Assembly: GCA_963576725.1 (NCBI GenBank)
Contig: OY755243.1
Coordinates: 72,686,106-72,750,105 of the forward strand
DNA from: Azorinus chamasolen
Taxonomy: Eukaryota > Mollusca > Bivalvia > Cardiida > Solecurtidae
DNA length: 64,000 nt
Direction: 5' to 3'
The notes beneath the pieces were generated by a model. That model was not told the DNA's origin and did not search any database. It saw nothing but the letters and a program-made list of their open reading frames with translations. Below are positions 1-64,000 of this stretch, piece after piece; position 1 is the first letter of the stretch; every line of letters begins with the position of its first letter. The position numbers were made by a program, and so were the translations under genes.

Positions 1-1071
1 CGCCCTTGCTTTTCATTCTAGTGGATTTTGCTTTTTCTTTTTTATTATTATTTTATCCTATAAGGAAATCTGAACCTTCAATAAAATCTAATCTAAGTTA
101 GTTATCATGTTGTATTTGGTATGTTGCATTCACTAGTTAAAGTCAACAACAAAAAAGTTTCATGAAATTTTACGAAAATAAAATATCCGATAGGTATCGA
201 CTTCGATCAAAATGCATATTTGCATTCATTGTTATTTAATTATCGGATTTGGCATTAAAATCAATAGTTAGAATTATATATTATTTTGCCCATTTGCTTA
301 TATGCCTACCTAATGATTACCATTTTCAAAATTACGACTTTTTGAATATTATATTAATTTTATTAATGATACGAACGAACAAAGCATAAACCGTATCTAA
401 TCAGTCTATACTATACCATATTCAAATAGAGTATGCCCTGGTCAGACAGTTCCTACAAGAGCTATCTGATCAGTGTCTTCTCCACTAAAGCATAAATATG
501 ATCTGACATTCGTGTTCATTACAAATTGTTTTCATAAAACTCGTTTACTACAATGAATATTACACTCGCTAAATATCGGGTCATATTATCAATGTAAACC
601 CTTTTCATAAAACAATTTGTAATGAAAACTCATGTAAGATCCTCCATTTAAAAGCAGTTCATATACATAAAAAAATGTTGATATACATAAAAAATTGTTT
701 CCATGCATTAGAATAGATTTCTTGAAAGGAATGCAATACAAAACTTCATTTTTATTTACAATATAGAAAGCATACCACCAGTAACTATACTTGTTACCAT
801 GTACATGTACTTCATACGCGTATATCCATAATTTACTGATATAATGGCATACATGTACTTCTATTTTGTCTATAATTATATTCCATATAGACGACTTTTG
901 ACACTTTTGCAAACAGAGCAGACCAAGACGAAAAGGATCAGGTAGAAGCTGTCTCACCAGGGTCAGCTGTGTTTACTTACAGAATATTATAGATCTGATT
1001 CTACAGTTCCTGTGTCCGTATGTCGATATAAAGTGATCTACTTCATATCGTCATTATTATATGTTTACGAG
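1..1071. other. AT-rich intergenic sequence with decayed repeats
   Basis: No supported gene. A decayed TTAA-1 hairpin is visible near 420-510 (GACAGTTCCTACAAGAGCT followed by a CTGATCAGTGTC arm) and a second at 890-1040 (GCAAACAGAGCAGACC, then a TAGATCTGATTCTACAG tail typical of TTAA-1b). The remainder is simple AT-rich sequence downstream of the receptor gene that ends at 1370. Confidence 0.5.
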
Positions 1072-1320
1072 TTAACCATTTCCTTCATATAAAAGCCTTT
1101 TCACGCATTTGCAAACAGAGTAGACCCAGATCAGACGGATCCTATAGAAGCCGTATGATCAGGGTCTGCTCTGTTTGCGTTTGTCATAATATGTGTCTGA
1201 TTCTACAGCTTTCGTTAAAGCAAAATATTTTCTTGAAAAGTTTTCATTATAAAAAATCAGCTGATAAATATTCATGATCTAAAAAAATCTTATATGAATA
1301 TTGAACAGGGAAAGGGTTAA
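1072..1320 (+). mobile_element. TTAA-1b MITE
   Basis: TTAA at both ends (1072-1075 and 1317-1320), CCATTTCC left end and GGGAAAGGG right end. The hairpin core runs from GCAAACAGAGTAGACC to GGTCTGCTCTGTTTGC. It lies about 50 bp beyond the stop codon of receptor gene 1, so it may be part of that gene's 3' UTR. Confidence 0.8.
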
Positions 1321-1369
1321 AGAGTTAAGCATATGAAGTGGTCGTATACATGTTTTTCATGTATACCAG

Positions 1370-2998
1370 TCATTCTGTTTGCGTCGAGATGTAATTGTTC
1401 ACTCTTGTTGACAGAGTGCCAGCCGTGGGATTTCCGTTGATGAGTCTCAAGTACTTTCTGGCACAATTCTTGTTGAATACGAACGAAGCAAATATAAACA
1501 CACCTTGACTCGCATTTAATACAATGAATATATATTCAACCCACTTCTCAACTATGGACATATACAAGAAGCCAAAGATCCACAGGCACCCTGTAAGGAC
1601 AGACAGTCTGACATAAACACCAGAGAAGCGTCTTTGTTTTCCCGACGTAGAACTCACATTAACAGACTTGTTTAATTTCTTTACGATTACAATGAATAGA
1701 ATAATGTTTATACATATGATTATACCCAAAGGAAGTGCAAAGGTCAGTAAGATGATTTGATTATTGGAAAGATAGCACAGAGTTTGTCCGTACCCCGTGT
1801 CCCCGTCATCTTTTAAAATGTTAGTTACACTATTTACAGCCACTGGTAAAGTGGCAAATACCGCGGTATATATCATATGCATTCCTGTTCTTCTCGCCGA
1901 AATGCGGTGATCACGGTTTTTGTTTAGCGTCCAGAAAACTTCGAAAGAATAAATACAGCAAACATTCATCCACATTACGGTGTTGAGCCAAAAGAAATGA
2001 ACTAGAATGCCTAGTACCGTACATGCCCAGTCTGGTATGCTGTCTTTTTGACCTACACCGAACTGAAACATCACCTGAGCGATAATCAGATTAATACAAA
2101 GTGCAATATTGTTGGCACCAGGTTGGGTTCTCATTTCTTTGAACAGGCTGTATGTCAGTACTGTTAGCAACGAGCAGAGTACAGATATGCACGTGCACAC
2201 GAGGGACAGAATACCCACGTCTAGCGCAGAGGATTGCACCGACGTCGTTCTATATGTTACAACTGGTATCGAACTGTCCACGAAGGGTTGTATCAAAGTA
2301 TCATACATATCAGTACATATCATGATAGACACCAATTCGGCCGAATTGTTTTGACTCAGAAGCACATTCCAATGAGAAACATTTGCATTGAGCTCGGATA
2401 TTCGTACACCCCATGTGAAATTCTGAATTTCAAATTCTTTGACGTATAGAGTTACAAGCGGACACATGGACGTCGACAGCAATGTTATAGTTGGTACATC
2501 ACTTTTAACTTGAGACCAATTTCCAAAACCGATATCATACAAAGTAAGTGTTTCACCGTCAAATGCATTGTACATTTCCTCTGGAATATCTGTTAGCGCA
2601 TTTAGCAGAATGATTTCGGCAACAAACCCATACTCCGCAATAGCAAAGGATTTTCCTCCAACCTGAAGAAGTGTGTCTATGAACAGGACACTCACTTCAA
2701 CCCAATATGGAATGGCAACACTAATGTGTAATACAAAGTAAGGGGAAACGGATGAGTTGGCAGATGTAGCGAATAACTGTAAAACATAAGATTCAATGGA
2801 AACGTTCCTCATTAAATCTGCTCCAAATATCACAACAGCATTAGTGATAAAGTCATCAATAAACGTTGTTAAAGTCTCCAAAGGGGTCAGTTTGACAAAG
2901 ACATCTACAGTGACACCGCTGAATTGCTTTACTGAGTTTTGGCAAAATCTATTCTGTAAAATCCTCGGTGGTAAACAGGTGATCGTCCTGCACTTGTC
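1370..2998 (-). CDS. receptor gene 1, exon 2: linker plus 7TM domain
   Basis: C-terminal exon of a family B / adhesion-like G-protein-coupled receptor (secretin-like 7TM fold), expected in the plasma membrane. The exon starts at 2998 after an AG acceptor preceded by a pyrimidine tract; 39 in-frame codons precede the TTG at 2881, so 2881 is not a real start. The first 260 residues or so are extracellular, with several N-glycosylation sites (NVS, NSS, NWS, NFT, NNS). Seven hydrophobic helices follow, at roughly residues 600-850 of the joined protein. Family features include KEMRTQPGANN after TM1, the Cys of DWAC before TM3, RISARRTG before TM4 and a Cys in TLCY before TM5. I see no Cys-rich GPS with an HL/T cleavage site before TM1, so autoproteolysis is unlikely. 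The tail is short and ends near TQTE. It pairs with the exon at 4188-5210 through a phase-0 intron. The joined product is about 883 residues. The paralog at 13091-14725 is very similar. Ligand unknown. Confidence 0.88.
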   Translation of the reverse strand, partial: DKCRTITCLPPRILQNRFCQNSVKQFSGVTVDVFVKLTPLETLTTFIDDFITNAVVIFGADLMRNVSIESYVLQLFATSANSSVSPYFVLHISVAIPYWVEVSVLFIDTLLQVGGKSFAIAEYGFVAEIILLNALTDIPEEMYNAFDGETLTLYDIGFGNWSQVKSDVPTITLLSTSMCPLVTLYVKEFEIQNFTWGVRISELNANVSHWNVLLSQNNSAELVSIMICTDMYDTLIQPFVDSSIPVVTYRTTSVQSSALDVGILSLVCTCISVLCSLLTVLTYSLFKEMRTQPGANNIALCINLIIAQVMFQFGVGQKDSIPDWACTVLGILVHFFWLNTVMWMNVCCIYSFEVFWTLNKNRDHRISARRTGMHMIYTAVFATLPVAVNSVTNILKDDGDTGYGQTLCYLSNNQIILLTFALPLGIIICINIILFIVIVKKLNKSVNVSSTSGKQRRFSGVYVRLSVLTGCLWIFGFLYMSIVEKWVEYIFIVLNASQGVFIFASFVFNKNCARKYLRLINGNPTAGTLSTRVNNYISTQTE

Positions 2999-3247
2999 CT
3001 GAAAAAAGGATCACAATTGTTTTACATTATTGTCCGTGAATATATCGATTAAAGTACATGTACTGCACATAGATTTTCAATAATTTTCAGTTTAATATTA
3101 AAGAATGACAGTGTATAAGACGCTGACCATTTCAGTTATGAAAATCAAATCCTAATAATCTGAAATAAATGTGTTGATTTGCCATTCACTTTTGATGAAA
3201 ATATTAAACAGTGAAGATAATATTCCAAAAAGGGAATTAAGATAATA

Positions 3248-3426
3248 CAGAAATACTTAAATAGCTCTAGCTATTATTTAGACCACTTCGGACCTTTATC
3301 AAATATTATCATGTCAAAATACACGTCAGTGTATACACCAAAAATGTGACGTGTATGTTGACATGATAATCTTTGATAAAGGCCCGTGGTGGTCGAAATA
3401 TTATATAAGAGCTATAAGTATTTCTG
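3248..3426. repeat. 179-bp foldback element in intron
   Basis: The left arm starts CAGAAATACTTAAATAGCTC and the right arm ends with its near-complement AAGTATTTCTG. Both arms carry CCTTTATCAAA...ATTATCATGTCA and ACACGTCA, with an unpaired centre of about 20 bp. No target duplication recognised and no other copy in the window. Confidence 0.7.
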
Positions 3427-3940
3427 AAAACATCAAATGTGGCGCTCTTTGAAAAAAGGCAATCATACCTTGTTGAAAACAGTGTAGACCCAGGTCACAC
3501 ATCATGTCTATGATTAAGACTCGTACATAGGACGGAACGATAGAGAAATGGGGGCACTGCATTATAACCCTTTTCACAGAGAGCCATTTATGTAAGTAAA
3601 ACAACAACAATACGAACAGTTCGTAGCACTTGTTGAAATCATATCGTCAGCAAAATTATTGCGAGTCTTGACCAATAATACTTTCACGAAAATGTAACTT
3701 ATCTTTGGCAAATACATGACCGTCATCATACAAATGAACCGCATCAAAAGAAAGGGGACGAGGCACGACATTAAAAGGAGCGTAGACCATCACATCGGAA
3801 ACTACTCTCCAGTGACGGAACAAACACACACATTTGGGCTTTTTAATGAATATAAAATGTACTGTATACAAAACCTCGATTAGTTGGTCTACACTGTTTG
3901 CAAATCCCTGAGTAACTATTTCCCGTAAAGATGACAACGG

Positions 3941-4168
3941 TTAAACCCTTTCCCTGTTAACTATTCATATAGGAAATAATGACGTCATAAATATTAATAA
4001 GATTATTTAAGACATTTTGGCTCAGGCAGAAGCTGTAGAATCAAATCTATAATACGCCATAAACAAACAGAGCAGACTTTGATCAGACGGCTCCTATAGG
4101 AGCCTTTGATCTGGGTCTTCTCTGTTTGCAGATCCGTCAAAATGCGCTTACGTAAGGGAAAGGGTTAA
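3941..4168 (-). mobile_element. TTAA-1b MITE beside a splice donor
   Basis: Starts TTAAACCCTTTCCC and ends GGGAAAGGGTTAA. The hairpin is ACAAACAGAGCAGAC to GTCTTCTCTGTTTGC around GGCTCCTATAGGAGCC. Its end is about 20 bp inside the intron from the donor of receptor gene 1. Confidence 0.85.
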
Positions 4169-4187
4169 TTGATTATGGACACATTAC

Positions 4188-5210
4188 CATAAACCGATCG
4201 TGGAAGGTATTTGGGCCGCATAGAGTATCCAGGTCCGTGACCTCATGCACGACAACTGTTTCTTCTGGTGAATCGTACCGGAACAGCAACGCAAACGATG
4301 ATTCAAACAAAATATTCGGATCAGGATTATTGAGACATATGAAAGGAACGTCAAGTGCATAAACGGGAGCAATGTTACAAACGACTTTACCATCAAATAT
4401 GTCTGTAAAACAAACGACATGAATATCTACATTGCAGACTTGTGTTCTGCTGATTTCGCACGCAGGAGCAATAAGTCCAATTTCTGCTGGTTTTTCAAAG
4501 AGGATATTACAGCCAACAGTCCGCTGTATATCAGTTACAATCGTGTCGTAATTACTTGGCCAAAAGGCTTCGTCATAGCACTTGATTTTGGGATACCAGA
4601 ATACCATTGCGCCTTCGGGAATATCGTGGCACTGTGCACAAAATCTGTTTCCATACGTGAGTCCCGTGCGCCTGTCAGAGACGGGTATCTTAGTCTCTAG
4701 GCCAACATACTCATCGGCATGCTCGCATTTGTGAACGGTTTTATTCATGCTTGAATCAAACTGACTGTAGTAGCTGTATGGACATGCTTTATTAGCGTAG
4801 ACATTGTGTGTTTGTGATGGGTAAATAACTGTTTCTGGTCTAAGCTGAAGTTTTTCACAAGTGAACCGTGTCGACGAAAGTTGGTCAAATTGTTCAGACA
4901 GGACTCTCTCTGTTCTGTTGCAGAAGTCCCCATACATGTAACACACTTGATTATCGCAAGTACAGGACATACAACATGGGTTCGTCGGCAAGTGTAACGA
5001 AGTGAACACCGCACCCGGATATACCTGGTCACTGCCCCATACGTTACATGAGTTAGAATTACAAAGATCTTCAGCAACACTTGTTATGTTGGCTGTACTT
5101 GTTTCCAGAGACAGCAGCAAAAGAATTACAAGTGTGGTTTTGACAACACTCCCACCTCTCTGGAATGTTGCTATTATTTTCTTTCTCCGTATGTCACACT
5201 TTTCAAACAT
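4188..5210 (-). CDS. receptor gene 1, exon 1: signal peptide and Cys-rich ectodomain
   Basis: N-terminal exon of the receptor completed at 1370-2998. I place the start at the ATG at 5210 because the paralog has an ATG at the same place. The open frame continues upstream only through a TTG and a likely acceptor (TTTTGCAG before 5239), so a non-coding first exon is probable. Residues 1-40 form a basic stretch followed by a hydrophobic core (TTLVILLLLSLETSTA), read as a signal peptide. The rest is an extracellular domain rich in paired Cys, including a dense cluster CCMSCTCDNQVCYMYGDFC that recalls a small disulfide knot, and WYPKIKC further on. I do not recognise a named domain. It ends at codon ATG, followed by donor GTAATG, in phase 0. 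About 341 residues, the same length as in the paralog. Confidence 0.82.
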
Positions 5211-5255
5211 TCTCAAACAACGGTTCGTAGCACAATATTCTGCAAAAGCAATCAA

Positions 5256-6150
5256 AAGAATAAGTTTTCTCTATTAGCATCAAAACAAAAACAAAATCTT
5301 TTTGAGATACTTTCACGTCATGAAATAAGTATATGAAGGCATATGATATAATCCTTTAGGAAATCAATATAACTAATAGGATTTTCTGATTTCAGTGGAT
5401 ATTAGAATTCACTACAAAATAGAACCCCAATGGAACAATCCTGTTTCATGCAGAATACTTTTGTATGACAATTGCGCTCATGTATATTGCCAAGTACGAA
5501 CAGGACAAGACGTTAACACAGACCAATAAGGACAACGCATTTTTATATATATAGTATCCCTTCCAACGCTAATCAGAGCTGAATATCCCTTCTATGTTGA
5601 ACTAGGAAATCCACTCAGTATCAAAAGGCTTCAACTTACATGAGCATTTTCAATGACAAACAATGCAGACCCTTAACAGAAGGCGCCCCTAGATGCATAC
5701 GTTCCTACGAAGCTAATAACATGTAGAAGAAGATCCGGTCAAATTACATCTAAGGACAGGCATACAGACAGACGGACAATCGGATTCCAGTATAACCCCA
5801 TAATTTCACCACAGGGGTATACTAAGAAATACGCATGTGCGCGCGTCATATCATTTCCTCCTAGTCGATGAGATTTATAATAATATTTCATATAATAATA
5901 CATACGAATATAAGGTTCTTTTTATCAGATAAAACACGAAACACGACAAAATTGGACAAACGCGCGTATCTAGTTTTTTTTGTGAATTCGTGTCACTGAA
6001 AGGGGTGGGGGTGTAAACTTTGGAGAATATAGGAGCCGTCTGATCAGACATTTGCTTAAAGAATACTATACCTTCTGCCATTGTCAAAAACTCAAGTGTC
6101 CATATATCAGAGCAACAGATAAAGGTGCGTACTCAAATACTAAAATCGCC
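5256..6150. other. 5' flank of receptor gene 1 with decayed repeats
   Basis: No gene recognised. The stretch 5735-5830 (ACAGACAGACGGACAATCGG, then CCCCATAATTTCACC) looks like a worn interspersed repeat. A truncated TTAA-1 arm (GAGCCGTCTGATCAG) is at 6030-6050. Confidence 0.4.
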
Positions 6151-6246
6151 ATTTCTCCACCAAACCCAAGTTTTGACTACTCGTTAGAATTGTCTCTTCG
6201 AGACGACTTTAGAGAGTAGTCATAACATATAGTTTGGTGGAGAAAT
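6151..6246. repeat. short foldback with ATTTCTCCACCAAAC arms
   Basis: The left arm ATTTCTCCACCAAACC pairs with the right arm GGTTTGGTGGAGAAAT in reverse, and an inner GACTACTC...GAGTAGTC pair surrounds TCTCTTCGAGA. A worn relative with flanking ACTCAAATACTAAA-type sequence occurs at 51765-51888. Confidence 0.6.
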
Positions 6247-6539
6247 GTTATTCTTGAAAATATTTTAATTTGCTTATCAGAGGAAGGGTTAATTATATAT
6301 ATATAAATGTTCAATTAAATATATTCTCATAATTAGCTGAGGTCGTACTGGGACATTTGCAAACATTTGAACCAAATCAACTGCAATATATTCAGTAAAC
6401 CCTCACTAAAGCGGACGTTAAAATTAGTATTGATCAATGACGGTCTTTCAAACATGTGTCACCTTAATACAAGTACACATGTAGCCATTTGACAGCTGAC
6501 TGAGCTAGGAAATAAATTCTCAAAATATAATGGGACTTT

Positions 6540-6790
6540 AACCCATTTATTTCCAACATTACTTACTGAAAACCCACCCATATCTTATATTGGAACCCAT
6601 CCATTTTTCATGTTGAAGGGACAAAGCAAACCATTCCCTCATAGGCTATTTTTAGACCAAACCTCCTTAAACAAATATACCGAAAAGGAGCATTAACTAT
6701 AGAAAAGGAGAATTTTAGAATGGTGTATTTTTCAAAATGTGTTTTTACAGAGACGCCAAACTGCGTCACTAGAGGGGGTGGGGGTGGGGG
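6540..6790 (-). repeat. decayed TTAA-4/TTAA-2 fragments
   Basis: TTTAACCCATTTATTTCC at 6538-6556 resembles the end of TTAA-4. From 6628 the sequence matches the inverted long half of TTAA-2 (CATTCCCTCATAGGCTATTTTTAGACC, then AAAAGGAGCATTAACTATAG), with its hairpin lost. It ends in a G-rich run near 6772-6796. Confidence 0.55.
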
Positions 6791-6933
6791 TTGTTGAGTG
6801 ATACTTGGTACCAATATGATAATGGCAACCAGATCGGACACAAGGTATTACATGTTTACATGGGTATATAGTATTTAAAATAAATAATTAAAAATACATG
6901 TATGATACTATTAAAACATTGAAATAATCCTAC

Positions 6934-7080
6934 CTTTTAAAACTAACTCTCGCTATGTCAACATATGCCACTGAAAGATACCTTAATTTGACGAATGTGT
7001 ACAGTCTCATTCAGGCTTTATAGGAACTGTCCCACTGGCCCTCGGGCAGTGTGAATTCAGCTTGGAAGGTGACTGTAAGA
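6934..7080 (-). other. conserved block upstream of receptor gene 1 (candidate 5' UTR exon or promoter)
   Basis: This segment is clearly similar to 20805-20985, upstream of the paralogous gene, although the sequence between it and the coding exon is not. On the minus strand both end in a good donor (AAAAG|GTAGGA here). The shared core reads AAATTAAGGTATCTTTC. It contains in-frame stops, so it is not coding here. A TATAAA lies at about 7017-7022. It could be a non-coding first exon, a core promoter, or both. Confidence 0.4.
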
Positions 7081-7201
7081 TTACAGTATAATCAAATAAT
7101 ATTTAACATGCTGTTCACGAGCGAAAACATTGAAACGCTTTACTCCGTGAATATTCATATAAGCAACAATGACGTCATGAACATATTAATATGATTAATT
7201 G

Positions 7202-7461
7202 TTAACCCTTTCCCTCATATAAACGTGTTTTCACGCATTTGCAAACAGAGTAGACCCAGATCAGACGGCTCCTACAGGAGCCGTCTGATCAGGGTCTACT
7301 CTGTTTGCTAGTGGAATTTGAAATATCTGTTTCTTTTCTTTCTAAAACGGCTACAATGTTCCACCTTCCATGTTTCATTATAACTATTTTATTAATATAT
7401 TATTAATAATATTCAGTAGGTATTGAAATTTGGACTAAGTATAGAACAGGGAAAGGGTTAA
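7202..7461 (+). mobile_element. TTAA-1a MITE, well preserved
   Basis: A complete 260-bp copy: TTAACCCTTTCCCTCATATA at the left, GAACAGGGAAAGGGTTAA at the right. The hairpin at 7240-7308 has apex GGCTCCTACAGGAGCC. The long half includes CTGTTTCTTTTCTTTCTAAAA and a TATTCAGTAGGTATTGAAAT block. Good reference copy. Confidence 0.92.
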
Positions 7462-7930
7462 ACTAGTACATGGATAAGGAAATTTTGGTCATAAACCGTA
7501 AAATCATATCTATATATCATTAGTAAACAGAGAAGACCCTGATTAGACGGCTCATAAAGGAGCCGTCTGATCTGAGTCTATTCTGTTTGCAAAGGCACGG
7601 AAAGGAGCATTTATGGATTAACGAGTTAAATAGTTTGGAATCATTCGGCATCACGCGTAAGAATCAAAACTATTTTGCACAGATCGTTTCTTTGAAAAGA
7701 AATGATATCAAATATGTTAAGACCATTGACTCCATACATATTAATGAAATAAATAATAACATCACGAATATTTATCAGCTGAATGTTTATAATGATAAAT
7801 GAATACTGAAATGTTTCGCCACGACAGAAATTGTAGAATGGTAACTTAATTATTGCATAAGCAAACAGAACAGACTCTGATCAGATGGAAGCCGTCTGAT
7901 CAGGAAGGATCTATTCTGTTTCTTAAAACG
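7462..7930 (-). mobile_element. two truncated TTAA-1b copies
   Basis: A hairpin at 7525-7594 (AACAGAGAAGACC to GTCTATTCTGTTTGC) abuts the previous element. A second shortened hairpin is at 7860-7925 (GCAAACAGAACAGAC, GATGGAAGCCGTCTGATC). The sequence between them (7617-7800) is AT-rich with a meaningless open frame. Confidence 0.6.
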
Positions 7931-8180
7931 TTAACCCTTTCAATCATATAAACTCTCTTTCATGCCTTTGCAAACATAGTAGATCCAGATCAGATGGCTT
8001 CTGTAGAGGACGTCTGATCATGGTCTGCTCTGTTTGTTTATGAAACCATAATAGATCTAACTCTCAGATTCTACCAATAACTAAAATTAATGTGTATACA
8101 TGCTATTATAAAAATTCAGCTGATAAATATGAATGATGTTATTATTTCTTATATGAATATTCACCAGGGAAAGGGTTTTA
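7931..8180 (+). mobile_element. TTAA-1b MITE
   Basis: TTAACCCTTTCAATCATATA at the left and CAGGGAAAGGG at the right. The hairpin is GCAAACATAGTAGATCC to GGTCTGCTCTGTTTG. The long half has the TTCTTATATGAATATTCA tail. The right TTAA has changed to TTTTAA. Confidence 0.82.
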
Positions 8181-8361
8181 AATTTTAATGCGTATTTCGG
8201 AGTAAAGGGTGAGCAGGTGACACTTTTCACTCAACATGCTAAAGATTAATGCATCCATTGCATGTATAATTGTATCTATAACATATCGAGTACGAATTCT
8301 TGAAATATTTACAATCGTTCTATTGGGAATATCTTGTTTGAACAATACACCAAAGCCTCCC

Positions 8362-8708
8362 TTAAACCATGCCCTCGTATTGACACATTTTGACGCCTCT
8401 GTAAAAATCATTTGTTGAAACCATTGTGACAAATAGAGCAGTAAAAGTCATTTGTTGAAACCATTGTGACAAATAGAGCAGTAAAAGTCATTTGTTGAAA
8501 CCATTGTGAAACATAGAGTAGTAAAAGTCATTTGTTGAAACCATTGTGAAACATAGAGCATTTGCTCCAGAGGAGCAAATGCTCAATCTATCACACTGGT
8601 TTCAAGCTACAAAGTTCTAAAAGTTTTCTTTTCTTTAGTTAATGCTCCTTTTCTGTATATTTATTCAAAGAGATTGGGTCTAAAAATAGTCTATGAGGTA
8701 ATGTGTTA
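8362..8708 (+). mobile_element. TTAA-2 MITE with amplified hairpin arm
   Basis: TTAA at 8362-8365 and 8705-8708. The left hairpin arm is present four times as a 40-bp direct repeat (about 8402-8560) that ends at the proper apex TTTGCTCCAGAGGAGCAAA. The right half carries AATGCTCCTTTTC and TTATTCAAAGAG as in other copies. Confidence 0.85.
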
Positions 8709-8998
8709 ACCTTTATCGGATGAGTGTTTATTACGAGAAATCATGAAACAATGAATATCAGTTCCATTTATGTCTATTATAGCACATGGTGATGCGCAAA
8801 AGGCAGATGTAATAAATACAAAATGTGTTTATGAAATTTCCGCCAATGGCATCCTAACTGAACAGACCCTGTGAGATGAGAGTCGGACAAATACTGCACA
8901 GAACACCCGGGTAGAACCACTCATCTATACCGCAAGACAGCTGGAAGGCTTCCTCATTTGTCCAGGTCAGAATTCGAATTACAGCGGTTGATGGCTTA
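8709..8998. other. no recognisable feature
   Basis: Single-copy-looking sequence between two elements. I see no exon, RNA gene or repeat in it. Confidence 0.4.
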
Positions 8999-9210
8999 CA
9001 GTAGAACCTGTCTTAAGCGACCGTCAAAAGGAGGTCAAATTATGGGTATGTTAGGTAGGTGGTAGCTTAATGCAGTTCGAAAGTAATGCAGAAAGCTCCT
9101 ATAGGAGCTTTCTGCATTACCTTTGCCATGCATAAAGGTATAAAGAAGCACCTGCTTTTTAAGACTCCCGTGTTCAATAAATAAATGGCCGCTTTATACA
9201 GGGTTTACTG
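8999..9210. mobile_element. TA-2 palindromic MITE
   Basis: CAGTAGAACCTGTCTTAAGC at the left, flanked by TA on both sides. The core AGGTGGTAGCTTAATGCAG leads to apex AAGCTCCTATAGGAGCTTT. The right end GGTTTACTG has drifted. Confidence 0.85.
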
Positions 9211-9246
9211 TATATCAAATGGATATTTATCAATGAATGGATGTTA

Positions 9247-9449
9247 CAGTAAAACCTCTCTATAACGGCCACTAAATTGTGTTAATTATTTGGTATTTAG
9301 GGCAGGTGACTGCTTAAAGCAAGGTGAAAGTAAAACAACGCTCCTATAGGAGCGTTCTGTTTTTCTTTCACCTTGCTTTAAGCAGCCACCTGTCTTTAAC
9401 ACAAAATAATTTATGTAATTTAGTTGCCGTTATAGAGAGGTTTTTATTG
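9247..9449. mobile_element. TA-1 palindromic MITE
   Basis: A 203-bp palindrome. Left CAGTAAAACCTCTCTATAAC, apex CGCTCCTATAGGAGCG, right GTTATAGAGAGGTTTTTATTG. TA flanks on both sides. Confidence 0.9.
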
Positions 9450-9812
9450 TAGTTTATATAACGACTCTCTCTGTACATATTTATAGCAACATGCACAAAG
9501 TAGCCTGAAAGGCAATTGCAGTCAATGCCTTTGCGAAATGTTCCATAAGAAACTGCTATGTGCGAAACACATTCAACAGAAATTCTTTTTGTGAAATGTT
9601 ATTTTTATTTCTCTTAAACATATTCTCAGTTTGAGGACAACTCGTCTTCTTTTTATACACAATGCAGTAGTTTGCTTATAACAAGTAATTTCGTATGGGA
9701 CACTTCACATGCCGTGTTGACAATCCATTGGTTACAGTTTCTAGAAGGAGTATCTTTTCAAAACAACTAGGTTCCCTTGGTTAATATCATTTTCATAAAT
9801 ACGCAGAATGTC
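9450..9812. other. no recognisable feature
   Basis: AT-rich spacer. Nothing coding or repetitive recognised. Confidence 0.4.
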
Positions 9813-10026
9813 TTGACCCTTTCCTTCATATAAACGCCTTTTCACGCCGTCTGATCAGAGTCTGCTCTGTTTGCTAATGGAATTTGAAAGATCTGTTTCT
9901 TTACTTTCTAAAATAGCTCAAATGTTACACCTTCCATATCTCATTATACAATGTAACTATTTTGTCCATGAGTACATGTATTCAGTAGGAGTTGAAAATT
10001 AGACTAAATATAAAACAGGGAAAGGG
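9813..10026 (+). mobile_element. TTAA-1a MITE lacking one hairpin arm
   Basis: The left end CCCTTTCCTTCATATAAACG runs to TTTTCACG and then jumps straight into GCCGTCTGATCAGAGTC, so the first arm and the apex are deleted. The long half and the GGGAAAGGG end are intact. Neither TTAA survives. Confidence 0.75.
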
Positions 10027-10071
10027 ACAGAAGCATTACTCATAGATTATGGTCTAACATGACTGCTTCTA

Positions 10072-10276
10072 CAGTGAAACCTCTCTATAACGGCCACTAA
10101 ATTACATCAAATATTTTGTGTTAAAGGCAGATGGCTGCTTAAATGAAGGTGAAAGAAAAACAGAACGCTCCTATAGGAGCGTTCTGTTTTACTTTCACCT
10201 TGCTTTAAGCAGCCCCCTGCCCTAAATACCAACTAATTAACACAATTTAGTGGCCGTTATAGAGATGTTTTACAGT
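10072..10276. mobile_element. TA-1 palindromic MITE
   Basis: CAGTGAAACCTCTCTATAAC at the left; AACGCTCCTATAGGAGCGTT apex; right end AGAGATGTTTTACAG, with one change from the usual TACTG. Confidence 0.88.
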
Positions 10277-10299
10277 ATTTACCATTAAACCAGTATTCG

Positions 10300-10366
10300 C
10301 GCCAGTTATTTGCAAACAACTTGAATCCAGATGAGACGAGATCAGGATTCAATTCGTTTAACACTC
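10300..10366. repeat. HP-E fragment
   Basis: TTTGCAAACAACTTGAATCC, then AGATGAGACGAGATCAGGATTC: one arm and a shortened second arm of the HP-E hairpin. Confidence 0.5.
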
Positions 10367-10369
10367 AGC

Positions 10370-10639
10370 TAACCCATTCCCTCATACTGACACCTTTTGA
10401 CGCCTTTGTAGAAGTCACTTTCTGAAACCAACGTGATAAATAGGGCATTTGCTCCTATGGAGCTCATATGGAGCAAGTGCTCTATTTATCACGTTGGTTT
10501 CAGGAGCAAATGCACTATTTATAACAAAGGTTTCAACACGACACACTTCTAAAAACTTCCTTTCCTCCAGGAAATCTCCTTTTTTGGTAGATTTATTCAA
10601 AGAGGTAGGATCTAAAAATTGCCTATGAGAGAATGGGTC
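10370..10639 (+). mobile_element. TTAA-2 MITE with extra arm copy
   Basis: CTAACCCATTCCCTCATACT at the left; GAGAGAATGGGTCA at the right. The palindrome is interrupted: the arm ATGGAGC...TGCTCTATTTATCACG is followed by GGTTTCAGGAGCAAATGC and another TTTATAACAAAGGTTTC arm, so one arm is duplicated. Confidence 0.75.
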
Positions 10640-10729
10640 ACTGGAAACCCCTCAGCTATTTTCTATATTCCGAACCCTGCCGGAATAGGACGACTAGTTA
10701 CGAATGGGAATGGTTTAATAGTGTCTCTT

Positions 10730-10880
10730 AATATTGTCGAAAGTGCACCAGGTCCTTGTCCCGCTATTTGCGACCTGGTCGCATATGAAAACAGATTGGA
10801 TCTGGATGAGACGTCGAGCGTGTAATCAGGGTCCAGTCTGTTTGACACTAGGTCAATAGTTTCTCAAAATAAAAAGTTGC
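10730..10880. repeat. HP-E copy
   Basis: GATTGGATCTGGATGAGACG, TCGAGCGTGTAATCAGGGTCC and the tail CTGTTTGACACTAGGTCAAT plus TTTCTCAAAAT. The sequence GCACCAGGTCC occurs on both sides (10744 and 10876). Confidence 0.55.
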
Positions 10881-10969
10881 ACCAGGTCCAACATTGAGCA
10901 GATTGTTTTTACACAGCGGGTAATGGGGTTGATATTGTGGAAGTATAACAATGTATATCTGTGGGGATA

Positions 10970-11196
10970 TATCACATTCCTTCATATTGACGCCTTTTGA
11001 TGCGTCTTAAAAAGTCACTTTCTGGAACCATTGTGATAAATAGAGCATTCGCTCCATAGGAGCAAATGCTCAATTTATCACAATGGATTCAACACTGCAC
11101 AAATCTGAAAAAAGCCTTTCCTCTAGTTAATGCTCGTTTTTGGTAGATGTATTCAAAGAGGTAGGATCTAAAAATAGCCGATGAGGTAATGGGTTA
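10970..11196 (+). mobile_element. TTAA-2 MITE
   Basis: The left end is worn (ATCACATTCCTTCATATTGACG). The hairpin has apex CGCTCCATAGGAGC. The right end GAGGTAATGGGTTAA keeps its TTAA at 11193-11196. Confidence 0.8.
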
Positions 11197-11336
11197 ACTA
11201 CAGAATTTGAAACACGTGCACTGCCCAATACCTTTGGAGATATTAGATTTCTTGATAAAATTGACTGATTGATAAAATCATTATCACAGGTCAACCAATC
11301 CCTATAGACTGATGAATAATTGATTACAGCTTTACA

Positions 11337-11588
11337 TTAAACCATTTACTCCATAAACATACCCTTGAACGACTTTGCAAGCAAAACAAACAGGTGAAAT
11401 AGTGCATACCCTGATCAGACGATTCCTACAGAAGCCGTATTGTCTGATTCTACTCTGTTTATGGGATTATATAGATCTGTACATAGTTTCTGCCTAATGC
11501 CTAATATTGCCTGAGTTTCATTACTAGGCTAATTAATATTCAAGATGGCATTAATCCTTACACGAATATTCATGAAATAGAGGGTTAA
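11337..11588 (+). mobile_element. TTAA-1b MITE
   Basis: TTAAACCATTTACTCCATAA at the left, GAAATAGAGGGTTAA at the right. The hairpin is worn (CATACCCTGATCAGACG, TCCTACAGAAGCC). Its right TTAA is also the left TTAA of the next element. Confidence 0.72.
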
Positions 11589-12144
11589 CCCCCACCTTTA
11601 CTGACACCTTTTGACGCCTCTGTGAAAGTCATTTTTAGCTCGTCTGTTTCGCAGTAACGTCGAGCTATTGTGATCACTGGGTCGTAGGCGTAGGCGTTGG
11701 GGTAGTTGTTGGCGACATCGTCGTCGTCGGCATGCAAAAACTTTAATGTAGCTCATTACTCGAAGAGTATAAGAGGCATCAACATAAAACTTCATAGGTT
11801 GGTAGACCTCGTTGAGGAGGAGTTCAATACATGAGAACTATAACTCTTGATTTCAAAATGTTTGAGTGATTGCCCTTTATGCCTTTCAAAAAGTTTTAAT
11901 TTAGCCGCCACGCAACAAATCGGACGAGCGACGGCACCGCACGCGGCTCTTGTTCATTTTTGAAACCACTGTGATAAATTGAGCATTTGCTCGTATGGAG
12001 CAAATGCTTTAATTTATTTATTAGAATATCCAGGTTTGAAAACTACACAACTCTAAATTTTTCGTTTCCTCTAGAAAATGTTACTTTTCGGTAGACTTAT
12101 TCAAAGAGGTTGGGTCTTAAATAGGCTAGGAGGGAAATAGTTAA
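11585..12144 (+). mobile_element. TTAA-2 MITE interrupted by an AGCTC element
   Basis: Left part 11585-11636 (TTAACCCCCACCTTTACTGACACC) and right part from 11955 (CATTTTTGAAACCACTGTGATA, apex GCTCGTATGGAGC, end GGAGGGAAATAGTTAA). Removing 11637-11954 and one CATTTTT restores continuity with other TTAA-2 copies. Confidence 0.85.
11637..11954 (+). mobile_element. AGCTC...CTTGTT element (Helentron-like)
   Basis: A 318-bp insertion starting AGCTCGTCTGTTTCG and ending GCGGCTCTTGTT, flanked by CATTTTT on both sides (11630-11636 and 11955-11961). It contains a GTCGTCGTCGG simple repeat. There are no terminal inverted repeats and no poly(A). A related copy is at 29200-29407. Confidence 0.75.
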
Positions 12145-12238
12145 TTAGTACCACAGAGTCTGTTGACTACTGATCAAGTTGCCAGGGATCATACGCCGTA
12201 TATCTAACATATCAAAGCCTTACTACGTGTTGACATAC

Positions 12239-12468
12239 TTAAGTCATTACCTCATATACTATTTTTAGATACAACGTCTTTGAATAAATCTACCAAAAAG
12301 GAGCATTAACTTGAGAAAAGGAAAATATTAGAAGTTTGTAGTTTGAAACAGTTGTGATAAATAGAGCAGTTGCTCCTATAGGAGCAAATGCTCTATTTTT
12401 CACAATGGTTTCATAAAGTGACTATTTACGGAGTCCTCAAAAGTCGTCAATATGAGGGAATGGGTTAA
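12239..12468 (-). mobile_element. TTAA-2 MITE
   Basis: Inverted orientation: TTAAGTCATTACCTCATATA left, ATGAGGGAATGGGTTAA right. Hairpin apex TTGCTCCTATAGGAGCAAA. Confidence 0.87.
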
Positions 12469-12673
12469 ATGCTTTTACAAACAGTAGACCAAGACTCCTG
12501 TGGGAACAGTCTGATCAGGGTATGCTCTGTTTGCTTATGGAACTATATAGATCTGATTCTGCAGTTTATGCCAAAGCCCAACATTCCTGTGTTAATATAC
12601 CATTATAAAATTTTAACAAATTAATATTCATTCAGTCATTATTTACATGAATATTCATGAACTAATGACTTAA
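12465..12673 (+). mobile_element. TTAA-1b MITE, truncated left end
   Basis: Shares TTAA 12465-12468 with its neighbour. The hairpin is reduced (ACAAACAGTAGACC, CTGTGGGAACAGTCTGATCAGGG). The long half with TAGATCTGATTCTGCAG is intact, ending GACTTAA. Confidence 0.68.
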
Positions 12674-12774
12674 ATTGCATAGTATGACCAATTGTTAATT
12701 TGAAGAGTCGAGCACCTGGAAATGCAAACATTCCGTTACGTTTGACCTTTTCTGTCGTCTGTCACTTGTTGGTT

Positions 12775-13020
12775 TTACTCATGCTTTCCTTTCTTTCCTA
12801 AGACTTCTGCAGGCATGTGACACGCTTGTTTTCTAAAATACATACATTCGAATTTCTCATTTTTATGGGTAGTGAGGGTGTCTAATGGAATCAGAAGCAA
12901 TAAAACAAGAACCAAAGAAAGCAAACTACTCCATTTAATAAAAACTGCTGACAAACTAAAATTATTAACATGTAAACGCTCAGATTTCAATATTCGTTTA
13001 TTTATTAGATAATTGTACAC
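12775..13020 (-). other. unassigned open frame with hydrophobic leader
   Basis: An 81-codon frame just beyond the stop of receptor gene 2. It has a basic N-terminus, a strong hydrophobic segment (WSSLLSLVLVLLLLIPLDTL) and a short charged tail with two Cys. It could be a first exon of a secreted peptide (a GTAAAA lies at its end) or chance. No family recognised. Confidence 0.2.
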
Positions 13021-13090
13021 ATCGCTAAGAATGAATTCATTTTCTCGTGAGTAGGTCTATTTTTAATCATTTTTGTAAAACAGACCAACT

Positions 13091-14725
13091 TCATGTTTGC
13101 CGTATACTATAATTCCCCACTCTTGTTGTCAGTGTGTCAGAAGTGGGATTTCCGTTGATGAGTCTTAAGTACTTTCGTGCACATGTCTTATTGCACACAA
13201 ACGAAGCGAATATAAACAGGCCTTGACTCGCATTTACGACAATGAATATATATTCAATCCATCTTTCTGATTTGAACATGTACAAGAAGCCAACTGTCCA
13301 AAGAAATCCTGTTAAGACAGACAGTCTAACATAAACACCAACGAACTGTCTTTGTTTTCCCGAAAGTGGATTGCCATTAACAGACTTACTTAATTTTGTT
13401 ACGATTATTATGAACAGAATTATGTTTATACATATGACAATGCCCAAAGGTAATGCAAACGTCAGTAAGATCATTTTATTATTTGAAATATAACACAGAG
13501 TTTTTCCGTACCATGTGTCCCCGTCATCGTTTATAATGTTAGTTACACTATTTACAGCCACTGGTAAAGTGGCAAATACGGTGGTATATATCACATACAT
13601 TCCTGTTCTCCTTGCCGAAATGCGGTGATCACGATGTTTATTTATCGTCCGGAAAACTTCAAAAGAATAAATACAGCAAACATTCATCCACATTACGGTG
13701 TTGAGCCAAAAGAAGTGAATTAGAATGCCTAGTACCGTACATGCCCAGTCAGGTATGCTGTCCTTTTGACCTACACCGAACTGAAACATCACCTGAGCGA
13801 TAATCAAATTGATACAGAGTGCAATATTGTTGGCACCAGGTTGGGTTCTCATTTCTTTGAACAGGCTGTATGTCAGTACTGTTAGCAACGAACAGAGTAC
13901 AGATATACACGTGCACACGAAGGACAGAATACCCACGTCTAACGCGGAGTTCGGCATTCTAATATATATTGAAGCATTGTTTACAGCTGGTGTTGAACTA
14001 TCTATGAAGGGTTGTATCAAAGTGTCATACAGATCAGTACATATCTTGATAGATACCAATTCGGCCGAATTGTTTTGACTCAGAAGCACATTCCAATTAG
14101 AAACATTTGCATTAAGGTCAGATATTCGAACACCCCATGTAAGATTCTGAATTTCGAATTCCTCTACGTATAGAGTAACTAGCGTACACATCGATGTCGA
14201 TAGCAGTGTTATAGTTGGTGCAAAACTGGTAGCCTTAGACCAGTTTCCAAGTTTGAAATCATACAAATTAAGCATTTCATTGTCAAACGCATTGTACATT
14301 TCAGACGGAGTATATTTTAGCGCATTTAGCTGAATGATTTCGGTAACAAACTGATACTCCGCTACAGCAATGGTTTTTCCTCCTACTTTAAGAAGTGTAT
14401 CTATGAACAGGGCACTCACTTCAACCAAATATGAAATGGAAACACTGATGTGTAATACAAAGTAAGGGGAAACGGAGGAGTTGGCAGATGTAGCGAATAA
14501 CTCTAAAGTATAAGATTCAATGGAAACGTTTCTCATTAACTCTTCTCCAAACTGCACAACAGCAGTAGTTGTAACGTCATGAGTCAGTGTTGTAAAGGGG
14601 GTCTGCAAAGGGGCAAGTTTGATGAAAATCTGTATAACGACACTGCTGAACTGTTGAACGGTGTTTTGGCAAAGGCCGTCTTGTAAAATCCTCGGTGGTA
14701 AACAGGTCAGCTTTCTGCATCTGTC
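13091..14725 (-). CDS. receptor gene 2, exon 2: linker plus 7TM domain
   Basis: C-terminal exon of the second family B / adhesion-like receptor, closely similar to 1370-2998 along its whole length. The true exon start is 14725, after TTTTCAG; 39 codons precede the first in-frame alternative start at 14608. It starts DRCRKLTCLPPRIL where gene 1 has DKCRTITCLPPRIL. The 7TM region keeps KEMRTQPGANN, DWACTVLG, RISARRTG, TLCY and the TM7 NASQG motif. Divergence is highest in the juxtamembrane segment before TM1 (near VNNASIYIRMPNSALD), where gene 1 has a different sequence, and in the extreme tail. No GPS cleavage signature is visible. It joins the exon at 17808-18830 in phase 0, giving about 885 residues. 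The two copies are head-to-tail, a recent tandem duplication. Confidence 0.88.
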   Translation of the reverse strand, partial: DRCRKLTCLPPRILQDGLCQNTVQQFSSVVIQIFIKLAPLQTPFTTLTHDVTTTAVVQFGEELMRNVSIESYTLELFATSANSSVSPYFVLHISVSISYLVEVSALFIDTLLKVGGKTIAVAEYQFVTEIIQLNALKYTPSEMYNAFDNEMLNLYDFKLGNWSKATSFAPTITLLSTSMCTLVTLYVEEFEIQNLTWGVRISDLNANVSNWNVLLSQNNSAELVSIKICTDLYDTLIQPFIDSSTPAVNNASIYIRMPNSALDVGILSFVCTCISVLCSLLTVLTYSLFKEMRTQPGANNIALCINLIIAQVMFQFGVGQKDSIPDWACTVLGILIHFFWLNTVMWMNVCCIYSFEVFRTINKHRDHRISARRTGMYVIYTTVFATLPVAVNSVTNIINDDGDTWYGKTLCYISNNKMILLTFALPLGIVICINIILFIIIVTKLSKSVNGNPLSGKQRQFVGVYVRLSVLTGFLWTVGFLYMFKSERWIEYIFIVVNASQGLFIFASFVCNKTCARKYLRLINGNPTSDTLTTRVGNYSIRQT

Positions 14726-15141
14726 CTGAAAAGTATTTATATATGTTTAACAGTAGTAACTCTTTAAAATGAATGAATGAATAAATGAAAGAATGAATGA
14801 ATTAATTTGATTTTAAGAGTGTAGCAGCTCGTTTAGTCAAAATACTTATCTCCACCGAGGCCCTCAAAATAAGTACATGTCATACAGTATGACAATTTAA
14901 TACATTTAAACAAATAAAGAGCATATTAAATAATAGTGTATCAATTATACGTGTACACTTCCCTTTACTAAAATATTATATCTGCACCCAAACAGGGTAG
15001 TCCCTAATTAGAAACTCCTGGGTTTGACTTTGATCTACGTATTTGTTTATAATATCCGAATATAATATTTCTGGTGAAAGGCAATTAATTTTCAGGAATA
15101 TTCATATCACATTTTGAAGCCGCATTGTCCCTTCCATGAAT

Positions 15142-15462
15142 TAATCCATTCCATCTTCTATGTTTAGTTCAAAGTTCAGTACCTACTGATTATTCATAGA
15201 CACAATCATTATAATGGAAGGTGGAATAGTGTAGCCATTTTTTTAGAAAGTAAAGAAACAGATCTTTCAAATTCCATTTGCAAACAGAGCAGACCCTGAT
15301 CAGACGGCTATTATAGGAACCGTCTGATATTCGTAAGATCTTTCAAATTCCATTTGCAAACAGAGAAGACCCTGATCAAACGGCTCTTATAGGAACCGTC
15401 TGATCTGCGTCTACTCTGTTCGCAAATGCGTGAAAACACGTTTATATGAAGGAAAGAGTTAA
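15142..15462 (-). mobile_element. TTAA-1a MITE with duplicated hairpin arm
   Basis: Left end worn (near TTAATCCATTCC); right end GAAGGAAAGAGTTAA. The segment AAGATCTTTCAAATTCCATT plus GCAAACAGAG and one arm occurs twice in direct orientation (15265-15330 and 15338-15400); only the second copy has a complete partner arm. Confidence 0.75.
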
Positions 15463-16158
15463 AAGTGAAATAAGAGCAATGAGCACATATAATACAAATA
15501 AGATCTGGAACAGTTTTAAAACAATGAATGATAGTATGATAGTATGATTTGTTGTTTTACCATTCCCCCTGCCTTAATAAGAGTAGACCAGATTTTACAA
15601 TTTTAAAAAAGGTTATAGAAATAGATAAAACATCCTATGATATAAATACACATGTATAGCGTAGATTATTATAGAGAGATACAAATGATAATATTCATTA
15701 TTACATGCACTTGCAAAAAATAAAACTGTTGAATACACAGTGAAGCAGGTACGAAACCGCTGGCCACAGCTCAACAAAAACATTGAAAAACTCTTTCATT
15801 AGAATCTATTTCAAATTTTCAAACATAGTTTATCCAAATCAGAATTTCCAAAAGGAACTTTCAAACTGGGTATGCTCTGTTTGTCTGGAATTGCAACACA
15901 CTATCGTTATGTTCAAACATTTCACATATTTCTTTTTATTGAGTAAAACAGAATAAACAGCATAGATAAAGAACTCCTACGGGAGCTCTAGCATCTTAGT
16001 TTATTATTATTATACCACATTTATATAGAGGCTAGAGCTTTTCACACAGGACATGTGCGTTCAAAAATTTAGATTATACTGTTTTGGAGTATGAAGACGC
16101 AGTCACATTTATTAAATGGCGAACTTTAAGACTTGCTAAACTTACATATGTAATACTG
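15463..16158. other. spacer with decayed TTAA-1 hairpin
   Basis: A very worn hairpin at 15815-15895 (TTTTCAAACATAGTTTATCC, then GGGTATGCTCTGTTTG). The hairpin AACTCCTACGGGAGCTC is at 15970-15988. Otherwise AT-rich and unassigned. Confidence 0.4.
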
Positions 16159-16408
16159 TTAACCCTTCGCTTGCTATTCGCGTCAATATACCTACCTGTA
16201 AATAGTGAAGACCCAGATGAGACAGCTCCTGCAGGAGCTGTCTCATCAGGGTCTGCACTATTTACAAGTTGATTGTGCAACCAGTGCACTCCACAGCATT
16301 GATTACAAAGCAAAATACTTATACACAGTGAAGATATATGTAATTATACAACAGGACATGGGTAAAGAATGAGAAATGTATTTTAAAATTCAGCAAGCGA
16401 AGGGTTAC
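16159..16408 (+). mobile_element. TTAA-3 MITE
   Basis: TTAACCCTTCGCTTGCTATTC at the left, CAGCAAGCGAAGGGTTA at the right. The hairpin AATAGTGAAGACCCAGATGAG closes at CAGCTCCTGCAGGAGCTG. The second half holds TTGTGCAACCAGTGCACTCC and ATTATACAACAGGACATGGG. Confidence 0.9.
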
Positions 16409-16506
16409 TACAACAACGATTATACTTCATGCCACATGTGTATTTCATTGATTAACCATTTCCCTAATGAACATTTATGTAAATCACTGTATGAGTAATC
16501 ATTAAT

Positions 16507-16949
16507 TTAACCCTTTCCCTGTTCTGTGTTTATTCCAAATTTCTGTACCTACTGAATAGTCATGGACAAAATAGTTGTAATGAAAAATAGAAGGTGGAAT
16601 ATTGTATACATTTTAGAAAGCAAAGAAACAGATCTATCAAATTCTATTAGCAAACAGAGCAGACCCTGATCAGACGGCTCCTATAGGAGCCGTCTGATCA
16701 GGGTCTGCTCTGATTGTTAATTGAATTTGAAAGATCTGTTTCTTTACTTTCTAAAATGGCTATAATCTCCCACCAACCACATGTCATTGTAACTATTTTT
16801 TCCATGAATATTCAGTATAGGTATTGAAATATGGACTAAATACAGATCATGGAAGGGGAACAGACCCTGAACAGACGGCTCCTACATGATCCGTCTGATC
16901 TGGGTCTACACTGTTTGCAAAGTCGTGACAATAAGAAGGAAATGGTTAA
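16507..16949. mobile_element. symmetric TTAA-1a palindrome plus attached hairpin
   Basis: From 16507 to about 16857 both arms are the long half of TTAA-1a: CCCTTTCCCTGTTCTGTGTT...AAACAGATC on the left and its complement on the right. Both hairpin arms read CCTGATCAGACGGC, unlike ordinary copies. A second hairpin (CAGACCCTGAACAGACGG to CTGGGTCTACACTGTTTGC) and a TTAA at 16946 follow, so it is probably a fusion of two elements. Confidence 0.8.
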
Positions 16950-17086
16950 AGGCTTTAGGTATCGTCTTCTATATAATTTTGTGGACGGCAGTTGATGAAT
17001 GTTTGGAATTATGAAAGGATTTATTTTTCGGACAGAAACACGTATTGCAGATGAGCTTACAAGTACATGAACGGGCAAAGGGCCAC

Positions 17087-17314
17087 TTAACCTTTTCCTT
17101 CATATAAACGCCTTTTTTCATGCATTTGCAAACAGAGTAGACCCAGATCAGACGGCTCCTATAGGGTTCGCTCTGTTGGCTACCGGAATTTGATAGACGT
17201 GTTTCATTAGTTTCTAAAACGGCTATATTGTTTCACACCCCATATTCCATCACAACTTTTTTGTGGATGAGTGCTCAGTAAAGATTGAAACTTGGAATAA
17301 ATATAATCGGTTAA
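17087..17314 (+). mobile_element. TTAA-1a MITE lacking second arm
   Basis: TTAACCTTTTCCTTCATATA at the left, TTAA at 17311-17314. After GGCTCCTATAGGG the sequence jumps to TTCGCTCTGTTGGC, so most of the second arm is deleted. Confidence 0.75.
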
Positions 17315-17730
17315 TACAAGTAGATGCCCGTGGGCAGCATGTCGAGCCTTAGAGCTTAGGGTGACCGCCTGTTCTGTTTGCTTATGATATGATATACAGT
17401 AAAACCCCGCTAATGCGACCACCTAAAAGAGGTATACTTAGAGGTGCTAGATGCAGGTGGTCGCTTAATGCAGGACAAAAGCAATGCAGAAAGCTCCTAG
17501 AGGAGCTTTCTGCATTAATTTTGTCCTGCATTAAGCAACCACCTGTTTATAAAGACACGCATGTTTATTCATTAAGTGGTCGCATTAGAGGGGTTCTGCT
17601 GTAGATATGATTCTACAGATTCTGCCATAGCGAAAAGTTTCCGTGTCCCTGTGCTGTTATAAGAACTAATCTAGTTAACATTTATGATGTCATTATTTCT
17701 TACATGAATATACATGGAGTACAGGGTTAA
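17315..17730 (+). mobile_element. TTAA-1b MITE split by TA-4
   Basis: The left piece ends CTGTTCTGTTTGCTTATGATATGATA; after the TA-4 insert it resumes GATATGATTCTACAGATTC and ends GGAGTACAGGGTTAA. The left terminus is not clear. Confidence 0.7.
17397..17601. mobile_element. TA-4 palindromic MITE nested in TTAA-1b
   Basis: CAGTAAAACCCCGCTAATGC left, GCATTAGAGGGGTTCTGCTG right, TA on both sides (17395-17396, 17602-17603). Apex AAGCTCCTAGAGGAGCTT with AGGTGGTCGCTTAATGCAGG core. Confidence 0.92.
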
Positions 17731-17807
17731 TGTTTGAAATGACCGGATTGACCATTTGTCCTTCACGTTGACCAAACTACTGCATTATTTGACAATAAAT
17801 ACAATAC

Positions 17808-18830
17808 CTTATATCGGTCGTAGTAGGTATATGGACCACAAACAGACTCCAGGACGGCGGTCCCATGCAGTGCAGGTGTCTCCTCTACTGAATTATACAC
17901 AAACAGTAACGCAAACGATGAAAGGAAAGAAAAGTCTGCAGGTATCAGTCTGGGGCATGCGTAAGGACCCCCGGGTGCATAGACAGGGGCAATGTTACAA
18001 ACGACGTCAGACGGATCTGCAAAACAAACGGCGTGAATATCTATATTGCAGACGTCAATACTACTGATTTCACACGCAGGAGCAATAAGTCCAATTTCTG
18101 CTGGTTTTTCAAAGAGGATATTACAGCCAACAGTCCGCTGTATATCAGTTACAATCGTGTCGTAATTACTTGGCCAAAAAGCCTCCTTAATACATTTGAT
18201 TTTGGGATACCAGAATACTATTGCGTCTTCGGGAATATCGTGGCACTGTGCACAAAATCTGTTTCCATACGTGAGTCCCGTGCGCCTGTCAGAGACGGGT
18301 ATTCTAGTCTCTAGGTCAACATACTCATCGGCATGCTCGCATTTGTGAATATTTTGACTCATGCTGAAATCAGCCTGTGACATTGTATAGTAGCTGTATG
18401 GGCATGATTTATTCACATAGATATTATTTGTATGGCTGGGATAGTAAACCCCAGCTGGTCTAAGCTGAAGTTGTTCACAAGTGAAGCGTGTCGACGATAG
18501 TTTAACAAACTGTTCAGACAGGACACTCTCCGTTCTGTTGCAGAAACCCCCATACATGTAACACACTTCATCATCGCAATAACACGACTTACAACATGGG
18601 CTAGTTGTCGGGGGATACAACGTGAAAACACTACCTGGATATACAGTTTCATAGTCCCATACGTTACATGAAGTTGATTTACATAGATCTTCAGCAATAT
18701 GGATCATGTTGGCGGTACATGATTCTAAAGCCAACAGCAACTGGATAACAGTCATTGTTATGACCACACTTCCACCTGATTGGACAGATCTCGTCGATCT
18801 AGTCCTACTGACTGCGCTTCTTCTGCACAT
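17808..18830 (-). CDS. receptor gene 2, exon 1: signal peptide and Cys-rich ectodomain
   Basis: N-terminal exon paired with 13091-14725. I chose the ATG at 18830 because it matches the position in gene 1; another ATG at 18848 is in frame and possible. An acceptor-like CTATTCCAG stands before 18858. The exon frames just after the acceptors differ between the two genes, which argues that the upstream exon is non-coding. A basic segment is followed by a hydrophobic core (TMTVIQLLLALESCTA), read as a signal peptide. The ectodomain keeps the Cys cluster as CCKSCYCDDEVCYMYGGFC, and nearly all other Cys of gene 1. The stretch from HKCEHADEYV through NRFCAQCHDIPE to EKPAEIGLIAPACEIS is nearly identical in both genes, while the C-terminal third (18000 and below) has drifted more. 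It ends AAG before donor GTATTG, phase 0. Function presumably ligand binding. Confidence 0.82.
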
Positions 18831-18875
18831 TCTCTGGCAACGGTCCATAGCTCGGTTTCTGGAATAGGCATGCAA

Positions 18876-19049
18876 AACACATATTCACTCTATTCTTCAG
18901 AAATTAAACACATACTATTAGAACTGTGATTTTAGCAATTGTATAATGTGTTTTAATGTGAATTAGAATATCTTTAAAAAATGAAAGTTCATATATTCAG
19001 AATAACTTTGCATGGCATACTCTCAAACATATTGTCGCCTACGAATAAG
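18876..19049. other. spacer, no feature seen
   Basis: AT-rich sequence between the receptor exon and the minisatellite. Confidence 0.4.
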
Positions 19050-20345
19050 AAATAATACTAACAACGGCACTCGCACATTTGGGCCTGTATAGATCTACAC
19101 TCGCGTATATATGAAGCGATATTCGGTCCTATAAGACTGACGCTCGGACGTACATAGACTGACACTCGGACAAATATAAACTGGCACTCAGACATATATA
19201 AACTGACATTCGGACCCATATAGACTGACATACGAATAAGAATCAATAATGACAATGACACTCGCACGGTCGGTCCTACATAGACTGACAATCGGACATA
19301 TATAAACTGGCACTTGGTCCTATATAGACTGGCACTGAGACAGATATAAAGGAACATTCGGTCCTATATGGACTGACACTCAGACATATACAAAGTAACA
19401 ATCAGTCCTATATAGACTGACACTCAGACATATACAAAGTAACAATCAGTCCTATATAGACTGGCACTGAGACAGATACAAAGTAACAATCGGTCCTATA
19501 TGGACTGACACTCAGACATATACAAACGAACATTCGGTCCTATATAGACTGACACTCAGACATATACAAAGTAACAATCGGTCCTATATGGACTGACACT
19601 CAGACATATACAAAGTAACAATCAGTCCTATATAGACTGCCACTCAGACATATACAAAGTAACAATCGGTCCTATATGGACTGACACTCAGACATATACA
19701 AAGTAACAATCAGTCCTATATAGACTGCCACTCAGACATATACAAAGTAACAATCGGTCCTATATGGACTGACACTCAGACATATACAAAGTGACAATCA
19801 GTCATATATAGACTGACACTCAGACATATTCAAAGTAACAATCGGTCCTATATGGACTGACACTCAGACATATACAAAGTAACAATCAGTCATATATAGA
19901 CTGACACTCAGACATATACAAAGTAACAATCGGTCCTATATGGACTGACACTCAGACATATACAAAGTAACAATCAGTCATATATAGACTGCCACTCAGA
20001 CATATACAAAGTAACAATCGGTCCTATATGGACTGACACTCAGACATATACAAAGTAACAATCAGTCATATATAGACTGACACTCAGACATATTCAAAGT
20101 AACAATCGGTCCTATATGGACTGACATTAACACATATACAAACTCACACTCGGTCCTATATAGACTGTCACCCTGACAGATATAACGTAACATTCGGTCC
20201 TATATTAACTGACACTCGGGCATGTATAAAGTGACAGTTGTACATTATAGATTGACACTTAGACACTTGGACCTATACAGACTGACACTCGGTCATACAT
20301 AAACTGATAGTTGGACATATATGCAATGATACTGGTATGTTTGTA
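19050..20345. repeat. 22/44/88-bp hierarchical minisatellite
   Basis: Tandem array with a 44-bp unit made of two related 22-bp halves (GACACTCAGACATATACAAA and AACAATCGGTCCTATATGGA). In the centre (about 19370-20120), units ending TGGACT alternate with units ending TAGACT, giving an 88-bp higher-order repeat. Both edges are more diverged than the centre. Open frames over it are by-products of the repeat. Confidence 0.9.
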
Positions 20346-20399
20346 AACTGGACTTCGGGCATATATAAACGGATACATTTGTAAGGTGACGATCAATCT

Positions 20400-20800
20400 T
20401 TAGATCCAGATTAGCTGTCATTGCAAACACAGTGCCAGATATACAGAGTGACAAACAATACAAACCTGATCAGACGTAATGTCTAAGATATAACGGCTTT
20501 TCTGTGTCTACCATGTTTACAATACATGCGAGAACCATTGCAACATAAACATGTCTAATTAAAAATTAATTTATTAAGAAATTATGACGTAATGACTACT
20601 TATCAGCTGAAGTTTTGTAATTATATAATTATGTACACATGATGCATTGGTACTAATAAAATTTTTAGTCAGGTCTATTATAACTTCATAAGCATGCAGG
20701 ACAGACGCTAATCAGACGGCTCCGGTCCCATAGGAGCAGTCTGATCTGGATCTTCTTTGCTTGCAAAAAAGTTCACATGAGAGACAGAATTGAAATAAAC
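20400..20800. repeat. decayed TTAA-1b hairpins
   Basis: Worn arms at 20460-20520 and a shortened hairpin at 20700-20765 (CTAATCAGACGGCTCC, AGGAGCAGTCTGATCTGG). The AATTATGACGTAATGACT block at 20577-20596 is the TTAA-1b tail. Confidence 0.5.
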
Positions 20801-20804
20801 ATAC

Positions 20805-20985
20805 CTTATAAGTATATAACCGCACTCTATTCAGAATATTCAATTTCAAAATATGTCTACCGAAAGATACTTTAATTTGAATCAGTATGGCATCATTCCG
20901 GCTTGTATGGGCCTTGTGAAACCACTTTGTAAGTGACTGTTCGAACTCTGTGAAGTCCCCGAGGACACAATAATCCATTAACCTG
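20805..20985 (-). other. conserved block upstream of receptor gene 2 (candidate 5' UTR exon or promoter)
   Basis: Counterpart of 6934-7080. On the minus strand it ends ACTTATAAG|GTATGT, a strong donor. The shared core reads CAAATTAAAGTATCTTTCGG and, further 5', AAGCCGGAATGATG. An ATG-initiated frame crosses it here but not in gene 1, so coding is doubtful. Confidence 0.4.
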
Positions 20986-20989
20986 TAGT

Positions 20990-21100
20990 TTGCCCTGGGC
21001 GTATTTTTGCTTGTTTTCGCAAACAGTTTGGATATAGATTAGAAGATAGGTAACACCAGTATGGAACTGTTTGATACTCTGATCGTCTCTGAACAGAAAT
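20990..21100. repeat. HP-E fragment
   Basis: TTCGCAAACAGTTTGGATAT...GGAACTGTTTGATACTCTG with the centre worn. Confidence 0.45.
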
Positions 21101-21258
21101 AAGTCAGATTCACAATCGGTATACTGTTGGTCAATTATACCGTTTCAGACAAAAAGTGTATACATGTTCCTATACATATCAACGGAACTCAAATAATGCC
21201 ATTGCCCGTTGGAGTGCCAGTGCTGGTTTCACATGAATATATGGAGTATTGTACATTA

Positions 21259-21508
21259 TTAACCCTTTCCCTCATATAAACGTGTTTTCACGCATTTGCA
21301 AACAGAGTATACCCAGATCAGACGGCTCCTAGAGGAGCCGTCTGATCAGGGTCTGCTCTGTTTGCTAATAGCATTTGATAGATCAGTTTATTTTTCTTCT
21401 AAAATGTCTACAATTTTGCACCTTCCATATTTCTTTATAACTATTTTGTTAATGAATATTAAGTAGGTACTGAAATTTGGAATAAATATAGAACAGGGAA
21501 AGGGTTAA
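21259..21508 (+). mobile_element. TTAA-1a MITE, well preserved
   Basis: A 250-bp copy with intact TTAA on both sides, apex GGCTCCTAGAGGAGCC and right end GAACAGGGAAAGGGTTAA. Very close to 57478-57726, including the shared AATAGCATTTGATAGAT variant. Confidence 0.92.
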
Positions 21509-21654
21509 ATATTTATAACCGTTCTACTGGACGTATAAAGTGCAACATCAATTACGTGAATTGGTCATGAGTACTCATGAACTTATTTATAAAGATAATT
21601 ATATTAAGAAAGAGATAGAATGAGGGAGAGAGCGTGAGAGATATATTTCAGAAC

Positions 21655-21745
21655 AATTCTGTATTATAATTTTGGAAGGAACTTTTATTTCGAACTATCC
21701 CGTAGTTCGAGTTATCCGTGTTCGAGATATCGAGGTGTATCGAGT
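21655..21745. repeat. TA-3 right-end fragment
   Basis: ATTTCGAACTATCCCGTAGT, then TTCGAGATATCGAGGTG; the core and left end are absent. The sequence to 21857 is unassigned. Confidence 0.55.
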
Positions 21746-21857
21746 GTAGTTGCAAAGGGCGTGTCACTCCACAAAATTACCAAAGATGTTTTTAGTTGAG
21801 ATATTTCCTAATATATACATGTAATACTTTTTTCGCCCCTAGTCATGTCAGCTCTTT

Positions 21858-22083
21858 TTAACCCTTTCTCTCATACAGACGCTTTTCACGCCTTTGCAAA
21901 CAGAGTAGATCCAGATCTGACGGACCCTACATGATCCGTCTGATCAGGGTATACTCTGTTTAATTATAAAATTATAATGCGAGGATTGGCTCTATTTGTC
22001 TTCCAGTAGCAAACCATCCCATGCACATTATTGCGTTCATAAAATCATATCTCGTACATGAATATTCTACGGGAAGAGGGCTT
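21858..22083 (+). mobile_element. TTAA-1b MITE
   Basis: TTAACCCTTTCTCTCATACAG left. The hairpin GCAAACAGAGTAGATCC to GGGTATACTCTGTTT has apex GACCCTACATGATCC, changed from the usual tip. The right end GGAAGAGGGCTTTA is worn. Confidence 0.75.
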
Positions 22084-22284
22084 TACTCCCACCCGATCTA
22101 TTTAAAACTAATCCCACTTACAGTAGAAAAATGCTTGTTCTGCATAACATTCACGGAATGCATACTGTAAAACCCCTGTAAATATCAATTTCGTTTTTTA
22201 GGCAAGTGGCTCCTTTTGGGGCTTTCTGCGTGACTTTCAACCTGCATTTAGCTGCCACCTGTCTGAAAGGCCGACACCGGTACT

Positions 22285-22816
22285 AAGCCCAACCCATTTC
22301 TCACACTTACACCTTTTGATGACTCTGTAAAAGTCATTTTTGAAACCATTGTGATAAATAGAGTATTTGCTCCAAAGGAGCAAATGCTCTATTTATCACA
22401 ATGGTTTCAAAACTACACAATTCTGTTATTTTCCTTTTCTCTAGTAAATGCTCCTCTTCGGTAGTTTTATTCAAAGAGGTCTAAAGCTAATCTCGGAGAG
22501 AATCTTTTTTTTCAAATGCTTTATTCTCCCCGTCATAGGTATGTGAGGGTCGGGGAGTACCACCCCTCATCATACCTTACAATAATTTGGTAGGTTAGTA
22601 GCATCGTGTCATGTTTATGGTAAGTATAATAGTTACATAAATTGACAAAAGAGAAAAAGGCAACTTTAACAATGCCGTTTTAGAAAAAAAAAGTATTATT
22701 GATATTCATACAAACACTTTTTTGGGGGAGAAATGTATGCATTTGATAGCATACATACTAAAAAATGAACAAAAAGAAACATGGTTCCAAAAAACAAGCT
22801 CGGAGAGAATTGGTTA
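22285..22816 (+). mobile_element. TTAA-2 MITE inside TA-5, itself interrupted
   Basis: AACCCATTTCTCACACTTAC left; hairpin at 22330-22412 with apex GCTCCAAAGGAGC; right half up to GCTAATCTCGGAGAGAAT, then resuming at 22811 with TGGTTAA. A retroposed segment lies between. Confidence 0.8.
22504..22798 (-). mobile_element. retroposed poly(A) sequence with 12-bp target duplication
   Basis: Flanked by CTCGGAGAGAAT at 22492-22503 and 22799-22810. Read on the minus strand it ends AATAAAGCATTTG followed by eight A, i.e. a polyadenylation signal and tail. No open frame and no known 5' structure, so it is either the 3' UTR of a cellular transcript or an unrecognised SINE. Confidence 0.75.
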
Positions 22817-22842
22817 ACGTCAGGTTTAGAGGGGTTTCACTG

Positions 22843-23067
22843 TATTCATTTGGATTAGATATAATTTTTGCAAGGTAAACAAACAGCATGGACTGTAATT
22901 TGTTATCTGACTCATAATTTATCAGTCTTGTGTGAACTTGTAAAACGTTTATGAAGTTTTAAATACATGTACTTCCTTCTTGCCCAGCGTGTTACGTGAC
23001 ACGTGCCAATTACGAGCTTGGTATACCTATAAATAATCAGCTTGATAACTACCGCAATGAAATCAAA
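22843..23067. other. spacer, no feature seen
   Basis: Unassigned sequence between nested elements. Confidence 0.35.
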
Positions 23068-23517
23068 TTAACCCTTTCCTTCATATAAACGATTTTAACG
23101 CATATGCAAACAGAGTGGATCCTAATCAGACGGAGCCGTTTGATCAGGGTCTGCTCTGTTTGCTAATGGAATTTGATAGATCTGTTCCTTTACCGTATAA
23201 AATGGCAACACTGTTCCGCCTTCCATATTTTATTATAACTATTTTGTCCATGAATATTCAGTAATATATTGAACTTTGAAATGAACATACAGTAAAACCT
23301 CTCTATAACGGCCACTAAATAACATCAATTATTTTGTGTTAAAGGCAGGTGACTGCTTAAAGCAAGGTGAAATTAAAACAGAACGCTCCTATAGGAGCGT
23401 TCTGTTTTACTTTCACCTTGCTTTAAGCAGCCACCTGCCCTAAATACCAACTAATTAACACTATTTAGTGGCCGTTATACAGATGTTTTACTGTATATAG
23501 AACAGGGAAAGGGTTAC
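23068..23517 (+). mobile_element. TTAA-1a MITE split by TA-1
   Basis: TTAACCCTTTCCTTCATATA left; shortened hairpin apex (GACGGAGCCG). The long half runs to GAACTTTGAAATGAACATA, then after the TA-1 insert TATAGAACAGGGAAAGGG. Confidence 0.87.
23290..23493. mobile_element. TA-1 MITE nested in TTAA-1a
   Basis: A 204-bp near-perfect palindrome with TA at 23288-23289 and 23494-23495; apex AACGCTCCTATAGGAGCGTT. Confidence 0.93.
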
Positions 23518-23549
23518 CCTTTGAATGTGGGAAACGGGTGCCCTGACAT

Positions 23550-23895
23550 ATCAAACTGTGTAGACCTAGATCAGAGTGTTCCTTCTGAAGTCCTCTGATC
23601 AGAGTCTGTACTGTTTTGTTTAAACATATTTGATTTCATATAGTGCTTGGAATGGAGTAGGATGACAAATTCTGACAACATTGCAAATGGCCCATCGCCT
23701 ACATATCTTTATATTATCTTTATATTAAACGCAGGAAGCGTTTGCTATAGCAGACATTCTAGAATCCTATCTATATTATTCCATAAGCGAACAAAGCAGA
23801 CCCTGGTCAGACGGTTCCTACAGGAGCCGTTTGATCAGGTTCAGCCCTGTTTGTAAAGGCGTAGAAAGGCATGCATATTTATTGAGTGAAGGGGG
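23550..23895. repeat. truncated TTAA-1 hairpins
   Basis: A hairpin at 23557-23620 (ACTGTGTAGACC to GAGTCTGTACTGTTT) and a second at 23766-23855 (GCGAACAAAGCAGACC to TTCAGCCCTGTTTG) with apex GGTTCCTACAGGAGCC; the ATTTATTGAGTGAAGG end of TTAA-1b follows. Confidence 0.65.
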
Positions 23896-24009
23896 ATAAG
23901 CGCCCTTTGATGCATTTTGCAAATAGAGTAGACCCAGATGATCAGAGGGTTGCAGAATGAGCCTTCTGATCAAGATCTGCTGCGTTTGCTTATGGAACAA
24001 TATGCAGTA

Positions 24010-24196
24010 CTGTAGAAGCCTTCTAATTCGACCACTTTATAAATGAGCACAGCTTTCTTGAAACAGGTGACTGATTAATGCAGGACGAATTCAGTGCAGA
24101 ACGCTGCTGAATGAGCTTTCTGCATAACTTTGGCCCTGCATTAAACTACCGCATGGCTTTAAAAATCACACTTAGACCACTTGCTGATGGTTTTGT
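24010..24196. mobile_element. TA-4-like MITE, worn
   Basis: CTGTAGAAGCCTTCTAATTC left. The core GGTGACTGATTAATGCAGGAC leads to apex ACGCTGCTGAATGAGC. The right end is eroded. Confidence 0.65.
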
Positions 24197-24255
24197 AAAA
24201 CTGACTCTACAGTTTCTGCCATAACATAACAGTCCTGTGTCCATGTAACATTATA

Positions 24256-24458
24256 GTAAAACCTCTCTATAACGTCCACTAAATAGTGTTAATTAGTTGG
24301 TATATTAGGGCAAGTGGCTGCTTAAAGCAAGGTGGAAGTAAAACAGACCGCTCCTATAGGATCGTTCTGTTTTACTTTCACCTTGTTTTAAGCAAACACC
24401 TGCATTTAACATCAACTACTTGATGTTATTTAGTGACCATTATAGAGAGGTTTTACTG
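24256..24458. mobile_element. TA-1 MITE nested in TTAA-1b
   Basis: GTAAAACCTCTCTATAACG (first two bases lost) to GAGAGGTTTTACTG. Apex CGCTCCTATAGGATCG. Confidence 0.87.
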
Positions 24459-24608
24459 CATAAAACTCAACTACATGTAATTGACATCCATGCTGTCATC
24501 ATTTTTAACATGAATATTCATCAGGTAAAGGGTTAGTTAACGCATGTTTTCCATTTTGGTGAAATAAGATTCGTTTGTAATACGTTCTTTGGGCGAGTTA
24601 GTTTAGAA

Positions 24609-24832
24609 TTAACAATTCCCTCATATTGACGCCTTTTAACGCCTCTGTAAAGATTACTTTTTGAAATCATTGTGATAAGTAGAGCATTTCCTCCATATGA
24701 GCAAATGCTCAATCACAATGGTTTCAGAACTACACTGTTCTGAAACTTTCCTTCTCTCTAATTAATGCTCATTTTCGGTAGATTCATTCAAAGAGGTTGG
24801 GTCTAAAACAAGCCTATGCGAGAATGGGTCAA
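24609..24832 (+). mobile_element. TTAA-2 MITE
   Basis: TTAACAATTCCCTCATATTG left; the second arm is shortened (AAATGCTCAATCACAATGG); right end CGAGAATGGGTCAA. Confidence 0.8.
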
Positions 24833-25025
24833 ATGCACGACCAGGATTTGGTCTTGTTATCTCAAGAACAAGAGAGGAACCGTCGTCTCTTCCTGCACCA
24901 AATCCTCCAATGAAATCTTCAGCGTGATCGATAAATTCTTTCGTTGCAACATTTTGTCGTCTGAAAAATTATCGTCTGCTTCAGTTTACATTTTTTTTAA
25001 ATTGTCTTATTTTATATATCATATA

Positions 25026-25319
25026 CAGTTGAACTTCGATATCTCGAACTCCAATGGACTATACAAATTAGTTCGAGATAACGGAAGTTCGAGTTATCAG
25101 GTTTCTAATTTCATGCAGGTGTAAAGTAATGCTGAAAGCTCTTGCAGGAGCTTTCAACATTACTTTACACCTGCATTAAGCTATCTCATGTGTTTCTAGG
25201 CATCCGCAGTGATACATTTAAGAACAAGTATGTATTGTAAGTTTTGGAAGGACCAAACTTTTAGTTCGAGTTATCTCGAAGTTCGAATTATCCAAGTTCG
25301 AGATATCGATGTTCAACTG
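25026..25319. mobile_element. TA-3 palindromic MITE
   Basis: CAGTTGAACTTCGATATCTC left, GATATCGATGTTCAACTG right, TA flanks. The core starts GTGTAAAGTAATGCTGAAAG with apex AGCTCTTGCAGGAGCT. TTCGAGTTATC words are repeated in each arm. Confidence 0.9.
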
Positions 25320-25483
25320 TACATGAAAACAGTAACAAAGAGGTTGTAGCATGATAAGGCGCCTACTCACTCCGTCTCTAACCTTTATCATTTTTGTTTT
25401 GCATAGGAAACAACAGAATCGCCATTGGCAATAAAATAGTTAAATTTTAATCTTTAACGCGCTACAAGGGAGCATGTAATCTC

Positions 25484-25730
25484 TTAACCCTTTCCCTGTT
25501 CTATATTTATTTCAAATGTTTAATACCTACTGAATATTCATTAACAATATAGTTATAATGAAATGCCAAATGTGGATCATTGTACCTGTTTTAGAAAGTA
25601 AAGAAACAGAACTATCAAATTCCATTGGCAAATAGAGTAGACCCTGATCAGACGGCTTCTATAGGAGCCGTCTGATCTGGGTCTACTCTGTTTGCAAATG
25701 CGTGAACACACGTTTATATGAGGGAAAGGG
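25484..25730 (-). mobile_element. TTAA-1a MITE
   Basis: TTAACCCTTTCCCTGTTCTA left, TATATGAGGGAAAGGG right (right TTAA lost). Hairpin from GCAAATAGAGTAGACC to GGGTCTACTCTGTTTGC. Confidence 0.88.
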
Positions 25731-26238
25731 CCGATTCGACAAATAGACTGGGTAAAGATGTTATGTTAGTTATGTTATGATAGTTTTTGTTCCTAAATGT
25801 ATAAACCTTTGTACTTTGAAAATGTTTTGGGCAAAAGTTTGGGTATTCAAATATATACTAAAGCATGCTAAAGCTGACTAATTTTATCTTCTGCAAACTT
25901 TGTCGTCTGCTACAATTTCCGTTTTATACTTTTCATTAATTTTTGCTTGTAAACAATAGTTATAGAAACAAATAGTCTGAATTATGATGACACGCCGATT
26001 ACTAGGCATGACATTTGGATCCAAACTGTTTGCAAAGGTTATCACAGTTTCGCAATTGGCTGTGAAAGAGTCCGAGATAAAAAAAAAGTCATATTTTCTT
26101 CCTGTTTGTAACACTTCGCATACACTATCGACAACTGTGTTGTGACTGCATTGTTTTTACCTACCGTAAAAATGTTACCCAATCTCTGATTGGCTGAAAT
26201 TTCCACTGTCTTCCGGTTCGTTTAATCCTTTTAATTAA
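25731..26238. other. spacer with no clear feature
   Basis: Contains GGATCCAAACTGTTTGC (26018-26034), a lone HP-E arm. Otherwise unassigned. Confidence 0.35.
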
Positions 26239-26318
26239 CCGAGTGTCAGACAGAGTGGATCCTAATGAGACGCCGAGTAACTCGGCTTCATCTGGATCTA
26301 AGCTGTTTCAGATACTAG
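26239..26318. repeat. HP-E hairpin
   Basis: AGAGTGGATCCTAATGAGACG, apex GCCGAGTAACTCGGC, second arm TTCATCTGGATCTAAGCTG. Confidence 0.65.
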
Positions 26319-26364
26319 CCAATATGAGTTCAGCATGAGTAGCGAATATGTATATGTCTCTGAG

Positions 26365-26609
26365 TTAACCCATTTGTTCCGAGTGTCCCTTAAACGGGTC
26401 GTAAGCAAATAATGTAGACCCAGATCAGAGGATCCATCTGATCTGGGCTCCTGAAGGAGCCCTCTGATCAGCGTCTGCACTGTTTGATGTCAGTGGCTTA
26501 TTCCAACAAATATTTTGTTACATGTGTCCCCTCAAGATGAAAATTGGAGGCATTCCACAATGAAATTTGGACGAGTTTTCTTCATATAATGTGGGAATAA
26601 ATGGGTTAA
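26365..26609. mobile_element. TTAA-4 element
   Basis: TTAACCCATTTGTTCC left and GGAATAAATGGGTTAA right form terminal inverted repeats. Inside are two overlapping hairpins: CCCAGATCAGAGGATCC with CTGATCTGGGC, and GGGCTCCTGAAGGAGCCC with CTCTGATCAGCG. The only fairly complete copy in this window. Confidence 0.78.
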
Positions 26610-26774
26610 TTGTTTTCAGATATAAAACAGAGAAACTGTGCGTTTCACCGGGATTCAAATGGTTCGGCACTGTGGTTGTATTGTGTTTGTATTGTGGATG
26701 GGAAGTGGAAGAAAATAACGTTTTAAGCATTGTAACCGACAACCATGTTTACTTACCGTGAAATAAAGATATAC

Positions 26775-27130
26775 AGTAAAACCCGTTGATCCGAACTTAG
26801 TTTTAGTAAAGGAGAATGGAGAACTTTTTATACAGGTGGCTACTTAACACATTCTCTCATAGTGACGCATTTGGGCGCCTCTGTAAATGTCACATTTTGA
26901 AACAAACCATTGTAATCACAATGATTTAAAAACTACACAATTCTAAAATTCTCCTTTTCCATTATTAATGCTCCTTTTCAGTAGAGTTATTCAAAGAGGT
27001 TGGTTCTAAAAATAGTCGTCGGGGGGGGGGGGGGGGGGAGTTAATGCAAGGCGAAAGTGATTCAGACAAAGCTCACAGTGGAGTTATCTGTATGACCTTT
27101 TATCAAGCACTGAGTCGCTATCGGTTTTAA
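26775..27130. mobile_element. TA-family MITE split by TTAA-2
   Basis: CAGTAAAACCCGTTGATCCG left (TA-7-like). The core ACAGGTGGCTACTTAA is followed by the insert and then TTAATGCAAGGCGAAAGTG. The right arm (CTTTTATCAAGCACTGAGTC) is poorly preserved. Confidence 0.7.
26844..27044 (+). mobile_element. TTAA-2 MITE inserted into a TA core
   Basis: TTAACACATTCTCTCATAG to a G-run (27021-27038) and TTAA at 27041-27044. The hairpin is collapsed (AACCATTGTAATCACAATG). Confidence 0.78.
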
Positions 27131-27390
27131 CCCTTTACCCCATGAGTATTCGTGATCATGTAAGAAATAATGATCTCATAATAGTAATTATATTTATTAT
27201 TATAACCGCACATGTACACATGACTTCCTGATCATGGCAGAAACCGTTGAGTTATATCTGTATCATATCATAAGCAAACAGAACAGACCGTGATCAGACG
27301 GCTCCTATAGAAGCCATCAGATCTGGATCTACATGTACTCTGTTTACAAAAACATAGAAAGGAATGCGTATCTGTGGAGTAAAGGGTTAA
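27127..27390 (-). mobile_element. TTAA-1b MITE
   Basis: TTAACCCTTTACCCCATGAG left, GTGGAGTAAAGGGTTAA right. Hairpin GCAAACAGAACAGACCG to CTACATGTACTCTGTTTAC with apex GGCTCCTATAGAAGCC. Confidence 0.88.
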
Positions 27391-27416
27391 GAAACGCATA
27401 TTGCGTTTGAATAATC

Positions 27417-27645
27417 TTAACCCATTCCCTCATATTGACGACTTTTGACGACTCTGTAAATGTCACTTTGTGAAACCATTGTGATAAATAGAGCATTTGC
27501 TCCTATAGGAGCAAATGCTCTATTTATCACAATGGTTTCAAACTACAACATTCTAAAATTTTCCTTTTCTCTAATTAATGCTCCTTTTCGGTAGATTAAT
27601 TCAAAGAGGTTGTATCTAAAAATAGCCTATGAGGTAATGGGTTAA
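27417..27645 (+). mobile_element. TTAA-2 MITE, well preserved
   Basis: A 229-bp copy with TTAA on both sides. Perfect hairpin around TTTGCTCCTATAGGAGCAAA extending through GAAACCATTGTGATAAATAG. Good reference copy. Confidence 0.94.
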
Positions 27646-27693
27646 TATGTTACTAAATCACGCGCTCACATCAGCGAGACTCTTATGTATATA

Positions 27694-27870
27694 GTAGAGC
27701 CTACCCTAAGCGACCATTCATTTATTGAAAAGAACATGGGAGTCTTTAAAGCAGATGGTTGCTTAATGCAGGGCAATGGTAATGCAGAAGGCTCCTGTAA
27801 GATACTACCTGTCTTACAGACCCATGATTATACCTCTTCTTGATGTCCGCCTAAGACGCGTTCTACTGTA
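27694..27870. mobile_element. TA-2 MITE, second arm shortened
   Basis: AGTAGAGCCTACCCTAAGCG left, CCTAAGACGCGTTCTACTG right. The centre GAAGGCTCCTGTAAGATACT has lost most of the second arm. Confidence 0.72.
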
Positions 27871-28070
27871 ATGGAAATTTAGAACTTAGTTTGTGACTCA
27901 CACACGCTGCATGCATGACTTCCTGTTTTAGGTAATCACAGATGCGACATTGGCAGCATAATAATTAAAACTATACTTTACTACATCTTTATGTAAATAG
28001 ATGTAGGCCTATGCTTCACTACATCTTGGTGCACACCTCAAATGCAAAGTCAAACAGAATATACTGTATA
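27871..28070. other. spacer, no feature seen
   Basis: Includes GATGTAGGCCTATGCTTCAC; no feature assigned. Confidence 0.3.
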
Positions 28071-28275
28071 CAGTAAAACCTCTCTATAACAGCCACTAAA
28101 TTACATCAAGTATGTCGTGTTAAAGACAGGTGGTTGCTTTAAGCAATGTGAAAGTAAAACAGAACGCTCCTATAGGAGCGTTCTGTTTTACTTTCACGTT
28201 GCTTTAAGCAGCCACCTGCCCTAATATACCAACTAATTAGCACAATTTAATGACCGTTATAGAGAGGTTTCACTG
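28071..28275. mobile_element. TA-1 palindromic MITE
   Basis: CAGTAAAACCTCTCTATAAC to TTATAGAGAGGTTTCACTG with TA flanks; apex AACGCTCCTATAGGAGCGTT. Confidence 0.92.
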
Positions 28276-28279
28276 TATA

Positions 28280-28427
28280 TGGCCATCAAAAAGTGGTCTA
28301 ATTATGGGTCTGTAAGGCAGGTGGTAGTTTAATGCAGGTCAAAAGTAATGCAGAAAGCTCCTGCAGAAAGCTCCTACTTTTGCCCAGCATGAAGCTGCCA
28401 CCTGGTCGCTATGGGCAGGTTTTAATT
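28280..28427. mobile_element. TA-2 MITE core without its ends
   Basis: GGCCATCAAAAAGTGGTCTA, AGGTGGTAGTTTAATGCAGG, and an apex with AAAGCTCCTGCAGAAAGCTC (slippage duplication). Confidence 0.65.
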
Positions 28428-28433
28428 CTTATA

Positions 28434-28894
28434 CAGTAAACTCTCGCCAATGCGACCACATAATCTATCAATATAGGAGAGCCTGTTAAAGCAGGCGATT
28501 GCTTAATGCAGGGTAAAAGACACGCAGAAAGCCTCTTTTATGACCTGTCTACAGTTTTGTCCTGCACTATAAGCTACCACCTGTTTAAAAATCCAGAATT
28601 ATACTTGTTTTGAATGATCGTATTAATTAACCCTTCGCTTGCTGTTCACGTCAATATACCTACCTGTAAAAAGTGAAGACCCAGATGAGACAGCTCCTGC
28701 AGGAGCTGTCTCATCAGGGTCTGCACTATTTACAAATTGATTGTATAACCAGTATACTCCACAACAGTGATTGCACAGAGAAATAATTGTAGACAGTGAA
28801 GATAATTATATGTAATTATACAACAGGACGAGGGTAAAGAAGAAGAAATGATTTTTTAAAATTCAGCAAGAGGACGGTTAACGAGGCTTTCCTG
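28434..28894. mobile_element. TA-4 MITE split by TTAA-3
   Basis: CAGTAAACTCTCGCCAATGC left. The core ends CTACCACCTGTTTAAAAATC and TGAATGATCGTATTAA; after the insert the terminus is CGAGGCTTTCCTG. Compare the uninterrupted 43594-43798. Confidence 0.75.
28627..28881 (+). mobile_element. TTAA-3 MITE nested in TA-4
   Basis: TTAACCCTTCGCTTGCTGTTC left; CAGCAAGAGGACGGTTAA right. Perfect CAGCTCCTGCAGGAGCTG apex. Confidence 0.9.
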
Positions 28895-29002
28895 TACCAA
28901 TCGTAACTACTCGTCGTATTCCGTCAGAGTTCGGAATATAGTTCGGAAGATAGAAATAGCCGAGGTGTTCCGAGTGTTTCCTGTACTTCTACGAAGGTTG
29001 TC

Positions 29003-29445
29003 ATCGATTATCCCTTATACTCCATACATTTATTACACCTTTGCAAACATAGTAGACCAAGATCAGACGGCGTCTGGTCAGGGTCTGCTCTGTTTGCTTA
29101 TGATATAATATGGATATGGTTCTACAGTTTCTGCCAATGCAAAAAAAATGCACGTGTCATTGTGCTATTGATATAATTAATGTTCATGACGTCATTTTTA
29201 GCTCGTCTGTTTCGAAGAAATAACGATTGTCGTAACTCCGGCGTCCGCGTCGTCGTTGTCGTCGTCGTTGTTGTCGTTGTCGTCCGAAATCTTAACATTG
29301 ACCATAACTTCTTCAATGTTTCATTTACAACCTGCATTTTTGGTATGCATGTTCATCTTGACAATGACGGCAGACGAGCGTTGGCACCCGCTTGCGGTGC
29401 TCTTGTTTACATAAATATTCATGGATGAAATAATTAAAATTCAGT
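29003..29445 (+). mobile_element. TTAA-1b MITE split by an AGCTC element
   Basis: CCCTTATACTCCATACATTT left. The hairpin has lost its apex (AAGATCAGACGGCGTCTGGTC). The long half stops at TTCATGACGTCATTTTT and resumes ACATAAATATTCATGGATG. Confidence 0.75.
29200..29407 (+). mobile_element. AGCTC...CTTGTT element (Helentron-like)
   Basis: A 208-bp relative of 11637-11954: AGCTCGTCTGTTTCGAAG at the start, GCTTGCGGTGCTCTTGTT at the end, with a GTCGTYGTT simple repeat at 29240-29283. The valine-run and threonine-run open frames across it come from that repeat. Confidence 0.72.
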
Positions 29446-29540
29446 CTGTCGCTCTTGCAAAAGATTAGATTTAAACCAGACAGCTCCTGTAGGAGGTGTT
29501 GTTTGATCAGTGTCTGCTGTATTTACTTACGGATTAATAT
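29446..29540. repeat. TTAA-1 hairpin remnant
   Basis: AAACCAGACAGCTCCTGTAG, GAGGTGTTGTTTGATCAG, GTGTCTGCTGTATTTACTTA. Confidence 0.5.
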
Positions 29541-29558
29541 ACATGTATAACTGATTAT

Positions 29559-29777
29559 TGATCGCCGCATGAGCGGCGATCACTAATGGAATGTTCAAAA
29601 GTATTTACCCATGTAGGAGGGGTAGCGACAAGTTTTACAAAGTCTATTCAGCGTATATCGGTGAGGAGAACCAAATGAAATGGCTCATGAGAGCGTGGCA
29701 GAGAATAGTTTCTAACGTCACTCGTTAATGGAACTGAACAGGCTATATTTAGGTCTATGACCATCACCGCCCTTGTT
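29559..29777 (+). mobile_element. hairpin-headed ...CTTGTT element
   Basis: Begins with a perfect 10-bp stem (TGATCGCCGC, loop ATGA, GCGGCGATCA) and ends CATCACCGCCCTTGTT. It has no inverted termini and no coding frame. Same plan as the AGCTC elements but a different body. Confidence 0.5.
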
Positions 29778-29937
29778 AGAGTTTATTGATTAAATTATCA
29801 TGAGAGTTTTAATGAAGTTTTATTGTTTTATTTATTTTTATTTAAAAAAGTCGTTTTATTTTTTTTTATTTAAAAAAGTCGTCAATATAGTAGCATGATA
29901 ACTTTATATACATCTTCAATTTCCCTTTAAGTATGTC

Positions 29938-30020
29938 TGGCCTGATAGCGTAGTGGTTACCACGGTCGCCTATCGTGCAGTCAGCCCTGGTTCGATTCTC
30001 ACCGCTGACGAAAAAAAAAT
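29938..30020 (+). tRNA. tRNA-like / SINE head (probable pseudogene)
   Basis: Contains an A-box-like TAGCGTAGTGGTTACCACG and a B box GGTTCGATTCT at tRNA spacing, followed by nine A. I cannot fold a convincing anticodon or acceptor stem, so this is better read as a tRNA-derived SINE head or pseudogene than as a functional tRNA. Confidence 0.4.
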
Positions 30021-30493
30021 TTCTCTCTTTTTCCTTTCTATTTTTTTTAATGACGGTTTGGGTTTTTACTGGGATAGTTAATGATAATTATCCATATTAA
30101 GTGTTTTTTCTTTCAACTTATACGTTATTTTTGGTAAAACAAATTTGTAGAAAAATTAAAAATAGTTCCTGTTGTAAGAAGAAATTCCTACACCTACTAT
30201 ACAAATAAACCTCTACTGTACATATAAACTTAGGTTTATTATGCTACCCCTTTATTACGTCACTAGCGGCTGTAGTGACGGGATAAATTTTTTATCCTCT
30301 TACGTTTTGGTATCGTCAATATGCCTCTGAACCAATCAATGACCGCCCTAGATATTTGTGTCAAGTTTCATGTGATACTTCCAACAATGCATATGTCATA
30401 ATAGTTTTACCAGGTATTTACTTGTTACAGTTTGCAACAGAGTTCTTTATCAGCATGCCATAGTATATATAGGTCTTTGATTTATCCTCATTT
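30021..30493. other. AT-rich sequence following the tRNA-like head
   Basis: T-rich and A-rich tracts, then ACGTCACTAGCGGCTGTAG. It may be the body of the same SINE-like insertion; no ends recognised. Confidence 0.3.
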
Positions 30494-31140
30494 TTTTAGC
30501 TCACCAGAGCACGACGTGCTCATGCTGAGCTTTTAGGATCGTTGGATGTCCCTCGTCTTTTGTCCGTTGAGATACCACATTTTGCACTTGATCTCTAAGT
30601 AAATTGGTTTGTGTTTTGCCCTGCATGAAATTTAGGTCAGTCTCGAATATGGGTCACCTGGGCTCAAAAACAAGGTCACTAGGTCAAATCTTAGAAAAAT
30701 CTTGTTAATGCTCTAGAAGCTACAAATCTTATTGGATCTTACTGAAATTTTATCAGAATGTGTCTCCATGAAATCTACGCCAAGTTCGAATATTGGTCAT
30801 GTCGGGTCAAAAACTAGGTCACTAGGTCAAATCTTACAAAATCCTAAACACTCTGGAGGCCACATTTTGCACTTGATCTTTAAGTAAATTGGTTTGTGTA
30901 TTGACCCTGATGAAATCTAGGTCAAGTTCGAATATGAATCGCCTGCAGTCATAAACTAGGCCACTAGGTCAAATCATAGAAAAATCTTGTTCACACTCAA
31001 GTGGCTACAAATGTTATCAGATCTTACTGAAATTTTATCAGAATGTTTGTCCACATGCAATCTTGGTCAAGTTCAAATATGAATCATGTCGGGTTAGAAA
31101 CTAGGTCACTACGTCATTACACTCTAGAGGCTACATATTT
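30494..31140 (+). mobile_element. AGCTC-type element with about 150-bp tandem repeats
   Basis: Starts TTTTTTTAGCTCACCAGAGC with a head hairpin (AGCACGACGTGCT). It continues as a tandem array of about 150-bp units, each with CTAGGTCACTAGGTCAAATC, a CTACAAAT-TTAT block and GAAATTTTATCAGAATGT. About four diverged units. The 3' end is not clear. Confidence 0.7.
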
Positions 31141-31239
31141 CGTTAAGTTTTTAATGAAATGTTGTATTTCAATTGTCTTAACAAAACAGTTCCTTATTAA
31201 AAACCTTCCTTGTACACAAATTTCCCGGCGATCCAATGC

Positions 31240-31372
31240 CTTGCATCAGTATTCGTCTTGTACAGCTCCTGTCACGGCAAAACATTCCCCTTGTCCATTA
31301 CAAAGAAGTCAGTTAATTGATGATTACACAGTCATTATATCTTATATGAATATTCATGAAGTTATAAGTTAA
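31240..31372 (+). repeat. TTAA-1b right half
   Basis: CAGCTCCTGTCACGGCAAAAC...TTATATGAATATTCATGAAG, ending TAAGTTAAG. The left half is missing. Confidence 0.5.
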
Positions 31373-31410
31373 GTGTTCTCAAAGTTGCTCAGTTGTGTTT
31401 TAAGCCTGTA

Positions 31411-31613
31411 CATTAGAACCTGTCTTAAGCGGTCATCAAAAAGAGGTCTAATAATGGATAATGTAAGGCAGGTTGTAGCTTAATGCATGTCAAAAGTAAT
31501 GCAGAAATCTCCTATAGGAGCTTTCTGCATTTTTTGGCCTGCATTAAGCAGCCACCTGTTTTTAAGTATTCTATGTTCATCAAATGCATGGCTGCTTAGG
31601 ACGGTTTCTACTG
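31411..31613. mobile_element. TA-2 palindromic MITE
   Basis: CATTAGAACCTGTCTTAAGC left, TTAGGACGGTTTCTACTG right, TA flanks. Apex TCTCCTATAGGAGCTTT. Confidence 0.88.
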
Positions 31614-31614
31614 T

Positions 31615-31840
31615 ACTTCGTTTTTTTGCAAATGGTGTTGATCTAGATAAGACAACTACTGTAGGAGCTATCTGATCAGGATCTACTCTATTTGCTTATG
31701 TAATTATAACAGATCTAATTCCGTAGTTTCTGCCATGACCAAACATCATGTGTTCTTATACGCGTACCATTGTAAAGATACAGCCAATACATATTCATCA
31801 TTATTTCTTGCATGAATATTCACGAGGGAAAGGTTTAAAC
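31615..31840 (+). mobile_element. TTAA-1b MITE, left end lost
   Basis: The hairpin GCAAATGGTGTTGATCTAG to GGATCTACTCTATTTGC keeps AACTACTGTAGGAGCT. The right half ends GAGGGAAAGGTTTAA. Confidence 0.75.
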
Positions 31841-32060
31841 TGTTGATCAGGTGGCAAACTGTTTGGACCAGGATGATTTGATAATGACACATGAACAAAG
31901 GAATGTTTGACCATGGCAGAAACTGTAGAATCATATCTACATTATGCCATACGCAAACAGAGCAGACCCTGATCAGACGGCTCCTACTGGAGCCGTCTGA
32001 CCTGGGTCTTCTATGTTTGCAAATATGTAGAAAAAGTGTAATTATGGAGTATAGGGTTAA
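31836..32060 (-). mobile_element. TTAA-1b MITE
   Basis: TTTAAACTGTTGATCAGG left (worn), GGAGTATAGGGTTAA right. Hairpin GCAAACAGAGCAGACCC to GGGTCTTCTATGTTTGC, apex GGCTCCTACTGGAGCC. Confidence 0.8.
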
Positions 32061-32444
32061 ACTGTTGACCAAATGGCACGCTGTTTGGATCATATTCAGT
32101 CAGTATACGATTAATATCAAACGCCTTGGCAAGTTTGACAAGTTTATTCCAATCATTTCTAGAGGGCCATAGACCCATGTGAACACACATGCAGTGACAG
32201 GTAGAAATAGTTTACATCCGTATAATATATTTAAATCAATGCAAATTTACTATTTACCCCTCTCAAGTCCCCTGTATATAAGTGGTTGTGAGATATGGAC
32301 AAGAAAATGCGAGAATGAGTAGTATATTATGGTGTTCAAGAACACTCTGGCTAAAGTTTAAGATAACAAACATTGACGAAAAGACTGAGGAATAATTTAC
32401 CTTCTGCATACAAACTTTGACCGACAAAGTTTTAATCCTTCGTA
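32061..32444. other. spacer, no feature seen
   Basis: Begins with AACTGTTGACCAAATGGCAC, echoing the end sequence of the preceding element. Otherwise unassigned. Confidence 0.35.
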
Positions 32445-32885
32445 TACATATGGAACGCCTTTCTGCAATGCTATTTGCTAAATGCTAAATGCAAAATGCG
32501 AAATGCCTTTTGCCAATTGTGGAAATTGCTAGGGAAAGAACCGGAATGTTCCAAATGATAGATGTAAATGACAAATGCAAAATGCTTATTGCTAAATGCA
32601 TGTTTGCACTACTAGCATTGAACAGCGACATTTTTAATTTAGTTGTGCAATAAGCAATAAGCTTTAATGTAAATAAACATGCATTTAGCAAATGTACAGT
32701 CACTTTAAAAATCGCGCTGTTCAGTGTCAGTAGTGCAAACAAGCATTTAGCAATAAGCATTTCGCACTTCGCATTTGTCATTTACATCTTTCATTTGGAA
32801 CATTCCCTAGCAATTTACACAATTGGCAAAAAGCATTTCGCATTTTGTATTTAGCAATTAGCATGGCAGAATGGCGTTCCATATA
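32445..32885. repeat. 440-bp foldback built of AAATGC-like words
   Basis: Outer arms GGAACGCCTTTCTGCAATGC and GCATGGCAGAATGGCGTTCC pair. Inward, CCAATTGTGGAAATTGCTAG pairs with CTAGCAATTTACACAATTGG, and AATGTTCCAAATGATAGATG pairs with CATCTTTCATTTGGAACATT. The arms are rich in short words such as GCTAAATGC and GCAATAAGC. Confidence 0.82.
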
Positions 32886-32932
32886 TACATGTGTTAAAGA
32901 CTAACTTGGCATGCATGTACAAGTTAATAGTA

Positions 32933-33151
32933 TTAACCCATTCCCCCTAGACTACTTTGTAGATACAACCTCTTTGAAAAAGGAGCATGTTGTAGACAAA
33001 GGGAAAATTTGTATAATTGTATAGGTTTGAAACCAATGTGATAAATATAGCATTTGCTCTATAGGAACAAATGCTCTATTTATCACAATGGTTTAAAACA
33101 ATGCTTTTTACAGAAGCATCAAGAGGCGTCAGTGGGGATGGAGTCGGTTAA
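32933..33151 (-). mobile_element. TTAA-2 MITE
   Basis: TTAACCCATTCCCCCTAGAC left; GGGGATGGAGTCGGTTAA right. Apex TTTGCTCTATAGGAACAAA. Confidence 0.86.
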
Positions 33152-33234
33152 AACTAGTTAACTAGTGCCTTGACGAAACAATCCCAAGATGCTAATACTT
33201 CGAAAATGATAATAAGGATACACAGATACATGTA

Positions 33235-33554
33235 CAGTTGAACTTCGATATCTCGAACTCGGATAACTCGAACTTCGGGATAATTCGAACTAAAAGTTCA
33301 GTCCTTCCAAAATCTTACAATACAGAATTGCTCTAAAATGTATCACTACGCATATCTAGAAACACATTTCACAGCTTAATGCAGTTCTACAGTAATGCTG
33401 AAAGCTCCTGCAGGGGCTTTCAGCATTACTGTAGACCTGCATTAAGCTATGAACTTGAGAAATTGTCCAGATTACAATTCGGATAACTCGAACTTCTGTT
33501 ATCTCGAACTAATTTATATAGTCCCTTGAAGTTCGAGATATCGAAGTTCAACTG
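33235..33554. mobile_element. TA-3 palindromic MITE
   Basis: CAGTTGAACTTCGATATCTC to GATATCGAAGTTCAACTG with TA flanks. The apex is AAGCTCCTGCAGGGGCTTT and the core ends GACCTGCATTAAGCTATGAAC. 320 bp. Confidence 0.92.
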
Positions 33555-33609
33555 TATATCGTATCACCAACATCAAGGTACTACAACAGTTTGTAATAAA
33601 TATTTCAGG

Positions 33610-33722
33610 TTAGAGAATGCCTTTTGTGGCATGGCCTTCAATGTGTAGAATGGCCTTCCAATTTGTGGAATGGCTTTCCATGTGTAGAATGACATTCCGT
33701 GTGTGGAATGGCCATCGAGCTG
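33610..33722. repeat. minisatellite of TGTGGAATGGC-like units
   Basis: Five or six imperfect 19-20-bp units such as GTGTAGAATGGCCTTCCAAT. Confidence 0.65.
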
Positions 33723-33744
33723 CTAAGAGAGAGGGAGAGAACTA

Positions 33745-33952
33745 CAGTAAAAGCTCTCTAGATAAACCGTTCAATTTAACTACAAAAATCGGTCTTGGAG
33801 ACAGAAGGCAGCTTAATGCAGGGTGAAAAGTCATGCAGAAAGTTCCTCTAGGAGCTTTCTGTATGGCTTCCACCCTGCATTAATCAGCCACCTGTCTAAA
33901 AGTATCTAAACTCTTCTCAACTAGAATTCCGGGTTAAAGGGTTTTTTTACTG
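33745..33952. mobile_element. TA-5 palindromic MITE
   Basis: CAGTAAAAGCTCTCTAGATA left. The core GGCAGCTTAATGCAGGGTG has apex AGTTCCTCTAGGAGCTTT. Right end GGGTTTTTTTACTG. Confidence 0.85.
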
Positions 33953-33954
33953 TA

Positions 33955-34263
33955 TAAGTAATAAGGCTAATCCTCACCTATAGGTGAGTCCAGTCCGCAA
34001 ATGTCTCTATGTTACATGATCCCTAGTGGTTTTAATCGTTTGTGTATATACTCTTGTGTGTTTGCCCAACCTTCCTAAATGTTTTTTTCTATTGACCTCC
34101 TCTTTTGTTTTATGTACCCTTGTCCTCTGTTTAAGCCTGTATAGTTGCTAGTGATATGTTCCTTTGTGTAAACTTCCCTGTGTTCTGCCCTAATATTGCA
34201 AATTGTTTAGTTAGATGTTTTCATCAAACACGCTATTGTACTGTACTGTTTAGTCTGCATGTA
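33955..34263. other. spacer, no feature seen
   Basis: T-rich sequence with no exon or repeat recognised. Confidence 0.35.
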
Positions 34264-34461
34264 CAGTAAAATCCATCCACGTTTAATGTAGTATAAATAT
34301 CGTTCTTGGAGACAGATGTCAGTTTAATGCACAGAGAAAGTCGTGCACAGGAATCTCTTCAATGAGCTCTCTGCATGACTTTCACCCTGCATTAAGTAGC
34401 CATCCGTCCAAAAGTATCTAAATTCTTCACTACTAGAGTTTCGGTGTAGAGGGTTTTAATG
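34264..34461. mobile_element. TA-5 MITE, worn
   Basis: CAGTAAAATCCATCCACGTT left; GTAGAGGGTTTTAATG right. Centre GGAATCTCTTCAATGAGCTC. Confidence 0.75.
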
Positions 34462-34564
34462 TACAAGTATGTATAAATTGCATACATGCTTGCTTATTCA
34501 ATTATGTTATACCTGTACATCTGTCAATAAAATGTGTTTAGGACATTATCATGCAAATACTATA

Positions 34565-34864
34565 CAGTTGAACTTTGATATCTCGAACTCGGATAACTCG
34601 AACTTAGGGATAACTCGAAGAAAACTGTTGGTCCTTCTAAAATTTACAATAATTATTTTAAAAAACATCACTGCATATCTGGAAACGCATGTGACAGCTT
34701 AATGCAGGTCGAAAGTAATGTTGAAAGCTCCTACAGAAGATTTCAGCATTACTTTAGACCTGCATTAAGCTGTGAACTTAAGAAATTGCTCGGATGACTC
34801 GACCCTCTGTTAACTCGAAGGAATTTGTATGGTCCCTGGAAGTTCGAGATATCGAAGTTCAACT
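34565..34864. mobile_element. TA-3 palindromic MITE
   Basis: CAGTTGAACTTTGATATCTC to GATATCGAAGTTCAACTG, TA flanks. Apex AGCTCCTACAGAAGATTT; 300 bp. Confidence 0.9.
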
Positions 34865-34882
34865 GTATATATAAACACTGTA

Positions 34883-35125
34883 CAACAAAATTTCTCTTAA
34901 CCGGACGTTCAATTTAGTATAGATATCGGTTTTGAAGACAGGTGGCAGCTTAATGCAGGGTGAAAGTCATACAGAAAGCTCCTCTAGGAGCTTTCTGTAT
35001 GACTTTCACCCTCCATTAAGCAACCACCTGCCATCACCCTCCATTAAGCAACCACCTGCCTAAAAGTACAATGTATCTAAATTCTTCTGTACTAGAATTA
35101 TTCCGGTTTAGAGAGCGTTTGACTG
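34883..35125. mobile_element. TA-5 MITE with a duplicated right arm segment
   Basis: CAACAAAATTTCTCTTAACC left (worn). Apex AAGCTCCTCTAGGAGCTTT. The segment CACCCTCCATTAAGCAACCA plus CCTGCC is repeated in tandem at 35008-35060. Right end GAGAGCGTTTGACTG. Confidence 0.85.
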
Positions 35126-35332
35126 TACATGGATCGTAGGGATCTGAAAAGCTCTTTTATCAAAGCGTACAATGCTTGGCATACAGCATTCTAATAGTAG
35201 TGTTAACATGCTTCCAAACACAACACGAGACAGCTCAGCTACAATCCCGAGGTAGCCCGTCTGAAAGTTACCATTGTTCGAGTTAACCATTGTATGCAAT
35301 AGTAAAACTCTTCTCCCATTAGCATATGTATA

Positions 35333-35513
35333 CAGTAGAATCGTTCTTAAACGACCATTCATTTATTGAACATAGGAGTCTTAAACATCAGGTGGTTGCT
35401 TAATGCAGGGCAAAAATAATGCAGAAAGCTCCTATACTGCATTACTTTTAACCTGCATTAAGTCTGCATAACTGGACCTCTTTTTGATGACTGCTTAAGA
35501 CAGACTCTAATGT
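35333..35513. mobile_element. TA-2 MITE, apex shortened
   Basis: CAGTAGAATCGTTCTTAAAC left; CTTAAGACAGACTCTAATG right. Centre AAGCTCCTATACTGCATTAC lacks the inner second arm. Confidence 0.8.
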
Positions 35514-35676
35514 AGAATAAGAAGAGCCATTATTGTATAAATATGTCTGATACAGGAAGCTTGGAAACCATCAAATGCTCTAGTCATATTGTGCATACCA
35601 TGCTGGGAACGCTCTGGCCATATCGCGATTATTGCCTTTTTAAATTGTATTATAACTTTCTTTTTCTGAGGCTTTA

Positions 35677-35866
35677 CAGTAAACCCCCTATAAACCGGAA
35701 TTCTAATTGGGAAGAATTTAGATATTTTCGGGCTGGTGGCTGCTTAATGCTGCATAATGAAGTGTGAAAGTCATGCAGAAGGCTCCTCCTTGAGGATTAA
35801 GTTACCACCTGCCTTCATGGCCGATATTTCTACTAAACTGAACGTCCGTTTTAGAGGGTTTTACAG
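35677..35866. mobile_element. TA-5 MITE, worn
   Basis: CAGTAAACCCCCTATAAACC left, CGTTTTAGAGGGTTTTACAG right. Apex GGCTCCTCCTTGAGG. Confidence 0.78.
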
Positions 35867-36017
35867 TTTAAGTTTTACCTCTACTCTAGTATCATGCTTG
35901 ACAGAATAGCATCATGTAATAAGAAACATGTGATATATATTAAGAAATACGTATGTTGTATTTGAATCACTATTACAACCTTAAGATATTACTCTTTAAA
36001 TTTGCCAATAATTTGGC

Positions 36018-36398
36018 TTTTTCTGATTTCCTGATTTGTTTGTTTGTTTGTTGGTTGGTTGGTTGGTTTGTGGACAACTTTAACGTTGGTGATAATTTTG
36101 TAGCCATTACACATACATACTTCAAAGTTGGCATGCATGTGCAACTTATGAAGGCAAACATTTTAGGGGTTACTTATTAAGGTCAAGGTCATGCATCAAG
36201 GTCAAATGTCAAAATAACGTGTCAAATTTAGATTGGCGATAATTTTGTCGTTATTCAAAATGCATGCTTCAAACTTGGCATGCATGTGCCACTTATGGAG
36301 GCAAACATTTTTAGGGGTGACTTAATATGGTCAAGGTCATATATCAAGGTCAAAAGTAATATTGGGGACACGGTGTTTCACAAACACATCTTGTTTAT
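36018..36398 (+). mobile_element. ...CTTGTT element with two about 150-bp units
   Basis: Starts near a (TTTG)(TTGG) microsatellite. Two diverged tandem units each read ATAATTTTGT, ACTTCAAAGTTGGCATGCAT (or a close variant), AGGCAAACATTTT and GGTCAAGGTCAT. It ends CACAAACACATCTTGTT. A relative is at 61565-61868. Confidence 0.68.
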
Positions 36399-36418
36399 AG
36401 TTGCAGTTACATTAGTTA

Positions 36419-36607
36419 CAGTAGTCCTGTCTTAAGCGACCATCAGAAAGAGGTCTAATTATTGGTCAGTAAGGCAGGTGGTAGCTTAATGCAGGTCGAA
36501 CGTAACATAGAAATCTCCAACATTACGTTTTCCTTGCATTAAGCAACACTCTGCTTTTAAGACTTCTGTGGTCAAAAATGAATGGCCGCTTAGGACAGGT
36601 TCTGCTG
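36419..36607. mobile_element. TA-2 MITE
   Basis: CAGTAGTCCTGTCTTAAGCG left, TTAGGACAGGTTCTGCTG right. Apex shortened to AAATCTCCAACATTACG. Confidence 0.82.
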
Positions 36608-36666
36608 TAATGTTATCAGTTGTATATCTGACTTTATTTTGCTTGTATCTTGTAGCTTATATCTCT

Positions 36667-36897
36667 TTACCCTTTCCCTCATATTGACGACTTTTGACGG
36701 CTCTGTAAAATGCACTTTGTGAAACCATTGTTGTAAATAGAGCATTTGCTCCTATGGGAGCAAATGCTCTATTTATTGCAATAGTTTCAAACTACAAAAT
36801 TTATTTTAAAAAATCATTTTTTCTAGTTAATGCTCCTTTTCGGTAGATTTATTCAAAGATATTGAATCTAAAAATAGCATTTGAGGTAATGGGTTAA
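36667..36897 (+). mobile_element. TTAA-2 MITE
   Basis: TTACCCTTTCCCTCATATTG left: the end resembles TTAA-1 and the body TTAA-2. Apex TTTGCTCCTATGGGAGCAAA; right TTAA at 36894. Confidence 0.87.
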
Positions 36898-37007
36898 GGT
36901 GCAATGTCTAATAAATACAAACATGAACTCATTTGCCGCTTATCTTGAAAGTGGAAACATGAAATAGTTATGCAACTATACTGTGATCTACAACATTATA
37001 TACATAA

Positions 37008-37252
37008 TTGAACCCTTTGCTCCATAGATACGTCTTTCTACGCATTTGCAAACATAGTAGACCCAGATCAGGTGGCTTCTATAGGAACTGTCTGGTCAAG
37101 GTTTGCTCTGTTTGCTCATTCAATGATATAGATATAATTCTACAGTTTTTGCATGTGTCTATGTCCTATACATGTCATAACAATCAATTAGTCTTGTTAA
37201 TATTCATGATTTCATTATTTCTTGGATGAATATTTATGGAGTAAATGGTTAA
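37008..37252 (+). mobile_element. TTAA-1b MITE just past the GAREM-like gene 1 stop
   Basis: TTGAACCCTTTGCTCCATAG left, ATGGAGTAAATGGTTAA right, 16 bp from the gene's final codon. It must be transcribed in the 3' UTR unless polyadenylation is immediate. Apex GGCTTCTATAGGAACTG. Confidence 0.82.
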
Positions 37253-37267
37253 TTTATTAGTTAAAAA

Positions 37268-37972
37268 TCAGTTTTTGCAGATAGAGTCATAAGTTGGCCT
37301 CCAACCATCATGAATAATAAGCTTCACTTTTCGGACCAAGAATTCCTTTAGGTTGAACGGCTCTGCCTTCAGGTCTTGAAGGTTGAAGCTAGCAAGGAAA
37401 GCGCCATCGATACGCTTAGCCTCGCATATCTTTCCTAAGTTGTCTAATGCGCATAACCGGAAGCACATCGAAACCTGTGCGACAGAATATCCACAGAAGT
37501 CCTCCATCGTTTGATTTGGTTTCATGACAATAGCCTCGTCGCTTGGTCTCACTTTTTGATAGGAAGGCTCGCGTTTGGTCGATGATTGCGACTTTGGTGG
37601 ATGAATATCAATAATAGTAGGGTAATCATACACAAAGTTGTCCTCGACGTCAGCATAGGGTGTGTCCTCACTCGGAAGTTCTGGTAAAGGTCCTCTGTCT
37701 TTACGCTCACGGGAAGCTACTGTTTTTTGCGCTCTGTCTTTTTCCTTCTTAGTCTTGGACTTCAAATGAGAAACATCTGATTCTGACCGCTTTACTTGTG
37801 AACGTGCAGGTTTTGCAGTTTCATCCTTATCAGGAACACTATGGCTCTTTTTCAATTTACGCCTGTTTGGAATAGCGTGGTGGACGACGTTTAACAATTC
37901 CTTGTGGACGTGTCCGAAACCGAGTTTAGTTTTCAGGGCAATTTTATGCAAAATGTCTGCTTTTAGCTTTGG
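37268..37972 (-). CDS. GAREM-like: GAREM-like gene 1, exon 5: linker and SAM domain
   Basis: Last exon of the five-exon CABIT/SAM gene. It starts at 37972 after ACTGCATTTTCAG, phase 0, matching the phase-0 donor at 40528. Translation: a conserved opening (PKLKADILHKIALKTKLGFG, then HVHKEL), a basic Lys/Ser-rich linker, candidate phosphotyrosine motifs (TPYADVED, FVYDYPT), then a C-terminal SAM domain of about 79 residues beginning MEDFCGYSVAQVSMCF and closing with IIHDGWRPTYDS. The GWRP closing motif is the hallmark of the SAM domain in GAREM proteins, which act as adaptors between receptor tyrosine kinases, GRB2/SHP2 and the MAPK pathway in vertebrates. Role in this animal inferred only. The equivalent exon of the neighbouring paralog is 59071-59958. 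Confidence 0.88.
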   Translation of the reverse strand, partial: PKLKADILHKIALKTKLGFGHVHKELLNVVHHAIPNRRKLKKSHSVPDKDETAKPARSQVKRSESDVSHLKSKTKKEKDRAQKTVASRERKDRGPLPELPSEDTPYADVEDNFVYDYPTIIDIHPPKSQSSTKREPSYQKVRPSDEAIVMKPNQTMEDFCGYSVAQVSMCFRLCALDNLGKICEAKRIDGAFLASFNLQDLKAEPFNLKEFLVRKVKLIIHDGWRPTYDSICKN

Positions 37973-38188
37973 CTGAAAATGCAGTAAAATCAACATTTAT
38001 TTGTTTCTTCTCTGACATCAGGCTCCGAGATATAAAACTTCTGAGTATGAGTCTCTCTCAATTATTTAATTGACCAGCTTTTGAGCTTGCTCAAACGCTG
38101 ACCAATCAGATGCTTGAGAATTAAGTATGACTCAAGCAAAACGTTTTATAACCTCAGGGCCAGTTATAATAATAAATGCAAACAGATA

Positions 38189-38570
38189 CAGTGAACTCTC
38201 ATTATACCGACATGTGTTACAATGGCAACCTCGTTATACTGGCAGTATGTCTTGAAACAAAATTACTGTTAAGTCTTCGAAGCTACCACTGACTAAATAT
38301 AGGTGTCATTTTATTAAGATAGGCGGTCACTTAATGCAGAACACAAGAAGTGCAAAAATCTCCGCAGGGGTGTGTGTGGGTGTGTGTGTGTGTGTGTGTG
38401 GGGGGGGGGGGTTGCACTTCTTGTGTTCTGCATTAAGCATTCATATATTGGTACTAGTTTAAAGTTGGCCATACATGGTTTCTTTCATATTTAAACTTGT
38501 CATGACGGCCACCTCTTTATACCAGCAACATGTCTGGAAACAAACACCTCAGTTGTAACGAGGGTCACTG
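38189..38570. mobile_element. TA-6 MITE with GT/G expansion at the apex
   Basis: CAGTGAACTCTCATTATACC left, GTAACGAGGGTCACTG right, TA flanks. The core ACTTAATGCAGAACACAAG pairs with CTTGTGTTCTGCATTAAGC. The hairpin tip has become a (GT)n run and 11 or so G (38370-38411). Confidence 0.88.
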
Positions 38571-38571
38571 T

Positions 38572-39190
38572 ACCTAGATAACAGAGATCTAGATAACAGA
38601 GACTTAGATAACAGACACCTAGCTTACAGAGACCTAGATAACAGAGACCTAGACAACAGCGACCTAGATAACAGATACATAGATAACAGATACATAGATA
38701 ACAGATAGATAACAGATAGATAACAGATACCTAGACAAATGAGACTTAGAAAACAGATACATAGATAACAGATAGATAACAGATACCTAGACAAATGAGA
38801 CTTAGAAAACAGATACATAGATAACAGATAGATAACAGATACCTAGACAAATGAGACTTAGAAAACAGATACATAGATAACAGATAGATAACAAATACCT
38901 AGACAAATGAGACTTAGAAAACAGATACATAGATAACAGATAGATAACAGATACCTAGACAAATGAGACTTAGAAAACAGAGACATAGATAACAGAGATC
39001 TAAATAACTGAGACTTATATAACATATACATAGATAACAGATACCTAGACAACGGCGACCTAGATAACATATACATAGATAACAGATACCTAGACAGACA
39101 ACAGATACTTATATAACAGAGACATAGATAACAGAGATCTAAATAACTGAGACTTATGTAACATATACATAGATAACAGAGACATTTGCT
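38572..39190. repeat. ACAGATA-type minisatellite with 56-bp higher-order unit
   Basis: Short words (CTAGATAACAGAGAC, ACATAGATAACAGAT) repeated throughout. From 38700 to about 38990 a 56-bp unit starting ACAGATAGATAACAGATACC and containing CAAATGAGACTTAGAAAACA recurs about five times almost exactly. Open frames rich in Leu/Tyr/Ser across it are artefacts. Confidence 0.88.
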
Positions 39191-39411
39191 TATGGTATAA
39201 TATAGATATGATTCCAAATTTATAAACCTACTGAATATTCATCAACAAAAATAGTTAATAATAAAATACAGAAGGTGGGACATTTTAAAAAGGTTAAGAA
39301 ACATAACTATCAAATTCCATTAGCAAACAAAGCAGTCCCTAATCAGACGGCTCCTATAGGAGGGTCTGGGTCAACTGCGTAAACATGCATTAAATGAAGG
39401 AAAGGATTCAT
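39184..39411 (-). mobile_element. truncated TTAA-1 pieces
   Basis: A TTAA-1b scrap (TTTGCTTATGGTATAATATA) joins the minisatellite to a TTAA-1a body (ACCTACTGAATATTCATC, apex GGCTCCTATAGGAGGG, end TGAAGGAAAGGATT) without its outer left end. Confidence 0.65.
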
Positions 39412-39442
39412 CGTGTTAAGTTCAACTTGAATGACATTTTCT

Positions 39443-39502
39443 TGGATCCTGACGAGACGCTGCGTTACTCGGCGTCTCATCTGGATCCAAACTGTTTACA
39501 AA
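39443..39502. repeat. HP-E hairpin
   Basis: TTGGATCCTGACGAGACGC pairs with GCGTCTCATCTGGATCCAA around TGCGTTACTCG. Confidence 0.75.
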
Positions 39503-39599
39503 TGATATAATGAACTAGGCAATCCAAGGCAATCCAAGTGCTTACAATTCAAAATGATTAAATGATCAAAGGTATGGTATAGGAACATACCTCACTGTA

Positions 39600-39837
39600 C
39601 TGAACCCTTTACGACATGAATATTCATGTAAGAAATAATCACACCATGAATATTAATTAGATTAATGTTATATAATGGCACATGTATACTTAAAATATTT
39701 AGCCATGGCAGAAACTGCATTGTATGATAAGCAAACAGAGCAGACCCTGATCAGACGGCTCCTGTAGGAGCCGTCTGATCAGGGTCTACTCTGTTTGCAA
39801 ATGCGTAGAATGGGCGTATTTGTGGAGTAAAGGGTTA
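39600..39837 (-). mobile_element. TTAA-1b MITE
   Basis: TGAACCCTTTACGACATGAA left (TTAA changed), GTGGAGTAAAGGGTTAA right. Perfect apex GGCTCCTGTAGGAGCC; both hairpin arms read CCTGATCAGACGGC. Confidence 0.87.
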
Positions 39838-39893
39838 AGCGACATGTTGTTAACGCACCAACACATTATCCAACTGACCGTGACCTTGCCTGC

Positions 39894-39975
39894 ATTTGCA
39901 AACAGCTTGGATGCAAATGAGATGATAGGTAGCGTGACGTCTCATCAGGATCCAAGCTGTTTGACATTCGGTAAC
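39894..39975. repeat. HP-E hairpin
   Basis: GCAAACAGCTTGGATGCAAA, GATGATAGGTAGCGTGACG, TCTCATCAGGATCCAAGC, TGTTTGACATTCGG. Confidence 0.65.
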
Positions 39976-39990
39976 ATGTTTCTATAAGGC

Positions 39991-40204
39991 TTAACCCTTT
40001 CCTCCATAGGCTATTTTAGACACAACCTCTTTGAACCAATCTACCGAAAATGAGTATTAACTAGAGAAAAGGACAATTTTAGAATTTTGTAGTTTGAAAC
40101 CATTGTGATAAATAGAGCATTAATTTGCTCCTATTTATCACAATGGTTTCAATAGGTGATATTTACAGAGGTGTATAAGGCGTATTTATGGAGGAAAGGG
40201 TTAA
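39991..40204 (-). mobile_element. TTAA-2 MITE, apex collapsed
   Basis: TTAACCCTTTCCTCCATAGG left; ATTTATGGAGGAAAGGGTTAA right. The ends are TTAA-1-like but the body is TTAA-2. The hairpin tip is reduced to GCATTAATTTGCTCC. Confidence 0.83.
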
Positions 40205-40275
40205 ATGAATCGGACAGCAAATTGGCCTTCCTCTTTATAGCATATTAGCGGCTATTTGAATCATTTGCATGTGCA

Positions 40276-40502
40276 GTAGAACCTGTCTTAGGCTGTTATC
40301 AAATAGAGGTCTAATATTGGTCTGTAAGACAAATGATAGCTTAATGCAGGTCAAAAGTATTTTGCAATACATTAATCAACCAACCATTTTTAAGGTTTCT
40401 GTATTCAATTAATCGGTGTCCATGCTTATAAAACTTAGTTGAGTCTGAGTTCGTTCTCAAGTTTTTGATTGGTCAGATTTATAAGCATGGACCCAGGTTC
40501 TA
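40276..40502. mobile_element. TA-2 MITE interrupted by FB-1
   Basis: CAGTAGAACCTGTCTTAGGC left, CCAGGTTCTAC right. Core TGATAGCTTAATGCAGGTC. The FB-1 segment 40424-40488 replaces part of the right arm. Confidence 0.72.
40424..40488. repeat. short FB-1 copy
   Basis: GGTGTCCATGCTTATAAAAC to TTTATAAGCATGGACCC, with a single TTGATTGGTCAGATT inside. Confidence 0.75.
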
Positions 40503-40527
40503 CAATATCTCCATATTCTTCACTTAC

Positions 40528-40580
40528 CGTTTCATGCCTTGTTGTTGGAGGTGGGGGTTCTTTAACTATTGGGCTCCGAG
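40528..40580 (-). CDS. GAREM-like: GAREM-like gene 1, exon 4
   Basis: A 53-nt exon between TTATTTGTAG and GTAAGT. The first two nucleotides complete a codon begun in exon 3; 17 codons follow (RSPIVKEPPPPTTRHET), ending in phase 0. Pro-rich, likely SH3-binding linker. The paralog's matching exon (62582-62655) also starts with two nucleotides and ends in phase 0. Confidence 0.82.
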
Positions 40581-40639
40581 CTACAAATAAATTGGATACA
40601 AGTTAACCCCTATCCCACTACATGTATTTGCAAGTAAAC

Positions 40640-40740
40640 TCGTACTTGCAAACAGCTTGGATCCAGATCAGACCCCGAGTAACTCGGTGTCGCATCAGGT
40701 TCCTAGCTGTTTGACACCCGGTCAATATTTTCTCAAAAGC
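40640..40740. repeat. HP-E hairpin
   Basis: TTGCAAACAGCTTGGATCCA, CCCGAGTAACTCGG, CATCAGGTTCCTAGCTG, TTTGACACCCGGTCAATA. Confidence 0.7.
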
Positions 40741-40781
40741 TTGTTCTAGTTCGATACTATTTTGAATCAAAGTCATTTATC

Positions 40782-41031
40782 GTAACCCTTCTCTTGCTGA
40801 TTTTTAAAATACAGTTCTCCTTCTTTACCCATGCCCTGTTGTATAATTACATATATCTTCACTGTGTACAAGTATTTCGTTGTGCAATCACTGCTGTGGA
40901 GTGCACTGGTTGCACAATCAACTTGTACATAGTGCAGATCCTGATGAGACAGCTCCTGCAGGAGCTGTCTCATCTGGGTCTTCACTATCTACAGGTAGGT
41001 ATATTGACGTGAATAGCAAGCGAAGGGTTAA
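40782..41031 (-). mobile_element. TTAA-3 MITE
   Basis: TAACCCTTCTCTTGCTGATT left, ATAGCAAGCGAAGGGTTAA right. Perfect apex CAGCTCCTGCAGGAGCTG. Confidence 0.92.
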
Positions 41032-41062
41032 ATATATCTCATCATGGATCTAGCGCTTTTTA

Positions 41063-41545
41063 AAAACACTTTTGCAAACAGAGTAGACCCCTGTACCTGT
41101 AGGAGCCGTCTGATTAGGGTCTGCACTGTTTGCTTACACATTTAATATTTTCTACAGTTTTTTTTTCATGGTAAACAAATTCCTTTGCTCATGGTGCAAG
41201 TGTATACATTCAGCTGGTGCATGTTCATGATGTTTACTGAATGAATGATTCTACAATTTAATTTCTGCCAATATATTCATATACAGTAAAACCTCGATAC
41301 TACGAACACTCACATACGTACCATTATTGATCTTGCAGCTTAATGCAGGATGAAAGTCATGCAGAAATCTCCTATAAGAGCTTTCTGCATGACTTTCACC
41401 CTGCATTAAGCAGCCACCTGCCTACAAAGACGTAAAGTCTTCATTACTAATTTGTTAACTGTATCATAGAATTCAGCTAATTAGTATTCGTAAAATAATT
41501 ATTTCCTAAATGAATATTCATTAAGTTAAAAGTTCGGAAATGCTT
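41063..41545 (+). mobile_element. TTAA-1b MITE split by TA-7
   Basis: Hairpin GCAAACAGAGTAGACCC to GGGTCTGCACTGTTTGC with the first arm shortened. A TTTCTGCCAATATATTCATA join precedes the insert, and GAATTCAGCTAATTAGTATT follows it. Confidence 0.72.
41284..41461. mobile_element. TA-7 MITE nested in TTAA-1b
   Basis: CAGTAAAACCTCGATACTAC left. Core TTGCAGCTTAATGCAGGATG, apex ATCTCCTATAAGAGCTTT. The right end TTTGTTAACTG is eroded. TA flanks. Confidence 0.82.
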
Positions 41546-42028
41546 ATGTATTAACCATATAAGGAAACTAACTTAAGTTGGTGTTTTCCCACTTTACCAA
41601 CCTCTATTGTTTACAAAAGAAAAAGTAATTGGTGTGGTGGAAATACATTGTTCAGCTATAACAATAGATCCCGGATGTGATTATTGCTCAGGTTGGCTAT
41701 ACATGGATCCCTTAAAGTTTATACTATTAACAATTATTATTAGATTAAGTTAAGTTTTATATTGGAGAATCTCAAACAAATAAAACAGTCCTATATTTTG
41801 ATTTATATACATGTATTCATCATTTATTTATATACATGTAAATGTATTTATACATTAACCACGAACATTTTATTGGTATACCTATGTCACACATATGAGC
41901 CAGGACACAACAAAATAAGCCTAACGACAGTGCAACTAATGAAGATCCCGATCAGAGTCTGCACTATTTGCAGCAGTAGTGGAACACCGTTTATTATTCT
42001 GACAAGTGACAGTGTTGACCATGATCAG
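41546..42028. other. intronic spacer
   Basis: AT-rich sequence with (TATACATGTA)-like repeats at 41803-41850. No exon recognised. Confidence 0.4.
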
Positions 42029-42205
42029 GGTCCATGCTTATAAAGCTTTTTAGTTGAGTCTGAGTTTTTTCGCAAGCTTTTGATTGGTCAGATTTGAGTT
42101 CTCAAGCTTTTGATTGGTCAGATTTGAGCCAAAGGCTCAAATCTGACCAATCAAAAACTTGAGAACGAACTCAGACTCAACTAAAAAGTTTTATAAGCAT
42201 GGACC
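42029..42205. repeat. FB-1 foldback element
   Basis: GGTCCATGCTTATAAAGC to TTTTATAAGCATGGACC, a 177-bp palindrome. The left arm carries the unit TTCTCAAGCTTTTGATTGGT plus CAGATTTGAG twice, the right arm once. Apex GAGCCAAAGGCTC. Confidence 0.9.
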
Positions 42206-42293
42206 CAGACTCCACAGTTGACTCGGTGGCAGATTTGGATACACTATACTTTCCAAGTGTCTGAATTTCCTCGAGAAAAGCATGACAAGAATA

Positions 42294-42468
42294 CAGTAAG
42301 CTCCCGCTAATGCGACCACTAAGAGAGGTATAATTCTGGGTGCTAGATGCAGGTGGTAGCTTAACGCAGGACAAAAGTAATGCAGAAAGTTCCTGCATTA
42401 AGCAAACACCTGCTTATAAAGACACCCATGTTTATTCATTAAGTGATTGCATTAGAGGAGATCTACTG
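42294..42468. mobile_element. TA-4 MITE, second inner arm deleted
   Basis: CAGTAAGCTCCCGCTAATGC left, GCATTAGAGGAGATCTACTG right. The centre is AGAAAGTTCCTGCATTAAGC. Confidence 0.85.
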
Positions 42469-42472
42469 TATG

Positions 42473-42710
42473 CAATCACCCATTCCCTCATGAATATTTA
42501 TGTAAGAAATAATGACATCATGAATATTTATTTGCTGAACATTTTATAAAAGTATATGAATGCGGAGTATGTTGGTCAATGCAGAAACTGTTGAATCAGA
42601 CCTTTATAATTCCATCAGCAAAGAGAGCAGCCCCTAAACAGACGGCCCCTACAAGAATCGTCTGATCTGGGTCTATTCTGTTTGCAAAGTCGAGAAAAAG
42701 CGTTTTTACC
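42473..42710 (-). mobile_element. TTAA-1b MITE close to a splice donor
   Basis: CACCCATTCCCTCATGAATA left, worn right end in CGTTTTTACC. Hairpin AAAGAGAGCAGCCCC to GGGTCTATTCTGTTTGC. It ends about 40 bp from the exon 3 donor. Confidence 0.72.
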
Positions 42711-42749
42711 AGCAAAAATGTTAATTTATTGGTTCTACACTGTACTCAC

Positions 42750-42842
42750 CTGGTATTGGTGGCGCAGGTTCATCGTAAATGTCATCTGGTGTATCTTCCG
42801 TTACTTCCGTGTCATCTGTTCCCCATTGCTGCCTTTTTCTGT
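42750..42842 (-). CDS. GAREM-like: GAREM-like gene 1, exon 3
   Basis: A 93-nt exon between TTCTAAAAG and GTGAGT. Two leading nucleotides close the codon opened by exon 2 (G+AC, Asp). It reads RKRQQWGTDDTEVTEDTPDD, then IYDEPAPPIP, and ends one nucleotide into the next codon. The acidic stretch with YDEP followed by a PPxP motif fits a phosphotyrosine/SH3 adaptor linker. Confidence 0.83.
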
Positions 42843-42859
42843 CTTTTAGAAAGAAATCA

Positions 42860-43256
42860 TAAAATTAGCTTAAACTATTCAACTTAAAGCTATGTTCATT
42901 GTTTCTATAAATCAGTCAATCCTAAGTTATACTTATATCCATATCCTTAAAATAATGCGTATAGCCTCTTTTCCAACTATATAATTATATACATGTATTC
43001 AGCTAAATATTATGGACATATGAATACAAACCGCCGACTTTTTAAGACATGGAAATCTTCGTCGATGTTACGGAAATCAACGGACATATTCGGCCAAACT
43101 CCATTTGGCACCAAATCCATTTCGGAAAAAAACAGTAATATTGATGAGAGGTTCACAACAGCTGCTGACATGGGTTGTTTTAAAAAGAACACAATATGTC
43201 AAAACTGTGTTATAGTTGACCCACATGTAAATTGAAAAGAATACTTTCGATATACA
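42860..43256. other. intronic spacer
   Basis: No repeat recognised. Open frames on both strands at about 42993-43235 show no family features. Confidence 0.35.
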
Positions 43257-43385
43257 GTAGAACCTGTCTTAAGCGGTCATCAAAAAGAAGTCTAATTATG
43301 GGTCTGTTAGGCAGGTGATTGCGTATGCATAACAAAAGTAAATTATAAAGCTCCTACAGTTCATTATTTTACAACAGTCTAAAGG
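43257..43385. mobile_element. TA-2 MITE, left half only
   Basis: CAGTAGAACCTGTCTTAAGC, GGTCATCAAAAAGAAGTC, AGGCAGGTGATTGCGTATGC; it peters out after AAAGCTCCTACAG. Confidence 0.7.
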
Positions 43386-43489
43386 CTGGTATACTAGACT
43401 TGCATAGATTTATGTAGAAACATTATTCAGAAATGTTTTATTCGAACAAAATTGTTTTCAAACGGAGAAATTTCTGCTCCAACGATTGA

Positions 43490-43562
43490 CTATTAACTCC
43501 AATAGGAGCTGTCTGATCTTATTCTTCTCTGTTTGCAAAGTCATAAAGTGTGAAGGGTTAAA
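43490..43562. repeat. TTAA-1b hairpin remnant
   Basis: AATAGGAGCTGTCTGATC, TTCTTCTCTGTTTGC, then GTGTGAAGGGTTAA. Confidence 0.6.
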
Positions 43563-43593
43563 GGTGAATTATACAGGAATTGTGAAAAAACTA

Positions 43594-43798
43594 CAGTAAA
43601 GTGTCCATAATGCAGCCACATGATTTATCAACATAGAAGTCTGTAAACGCAAGTGATTACTTAATGCATGGTAAACCTTATACAGAAAGTTCATATAAGG
43701 GATTTCTGTACAGCTTTTGCCGTGCATTAAGCTGCCATCTGTTTTAAAAATCCAGAATTATTCTCCTTCTGAATGGTTATGTTAGTGAGGTTTTACTG
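43594..43798. mobile_element. TA-4 palindromic MITE
   Basis: CAGTAAAGTGTCCATAATGC left, TTAGTGAGGTTTTACTG right, TA flanks. Core ACTTAATGCATGGTAAACC, worn apex AAGTTCATATAAGGGATTT. Confidence 0.85.
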
Positions 43799-43839
43799 TA
43801 TTAACTTTTCACGAGCTTGTGTATCTTTTTGCCTTCAGA

Positions 43840-44250
43840 AATAATTAGTCTTAAGCGACTATTAAAAATTATATACAGTAAAACCTCTCTATTACGACCA
43901 CTAAATTACATCAAGTATTTTGTGTTAAAGACAGGTGGATGCTTAAAGCAAGATGAAAGTAAAACAGAACGCTCCTATAGGAGCGTTCTGGGTTTTTTTC
44001 ACCTTGCTTTAAGCAACCACCTGCCAAAAATACCAACTAATTTACACAGTTTAGCCGCCGTTGTAGAGAGGTTTTACTGTATATTGGTCTTTAAGACAGG
44101 TATAAGCTTAATGCAGGTACATGTAGAAAGTAATACAAAACGTTCATTTATGAGCTTTTTGCATCACGTGTGCCCTGTATTAAGTAAACATTTGCTTTTA
44201 AAAGCCCCCAAAGTTCAATAAATGAATTGTCGCTTAAGACCGGTTCTACA
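43840..44250. mobile_element. TA-2 MITE split by TA-1, ending at a splice donor
   Basis: TTAGTCTTAAGCGACTATTA left (terminus eroded); after the TA-1 insert TTGGTCTTTAAGACAGGTAT, then AGCTTAATGCAGGTACATG and the end CTTAAGACCGGTTCTAC. The right end lies about 17 bp from the exon 2 donor. Confidence 0.8.
43876..44079. mobile_element. TA-1 MITE nested in TA-2
   Basis: CAGTAAAACCTCTCTATTAC to GTAGAGAGGTTTTACTG with TA flanks. Apex AACGCTCCTATAGGAGCGTT. Confidence 0.9.
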
Positions 44251-44266
44251 TACATTCAGTTTGTAC

Positions 44267-44951
44267 CTGGTTTTTCATCCTCTTGCATGATAACTCTGCT
44301 GTTCAAGCAAGTGACCAAACGTTTGTCTGGTTTTATTACGTACAACAAGTCATTTATGAATTCCGAATTCATCACCAGCGGAAACTTTCTTTCCAGAAAA
44401 GCGTATTTGTTCTCAGACACATTGAATTTGACCAATTTCACCATTTCTGTTTTCCATCGAGTTTTAGGTATGAGGGCAATTTTAAAAGTTTTCTTTCCAC
44501 CTGTTGGGCTCTTATCGTGTGAATGGTCTCGCAGCCAGCAAACGTAGAACTCTCTGTCCTCGGAACCAAGCAACTGCATGGCAGCGTATGTCATCACCAG
44601 GGTGTTATTTACCCATGTAGGTGTACTGGAGATGACTTTTTCAAGCTCTGGTTCTTCCACGAATTTGACGATCTTCGGTAAATACGTCGTCGTCAGCACT
44701 TCAGGTAGTGAATACAGTCTGGTATCCGGTATAGCGGTGAAATTGACGAACGTATCCTCGCTAAATAAATACTTGGTTTTGTCCTTTGCAGTTCCTTCGA
44801 GATATTCCGAATTTTCGTATTCTGTTTGGAACACATTTGTAACTTCTAGGACAGTGCCTTTTCGTACTGTTGTTATTTCCCCCATGTCGGGTGGTGGTGT
44901 TGTTTTAGTGTCCAATTCTGCTCTGATGAAACGAGGAAGGTCAGCAATGAT
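44267..44951 (-). CDS. GAREM-like: GAREM-like gene 1, exon 2: CABIT region
   Basis: A 685-nt exon from acceptor CACTTTTCAG to donor CCAG|GTACAA. It starts in phase 0 (IIADLPRFIRAEL) and ends after one nucleotide, which agrees with exon 3. The open frame beginning at 44915 uses a TTG and is not the real start. The 228 residues continue the CABIT fold: LYSLPEVLTTTYLPKIVKFV resembles the opening LP...YxLPxIVxL strand of CABIT modules, and TFKIALIPKTRW with LLYVIKPDK lies in the second half. CABIT domains occur in GAREM and THEMIS signalling adaptors; I infer a cytoplasmic scaffold downstream of receptor tyrosine kinases. Confidence 0.83.
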
Positions 44952-44996
44952 CTGAAAAGTGGAACATACATGTAAACAGTGGGCCAGATGGTAATG

Positions 44997-45418
44997 CAGA
45001 GAAGTCTCGCCGATGCGACCAAATACATGTAAAACCTCTCTATAACGGCAACTAAATTACATCAAGTATTTTGAGTTAAAGGCATGTGCATGCTTAAGGC
45101 ATGGTGGACGTAAAACAGAACGCTCCTATAGGAGCGTTCTGTTTTACTTTCACCTTGCTTTAAGCGGCGACCTGTCCTAAATACCAAATAATTAATACAA
45201 TTTGTGTCCGTTATAGAGAGGTTTTACATGTACTTTATTAATATATGAGTCTGTAAAAGCAGGGGATTGCTGAATGTAGGGTAAAGGTAACGCATAAAGC
45301 TCCTGTTGAAGCTTTCCGCATAATGGCATAATGTTTTATGTATTAAGCTCCTACCTGATTTAAAACCCCAGACTTATACTGACTTTGAGGGGGTCGTATA
45401 AGCAAGACTTTAATGCTG
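44997..45418. mobile_element. TA-4 MITE split by TA-1
   Basis: CAGAGAAGTCTCGCCGATGC left; after the TA-1 insert ATTAATATATGAGTCTGTA, then AGGGGATTGCTGAATGTAGG. Apex AAGCTCCTGTTGAAGCTTT, right end CAAGACTTTAATGCTG. Confidence 0.8.
45026..45230. mobile_element. TA-1 MITE nested in TA-4
   Basis: CATGTAAAACCTCTCTATAA to GAGAGGTTTTACATG. Apex AACGCTCCTATAGGAGCGTT. Confidence 0.88.
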
Positions 45419-45924
45419 TAATAGCGCCAATTCTTTATCATTCCATACTTAATGAGTTGTCTTAAATGGTAAGAGATAAATAAGGTTGGTTGAATGTAGA
45501 TCAAATAATAAGATTGATTCATTCATAAAAAAGTACGTTTATTATTACATTCACAGATAGCTATGAAAGTCTTTGAAAGAGATCCATCTATATGGTCGAA
45601 AAAGCAGTATTCGAGCAGGACAATATTGACTTTAGCAAACGAGCCATAAATTAATCACGAAATATCAGATTCTGTTTATCTCATAAACGTGAAACACGGT
45701 GACTTTGCTTCTTGGGGCGTTAAATTCAGTTGTCTACGAGTTGATACATAACTACTTGAATAGCTCTGATCTAATCTTTCGACCACTAAGGGCATTTTTC
45801 AAAGATTATCTCGTCAAACTACACGTCACATTTTTGTTACATGCATTCAGCCATAAAATTAAAGAGAACAATGTTGATCGAGCGTTCAGGTTGATGTAAC
45901 GCACGCAGTGCGTAACGCTAGATG
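45419..45924. other. intronic spacer
   Basis: No exon recognised. It ends in a small hairpin GTAACGCAC, GCA, GTGCGTAAC (45897-45917), which might be the head of a minus-strand hairpin-headed element. Confidence 0.35.
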
Positions 45925-46078
45925 CAGTAAAACCTCTCTATAACGGTCACTAAATTACATCAAGTATTTTCCTATAGGAGCGTTCTGTTTTACTTTCACC
46001 TTGCTTTAAGCAGCCACCTGCCCTAATATACCAACTAATTAACACAATTTAGTGGCCGTTATAGAGAGGGTTTTACTG
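45925..46078. mobile_element. TA-1 MITE with one arm deleted
   Basis: CAGTAAAACCTCTCTATAAC left; ACATCAAGTATTTT jumps directly to CCTATAGGAGCGTTC, so the deletion starts in the left arm and stops at the apex. The right arm is complete. Confidence 0.87.
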
Positions 46079-46342
46079 TATGGTCCTGACAGGTATACTC
46101 TGTCATGGTTATAAGAATTTAGTTTTTTTAAATAAGTAAAGTGAACGTAGATTGTAATGAGTTATATCTAATCTTAATTACTGGTTACATACAATACTCT
46201 TCCTAGACAGTGATTACTTTTCAGTTTATTACAAATGACTTATAGTTATTAGATTCATTGTTTCATTGTTGCGAGTCCCAAGGAAATTCAAAATCGCACT
46301 TTGGATTTTTATGTTCAACAAGAGCCAGCATGAGTGTATATA
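46079..46342. other. intronic spacer
   Basis: No feature recognised. Confidence 0.35.
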
Positions 46343-46686
46343 CAGTGAACCCTCATTATACCGGCATTCGTTACAATGGCACCCTCGTTATACCGGCAGT
46401 ATGCATTGAAACAAAATTACCGTTACGTCTCTGAAACAACCACCGAATATTTAGGTGCAATGCCAATAAGACAGGTGATCGCTTTATGCAGAACACAAGA
46501 AGTGCAAAAAGCTCCCACAGGGAGCTTTATGCCCTTCTTGTGTTCTGCATTAAGCGATCACCTGTTGGCACTAGTTTAAAACTGGCCACATGGTTCCTTT
46601 CATATTTAAACTCGTTATAACGGCAACCTCGTTATACCAGCAAAATGTCTGGAAACAAACACCTCCGTGGTAACGACGGTTCACTG
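46343..46686. mobile_element. TA-6 palindromic MITE
   Basis: CAGTGAACCCTCATTATACC left, TAACGACGGTTCACTG right, TA flanks. Two TTATACCGGC-like words per arm, core CGCTTTATGCAGAACACAAG, apex AAAGCTCCCACAGGGAGCTTT. 344 bp. Confidence 0.92.
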
Positions 46687-46773
46687 TACGACAACGTCTA
46701 TTTGATACAGGTGCATGTGATAGGTTCATGGGATTGGACGATCGCCACTACTTGTCAAACGTTATCAAATATA

Positions 46774-46986
46774 TCAACCATTTACTCCATGCATATTTAT
46801 TTAAGAAATAATTATATCATGAATATTAATTAGATTAATTTGTTATAAAGGCCAATGACACAGGTGTATTTGGCCATGGCAGAAACAGAACAGTAAACTC
46901 ATATTTATAATAAAGGAGCCGTCTGATCTGGGTCTACTATGTTTGCAAAGGCACATTAAGGCGTATTTATGCAGTAAAAAGGGTTA
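46774..46986 (-). mobile_element. TTAA-1b MITE lacking one hairpin arm
   Basis: AACCATTTACTCCATGCATA left. The body runs to ATATTTATAATAAAGGAGCCG: the first arm is gone and the sequence resumes inside the apex. Right end GCAGTAAAAAGGGTTAA. Confidence 0.77.
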
Positions 46987-46996
46987 ATCATGATAT

Positions 46997-47219
46997 TTAA
47001 CCCTTTCCCTGTTCTATGTTTATTCCAAATTTCAGTACCTACTGAATATTCATGGCCAAAATAGTTAGCATTCCATATGGAAAGTGGAACTTTGTCGCCA
47101 TTTCAGAAAGTAAAGATACGTATCTATCAAATTCTATTAGCAAACAGAGGAGCCGTCTGATCTGGGTCTACTCTGTTTGCAAATGCGTAAACACACGTTT
47201 ATATGAGAGAAAGGGTTAA
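46997..47219 (-). mobile_element. TTAA-1a MITE lacking most of one arm
   Basis: TTAACCCTTTCCCTGTTCTA to GAGAGAAAGGGTTAA with both TTAA. GCAAACAGAGGAGCCGTCTG shows a jump from the base of the first arm to the apex. Confidence 0.88.
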
Positions 47220-47276
47220 GGCGTGTTTATGCAGTAAAAAAGGTTAATCAAGATATTTGATCCAGTATCACAGTCC

Positions 47277-47364
47277 AAAGAGACAGTTGCCAATAGCCGT
47301 GAACGCGACATGCAAGCGTTAAAGAGACAGTTGCCAATAGCCTTGAACGCGACATGCAAGCGTT
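47277..47364. repeat. 44-bp tandem duplication
   Basis: AAAGAGACAGTTGCCAATAG plus CCGTGAACGCGACATGCAAG and CGTT occurs twice in tandem, with one difference (CCGTG/CCTTG). Confidence 0.88.
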
Positions 47365-47367
47365 TTA

Positions 47368-47570
47368 TTTAACCATTGTCCTCATGAACATTAATGTATG
47401 AATTGATCAATGAGTGAAGCTTTATTGACTTAAAAGATTAATATTCCAAGGGAATATTTGGCTTAGATAAAAATAAATATAGGATCACGTATGTATACTT
47501 TCATAAGCAAACACAGCAGACCTTGATCAGACGGTTGTCCAAGCTGTTTGACACTCGATCCTAGTTACCT
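47368..47570 (-). repeat. TTAA-1b / HP-E hybrid fragment
   Basis: TTTAACCATTGTCCTCATGA and the TTAA-1b long half lead to GCAAACACAGCAGACC; after GATCAGACGG the sequence switches to CCAAGCTGTTTGACACTCG, the HP-E tail. Confidence 0.6.
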
Positions 47571-47742
47571 GAAAACTTGAGCGGTTTGGAAGTTATTGAC
47601 ACTTTCGGTGCCATATTTCTAATTGTCGTCTGCAATCAAAGTTTGTTAAATCATTCGGTAAAATAAGGAAATAAGATAAAAAAAATCCAAATTTCAAAGA
47701 AATACAGCACAGATATAGAAATAGAGTTTGAGACAAAGAGTG

Positions 47743-47810
47743 AAACCCCTGATCAGACGCCGCCTTGAAAAGGCGACATCTGATCTGGGACTGCACTGTT
47801 TGTCGTGGTA
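47743..47810. repeat. isolated hairpin
   Basis: CCCCTGATCAGACGCCGCC pairs with GGCGACATCTGATCTGGG; tail ACTGCACTGTTTGTC. Confidence 0.6.
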
Positions 47811-47923
47811 CATTTTTGCCACATTGGCGGTGAAATGGTTAAATCTACTACAAAGTTTATAGAGTTTAGCAGTCATCAAATTTTACAGCAGAACAGAGAT
47901 TGAATATACCCCGACTAAATTTA

Positions 47924-48129
47924 CAGTAGAATTTCTCTAAACCTGAATTTTATTAAAGAACAATTTATGTTTTGTTATGCAGGTGGCTGCATAATGCAGA
48001 TTGGAAGTCATGCAGAAAGCTCCTTTTGGGAGCTTTCTGAATTACTTTCAGCCTGCATTAAGCTGTCTCCTGTCTGAAAGACCGACTACGGTGCCAAATA
48101 TAACGTCCGGTTTAGAGAGATTTAACTAT
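47924..48129. mobile_element. TA-5 palindromic MITE
   Basis: CAGTAGAATTTCTCTAAACC left; CGTCCGGTTTAGAGAGATTT right. Core GGTGGCTGCATAATGCAG, apex AAGCTCCTTTTGGGAGCTTT. Confidence 0.85.
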
Positions 48130-48430
48130 GTGAGTATGGGATACACGTAATGTAATCACGGTGATTCATCATTCGCATTTCAGGGACCGTGAGATATTGT
48201 GAAAGGTGAAATAAATGTTCACCAAAAGCCATGCTTTTTGAATAACTGAATGATAATATCATATGTACATGCTGTGGTTCTCATTAAACAAAATTAACAA
48301 TTTCAGCTAACACATTTCACCGTAACAAGATCGTCTGCTAAGCTTATCGTCTGATCTATGTTTCAAACTTGCTTTTTCTTCTATTTGACAAAGATACATA
48401 ACGAGTTCAATCAATCCATACAGTAAAGCA
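48130..48430. other. intronic spacer
   Basis: No feature recognised. Confidence 0.35.
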
Positions 48431-48500
48431 GTCTGGATCCGGATCATACGATGCCGAGATAACTTGGCGTCTCATCAGGATCCAAACTATTTACAAAGGC
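48430..48500. repeat. HP-E hairpin
   Basis: CAGTCTGGATCCGGATCATA, CGATGCCGAGATAACTTGG, CGTCTCATCAGGATCCAAAC. Confidence 0.68.
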
Positions 48501-48570
48501 TGATGGAGGCGAACTACACTCTCATTTACACTCTGATATTTTGTATGTAGGTCTGATTAGACGTGGCATT

Positions 48571-48811
48571 TTAACCCTTTCTCTTATATCTTCTACCGAA
48601 AAGGAGCATTTACTATAGAGAAAAGGAAAATGTTAGAATTATGTAGTTTTGAAACCATTGTGATTATCGGCGAGTGGGTGAGTGGAATTTTACACCCTGT
48701 GATAAATAGAGCATTTGCTCCCATGGAGCAAAATGCTGTATTTATCACAATGGTTTCAAGAAGTGGATTTTACAGAGACGTCAAAAGGCGTCGGTAGGAA
48801 GGAATTGGTTA
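48571..48811 (-). mobile_element. TTAA-2 MITE with internal insertion
   Basis: TTAACCCTTTCTCTTATATC left, GGAATTGGTTAC right. About 40 bp (TATCGGCGAGTGGGTGAGTG and following) sits in the left arm between two copies of TGTGAT. Apex GCTCCCATGGAGC. Confidence 0.8.
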
Positions 48812-48995
48812 CATACCGCGGCTGATCTTGGTCTACTCTGTTTTGCAAACGACCGGGTCACCCACTAGGCCGATCAAATGGACAGCCCTTTCACTAATGG
48901 ACATGTACATGTATACATGAAATACTCACCTCATGAAAAATCGTTAACTTAATTTTAATAAGATAAACTATCACAAGAATTTTGGTTTAGGCAAA

Positions 48996-49123
48996 AACTG
49001 AAGTATGAGATATTTCATTAGCAACAAAAACAGGCCCCGATCAGACGGCTCCTGTAAGAGCCTTCTGATATGGATCTACTTTGTTTTCAAAGGCGTAAAA
49101 ACGTTTACATGAGAGAAAGTGTA
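48996..49123 (-). mobile_element. TTAA-1 hairpin with right end
   Basis: GCAACAAAAACAGGCCCC, apex GGCTCCTGTAAGAGCC, GGATCTACTTTGTTTTC, ending ATGAGAGAAAGTG. Confidence 0.68.
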
Positions 49124-49536
49124 ATCCTTTTCCACATATAAACGCGTTTTCCATGCATTTGCAAACAGAGAAGATCAAGACAAGAGTGTTCCTGTAGAAG
49201 ACGAGGGTCTGTCCAGTTTGTTTATGAATCATAAAGATCTGACTCTGCAATGTCTACCAATACCAAAACATTCTTTGTACAGTAAAACATCTCTATAACG
49301 GTCACTAATTTGTGTTGATTAGTTAAAAGCAAGGTGAAAGTTAAACAGAACGCTCCGTTTTACGTTCACCTTGCTTTAAGCAGCCACCTGCCTTGAACAC
49401 AAACTATTTGATGTAATTAAGTGGCCGTTATAGAGAGGTTTTACTGTACATATGTTGTTGTTTTTTGTTTTTTTTAATCAGCCAATAAATATTAATAAAG
49501 TCATCATTTCTTCAATGACTATTGAACAGTTATAGG
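49124..49536 (+). mobile_element. TTAA-1b MITE split by TA-1
   Basis: CCTTTTCCACATATAAACGC left. Degraded hairpin at 49160-49222. The body TCTGACTCTGCAATGTCTAC is interrupted, then resumes near CAATAAATATTAATAAAGTC and ends GAACAGTTATAGGGTCA, about 20 bp from the exon 1 donor. Confidence 0.7.
49280..49446. mobile_element. TA-1 MITE with shortened centre
   Basis: CAGTAAAACATCTCTATAAC to TATAGAGAGGTTTTACTG, TA flanks. The apex has collapsed to AACGCTCCGTTTTACG. Confidence 0.87.
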
Positions 49537-49556
49537 GTCATTGATGAAATGCGTAC

Positions 49557-49934
49557 CTCAGACACCTCAGCGTATCTGCGCCGCCTACCGGGCGGGTGTA
49601 TGATATTGACGTTGACAGGGTAGTTCAATGGTACCAGAAACTCCTCATCCACAAATCCGTTATACTCCACCATAAACTCGGCACCCTTGTCCTCCACGGC
49701 TGCGGCCTCACTCTCTAGGGGCTTGACTTTCATGTATGCATAACTGACCACCGCACGGCGCTCCAGAAGCATCAGGGTATCCAATGGCAACGTTTTGTCG
49801 TCGTAGTCAGGCCGGTGATCCAGCTGCTCATTCCCACAGGTATAGACAAGAATAGGAAATTTATACTTCTCATTTTCTATAATATCTGCTAAAGACACTT
49901 TCTCTGATAATGTAAACTCCGTCTGGTCTTCCAT
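49557..49934 (-). CDS. GAREM-like: GAREM-like gene 1, exon 1: start and first CABIT part
   Basis: Starts at ATG 49934 (MEDQTEFTLSEKVSLADIIE); the open frame continues upstream only with a GTG. It encodes 126 residues and ends YAEVSE before donor GTACGC, phase 0, joining IIADLPRF of exon 2. The segment LNYPVNVNIIHPPGRRRRYA closely matches the LPVNVTVP...P end of the CABIT domain in GAREM proteins. With exons 2-5 the coding length is 1914 nt (378+685+93+53+705), exactly 638 codons including stop. Vertebrate GAREM1 is longer (about 876 residues) with a longer Pro-rich linker. I see no signal peptide; presumably cytoplasmic. Confidence 0.82.
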
Positions 49935-49989
49935 TGTATAGTATAACTTAGCTATACCGACCACACAGTGAATCTACGTGCGAATCTAT

Positions 49990-50077
49990 AAGAGCAGCTG
50001 GGTGCTTAATTGTCCTAGAGGAGCTTTCTGCATTACTTTTGTCTTGCATTAAGCTACCACCTGCCTTAAAACACCAA
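49990..50077. mobile_element. TA-4 core fragment
   Basis: AGCTGGGTGCTTAATTGTCC, TAGAGGAGCTTTCTGCATTA, CTACCACCTGCCTTAAAAC. It lies within 60-140 bp upstream of the start codon of the GAREM-like gene. Confidence 0.65.
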
Positions 50078-50525
50078 ACATAGACGTAGACAGGTATTTC
50101 GTCTAGTCTCTGGCTAATGAGATAGTATTACAAAATAACATGTAACTCCTCATTGTAAAAAAAAACAACAAAGACTGCCACTATACGAATATCATCGATC
50201 CATGCACGTTTAAGTTCAATTAATTTAAATTTAACTACACACTTAATCTCTGCTCGTGACTTTATGAGTTGATACTACATGCATTGCTTTCAAAGCGTTT
50301 TGGTTGTGCTGTATACTTCCGGGTTTATTCACAGCGAACATTTATAGCGAATCAGTTTGTTATGTAAAAAGAAATTTGAGCAGTAGCACCCCGTGCCACT
50401 AATAAATAGAAGTGTACAAACAGGAAATATAAAAGTGGAAAAAACAATGACTACCACGAACAACAGTACCATATATTATACAGTATATCATCCCAACAAT
50501 GGCCATTCAAAAGGAATTCCTATAC
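50078..50525. other. 5' flank of GAREM-like gene 1
   Basis: Likely contains the promoter, but I cannot point to a TATA box or an upstream exon. No repeat recognised. Confidence 0.35.
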
Positions 50526-50776
50526 TAACTGTTCGCTTGCTATTCACGTCAATATACCTACCTGTAAATAGTGAATACCCAGATGAGACAGCTCCTGCAG
50601 GAGCTGTCTCATCAGGGTCTGCACTATTTACAAGTTGATTGTGCAACCAATGCACTCCAGAGCAGTGATTGCACAGCGATATACGTGTACACAGTGAAGA
50701 TATATGTAATTATACAACAGGGCATGGGTAAAGAAGGAGAAATGTATTTTAAAATTTAGCAAGAGAAAGGCTAAAA
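50526..50776 (+). mobile_element. TTAA-3 MITE
   Basis: CTAACTGTTCGCTTGCTATTC left, TTTAGCAAGAGAAAGGCTAA right; both ends changed by a few bases. Perfect CAGCTCCTGCAGGAGCTG apex. Confidence 0.88.
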
Positions 50777-50829
50777 CAAGGTCTTCCATGGGATGAGATC
50801 TACCATGGGATCTGTCAGCATAATTATCC

Positions 50830-51120
50830 TTTACCTGACAGAAAAGCCTTTTGAAGCCTTTACAAAGTACATCCAGACCAGACTGCTCCTATAGGAGCCG
50901 TCTAATCAGAGTCTGTTCTGTATACAGTAAAACCTCTCCTATAACGGCCACTAAATTACATCAAGTATTTTGTGTTAAAGGTATAGGCGGCTGCTTAAAG
51001 CAAGGTGAACGTAAAACTTTCACCTTGCTTTAAGCAGCCATCTGCCATAAATACCAACTAATTAACATAATTTAGTGGCCGTAATAGAGAGGTTTACTGT
51101 TATATAGATGTGATTCCAAA
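50830..51120 (+). mobile_element. TTAA-1b fragment split by TA-1
   Basis: CCTTTACCTGACAGAAAAGC, hairpin ACAAAGTACATCCAGACC to GAGTCTGTTCTG with apex GCTCCTATAGGAGC, then the TA-1 insert, then TATAGATGTGATTCC. Confidence 0.68.
50925..51099. mobile_element. TA-1 MITE without apex
   Basis: CAGTAAAACCTCTCCTATAA to AATAGAGAGGTTTACTG. The centre is AAGGTGAACGTAAAACTTTC; the GCTCC tip is deleted. Confidence 0.85.
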
Positions 51121-51139
51121 GCCAAGACTTACATCTCAT

Positions 51140-51240
51140 TTGTAACCAGCATGGGTCCAGATGAGCCTAGTAACTCGATCTTTCATGAGTTACATGTACC
51201 AAGCTATTTGATACTCCGTCAATAGTTTGATTGAATTGGA
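51140..51240. repeat. HP-E, worn
   Basis: GGGTCCAGATGAGCCTAGTA, ACTCGATCTTTCATGAG, CAAGCTATTTGATACTCCG. Confidence 0.5.
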
Positions 51241-51244
51241 AGTA

Positions 51245-51439
51245 CAGTAGAATATCCCTCTAATGCGACCACTTAAAGAAGAACCATAGCTGCTTTTATA
51301 AGCAGGTGGTTGCTTAATACGGGACGAAAGTTATGCAGAAAGCTTTCTGCATAACTTTCGTCCTGCATTAAGCTATCACCTGCATCTGCCACCCAGAATT
51401 ATGCCCCGTTTTGTTGGTCGCATTAGAGGGGTTTTACTG
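51245..51439. mobile_element. TA-4 palindromic MITE
   Basis: CAGTAGAATATCCCTCTAAT left, GCATTAGAGGGGTTTTACTG right, TA flanks. The inner tip is shortened to GCAGAAAGCTTTCTGC. Confidence 0.9.
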
Positions 51440-51499
51440 TAGTCAAAAAAATAGTTTTTACAACGCGAACAGGGTTACTGAGCGAAATAGAGGCCACTA

Positions 51500-51678
51500 G
51501 CTATGACTTGTCCTAAGCGATCATTCATTTATTGAATATAGGAGTCTTAAAAAGCAGGTGGTTGCTTAATACTCCTATAAGAGCTTTCTGCATTACTTTG
51601 ACCTGAATTAAGCTACCACCTGACTTACAGGGCAATACTTAGACATCGTTTTCATGGCAGCTTAAGATAGGTTCTACT
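51500..51678. mobile_element. TA-2 MITE, worn
   Basis: TGACTTGTCCTAAGCGATCA left, CTTAAGATAGGTTCTACTG right. Centre TACTCCTATAAGAGCTTT; part of the left arm is gone. Confidence 0.78.
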
Positions 51679-51764
51679 GCGCATGAACCGCTCTCTGAGA
51701 AAATAGGTCTTATTAGACTTCATACATTATAGACCCAGACCAGTGGGTCCAAGAGCAACACATA

Positions 51765-51888
51765 AAGATGAGTACCGAAATACTAAACTCGTCATTTCTC
51801 TATCAAACCATATATTCGTCACAGTATATGGTTGGTGGGGGGGGGGGGGGGGAAATAACAGCTATTCTTGAAAATGTTTAAATACGCA
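51765..51888. repeat. foldback related to 6151-6246
   Basis: GAGTACCGAAATACTAAACT, ATTTCTCTATCAAACCATAT, TATATGGTTGGTGG, then a G-run (51837-51852) and AAATAACAGCTATTCTTG. Confidence 0.55.
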
Positions 51889-52215
51889 TCTTATCTGGAC
51901 CTCTGGGTGAGATTGTTGGTGTGGTAACGCGCTTGACTACCAATCCGGAGGTCCGGTATTCAAATCCCGGTCTCTCCTGAAAATTTCAGAGACGCTTTCC
52001 AGTGTCTCCCACCCGTACCTCCTCTCCGCCCATGCAGGGGTTAAAATGGGTACATGTGAGGGTCACTAGCCGGTACTGCGGCTGCATTATTGCACCTTAT
52101 GTTAGCAGTGCTCAGTATTGTAGGCGAAGACTCAATGACCAGCGGAGTAAATGTACAGTCGGCTGAGCCCTCCTTCGAACTGAAAGTAGACTATAACTGG
52201 GTACCTTTTTTTTAG
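51889..52215 (+). mobile_element. tRNA-derived SINE
   Basis: Pol III-like head: A-box region TGGTGTGGTAACGCGCTTG, B box in GGTATTCAAATCCCGGTC. The body contains CCTCTCCGCCCATGCAGGGG, AGGCGAAGACTCAATGACC and GGCTGAGCCCTCCTTCGAAC. It ends AACTGGGTACC followed by seven T-like bases. About 320 bp. No target duplication identified. Confidence 0.72.
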
Positions 52216-52773
52216 GCGTCTTGTTTTGTCACCTACTGGAATATGTAGAAAGGTGTTCTGTATCGTTCCATAAAACTGTCAAGCTGGATCAGATTCGTCA
52301 TCAGAGACGTGGCCTCTGAATTTGGGTTCTACACTGTGTCCAGTTCAATATGATCAATTATAAAAAGGGCCCAGATATTCGATGCTATACTGAATGCCAT
52401 AGCATTTTTGAAGGTAAGCGAATGAAAATGAAGACTTTACTTAAAGATCATACAAAAAGGGGCAGTTAAGTTTATTGTTATAGCATATCTACATGGAAGA
52501 ACAGTTTTATTGTATACACTCAGATTTTGCAGAAGACTTTCTAATGATGTCAGTCAAGAAAATGATCCTCAGAGTGATATATTTAGGTATAGTACAGACA
52601 AATTCACCTGACGTTGACCTTTATGCATGAATAAATTAAAGTGAGATGACGCAGTATAAATCAATTATCGCCAGCGACGGGTGAAAATGTACGGGTGACA
52701 CGATCTTCTCACTATCTTCTTACCATGTGCATTCCCATGCCACATCGTACGATTTCGAAGTGTACCGAAGCTG
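52216..52773. other. spacer, no feature seen
   Basis: No exon or repeat recognised; it continues as flank on the other side of the mariner element (54116-54357). Confidence 0.4.
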
Positions 52774-52775
52774 TA

Positions 52776-54113
52776 CGAGGGGTGTTCCAAAAATAATGTC
52801 ACTTGCATCGGTGCTCATATAGCGGAAGTGCTTTTGTTCATTTTAATTTGCTCTGCCCTTCAAAATACTCTCCGCCAGCCAGAATACACCTTTTTAGCCG
52901 GTCAATCCATTTTTGGAAGCATTTTTCATACTCTTCAATGGGGACACCCATCAGACACTGATAAACAGCAGATCCAAGGGCATTTCTCGAATTGTATCTC
53001 CTTCCAGATAAATGATATTTAAGTTTTGGAAAGAGAAAATAGTCACAGGGGGCCAAGTCTGGCGAATACGGAGGGTGCGGAAGGACGGTAACCTTCTCTG
53101 ACTCCAAAATGTCAGTCACAATACGTGCCTTGTGAGCGGGTGCATTATCATGCAAAAGTCGGACATACTTAAGTCCTGTTTTGGGGCGGCTGCTTTTGTA
53201 GTAGTTCTTCAATTTTCTCAGAACAACGTTTTTATAGAACTTGCCTGTGACCGTTCTGCCTTTTGGCACCGGGATTTGAATAGCTGGACCCTTATTAGTG
53301 AAAAAAATAGCATACAAAACCTTCTTTACCGTTCGTATTCGTTTGGCAATACTTGGGCGTCTGGCATTTTTAGTGGCCCATATTCGGTTGGAAACCTTCC
53401 GCTTTGGTTCAAAATAATACACCCAGGTCTCATCACCAGTGACTATATTATCAAAAGCCTTTTTACTATATTTTGGGTACATTTTGAGAAGTTTTTTTGC
53501 CATTGTTACACGCGTCTTCTTTTGCTCATCCGTTAACAAATGGGGTATCCATCTTGCATTTATCTTTCTAACTTTTAGGTGTTTCTTCAAAATTGCATGA
53601 ACTCTTGCTAACGACAAGTTTGTCATTCGAGCCAATTGTCTTACGGTGAATCGAGCATCAGTTTTGAGGATATTTCGGAATTTTTCTATGTTACCTTTGG
53701 TCGTAGTTGTTGCAGGACGACCTGGGCGAGCAGCATCTTTCAGTTGCTGCTGCCCAGCACTAAATTTAGCTACCCACCTACAAACAGTCCTGTGGGACAT
53801 TTGGCCCTCCCCATAAATGTCACACACCTCGCGGTGAATATCTACAGCCTTTATGCCGAGTAATGACCTACCTTTTATATAGGCCCTAATTTCAAGAACA
53901 TTTTCAGCTCGTTTTCCTGTCATTTTGTGTATAGTCTAACGAATAGGCTATGAAACGATGTACACTGTACCGAGGCAAGTGAACGTGTGGACGAGATATT
54001 TACCTGTGTCACGAGCCAGTGATCACTCAATCGACACGAGGTGGTTTTGTGCATGAATTGCACGATTTCCGCGAAATAAAGCACAGATGACATTATTTAT
54101 GGAACACCCCTCG
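52776..54113 (-). mobile_element. complete mariner transposon
   Basis: A 1338-bp element flanked by TA on both sides (52774-52775, 54114-54115). Terminal inverted repeats of about 26 bp start CGAGGGGTGTTCC and differ at one position (AAAAATAATGTCA against ATAAATAATGTCA). One uninterrupted transposase gene lies inside. The length is typical of mariner elements. Nearly identical ends and an intact gene suggest recent arrival. Confidence 0.95.
52838..53923 (-). CDS. mariner transposase (DD34D), intact
   Basis: 361 residues, no internal stop. It catalyses cut-and-paste transposition at TA. The N-terminal half holds paired helix-turn-helix DNA-binding motifs (VDIHREVCDIYGEGQMSHRT, then RTVCRWVAKF; later RQLARMTNLSLARVHAILKK). 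The linker motif WIPHLLTDEQKK corresponds to the mariner WVPHEL signature. The catalytic triad is D in TGDETWVYYF, D in LLHDNAPAHKA and D in YSPDLAPCDYFLF, with exactly 34 residues between the second and third Asp, hence the mariner DD34D type. The ATG at 53923 follows an upstream leader of about 190 bp inside the right terminal repeat. Slightly longer than the usual 345 residues. Confidence 0.96.
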   Translation of the reverse strand: MTGKRAENVLEIRAYIKGRSLLGIKAVDIHREVCDIYGEGQMSHRTVCRWVAKFSAGQQQLKDAARPGRPATTTTKGNIEKFRNILKTDARFTVRQLARMTNLSLARVHAILKKHLKVRKINARWIPHLLTDEQKKTRVTMAKKLLKMYPKYSKKAFDNIVTGDETWVYYFEPKRKVSNRIWATKNARRPSIAKRIRTVKKVLYAIFFTNKGPAIQIPVPKGRTVTGKFYKNVVLRKLKNYYKSSRPKTGLKYVRLLHDNAPAHKARIVTDILESEKVTVLPHPPYSPDLAPCDYFLFPKLKYHLSGRRYNSRNALGSAVYQCLMGVPIEEYEKCFQKWIDRLKRCILAGGEYFEGQSKLK

Positions 54114-54357
54114 TATTTCGAACTGCAGGGAAGTGTGAAATTATGCTAATAGAGGTCACTAACATCAGGTGGATTTGTCTGTATGTTCTACACTGTAGGA
54201 GAGTATGCATTATAATACAAGAAAATATTTAACTGTTTTAACAATATGTGAAGAAACAGTTCCTTACATTCTAATCTGATTTTTGTATACTGTATAATGA
54301 AATCAGAACACCGCGTGCGTCACATTATTACACATTCATGGTGTCATTATCCGAGAT

Positions 54358-54607
54358 TTTACCCTTCGCTTGCTGAACTTTAAAATACATTTCCCATTCT
54401 TTACCCATGCCCTGTTGTATAATTACATATATCTTCACTGTGTACAAGTATTTCGCTGTGAAATCACTGCTGTGGAGTGCACTGGTTGCACAATCAACTT
54501 GTAAATAGTGCAAACCCTGATGAGACAGCTCCTGCAGGAGCTGTCTCATCTGGGTCTTCACTATTTACAGGTAGGCATATTGACGTGAATAGAAAGCGAA
54601 GAGTTAA
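54358..54607 (-). mobile_element. TTAA-3 MITE
   Basis: TTTACCCTTCGCTTGCTGAA left, ATAGAAAGCGAAGAGTTAA right. Perfect CAGCTCCTGCAGGAGCTG apex. Confidence 0.92.
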
Positions 54608-54778
54608 GTTCTGTACACGTGTACACTGGTATATGTATGGGTAAGAGTGCTTCAGAATTGACCTGCAGTCGTCATCGTCAAGCCTCGATACAATCTGTGC
54701 GCATAAGACACTAGCGAGTCCAAAAACATTCTCCTATGTTCGAGTCAAAAGCTGGGACGTTCAATGGTCCCAAATGGC

Positions 54779-55195
54779 ATTAACCATTTCCTTCATACAA
54801 ACACTTTTTCACGCTTTACAAACACAGTAGACCAAGATCAGACGGCTCTTGTAGGAGCCGTCTGATCAGGGTCTGCTCTGGTTGTTTTCAAAAGTATAAT
54901 GGACCCTGGGTCCATGCTTATAAAGCTTTTAGTTGAGTCTGAGCTTCGTTCTCAGGCTTTTTGATTGGTCAGATTTGAGTTCTCAAGCTTTTGATTGGTC
55001 AGATTTGAGCCAAAGGCTCAAATCTGACCAATCAAAAGCTTGAGAACGATCTCAGACTCAACTAAAAGCTTTATAAGCATGGACCCTGACTTCAACCAAT
55101 ACCAAAATGCATCTGTACATATGGAATAATAAACAAAATGACTCCTTATGTGGTTATTTTTTACATTAATATGCAAGAGGGAAACAAACAAAAAC
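54779..55195 (+). mobile_element. TTAA-1b MITE split by FB-1
   Basis: ATTAACCATTTCCTTCATAC left. Hairpin ACAAACACAGTAGACC to GGTCTGCTCTGGTTG, apex GGCTCTTGTAGGAGCC. After FB-1 the body resumes TTCAACCAATACCAAAATGC and ends TATGCAAGAGGGAAAC. Confidence 0.75.
54909..55085. repeat. FB-1 foldback nested in TTAA-1b
   Basis: GGTCCATGCTTATAAAGC to GCTTTATAAGCATGGACC. The same internal layout as 42029-42205, including two copies of the TTGATTGGTCAGATTTGAG unit on the left and one on the right. Confidence 0.92.
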
Positions 55196-55259
55196 ACAGA
55201 CAATTAGTAGTTTTATTTCAAATACGTTTATCTCTTATCCCGCTATACCCGGCCTTACT

Positions 55260-55365
55260 CTCATTTTCAAAACGGCCTGAACCCAGATGAGACGCCGAGT
55301 AACTCGGCAGGATCATCAGGATCCAAGCTGTTTGATACTCGGTCAGTAGTGTCCCAAACGAACAA
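55260..55365. repeat. HP-E hairpin
   Basis: CCTGAACCCAGATGAGACG, GCCGAGTAACTCGGC, ATCATCAGGATCCAAGCTG, TTTGATACTCGGTCAGTAG. Confidence 0.72.
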
Positions 55366-55403
55366 ATCGCAAGTAGAACGTATTGCATCAGATACACATT
55401 TAA

Positions 55404-55505
55404 CCAGGGTACATGCTAATAAAGCTTTTTAGTTGAGTCTGAGTTTGTTCTCAAGCTTGAGAACGAACTCAGACTCAACTAAAAAGTTTTAACATGCATG
55501 GATAC
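55404..55505. repeat. short FB-1 copy
   Basis: GGTACATGCTAATAAAGC, TTTTTAGTTGAGTCTGAG and a perfect tip TTCTCAAGCTTGAGAA. It lacks the GATTGGTCAGATT units. Confidence 0.82.
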
Positions 55506-55747
55506 TGATTTTATATTTTCACAACTGGGTGAGATTTTAACGCTGATCACAAGTCCATTTTGCGTGTAAACTGTTTAGGCCTAATTTACTTCATAACTTC
55601 ATACCGCAAATCACGATTGGGGATATCACGTTTACGTGCATGGCCTTGGCAATATAACACAATACAATCAAAACAGGAAGATTGAAACTGGTGTATAAAC
55701 TGGTCTGCCATAGGCTTCTTCTGATCACTGTACCATGTCCGGCAAAA
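55506..55747. other. spacer, no feature seen
   Basis: Unassigned. Confidence 0.35.
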
Positions 55748-56160
55748 TACAGTAGCACACCTCTAAGGTGACCACTTTAAGAATAGACAGTCATGTCTTT
55801 AAAGCAGGTGGCTGTTTAACCCATTTCCTCATACTGACACCTTTCGAGGCCTTTGTAAAAGTTGCTTTTTGAAACCATTGTGATAAATAGAGCATTTGCT
55901 CCCTAGGAGCATATGCTCTATTTATCACAATGGTTTCTAAGCTATACACACTTCTAAAACTTTCCTTTTTCTAGTAAATGTTCCTATTCGGTAGATTTAT
56001 TCAAAGAGCTTGGGTCTAAAAATAGTCTATGAGGTAATAGTTAAATGCAGGAAGAAAGAAATGCAGGAAGCTTCTGCAGGAAATTTCTTCTTAACTTTCC
56101 GCATTAGCCATCACCTGTCTTCAAGGCCCAGGATATACTTTCTGCTAAACTTTTGTATTG
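55748..56160. mobile_element. TA-family MITE split by TTAA-2
   Basis: AATACAGTAGCACACCTCTA left. The core AAAGCAGGTGGCTGTTTAA is followed by the insert, then ATGCAGGAAGAAAGAAATGC with apex AAGCTTCTGCAGGAAATTT and arm AGCCATCACCTGTCTTC. The right end is eroded. Confidence 0.7.
55815..56044 (+). mobile_element. TTAA-2 MITE inserted into a TA core
   Basis: TTAACCCATTTCCTCATACTG left, GAGGTAATAGTTAA right. Apex GCTCCCTAGGAGC. Both TTAA copies present. Confidence 0.9.
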
Positions 56161-56162
56161 CA

Positions 56163-56386
56163 TTAACCCATTCCCTCATATTGCCGATTTTTGACGACTC
56201 TGTAAAAGTCACTTTGTGAAACCATTGTGATAAATAGAACATTTGCTCCTATAGGAGCAAATGCTCTATTTATCACAATGGTTTCAAACTATAAAATTCT
56301 AAAACAATTTCCTTTTCTCTAGTTAATGCTCCTTTTCGGTAGATTTATTCAAAGAGGTTGTTTCTAAAAATAGCCTATGAGGGAAC
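56163..56386 (+). mobile_element. TTAA-2 MITE
   Basis: TTAACCCATTCCCTCATATTG left. Perfect TTTGCTCCTATAGGAGCAAA hairpin. The right end stops at CCTATGAGGGAA without TTAA. Confidence 0.88.
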
Positions 56387-56430
56387 ACAATACAATATCT
56401 CGTCTCTATAGCGGCCATGTAATTAACATT

Positions 56431-56660
56431 TTACTCCATGAAATAATGACATGATGTCATGAATATTAATTAGATTACGTTCTATACAGCTAAACGAACA
56501 AAGGAATGTTTGGCCATGGCAGAAACTGTAGAACCATATCTATATCACCACATAAACAAACGGAGCAGACCCTGATCAGACAGCTCCTACTGGAACCGTC
56601 TGATCTTGGTCTGCGTAGTTTGCAAAGGCGCAGAAAGACGTATTTATGGAGTAACGGGTT
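56431..56660 (-). mobile_element. TTAA-1b MITE
   Basis: TTAACATTTTACTCCATGAA left, ATGGAGTAACGGGTT right. Hairpin ACAAACGGAGCAGACCC to TGGTCTGCGTAGTTTGC. Confidence 0.8.
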
Positions 56661-56784
56661 GATGAATGAACAGAACAAGAGGAGCCAGGACAACTGACAC
56701 AAGACATTTACAACTGAAACCCCGGTCTTTGCATTAATTACAGCTATTTAAATATGAGAATACTTGTATACTGCCATATTTCCA

Positions 56785-57015
56785 TTAACCCTTTCTTTCA
56801 TATAAACATGTTTTCATGCATCTGCAAACAGAGTAGACCCAGACCAGACTGATCAGGGTCTGCTCTGTTTGCTAATGGAATTTGATAGATTTGTTTCTAT
56901 ACATTCTAAAATGGCTACACTGTTCCACCTTCCGTATTTCATTATAACTATGCTCTCCATGAATATTCAGTAGGTATTGAAATTTGTAATAAAAACAGAA
57001 CAGGGAAAGGTTTAA
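56785..57015 (+). mobile_element. TTAA-1a MITE with short hairpin
   Basis: TTAACCCTTTCTTTCATATA left, GAACAGGGAAAGGTTTAA right. The arms meet directly (CCCAGACCAGACTGATCAGGG), so the tip is lost. Confidence 0.86.
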
Positions 57016-57477
57016 ATGTCAGTTTTTACAGTAACAGGGATATGGCACAAACTCACCTGAAACAAAATCCCAGCTATACTGCAATCCATTATGAAGTTAT
57101 TGGCAGTGAATTGTCTAGATTTTTTGCAACAGTTACATGAACATTTTGATCATAACTACATCCATCTGACACACAATTCCAAAGTTTATTTTGATGTATG
57201 TAAACTATCTATACATGGAATTGACTCGTTATACTCAATTTGTAACTAAAGTTTTTTTCGTTTTTTTTTATCTCCGTGCAAGCTATATATATACGTTCTG
57301 AGCTTCTTTCGAATATCTCATTCCTTACTAAAGTTACAAAGTTACTGTCCAGAAAACTATTTTTTTTCTTCTATTTTTATCTAGATCTTGTATATATTAA
57401 CATCAGATGGAATGCCATCTTTTGTCTCTCTGCAAAGTAAATACATACCGTTTGATTGGAATAAGTAATTTCTTATC
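57016..57477. other. spacer, no feature seen
   Basis: T-rich sequence with no exon recognised. Confidence 0.4.
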
Positions 57478-57726
57478 TTACCCTTTCCCTCATACAAACG
57501 TGTTTTCACGCATTTGCAAACAGAGTAGACCCAGATCAGACGGCTCCTAGAGGAGCCGTCTGATCAGGGTCTACTCTGTTTGCTAATAGCATTTGATAGA
57601 TATGTTTCTTTGCTTTCTAAAATGGCTACAACGTTCCACATTCCCTATTTCTTTGTAACTATTTTGGTAATGAATATTCAGTAGGTATTGAAATTTGACC
57701 TAAATACAGAACAGGGAAAGGGTTAA
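57478..57726 (+). mobile_element. TTAA-1a MITE, well preserved
   Basis: TTACCCTTTCCCTCATACAA left, GAACAGGGAAAGGGTTAA right. Apex GGCTCCTAGAGGAGCC. Shares the AATAGCATTTGATAGAT variant with 21259-21508. Confidence 0.92.
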
Positions 57727-58034
57727 TGGATTATAAAGATTCTGTTACGGTTCTTATCGGTAACTGTGCTCCTTATCGGTTCTTGCTGGTTCTTGACAGG
57801 ACTGATCCCAAGTCTGATAACAATATTTAACTCTATGCAAGCAATACATGTACTATGCTATTCTGGAATATGTTATTCTTAAATTTATCATCCGGAAACT
57901 ACAGTTTGACGCCGCCTGCCATCACACCTACCCGCCAATATCTAATAACCTAGGGCCGTATTCACTGACATTTATTCTTCTTTGAAAAATCTGGTAATAA
58001 AATAAGTGAATACATGGCTTTGACAAATCATATG
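57727..58034. other. spacer, no feature seen
   Basis: GGTTCTTATCGGT and GGTTCTTGCTGGTTCTTG words near 57745-57800; otherwise unassigned. Confidence 0.35.
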
Positions 58035-58166
58035 ACTGAAGTCATAGTTATTCTATAAGCTTACAGAGCATACCCTAATCTGACGGGTCCTACAGGAGAC
58101 GTCTGATCTGGGCCTACTCTGTTTGCAAAGACGTCAAAATGTGTTTCTATCAGGCAAAGTGTTAAC
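58035..58166 (-). repeat. TTAA-1b hairpin with right end
   Basis: AAGCTTACAGAGCATACCC, apex GGGTCCTACAGGAGACG, CTACTCTGTTTGC, end CAGGCAAAGTGTTAA. Confidence 0.68.
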
Positions 58167-58168
58167 TA

Positions 58169-58368
58169 CAGTAAAACTTCTCTATAACGGCCACTATAGT
58201 GTGTTAGTTAGTACTTAGGGCAGGTGGCTGCTTAAAGCAAGATGAAAGTAAAACAGAACGCTCCTATAGGAGCGTTCTGTTTTACATTCACATTGCTTTA
58301 AGCAGCCTATTGCCTTTAACACAAAATACTTGATATAATTTAGTGACCGTTATAGAGAGATTTCACTG
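58169..58368. mobile_element. TA-1 palindromic MITE
   Basis: CAGTAAAACTTCTCTATAAC to TTATAGAGAGATTTCACTG, TA flanks. Apex AACGCTCCTATAGGAGCGTT. Confidence 0.92.
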
Positions 58369-58744
58369 TACGAGCGTATTTCACAATTAACAAGCAATTG
58401 TCATAGTCTTGGTGTAGCATTCATTCACAATCAAACCATTTCAGTCAGTATTTCTTCATAAAGTCGTCCAAATACGTATTTGAATGAATTTAACTTCATT
58501 TGGTGGTGTGCTTCTTCAATTAATTTCCGATAAGATCAATGGAAACAGTGCATACCATGGTCAGAAAGACCCCACACTATTGGTATCTACACTGTTTGCC
58601 TACGTCCATATCAACCTTTTGAATGTGGTAAACGAGTGCACTGTCATTTGCAAACAGTGTAGACCCAGATCAGAGAGCGTCTATAGAAGCCCGTTGATCA
58701 GGATCAGCACTGTTTGTCATTCAGAATCCTGGAAATATTTACAC
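58369..58744. repeat. spacer with decayed TTAA-1 hairpin
   Basis: Hairpin at 58654-58720 (GCAAACAGTGTAGACCC to GGATCAGCACTGTTTG) with a worn apex; the rest is unassigned. Confidence 0.5.
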
Positions 58745-58973
58745 TTAACCCTATCCTCCATAAATACGCCTTTCTACGCCTCTGTAAAAATTACCTATTG
58801 AAATCATTGTGATAATTAGAGCATTTGCTCCTATAGGAGCAAATGCTCTATTTATCACAATGGTTTCAAACTACAAAGTTCTCATATTTTCCTTTTCTCT
58901 AGTTAATGCTCCTTTTCGGTAGATTTATTCAGATTGGTTGGATCTAAAAATAGCCAATGAGAGAATGGGTTAA
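58745..58973 (+). mobile_element. TTAA-2 MITE with a TTAA-1b-like left end
   Basis: The first 40 bp (TTAACCCTATCCTCCATAAA, then TACGCCTTTCTACGCC) match TTAA-1b. From CTCTGTAAAAATTACC on it is TTAA-2, with a perfect GCTCCTATAGGAGC apex and right end GAGAGAATGGGTTAA. Confidence 0.88.
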
Positions 58974-59070
58974 TTACTGTATGGACTCTACCAATAAACA
59001 ATAATGAACTATTCCAATCTGAAAATTTAGCGTTGAAAGAATTAAGGGACAAAAAGTTTAAATATGTTAA

Positions 59071-59958
59071 CTAACTGTTATCTAGAATTGGGCGCCAACC
59101 GTCCTCAATAATCTGTCTCACTTTTTTAACTTCAAACTCACTTAGCATGAAAGGTTCAGATTTTAGTAGGTCTAATTCAAAAGCAGCGAGAAAACCGCCA
59201 TCTATTCTTTCTTGCCTACAAGTGTCTGCGAGCTTCTGCAAAGCACAGAGAGAGAAACACTCCGATACTTGATTCACACTGTATGCAGAAAAATCTTTGG
59301 CTGTCTGATTTTTTCGAGTTATTGTGTGCACTTCAGCCACGGTTAGTTTGTGATAAAGTGGTTTGTTTGGCAGCTGTCTCTGCACAAACTCAGTTATCAA
59401 TGGATAGTCATATTCATGCTTTTCCTCATCTGGATCTTCTTCAGGAAGTGGCATCGGAGGGCGGTTGGCGCTGGGCTGAGATTGGTCTTCTTGAAAGTTT
59501 ATTGATTCTTCTTTACTGGCAATATTTTGTTCTCTCGTAGGAATGGAGTGAATGTCTGGTGGGGGTGGTGGTCGTCTTCTAGGTGTTCCTGTGTCGGTAT
59601 CGTCAACACTGGGATCCGGAAGTCTTGGTTTCGGCTTTGTTGCAGGGCTAGGTTTCGGTTTAACTGCAGGAGGTGGACTGGGTGAAGGTACATGTGTACG
59701 CTTGTCTTTTTTGGATTCCTTAGCTCTTTTTGACTTAGAATAAATGACGAGTGGCTTAGTTACCGGTGGCACGTCCGGGACGAGCTTTGGTTTTACAGGC
59801 AACTTGGGCTTGGTCGTTTCTGCTCCGGCTTCAAGTTCAGAAGATGCGCATGCTTTCTCTTTTACGGAATAGACATGTTTGAGTTCTTTATGAACAAACT
59901 TAAAACCAAGTCTAGCTTTATCAACAATTCTTTGCCACACGTCCGGTCGAACATTTCG
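59071..59958 (-). CDS. GAREM-like: GAREM-like gene 2, last exon: Pro-rich linker and SAM domain
   Basis: Final exon of a second CABIT/SAM gene. It starts at 59958 after TTCTGTTACAG in phase 0; the GTG at 59940 is not a start. It encodes 295 residues. It opens RNVRPDVWQRIVDKARLGFK then FVHKEL, parallel to the opening of 37268-37972. Next comes a Lys- and Pro-rich linker with many PxxP motifs (KPKPSPATKPKPRLPDP, RRRPPPPPDIHS), an acidic patch, and EYDYPLITEF matching YDYPT in gene 1. The last 80 residues or so are the SAM domain (DFSAYSVNQVSECFSLCALQ to IIEDGWRPILDNS). The linker is longer and richer in proline than in gene 1, so SH3 partners may differ. Confidence 0.88.
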   Translation of the reverse strand, partial: RNVRPDVWQRIVDKARLGFKFVHKELKHVYSVKEKACASSELEAGAETTKPKLPVKPKLVPDVPPVTKPLVIYSKSKRAKESKKDKRTHVPSPSPPPAVKPKPSPATKPKPRLPDPSVDDTDTGTPRRRPPPPPDIHSIPTREQNIASKEESINFQEDQSQPSANRPPMPLPEEDPDEEKHEYDYPLITEFVQRQLPNKPLYHKLTVAEVHTITRKNQTAKDFSAYSVNQVSECFSLCALQKLADTCRQERIDGGFLAAFELDLLKSEPFMLSEFEVKKVRQIIEDGWRPILDNS

Positions 59959-59989
59959 CTGTAACAGAAGACACGTGTATGTAGTACCA

Positions 59990-60300
59990 TCTTTCTACAA
60001 CAACCATTCAATGTCTATTTCCGGGGTTTATAGATAGGTAGTAGCTTAACGCAGGACTAAAGTACATGTAATACAGAAGCTCCCACAGAACCTTTCTGTA
60101 TTACATTCGTTCTGCATTATGCACCGACCTTCTCGTTCGACTCTTATGTTCAATAATTCAGCAGCCAATAGTTTGATCAAGATAAGACGTAGAGTAATTC
60201 TTTCCTCCATGAGTATTCATGTACGAAATAATGACATCATGAACATTAATTAGATTAATTTTTATGGCTTTCGGGGCCATATAGCAATCGGTCTCTTTAC
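59990..60300. repeat. decayed TA-2 and TTAA-1b fragments
   Basis: TA-2 core at 60040-60125 (GTAGTAGCTTAACGCAGGAC, apex AAGCTCCCACAGAACC). The TTAA-1b tail at 60195-60262 (TTTCCTCCATGAGTATTCAT, GAAATAATGACATCATGAAC). Confidence 0.55.
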
Positions 60301-60659
60301 GGCAACGAGTTCACTTGTCTAGTGAACATGCGCAAGACAAAATAGTTTTCTGCAAGTCTGCACTAGTTTGGTTGTAGAATGTTCATGTATTTGTTTACTC
60401 TTCATGTATTTACTAATAATTCGCTGTGTAAGATACTTACTACTAATCTACACAAAGATAAACTTTTTAAAAGTCTTGTAAAAGCCTATATAGGATTCTA
60501 CGACGTATAGATACAGATACAGAATTTTAATAAACTCCAAAGAAGACGCGATCGAATATTTTACCGTAGTTTTCGCAATACCTTGGCGTTCTAAAGCAGA
60601 AGGAATATAGCCGAGGTTTCCGATTGCATTTTTATACACATTCGTAACTGATTAGCATA

Positions 60660-60848
60660 TAGATCTACATCTTCAGCCAATCAAACTGCCTTTTGCGTCG
60701 CATTCGGTCATTTCCGTTTGACCCGTACTCAAATTAGAAATAGAAAGTTTCATAAAGGACAAGGTCAAAGAAATCTAAAATAACCAACCAATGAAATTCG
60801 GAAATCCCATATACACATATATCACGCATCGAACAGCGTGTTTTGACT
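60660..60848 (+). promoter_or_regulatory. candidate plus-strand promoter region
   Basis: Free of the repeat families that fill the surroundings. It has CAGCCAATCAAA (60675) and AACCAACCAATGAAA (60782), both CCAAT-like, upstream of the candidate first exon. No TATA box at a clear distance. Confidence 0.25.
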
Positions 60849-60928
60849 ATGGCACCCAACCTCAACACAAGTCTAAGTCTTACAAGAAGTAAAACCGTAA
60901 AAACACGGGGCTCTATCGGCTTATCAAA
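60849..60928 (+). CDS. candidate first coding exon of an unidentified plus-strand gene
   Basis: ATG in a strong context (A at -3, G at +4). It reads MAPNLNTSLSLTRSKTVKTR, then GSIGLS, and stops at a strong donor AA|GTAAGT in phase 2. Ser/Thr- and basic-rich, no domain. A possible next exon after TCTTTCCCAG (61128) meets a stop in the implied frame, so the downstream exon is not identified. It lies within the intron of the minus-strand GAREM-like gene 2. Confidence 0.35.
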
Positions 60929-60929
60929 G

Positions 60930-61416
60930 TAAGTATTAACCATAGATGGTTTTCAACACATATTCAATCAAATTATATTCCAGTGTCAATAACAACTGTG
61001 AAAATAGAGCTTCTTCTATGTATCGTGTAACCGCCGAGTCGCCGACACTGTCGTTTGCTCAAGACGTTTGTGTCGTGTAAAAGCGAAAGTAGGTAGCAAT
61101 TTGTTTGAATGTCTTTCCCAGATTACAACTCTACTTCAGACTGTAGTTCTGAATTTGAGTTTCATCAGGTGCCAAACAACTACCGTAATTGTATGTACAT
61201 GTATGGATCTACTTAGTAATTAAAAATAAAAACAGTCTACCTTCAATTTGTACACAGACAACATTTATTCAAAATAAACGAGTGCTGAAAATGGAAAAAT
61301 AAATGTTATGTGTACGAATTAGTTGAACAAAAAATGTAAGATTGTAGGTAGCCTTTGTATAAGTTTGATGTTATGCTTCAGTTTTTGCATCAGCTTTGGA
61401 CATGAAATCATTAATT
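60930..61416. other. repeat-poor sequence
   Basis: No known element. Contains an acceptor-like site at about 61130 and a frame reading DYNSTSDCSSEFEFHQ after it; not assigned. Confidence 0.35.
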
Positions 61417-61562
61417 GACCCTTTACTTCATGAATATTCATGTAAGAAATAATGACATCATAAATATAATTAAGATATTCTTTTGGCCATAGTAGAAACT
61501 AGTAGCATGTCTATATATAAACAGCAGATCATAAGATGGCTCCTTTTGTTTCAGTCTGTCAT
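61417..61562 (-). mobile_element. TTAA-1b MITE, hairpin truncated
   Basis: ATTGACCCTTTACTTCATGA left; the body runs to TATAAACAGCAGATCATAAG and GGCTCCTTTTG, where the next element interrupts it. Confidence 0.7.
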
Positions 61563-61564
61563 AT

Positions 61565-61868
61565 TTTATGCCCCCAATCAATTCGGGGGGGGGGGGGCTG
61601 ATTTTGCGTTGTTTGTTGGTTTGGCTCAAACTTTAATGTTGGCAATAACTTTGTAGCCATTGCACATACATACTTCAAACCTGGCATGCCTGTGCAACTT
61701 ACGGAGGCGAACATTTTTATTTATTTTTTGGGGGTGAGGGGGGGGGGGCTTATTAAAATCAAGGTCATATAACAGTTAAATGTCACATGTCACATTACGG
61801 GTCAAATTTATATTGTATTGGTCACAATCAGGGACATAGTGTTTCACAAAAATGTGTTGTTATTAATA
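61565..61868 (+). mobile_element. ATGCCCCC-type element (Helentron-like)
   Basis: Starts TTTTATGCCCCCAATC with a G-run that once paired with CCCCC. It carries CATTGCACATACATACTTCA, GGCATGCCTGTGCAACTTA and GGAGGCGAACATTTTT, the same body as 36018-36398. It ends GTGTTTCACAAAAATGTGTTGTT. Confidence 0.7.
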
Positions 61869-62320
61869 CTTTTATCAATTCCAAGACGTTATTGTTATTA
61901 ACTCCCCCAATTTCTCCCCTTACACTTAAAGGCATTTCGAAAGGAATGTTGACCCATTAACCCCATGCTGTGTATTTTGAGAGCTGACTGTCAAGCATCT
62001 GATACACAAACTAATAAGACGGGCTACCATCACAGAGGATCAATGTATAATTGCATAACTTTATCTCTTATGGCTATGGACCTTGACTGGACACTGCAGG
62101 AGCACAGCTGGATACTGTGTATATGGGGGTTACTTATATAAGGAGCTTTGAAATGCCTTTAACATCCATATCAAACCCGAAAACCATTATGGCCATTCAG
62201 GCCTTTGATTTTTAATAGCTCAGGGACACAGAAATGTTTGGCCATGGCGGAAACAGTCGCCGATAGCGTGCACAAAGCGTTACATACAGGAATAAATGGT
62301 AAATTTGATATTATTCTATG
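61869..62320. other. spacer with little recognisable
   Basis: A TTAA-1b scrap (GAAATGTTTGGCCATGGCGG, AAACAGTC) at 62230-62258; otherwise unassigned. Confidence 0.35.
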
Positions 62321-62460
62321 TAAATTCGCTTTTTTCTACGCCTTTGCAAACAGAGCAGACCAACATCAGACGGCTCCTATAGGAGCCGTCTGATCAGGGT
62401 CTACTCTGTTTGCTTCTAAAATAATATAGATATACTTCTACAGTTTCTTTTATGGCCGAG
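62321..62460 (+). mobile_element. TTAA-1b hairpin
   Basis: GCAAACAGAGCAGACCAAC to GGGTCTACTCTGTTTGC with a perfect GGCTCCTATAGGAGCC tip, followed by AATATAGATATACTTCTACA. Confidence 0.8.
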
Positions 62461-62461
62461 T

Positions 62462-62530
62462 GGCAAATAGTTTGGATCTTGGTGAAACACCAAATAACAC
62501 AGCACTTGATATGGATCCAAACTGCCACAA
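62462..62530. repeat. HP-E, worn
   Basis: AATAGTTTGGATCTTGGTGA, AACACCAAATAAC, TGATATGGATCCAAACTG. Confidence 0.55.
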
Positions 62531-62581
62531 ATGCAAGTCGCGATTAGTAGGTCAAGATCTAGAATGTAAAGCCCCGACTAC

Positions 62582-62655
62582 CTTAGGCAGAAGAATCTCT
62601 TCCTGAACATCCGCGGAATTCTCCACATGCTGTTTGGATGATTGTGAAAGGGGTT
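62582..62655 (-). CDS. GAREM-like: GAREM-like gene 2, penultimate exon
   Basis: A 74-nt exon between TCCATTTCAG and GTAGTC. Two nucleotides complete a split codon; the 24 codons that follow read PLSQSSKQHVENSADVQEEI, then LLPK, and end in phase 0, matching the last exon. Same phase layout as exon 4 of gene 1. The donor lies in CCTAAG|GTAGTC. Upstream exons are not seen before the window edge. Confidence 0.72.
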
Positions 62656-62724
62656 CTGAAATGGACAAAGAGAAATAAACTTCATGTACACTAATTGTCT
62701 AATTGTATCCGAGTAATATGTACA

Positions 62725-62890
62725 ATGCAAACACTTTTCGCGCCTTGGCAAACAAAGTAGACCCAGAGCAGATAACTCCTGTAGGAGCAGTCTAATCAGG
62801 ATCTACTCTATTTGCATAGATCTGATTCTCCAGTTTGTGCCTGAGCAAAAATGTCTGTCATCACATACCATTATAAACTTATTCTAATTT
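62725..62890 (+). mobile_element. TTAA-1b MITE, ends missing
   Basis: GCAAACAAAGTAGACCCAG to GGATCTACTCTATTTGC, apex AACTCCTGTAGGAGC, then TAGATCTGATTCTCCAG. Confidence 0.72.
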
Positions 62891-63214
62891 CAGTTGAACT
62901 TTGATATCTCGAACTCGAATAACCCGAATTTGGAGTTAACTCGAAATAAAACTTCGGTCATGCCAAAATTTACATTACAGAATTGTTCTTACATGTATCA
63001 CAACGTATTTCTAGAAATACATGCGGCAGCTTAATGCAGATTGAAAGTACTACCGAAAGCTCATACAGGAGCTTTCCGCATTACATTAGAACTGCATTAA
63101 GCTGTGAAATTGAGAAATGATTAAGATTTGTCCTGCATTAAGCAACCACCGGCTTATGAAATATGAAGACACTCATGTTTATTTATTAAGTGGTCGCATT
63201 AGAGGGTTTCTACT
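62891..63214. mobile_element. TA-3/TA-4 hybrid MITE
   Basis: Left half is TA-3 (CAGTTGAACTTTGATATCTC, GGCAGCTTAATGCAGATTG, apex AAGCTCATACAGGAGCTTT, GCATTAAGCTGTGAAATTG). At about 63130 it switches to the TA-4 right arm (TGTCCTGCATTAAGCAACCA, TAAGTGGTCGCATTAGAGG, TTTCTACTG). Confidence 0.87.
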
Positions 63215-63223
63215 GTATATACA

Positions 63224-63519
63224 GTAGACACCACGTAAAGCGATTTATTCATCAATTCATATGGGTGTCTTTTTCTCTGTTCAATACGCATGTAAGAAAT
63301 AGTGATATCATGGATATTGATAAGCTGAATTTTTATCACGCAAATGTATCAAGGAACTTATTTGCGTTGACAAAAACTATAGAATCAGATCAATATCATT
63401 TCAAAAGCAAACACAGCAGACAATGATCAAACGGTTCCTATATATACAGGAGCTATCTGATCTTGGTCTACTCACTCGCAAAAGCGATAAAAGGCATCTG
63501 TATGGAGTAAAGGTTAAAA
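63224..63519 (-). mobile_element. TA end fragment and TTAA-1b MITE
   Basis: CAGTAGACACCACGTAAAGC (a TA-family left end) is cut by a TTAA-1b body: GCATGTAAGAAATAGTGATA, hairpin GCAAACACAGCAGAC with CTATATATACAGGAGC tip, right end TATGGAGTAAAGGTTAA. Confidence 0.72.
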
Positions 63520-63560
63520 TCGCACAACAGACTGTGCACACATTTTAGAAGTTTGGAATA

Positions 63561-63764
63561 CAGTAAAACTTCGATTATCCGAACACTAAAATACGTATTA
63601 TTATCGCTCTTTAAGATAGGTGGCAGCTTAATGCATGGTGAAAGTCATGCAGAAAGCTCCTCTAGGAGCTTTCTGCATGACTTTCACCATGCATTAAGCA
63701 GCCACCTGCCTAAAAGGGTCTAAATTCTTCTATACCGAAAATTCGAATAATCGAGGTTTTACTG
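63561..63764. mobile_element. TA-7 palindromic MITE
   Basis: CAGTAAAACTTCGATTATCC to AATCGAGGTTTTACTG, TA flanks. Core GGCAGCTTAATGCATGGTG, perfect apex AAGCTCCTCTAGGAGCTTT. 204 bp; reference copy of TA-7. Confidence 0.93.
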
Positions 63765-64000
63765 TAGTTCATTTCAAAACTCAAAGTCGTTGAAAGAATT
63801 ATCCGGGGATACTATAGTTGGCGTTTTGTACTATCCAGTGTTTGATTTGTCTAGTCATTTTCATATGACTCATCGGGGCGTGATAATGATGATATAAAAA
63901 AAAACTTCTGTCGATTTGCCACATGAAAGAACGTGTCTAACCACACTAAGAAAGCGGAATAAATTGTTATTGTATGCTCTGTTTTGTCAGCGATACATAA
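63765..64000. other. window edge, no feature seen
   Basis: No exon of the GAREM-like gene 2 found here on the minus strand. Confidence 0.4.

Follow-up and report, generated by a model that had tools for sequence, protein, structure and literature searches.

A shared GCTCC(TNNA)GGAGC hairpin tip in TTAA- and TA-flanked MITEs of the bivalve Azorinus chamasolen and its possible role as a fold-back clamp

In the genome of Azorinus chamasolen a single 14-bp palindrome, GCTCCTNNAGGAGC, sits at the top of a long DNA hairpin, and this hairpin is the core of very abundant non-autonomous MITEs of two types. The general form of this tip is GCTCC(TNNA)GGAGC with free loop letters NN, and the loop length varies from 3 to 5 nt with both half sites being kept. 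We propose, at a probability of roughly 40%, that the tip is an inherited fold-back clamp and that template switching at this point keeps the stem homogeneous and links elements of different families. During replication or repair synthesis across the hairpin, the new strand could fold back at the tip and use one arm as template for the other. One stem mutation would thereby become a matched pair, and stems could drift between families and still remain complementary. A change in the tip itself would break the clamp and could not be corrected by snap-back, which would explain why the tip persists while stem, ends and the loop letters NN vary.

The window, i.e., the whole analysed stretch of 64 kb, contains 29 exact copies of the 14-mer, compared to none in 100 dinucleotide shuffles, and 66 copies with up to two mismatches, compared to 0.86 expected. 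Their span, 1072-63764, has no further meaning. Genome-wide (1.72 Gb) 389,419 copies were found, whereas the same pattern read backwards, which served as control, occurred 58 times. The 14-mer is thus far above chance also in the whole genome, as a preliminary description of this DNA had proposed to check, and its observation of the tip is real. If 210-250 bp are assumed per exact tip, the tip-bearing elements make up about 5% of the genome. A palindrome scan blind to the tip yielded 55 palindromes in the window and none when three mononucleotide-shuffled sequences were scanned. Counting 25 exact matches, 36 of them lie at most two changes from the 14-mer, and among the remaining 19 several combine the arms of the tip with a loop of different length. 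The supposition that palindromes of other families lack the tip is true of the families E, H and I. All 114 tip hairpins that were classified fell within five MITE stem types, which supports that the tip sits in palindromic MITEs. Their ends are of the TTAA/CCC (piggyBac-like) or the TA/CAGT (pogo-like) kind, in agreement with the target sites and ends first assigned to them. The tip had also been described as identical at 14 named places, with one change in a single TA element (T6, Table 1). Ten of these 14 places are indeed exact, but four deviate: a single letter is changed in the tips at 27301, 33404 and 33842, and the one at 46511 has another loop.

Table 1. Tip-bearing elements and palindromes located in the window.
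Feature	Positions	Strand	Tip and arms
TTAA-type, stem A (TTAA CCCTTTCCCTCATA.. end)	7202..7461	+	tip 7268-7281; 73 bp to left end, 187 bp to right
TTAA-type, stem C (TTAA CCCATTCCCTCATA.. end)	27417..27645	+	tip 27499-27512; arms 89 / 140 bp
TTAA-type, stem B (TTAA CCCTTCGCTTGC.. / GCAAGCGAAGGGTTA ends)	16159..16407	+	tip 16225-16238
TTAA-type, stem B	40782..41031	-	tip 40952-40965; far end GTAA in place of TTAA
TA-type T1 (CAGTAAAACCTCTCTATAACRGCCAC)	28069..28277	+	tip 28166-28179; 104 / 105 bp to ends
TA-type T2 (CAGTAGAACCTGTCTTAAGCGACC)	8997..9212	+	tip 9095-9108; 105 / 111 bp to ends
TA-type T4 (CAGTAAAACCCCGCTAATGCGACCACC)	17395..17603	+	tip 17493-17506; 105 / 104 bp
TA-type T3 (CAGTTGAACTTCGATATCTCGAAC)	33233..33556	+	tip 33404-33417, one change (GCTCCTGCAGGGGC); longer ends, 178 / 146 bp
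TA-type T5	33743..33954	+	tip 33842-33855, one change (GTTCCTCTAGGAGC); 106 / 106 bp
TA-type T6	46341..46688	+	tip GCTCC-CACAG-GGAGC at 46511, same 5-bp arms, other loop; longer ends, 177 / 171 bp
TA-type T7 (CAGTAAAACTTCGATTATCCGAACAC)	63559..63766	+	tip 63656-63669; 104 / 104 bp
Stem A palindrome reading as two right halves (R/R)	16550..16817		tip 16677-16690; 134-bp arms 85% complementary
TTAA-type palindrome (ends TTAACCCATTTGTTCC / TTAACCCATTTATTCC)	26365..26609		second small palindrome in left arm, adjoining tip 26447-26460
Tip of A-type hairpin	50885..50898		right side interrupted by TA element starting 50923
Tipless palindrome E (..GATTTGAGCC-AAA-GGCTCAAATC..)	42105..42157		second copy 54986-55038

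With measured lengths of 204-348 bp (MITEs being shorter than 600 bp), no coding content, terminal inverted repeats, a target duplication (flanks TA or TTAA) and a high copy number, the tip elements have the features by which MITEs are recognised. The TA/CAGT elements are presumably pogo/Tigger MITEs of the Tc1/mariner superfamily, and those with TTAA and CCC/GGG we take to be piggyBac-like MITEs, an assignment made by target and ends. With pogo/Tigger MITEs the former share the TA target and the CAGT ends; here, however, the ends are more variable from family to family than the arm of the internal hairpin, which is the reverse of what would be expected if the ends are needed for mobility. The latter resemble piggyBac-like MITEs in target and ends, but differ from them by the long internal hairpin and its exchangeable tip. 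Pogo-type DDE_1 transposases with open frames are present in the genome, and 15 of 110 piggyBac transposase matches span the whole domain without stops. One autonomous pogo-type element carries TACAGTCAAAT.. ends with CGATAATTCGAA, which are T3-like in kind and not identical to a MITE end; the 2 x 801 bp around it did not contain any exact tip.

About ten independent families, each with a different stem below the tip, had been assumed at first, an estimate which has to be lowered considerably. The stems in the window form three groups only, namely A/B, C and all TA families tested. Among nine TA family consensuses the mean identity was 0.83 for the core arm and 0.59 for the ends, with the core being higher in 34 of 36 pairs. 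These families share one core arm, although not one length: T1, T2, T4, T5 and T7 measure 204-216 bp in the window, whereas T3 and T6 are longer, so that the idea of an equal length of all TA families fails. On the TTAA side the stems A, B, F and G are homologous, though the ends of B and G are not detectably A-like past the first letters, and the terminus of stem C is the same as that of stem A. In the TTAA subfamilies the pairs directly below the tip vary (CAGACG, CAGAGG, GAGAGA, GAGAGG) and the tip is constant. A search for new stems with the tip, demanding G/C at the second pair below it, matched 1,810 places, and the 19 listed with letters were all A/B variants. The tip is common to two lineages, or to three if stem C is independent, and not to ten.

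So small a number of lineages makes it easier to imagine that two source elements had the same 5-bp apex by chance and were both hugely amplified. The TTAA and TA stems are without clear likeness, two lineages would agree by chance in a 5-bp half tip about once in 1,000 cases, and six unrelated stem types would be expected to yield about 0.015 such pairs. We nevertheless consider such a founder effect unlikely, as the loop letters T..A and an equidistant CAGA (CAGAnnGCTCC) agree as well, giving at least nine of eleven anchored matches with a chance of 1.3e-4 for one pair, the CAGA having been noticed post hoc. If stem C is independent, the chance falls by about another 1,000-fold. The same CAGA, which adjoins the tip in both A and D stems, would also fit a descent of the whole hairpin from one ancestral core which was captured by both end types and whose stems then diverged beyond recognition. 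TA cores being more alike than TA ends, and the homology of the A, B, F and G stems despite the unlike ends of B and G, point in the same direction. Yet 24 anchored tests (best 8 of 500) and six local tests (best 121 of 1000) for likeness between TTAA and TA stems were at or near chance, and the distances from tip to ends are unlike (TA mostly 104/104, A 73/177-187, C 89/140). With no clear likeness between the stems, we regard a common descent of the whole hairpin as quite improbable.

Stem pairs covary between the TA families. In an alignment of ten TA hairpins, 17 of 41 stem pairs were changed on both sides and 94.1% of 410 cells were paired; none of 500 shuffles was as high, and slid structures reached 36-43%. 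As these ten were picked by hand from 67 hairpins found by their tip, the constancy of the tip pairs in this set is partly a matter of choice. The stem cells included 31 double changes, compared to six one-sided wobble pairs and 24 unpaired cells, which points to copying at the DNA level over selection on RNA. The wobble counts make a hairpin selected as RNA via G-U intermediates less likely. By template switching, as is known, the two arms of an inverted repeat can be made alike and compensatory changes introduced (PMC8604942; PMC8794818). These papers describe it in yeast genes and in RNA genes, in which arms become homogenised and changes are matched, as is proposed here, but for the source elements of dispersed repeats and with junctions between families. 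Among resident copies of the Azorinus elements, palindromes made of two right (R/R) or two left (L/L) halves of the same family are rare: among 113 whose two halves could both be assigned there was one, probably that at 16550..16817, and another 125 rows in which a half could not be assigned were set aside. Recent snap-back is therefore not seen in resident copies. Likewise, inversion of the loop, a by-product of template switching, was not clearly visible in the loop orientations of stem A (TAGA 10, TCTA 3; TACA 5, TGTA 10) and stem C (ATA 8, TAT 1).

The tips are exchange points at which arms of different families become joined. At 79 loci the tip is preceded on its left by stem A and followed on its right by an arm resembling C, D1 or D2, with none in the control and with 46,077 intact A hairpins at the same strictness; 47 of the 79 are exact and 66 are within one letter. 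Of 18 chimeras that were read, 16 consist of two halves and two carry short patches at the tip, and a re-formed palindrome was found in none of the 18. Sixteen of them correspond to the expected product of a simple deletion between two neighbouring tips. This supports the early interpretation in so far as pieces of different families are joined at the tip. As a junction between elements of different families, the tip palindrome may have been a route by which one tip came to be present in both TTAA and TA elements. The abundance, the hairpins, both end types, the covarying stems, the chimeras and the nearly uniform tip at the listed D2 and C places are observations, and the snap-back copying, an origin of the common tip by chimera formation and the order in which the lineages acquired it are inferred.

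At least four different tips occur on the TTAA stem (GCTCC-type, CCGCCTT, CCGCAT and CCGAGT), so GCTCC is dispensable on this stem and the clamp would be replaceable. Among 100 places listed, 63 were GCTCC-type, 21 CCGCC-type and 16 CCGCA-type, and CCGAGT turned up at 23 places in the window and the sample. Decay in resident copies is at least roughly as rapid in the tip as in the stem. Both observations weaken the early idea that a protein selects the tip. They also speak, together with the tipless families E, H and I, against the tip being a required cis signal, by which a factor of the host, or some property common to the two mobilisation pathways, would recognise the hairpin and its bearers would amplify best. 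On the other hand, when C and D2 stems were sought regardless of tip, nearly all of the places listed, the first of 109,560 C-stem and 58,467 D2-stem matches, had GCTCC-type tips or their apparent decay. One tip in two superfamilies would suit such a signal, and a loop of 3-5 nt with free letters fits a hairpin better than a duplex dimer site. Taken together, a cis signal appears conceivable but rather improbable. A dimer-binding site in duplex DNA is itself disfavoured, as the loop varies in length while both half sites stay.

Hairpin stability as the sole cause of GCTCC was also rejected. Of 1024 possible 5-bp stems, 47 are more stable than GCTCC as RNA and 186 as DNA (124 of 160 among stems with four G/C). 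GCTCC thus ranks among the more stable stems as RNA but not as DNA, which, along with a G+C content of the tip above that of the remaining stem in nine of eleven hairpin types, indicates that stability alone does not pick GCTCC. For a reading frame of a TA element no homologue was found, and for one of stem B a single uncharacterised protein. Viral contigs contained no match to exact A or D2 hairpins with a T..A loop; the at least 120 stretches that matched in a looser scan are taken as chance. Rfam models at gathering score had no match in the window. In the literature, the string GCTCCTATAGGAGC, one loop version of the tip, was not found, and a search by topic yielded no shared MITE tip among its listings. 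A stem-plus-tip string in a bivalve paper (PMC10855951) is likely a chance match, as it is part of a PCR primer for a gene of Mytilus, and its preceding letter misfits stem A. The ends of piggyBac-type elements contain palindromic transposase sites (PMC11707139), and the available part of that paper has nothing on a GCTCC tip.

A fold-back or Angel-like palindrome running from end to end does not describe the elements, the arms of which are paired close to the tip and again at the ends, with stretches of non-palindromic spacer separating the two. The hairpin of Helitrons and Helentrons lies near a 3′ end with CTRR, in elements lacking terminal inverted repeats and target duplications; an internal hairpin, inverted ends and TA or TTAA flanks do not fit this type. 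The palindromic Angel MITEs of zebrafish, on which a stem-and-loop amplification model was built, are described (Izsvak et al. 1999, as cited in the review PMC12628747) as short, non-autonomous and self-folding, as are the elements described here. Compared to Angel as portrayed there, the hairpin is here an internal core with non-palindromic spacers outside, its apex occurs in two superfamilies, and chimeras are joined tip to tip.

Ends are the usual basis for classifying and explaining MITEs. In the present case the ends diverge more between families than the internal hairpin, and one apex recurs, at nearly 400,000 places, in elements belonging to two transposase types. It is a bold and, in our estimate, unlikely extension of the fold-back clamp that the hairpin core is a semi-independent module which outlives the transposon ends, with its apex serving as the self-copying clamp by which the stem remains complementary and as the crossover point by which cores and tips move between pogo- and piggyBac-mobilised elements. 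Whether the hairpin of a MITE aids its multiplication, and whether template switching maintains that hairpin, become testable questions, and the tip-to-tip chimeras show concretely how abundant palindromes can link repeats that are unrelated.

The palindromic 14-mer at the apex of the hairpins, a tip of the form GCTCC(TNNA)GGAGC, has 29 exact occurrences in the window (0 in 100 shuffles); allowing up to two mismatches raises this to 66 (0.86 expected). Genome-wide (assembly of 1,723,440,353 bp), 389,419 places match it versus 58 for the backwards-read control pattern. A palindrome scan blind to the tip (arms of 26 bp matching at 21 or more positions, loop of at most 12) yielded 55 palindromes in the window, whereas three mononucleotide shuffles gave none. 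Of the 55, 36 lie no more than two changes away from the 14-mer, and 25 of these match it exactly. The same scan of 26 arbitrarily placed 10-kb stretches of the genome found 142 palindromes (shuffles: 0), with 55 exact GCTCC..GGAGC tips and 33 with up to two tip changes; in the remaining 54 the tip is a different one or has been lost. Classification at a threshold of at least 72% identity covered hairpins from the window, this sample and eight further loci whose 5-bp tip arms were exact and whose loop was 3–5 nt, and all 114 fit five stem types (A, 41; C, 28; D2, 16; B, 16; D1, 13; unknown, 0). The tip is real, not a product of chance, and belongs in every classified case to a palindromic MITE hairpin, as had been proposed.

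Stems A, B and C lie inside elements with a TTAACCC start and a GGGTTAA end, stems D1 and D2 inside elements with a TACAGT start and an ACTGTA end, confirming that the tip is common to elements with different ends and target sites. For the TA families T1, T2, T4, T5 and T7 in the window, 100–111 bp separate the tip from either end, 104/104 being the usual spacing. T3 (three window copies; 121–178 bp) and T6 (177/171 bp) have longer ends; these contain short tandem arrays of the element's own end motif with periods of 15–17, which may explain the greater length. The tip lies 73 and 177–187 bp from the ends of the A element and 89 and 140 bp from those of the C element. As the spacers separating hairpin and ends are non-palindromic, left and right halves are distinguishable in many copies. 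One locus outside the window (L018) carries seven C-type hairpins within ~1.3 kb, every one of which has ACTCC opposite GGAGC; this cluster is a local MITE expansion.

The preliminary description had the stem below the tip differ in every one of about ten independent families. Neither claim held: tip-anchored comparison grouped A with B, left C alone and joined the four TA types tested. Within groups, 0 of 500 shuffles were as good, whereas stems of different groups were nearly all far from significant (best 8/500 among 24 TTAA–TA comparisons); a local test found none of six TTAA–TA pairs similar (121 to 783/1000 shuffles). Two TTAA elements bearing different tips, F and G, have stems homologous to A (0/1000 each). 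C is weakly similar to G (15/1000) and to the right arm of B (12/1000) and that of A (19/1000), and shows no likeness to the left stems of A, B and F (272, 151 and 289/1000). The terminus of A is shared by C (0/1000) and resembled by that of F (3/1000), whereas those of B and G have no detectable likeness to it (521 and 112/1000). The tip is thus common to two lineages, perhaps three. Plain coincidence between two lineages is possible; judged by just the 5-bp tip, its chance is about 1e-3, far from the value that ten independent families would imply.

The GCTCC tip is not universal. Stem GATCAGACG..CGTCTGATC occurs at 89,830 places genome-wide (control: 0), and the tip is GCTCC-type at 63 of the 100 places listed (strongly decayed in some, exact in both arms in 34), CCGCC-type at 21 and CCGCA-type at 16. 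A fourth tip, CCGAGT, is found on the GATGAGACG stem; with up to six mismatches allowed, window and sample together contain 23 such places. The other palindrome families E, H and I bear different tips. Among the matches listed for the D2 (58,467 places) and C stems (109,560 places), tips judged by eye were GCTCC-type or apparently decayed GCTCC, a few being too altered for a call. TTAA stem pairs directly under the tip vary in a matched manner (CAGACG, CAGAGG, GAGAGA, GAGAGG) below an unchanged tip, as read from 19 of 1,810 places in a search that required the tip. A further tip-less family, CTCCACCAAACCCTATGTTGTGACCACTCTTTAGAATCGTCTC, has a 3-nt loop and arms well paired over ~40 bp each.

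In resident copies found by one arm only, tips differed about as often as the other arm, or a little more often: 0.16–0.19 versus 0.13–0.19 for A (stem rate inflated by subfamily differences), 0.09–0.10 versus 0.04–0.07 for C, 0.06–0.08 versus 0.06–0.11 for D1 and 0.14–0.17 versus 0.09–0.16 for D2; B was left out as its set is mixed with A copies. These A, C, D1 and D2 copies gave no sign of tips being protected after insertion.

Nine TA family consensuses, read off few copies each, had a mean identity of 0.83 in the 30-bp core arm versus 0.59 in the 27-bp end after CAGT. Core identity was higher in 34 of 36 family pairs, which are not independent, and T5 and T8 share identical core arms with ends only 0.52 identical. 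An alignment of ten TA hairpins, chosen from 67 originally found by the tip, shows changes on both sides in 17 of 41 stem pairs, with 94.1% of 410 cells paired (0/500 shuffles as high). The five tip pairs showed no both-sided change and a single wobble cell in one pair, partly because the hairpins had been found by tip. Double changes (31 cells) exceeded one-sided wobbles (6 cells), 24 cells being unpaired; more G-U intermediates would be expected under RNA-level selection, but not under DNA arm-to-arm copying.

Stem A and the tip are followed by a C-, D1- or D2-like arm at 79 places genome-wide (control: 0), about 0.2% of the 46,077 intact A hairpins found at equal strictness. The arm match is exact in 47 (21 C, 12 D1, 14 D2), 66 are within one letter of a known arm and 13 are further off. 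In sixteen of the 18 inspected (12 D2-type, 4 D1, 2 C), half of an A element meets half of another element at the tip; one of these is known for just 24 bases rightward (L155), and one starts with TTAA and ends with TA (L158). The remaining two, both D2-type, are patches: a TA hairpin containing an A arm and tip (L156), and nine D2 letters adjoining the tip of an A element (L160). Two right or two left halves of the same family are seldom joined: this was so in 1 of the 113 cases whose halves could both be identified, 125 rows with one half unidentified being dropped. A deletion between two neighbouring tips would leave half/half joins of the A-to-other kind, which are therefore evidence that tips recombine and not that new families arise by this route.

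The genome holds at least 151 pogo-type DDE_1 matches (150 scored out of 597 candidates), and in many of them the frame stays open over 450–630 residues. Of its 110 piggyBac matches, 15 cover the entire domain and are free of stops. Around one pogo-type element, which has TACAGTCAAAT.. ends, 2 × 801 bp contain no exact tip, and these ends are not identical to a MITE end. Among the long frames of the window, the one of 546 aa has a match to secretin-family 7TM receptors (Pfam 7tm_2), and that of 551 aa reads like it.

Coordinates of features in the window and at sampled loci
Feature	Location	Strand	Detail
Long-frame pair, two similar copies	window 1370-3010, 13091-14746, 4173-5270, 17763-18884	(-)	
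Tandem arrays, two	window 19123-20265 and 38572-39183		periods 22/44/88 and 15/30/56/112
Short tandem repeats in the long ends of T3, T6	window 33240-33291, 46349-46398		
E-type palindromes	window 42105-42157, 54986-55038		GATTTGAGCC-AAA-GGCTCAAATC
30-bp direct repeats, each overlapped by an E-type palindrome	window 42069-42128, 54948-55009		
Mariner-like transposase frame	window 52838-53935	(-)	uninterrupted, 365 aa; HTH_48, DDE_3, Transposase_1
CTCCACCAAACCCTATGTTGTGACCACTCTTTAGAATCGTCTC palindrome family	L012 1280, L016 1292, L029 5356, L033 8285 and others		
C-type hairpin cluster	L018 2409-3653		

As the tip is constant, the loop free, the stem covarying and the ends diverging, the most economical account is that the apex acts as a fold-back clamp, priming the copying of one hairpin arm from the other; a tip-binding factor is a possible alternative. 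Under the clamp account, snap-back would take place at source elements; loop inversions, its expected by-product, were not clear. Template switching, which two publications describe as homogenising inverted-repeat arms (PMC8604942, PMC8794818), would do so across the clamp, and the clamp itself would be beyond such repair. TTAA and TA elements would then share the tip through descent or because it was exchanged at that point.
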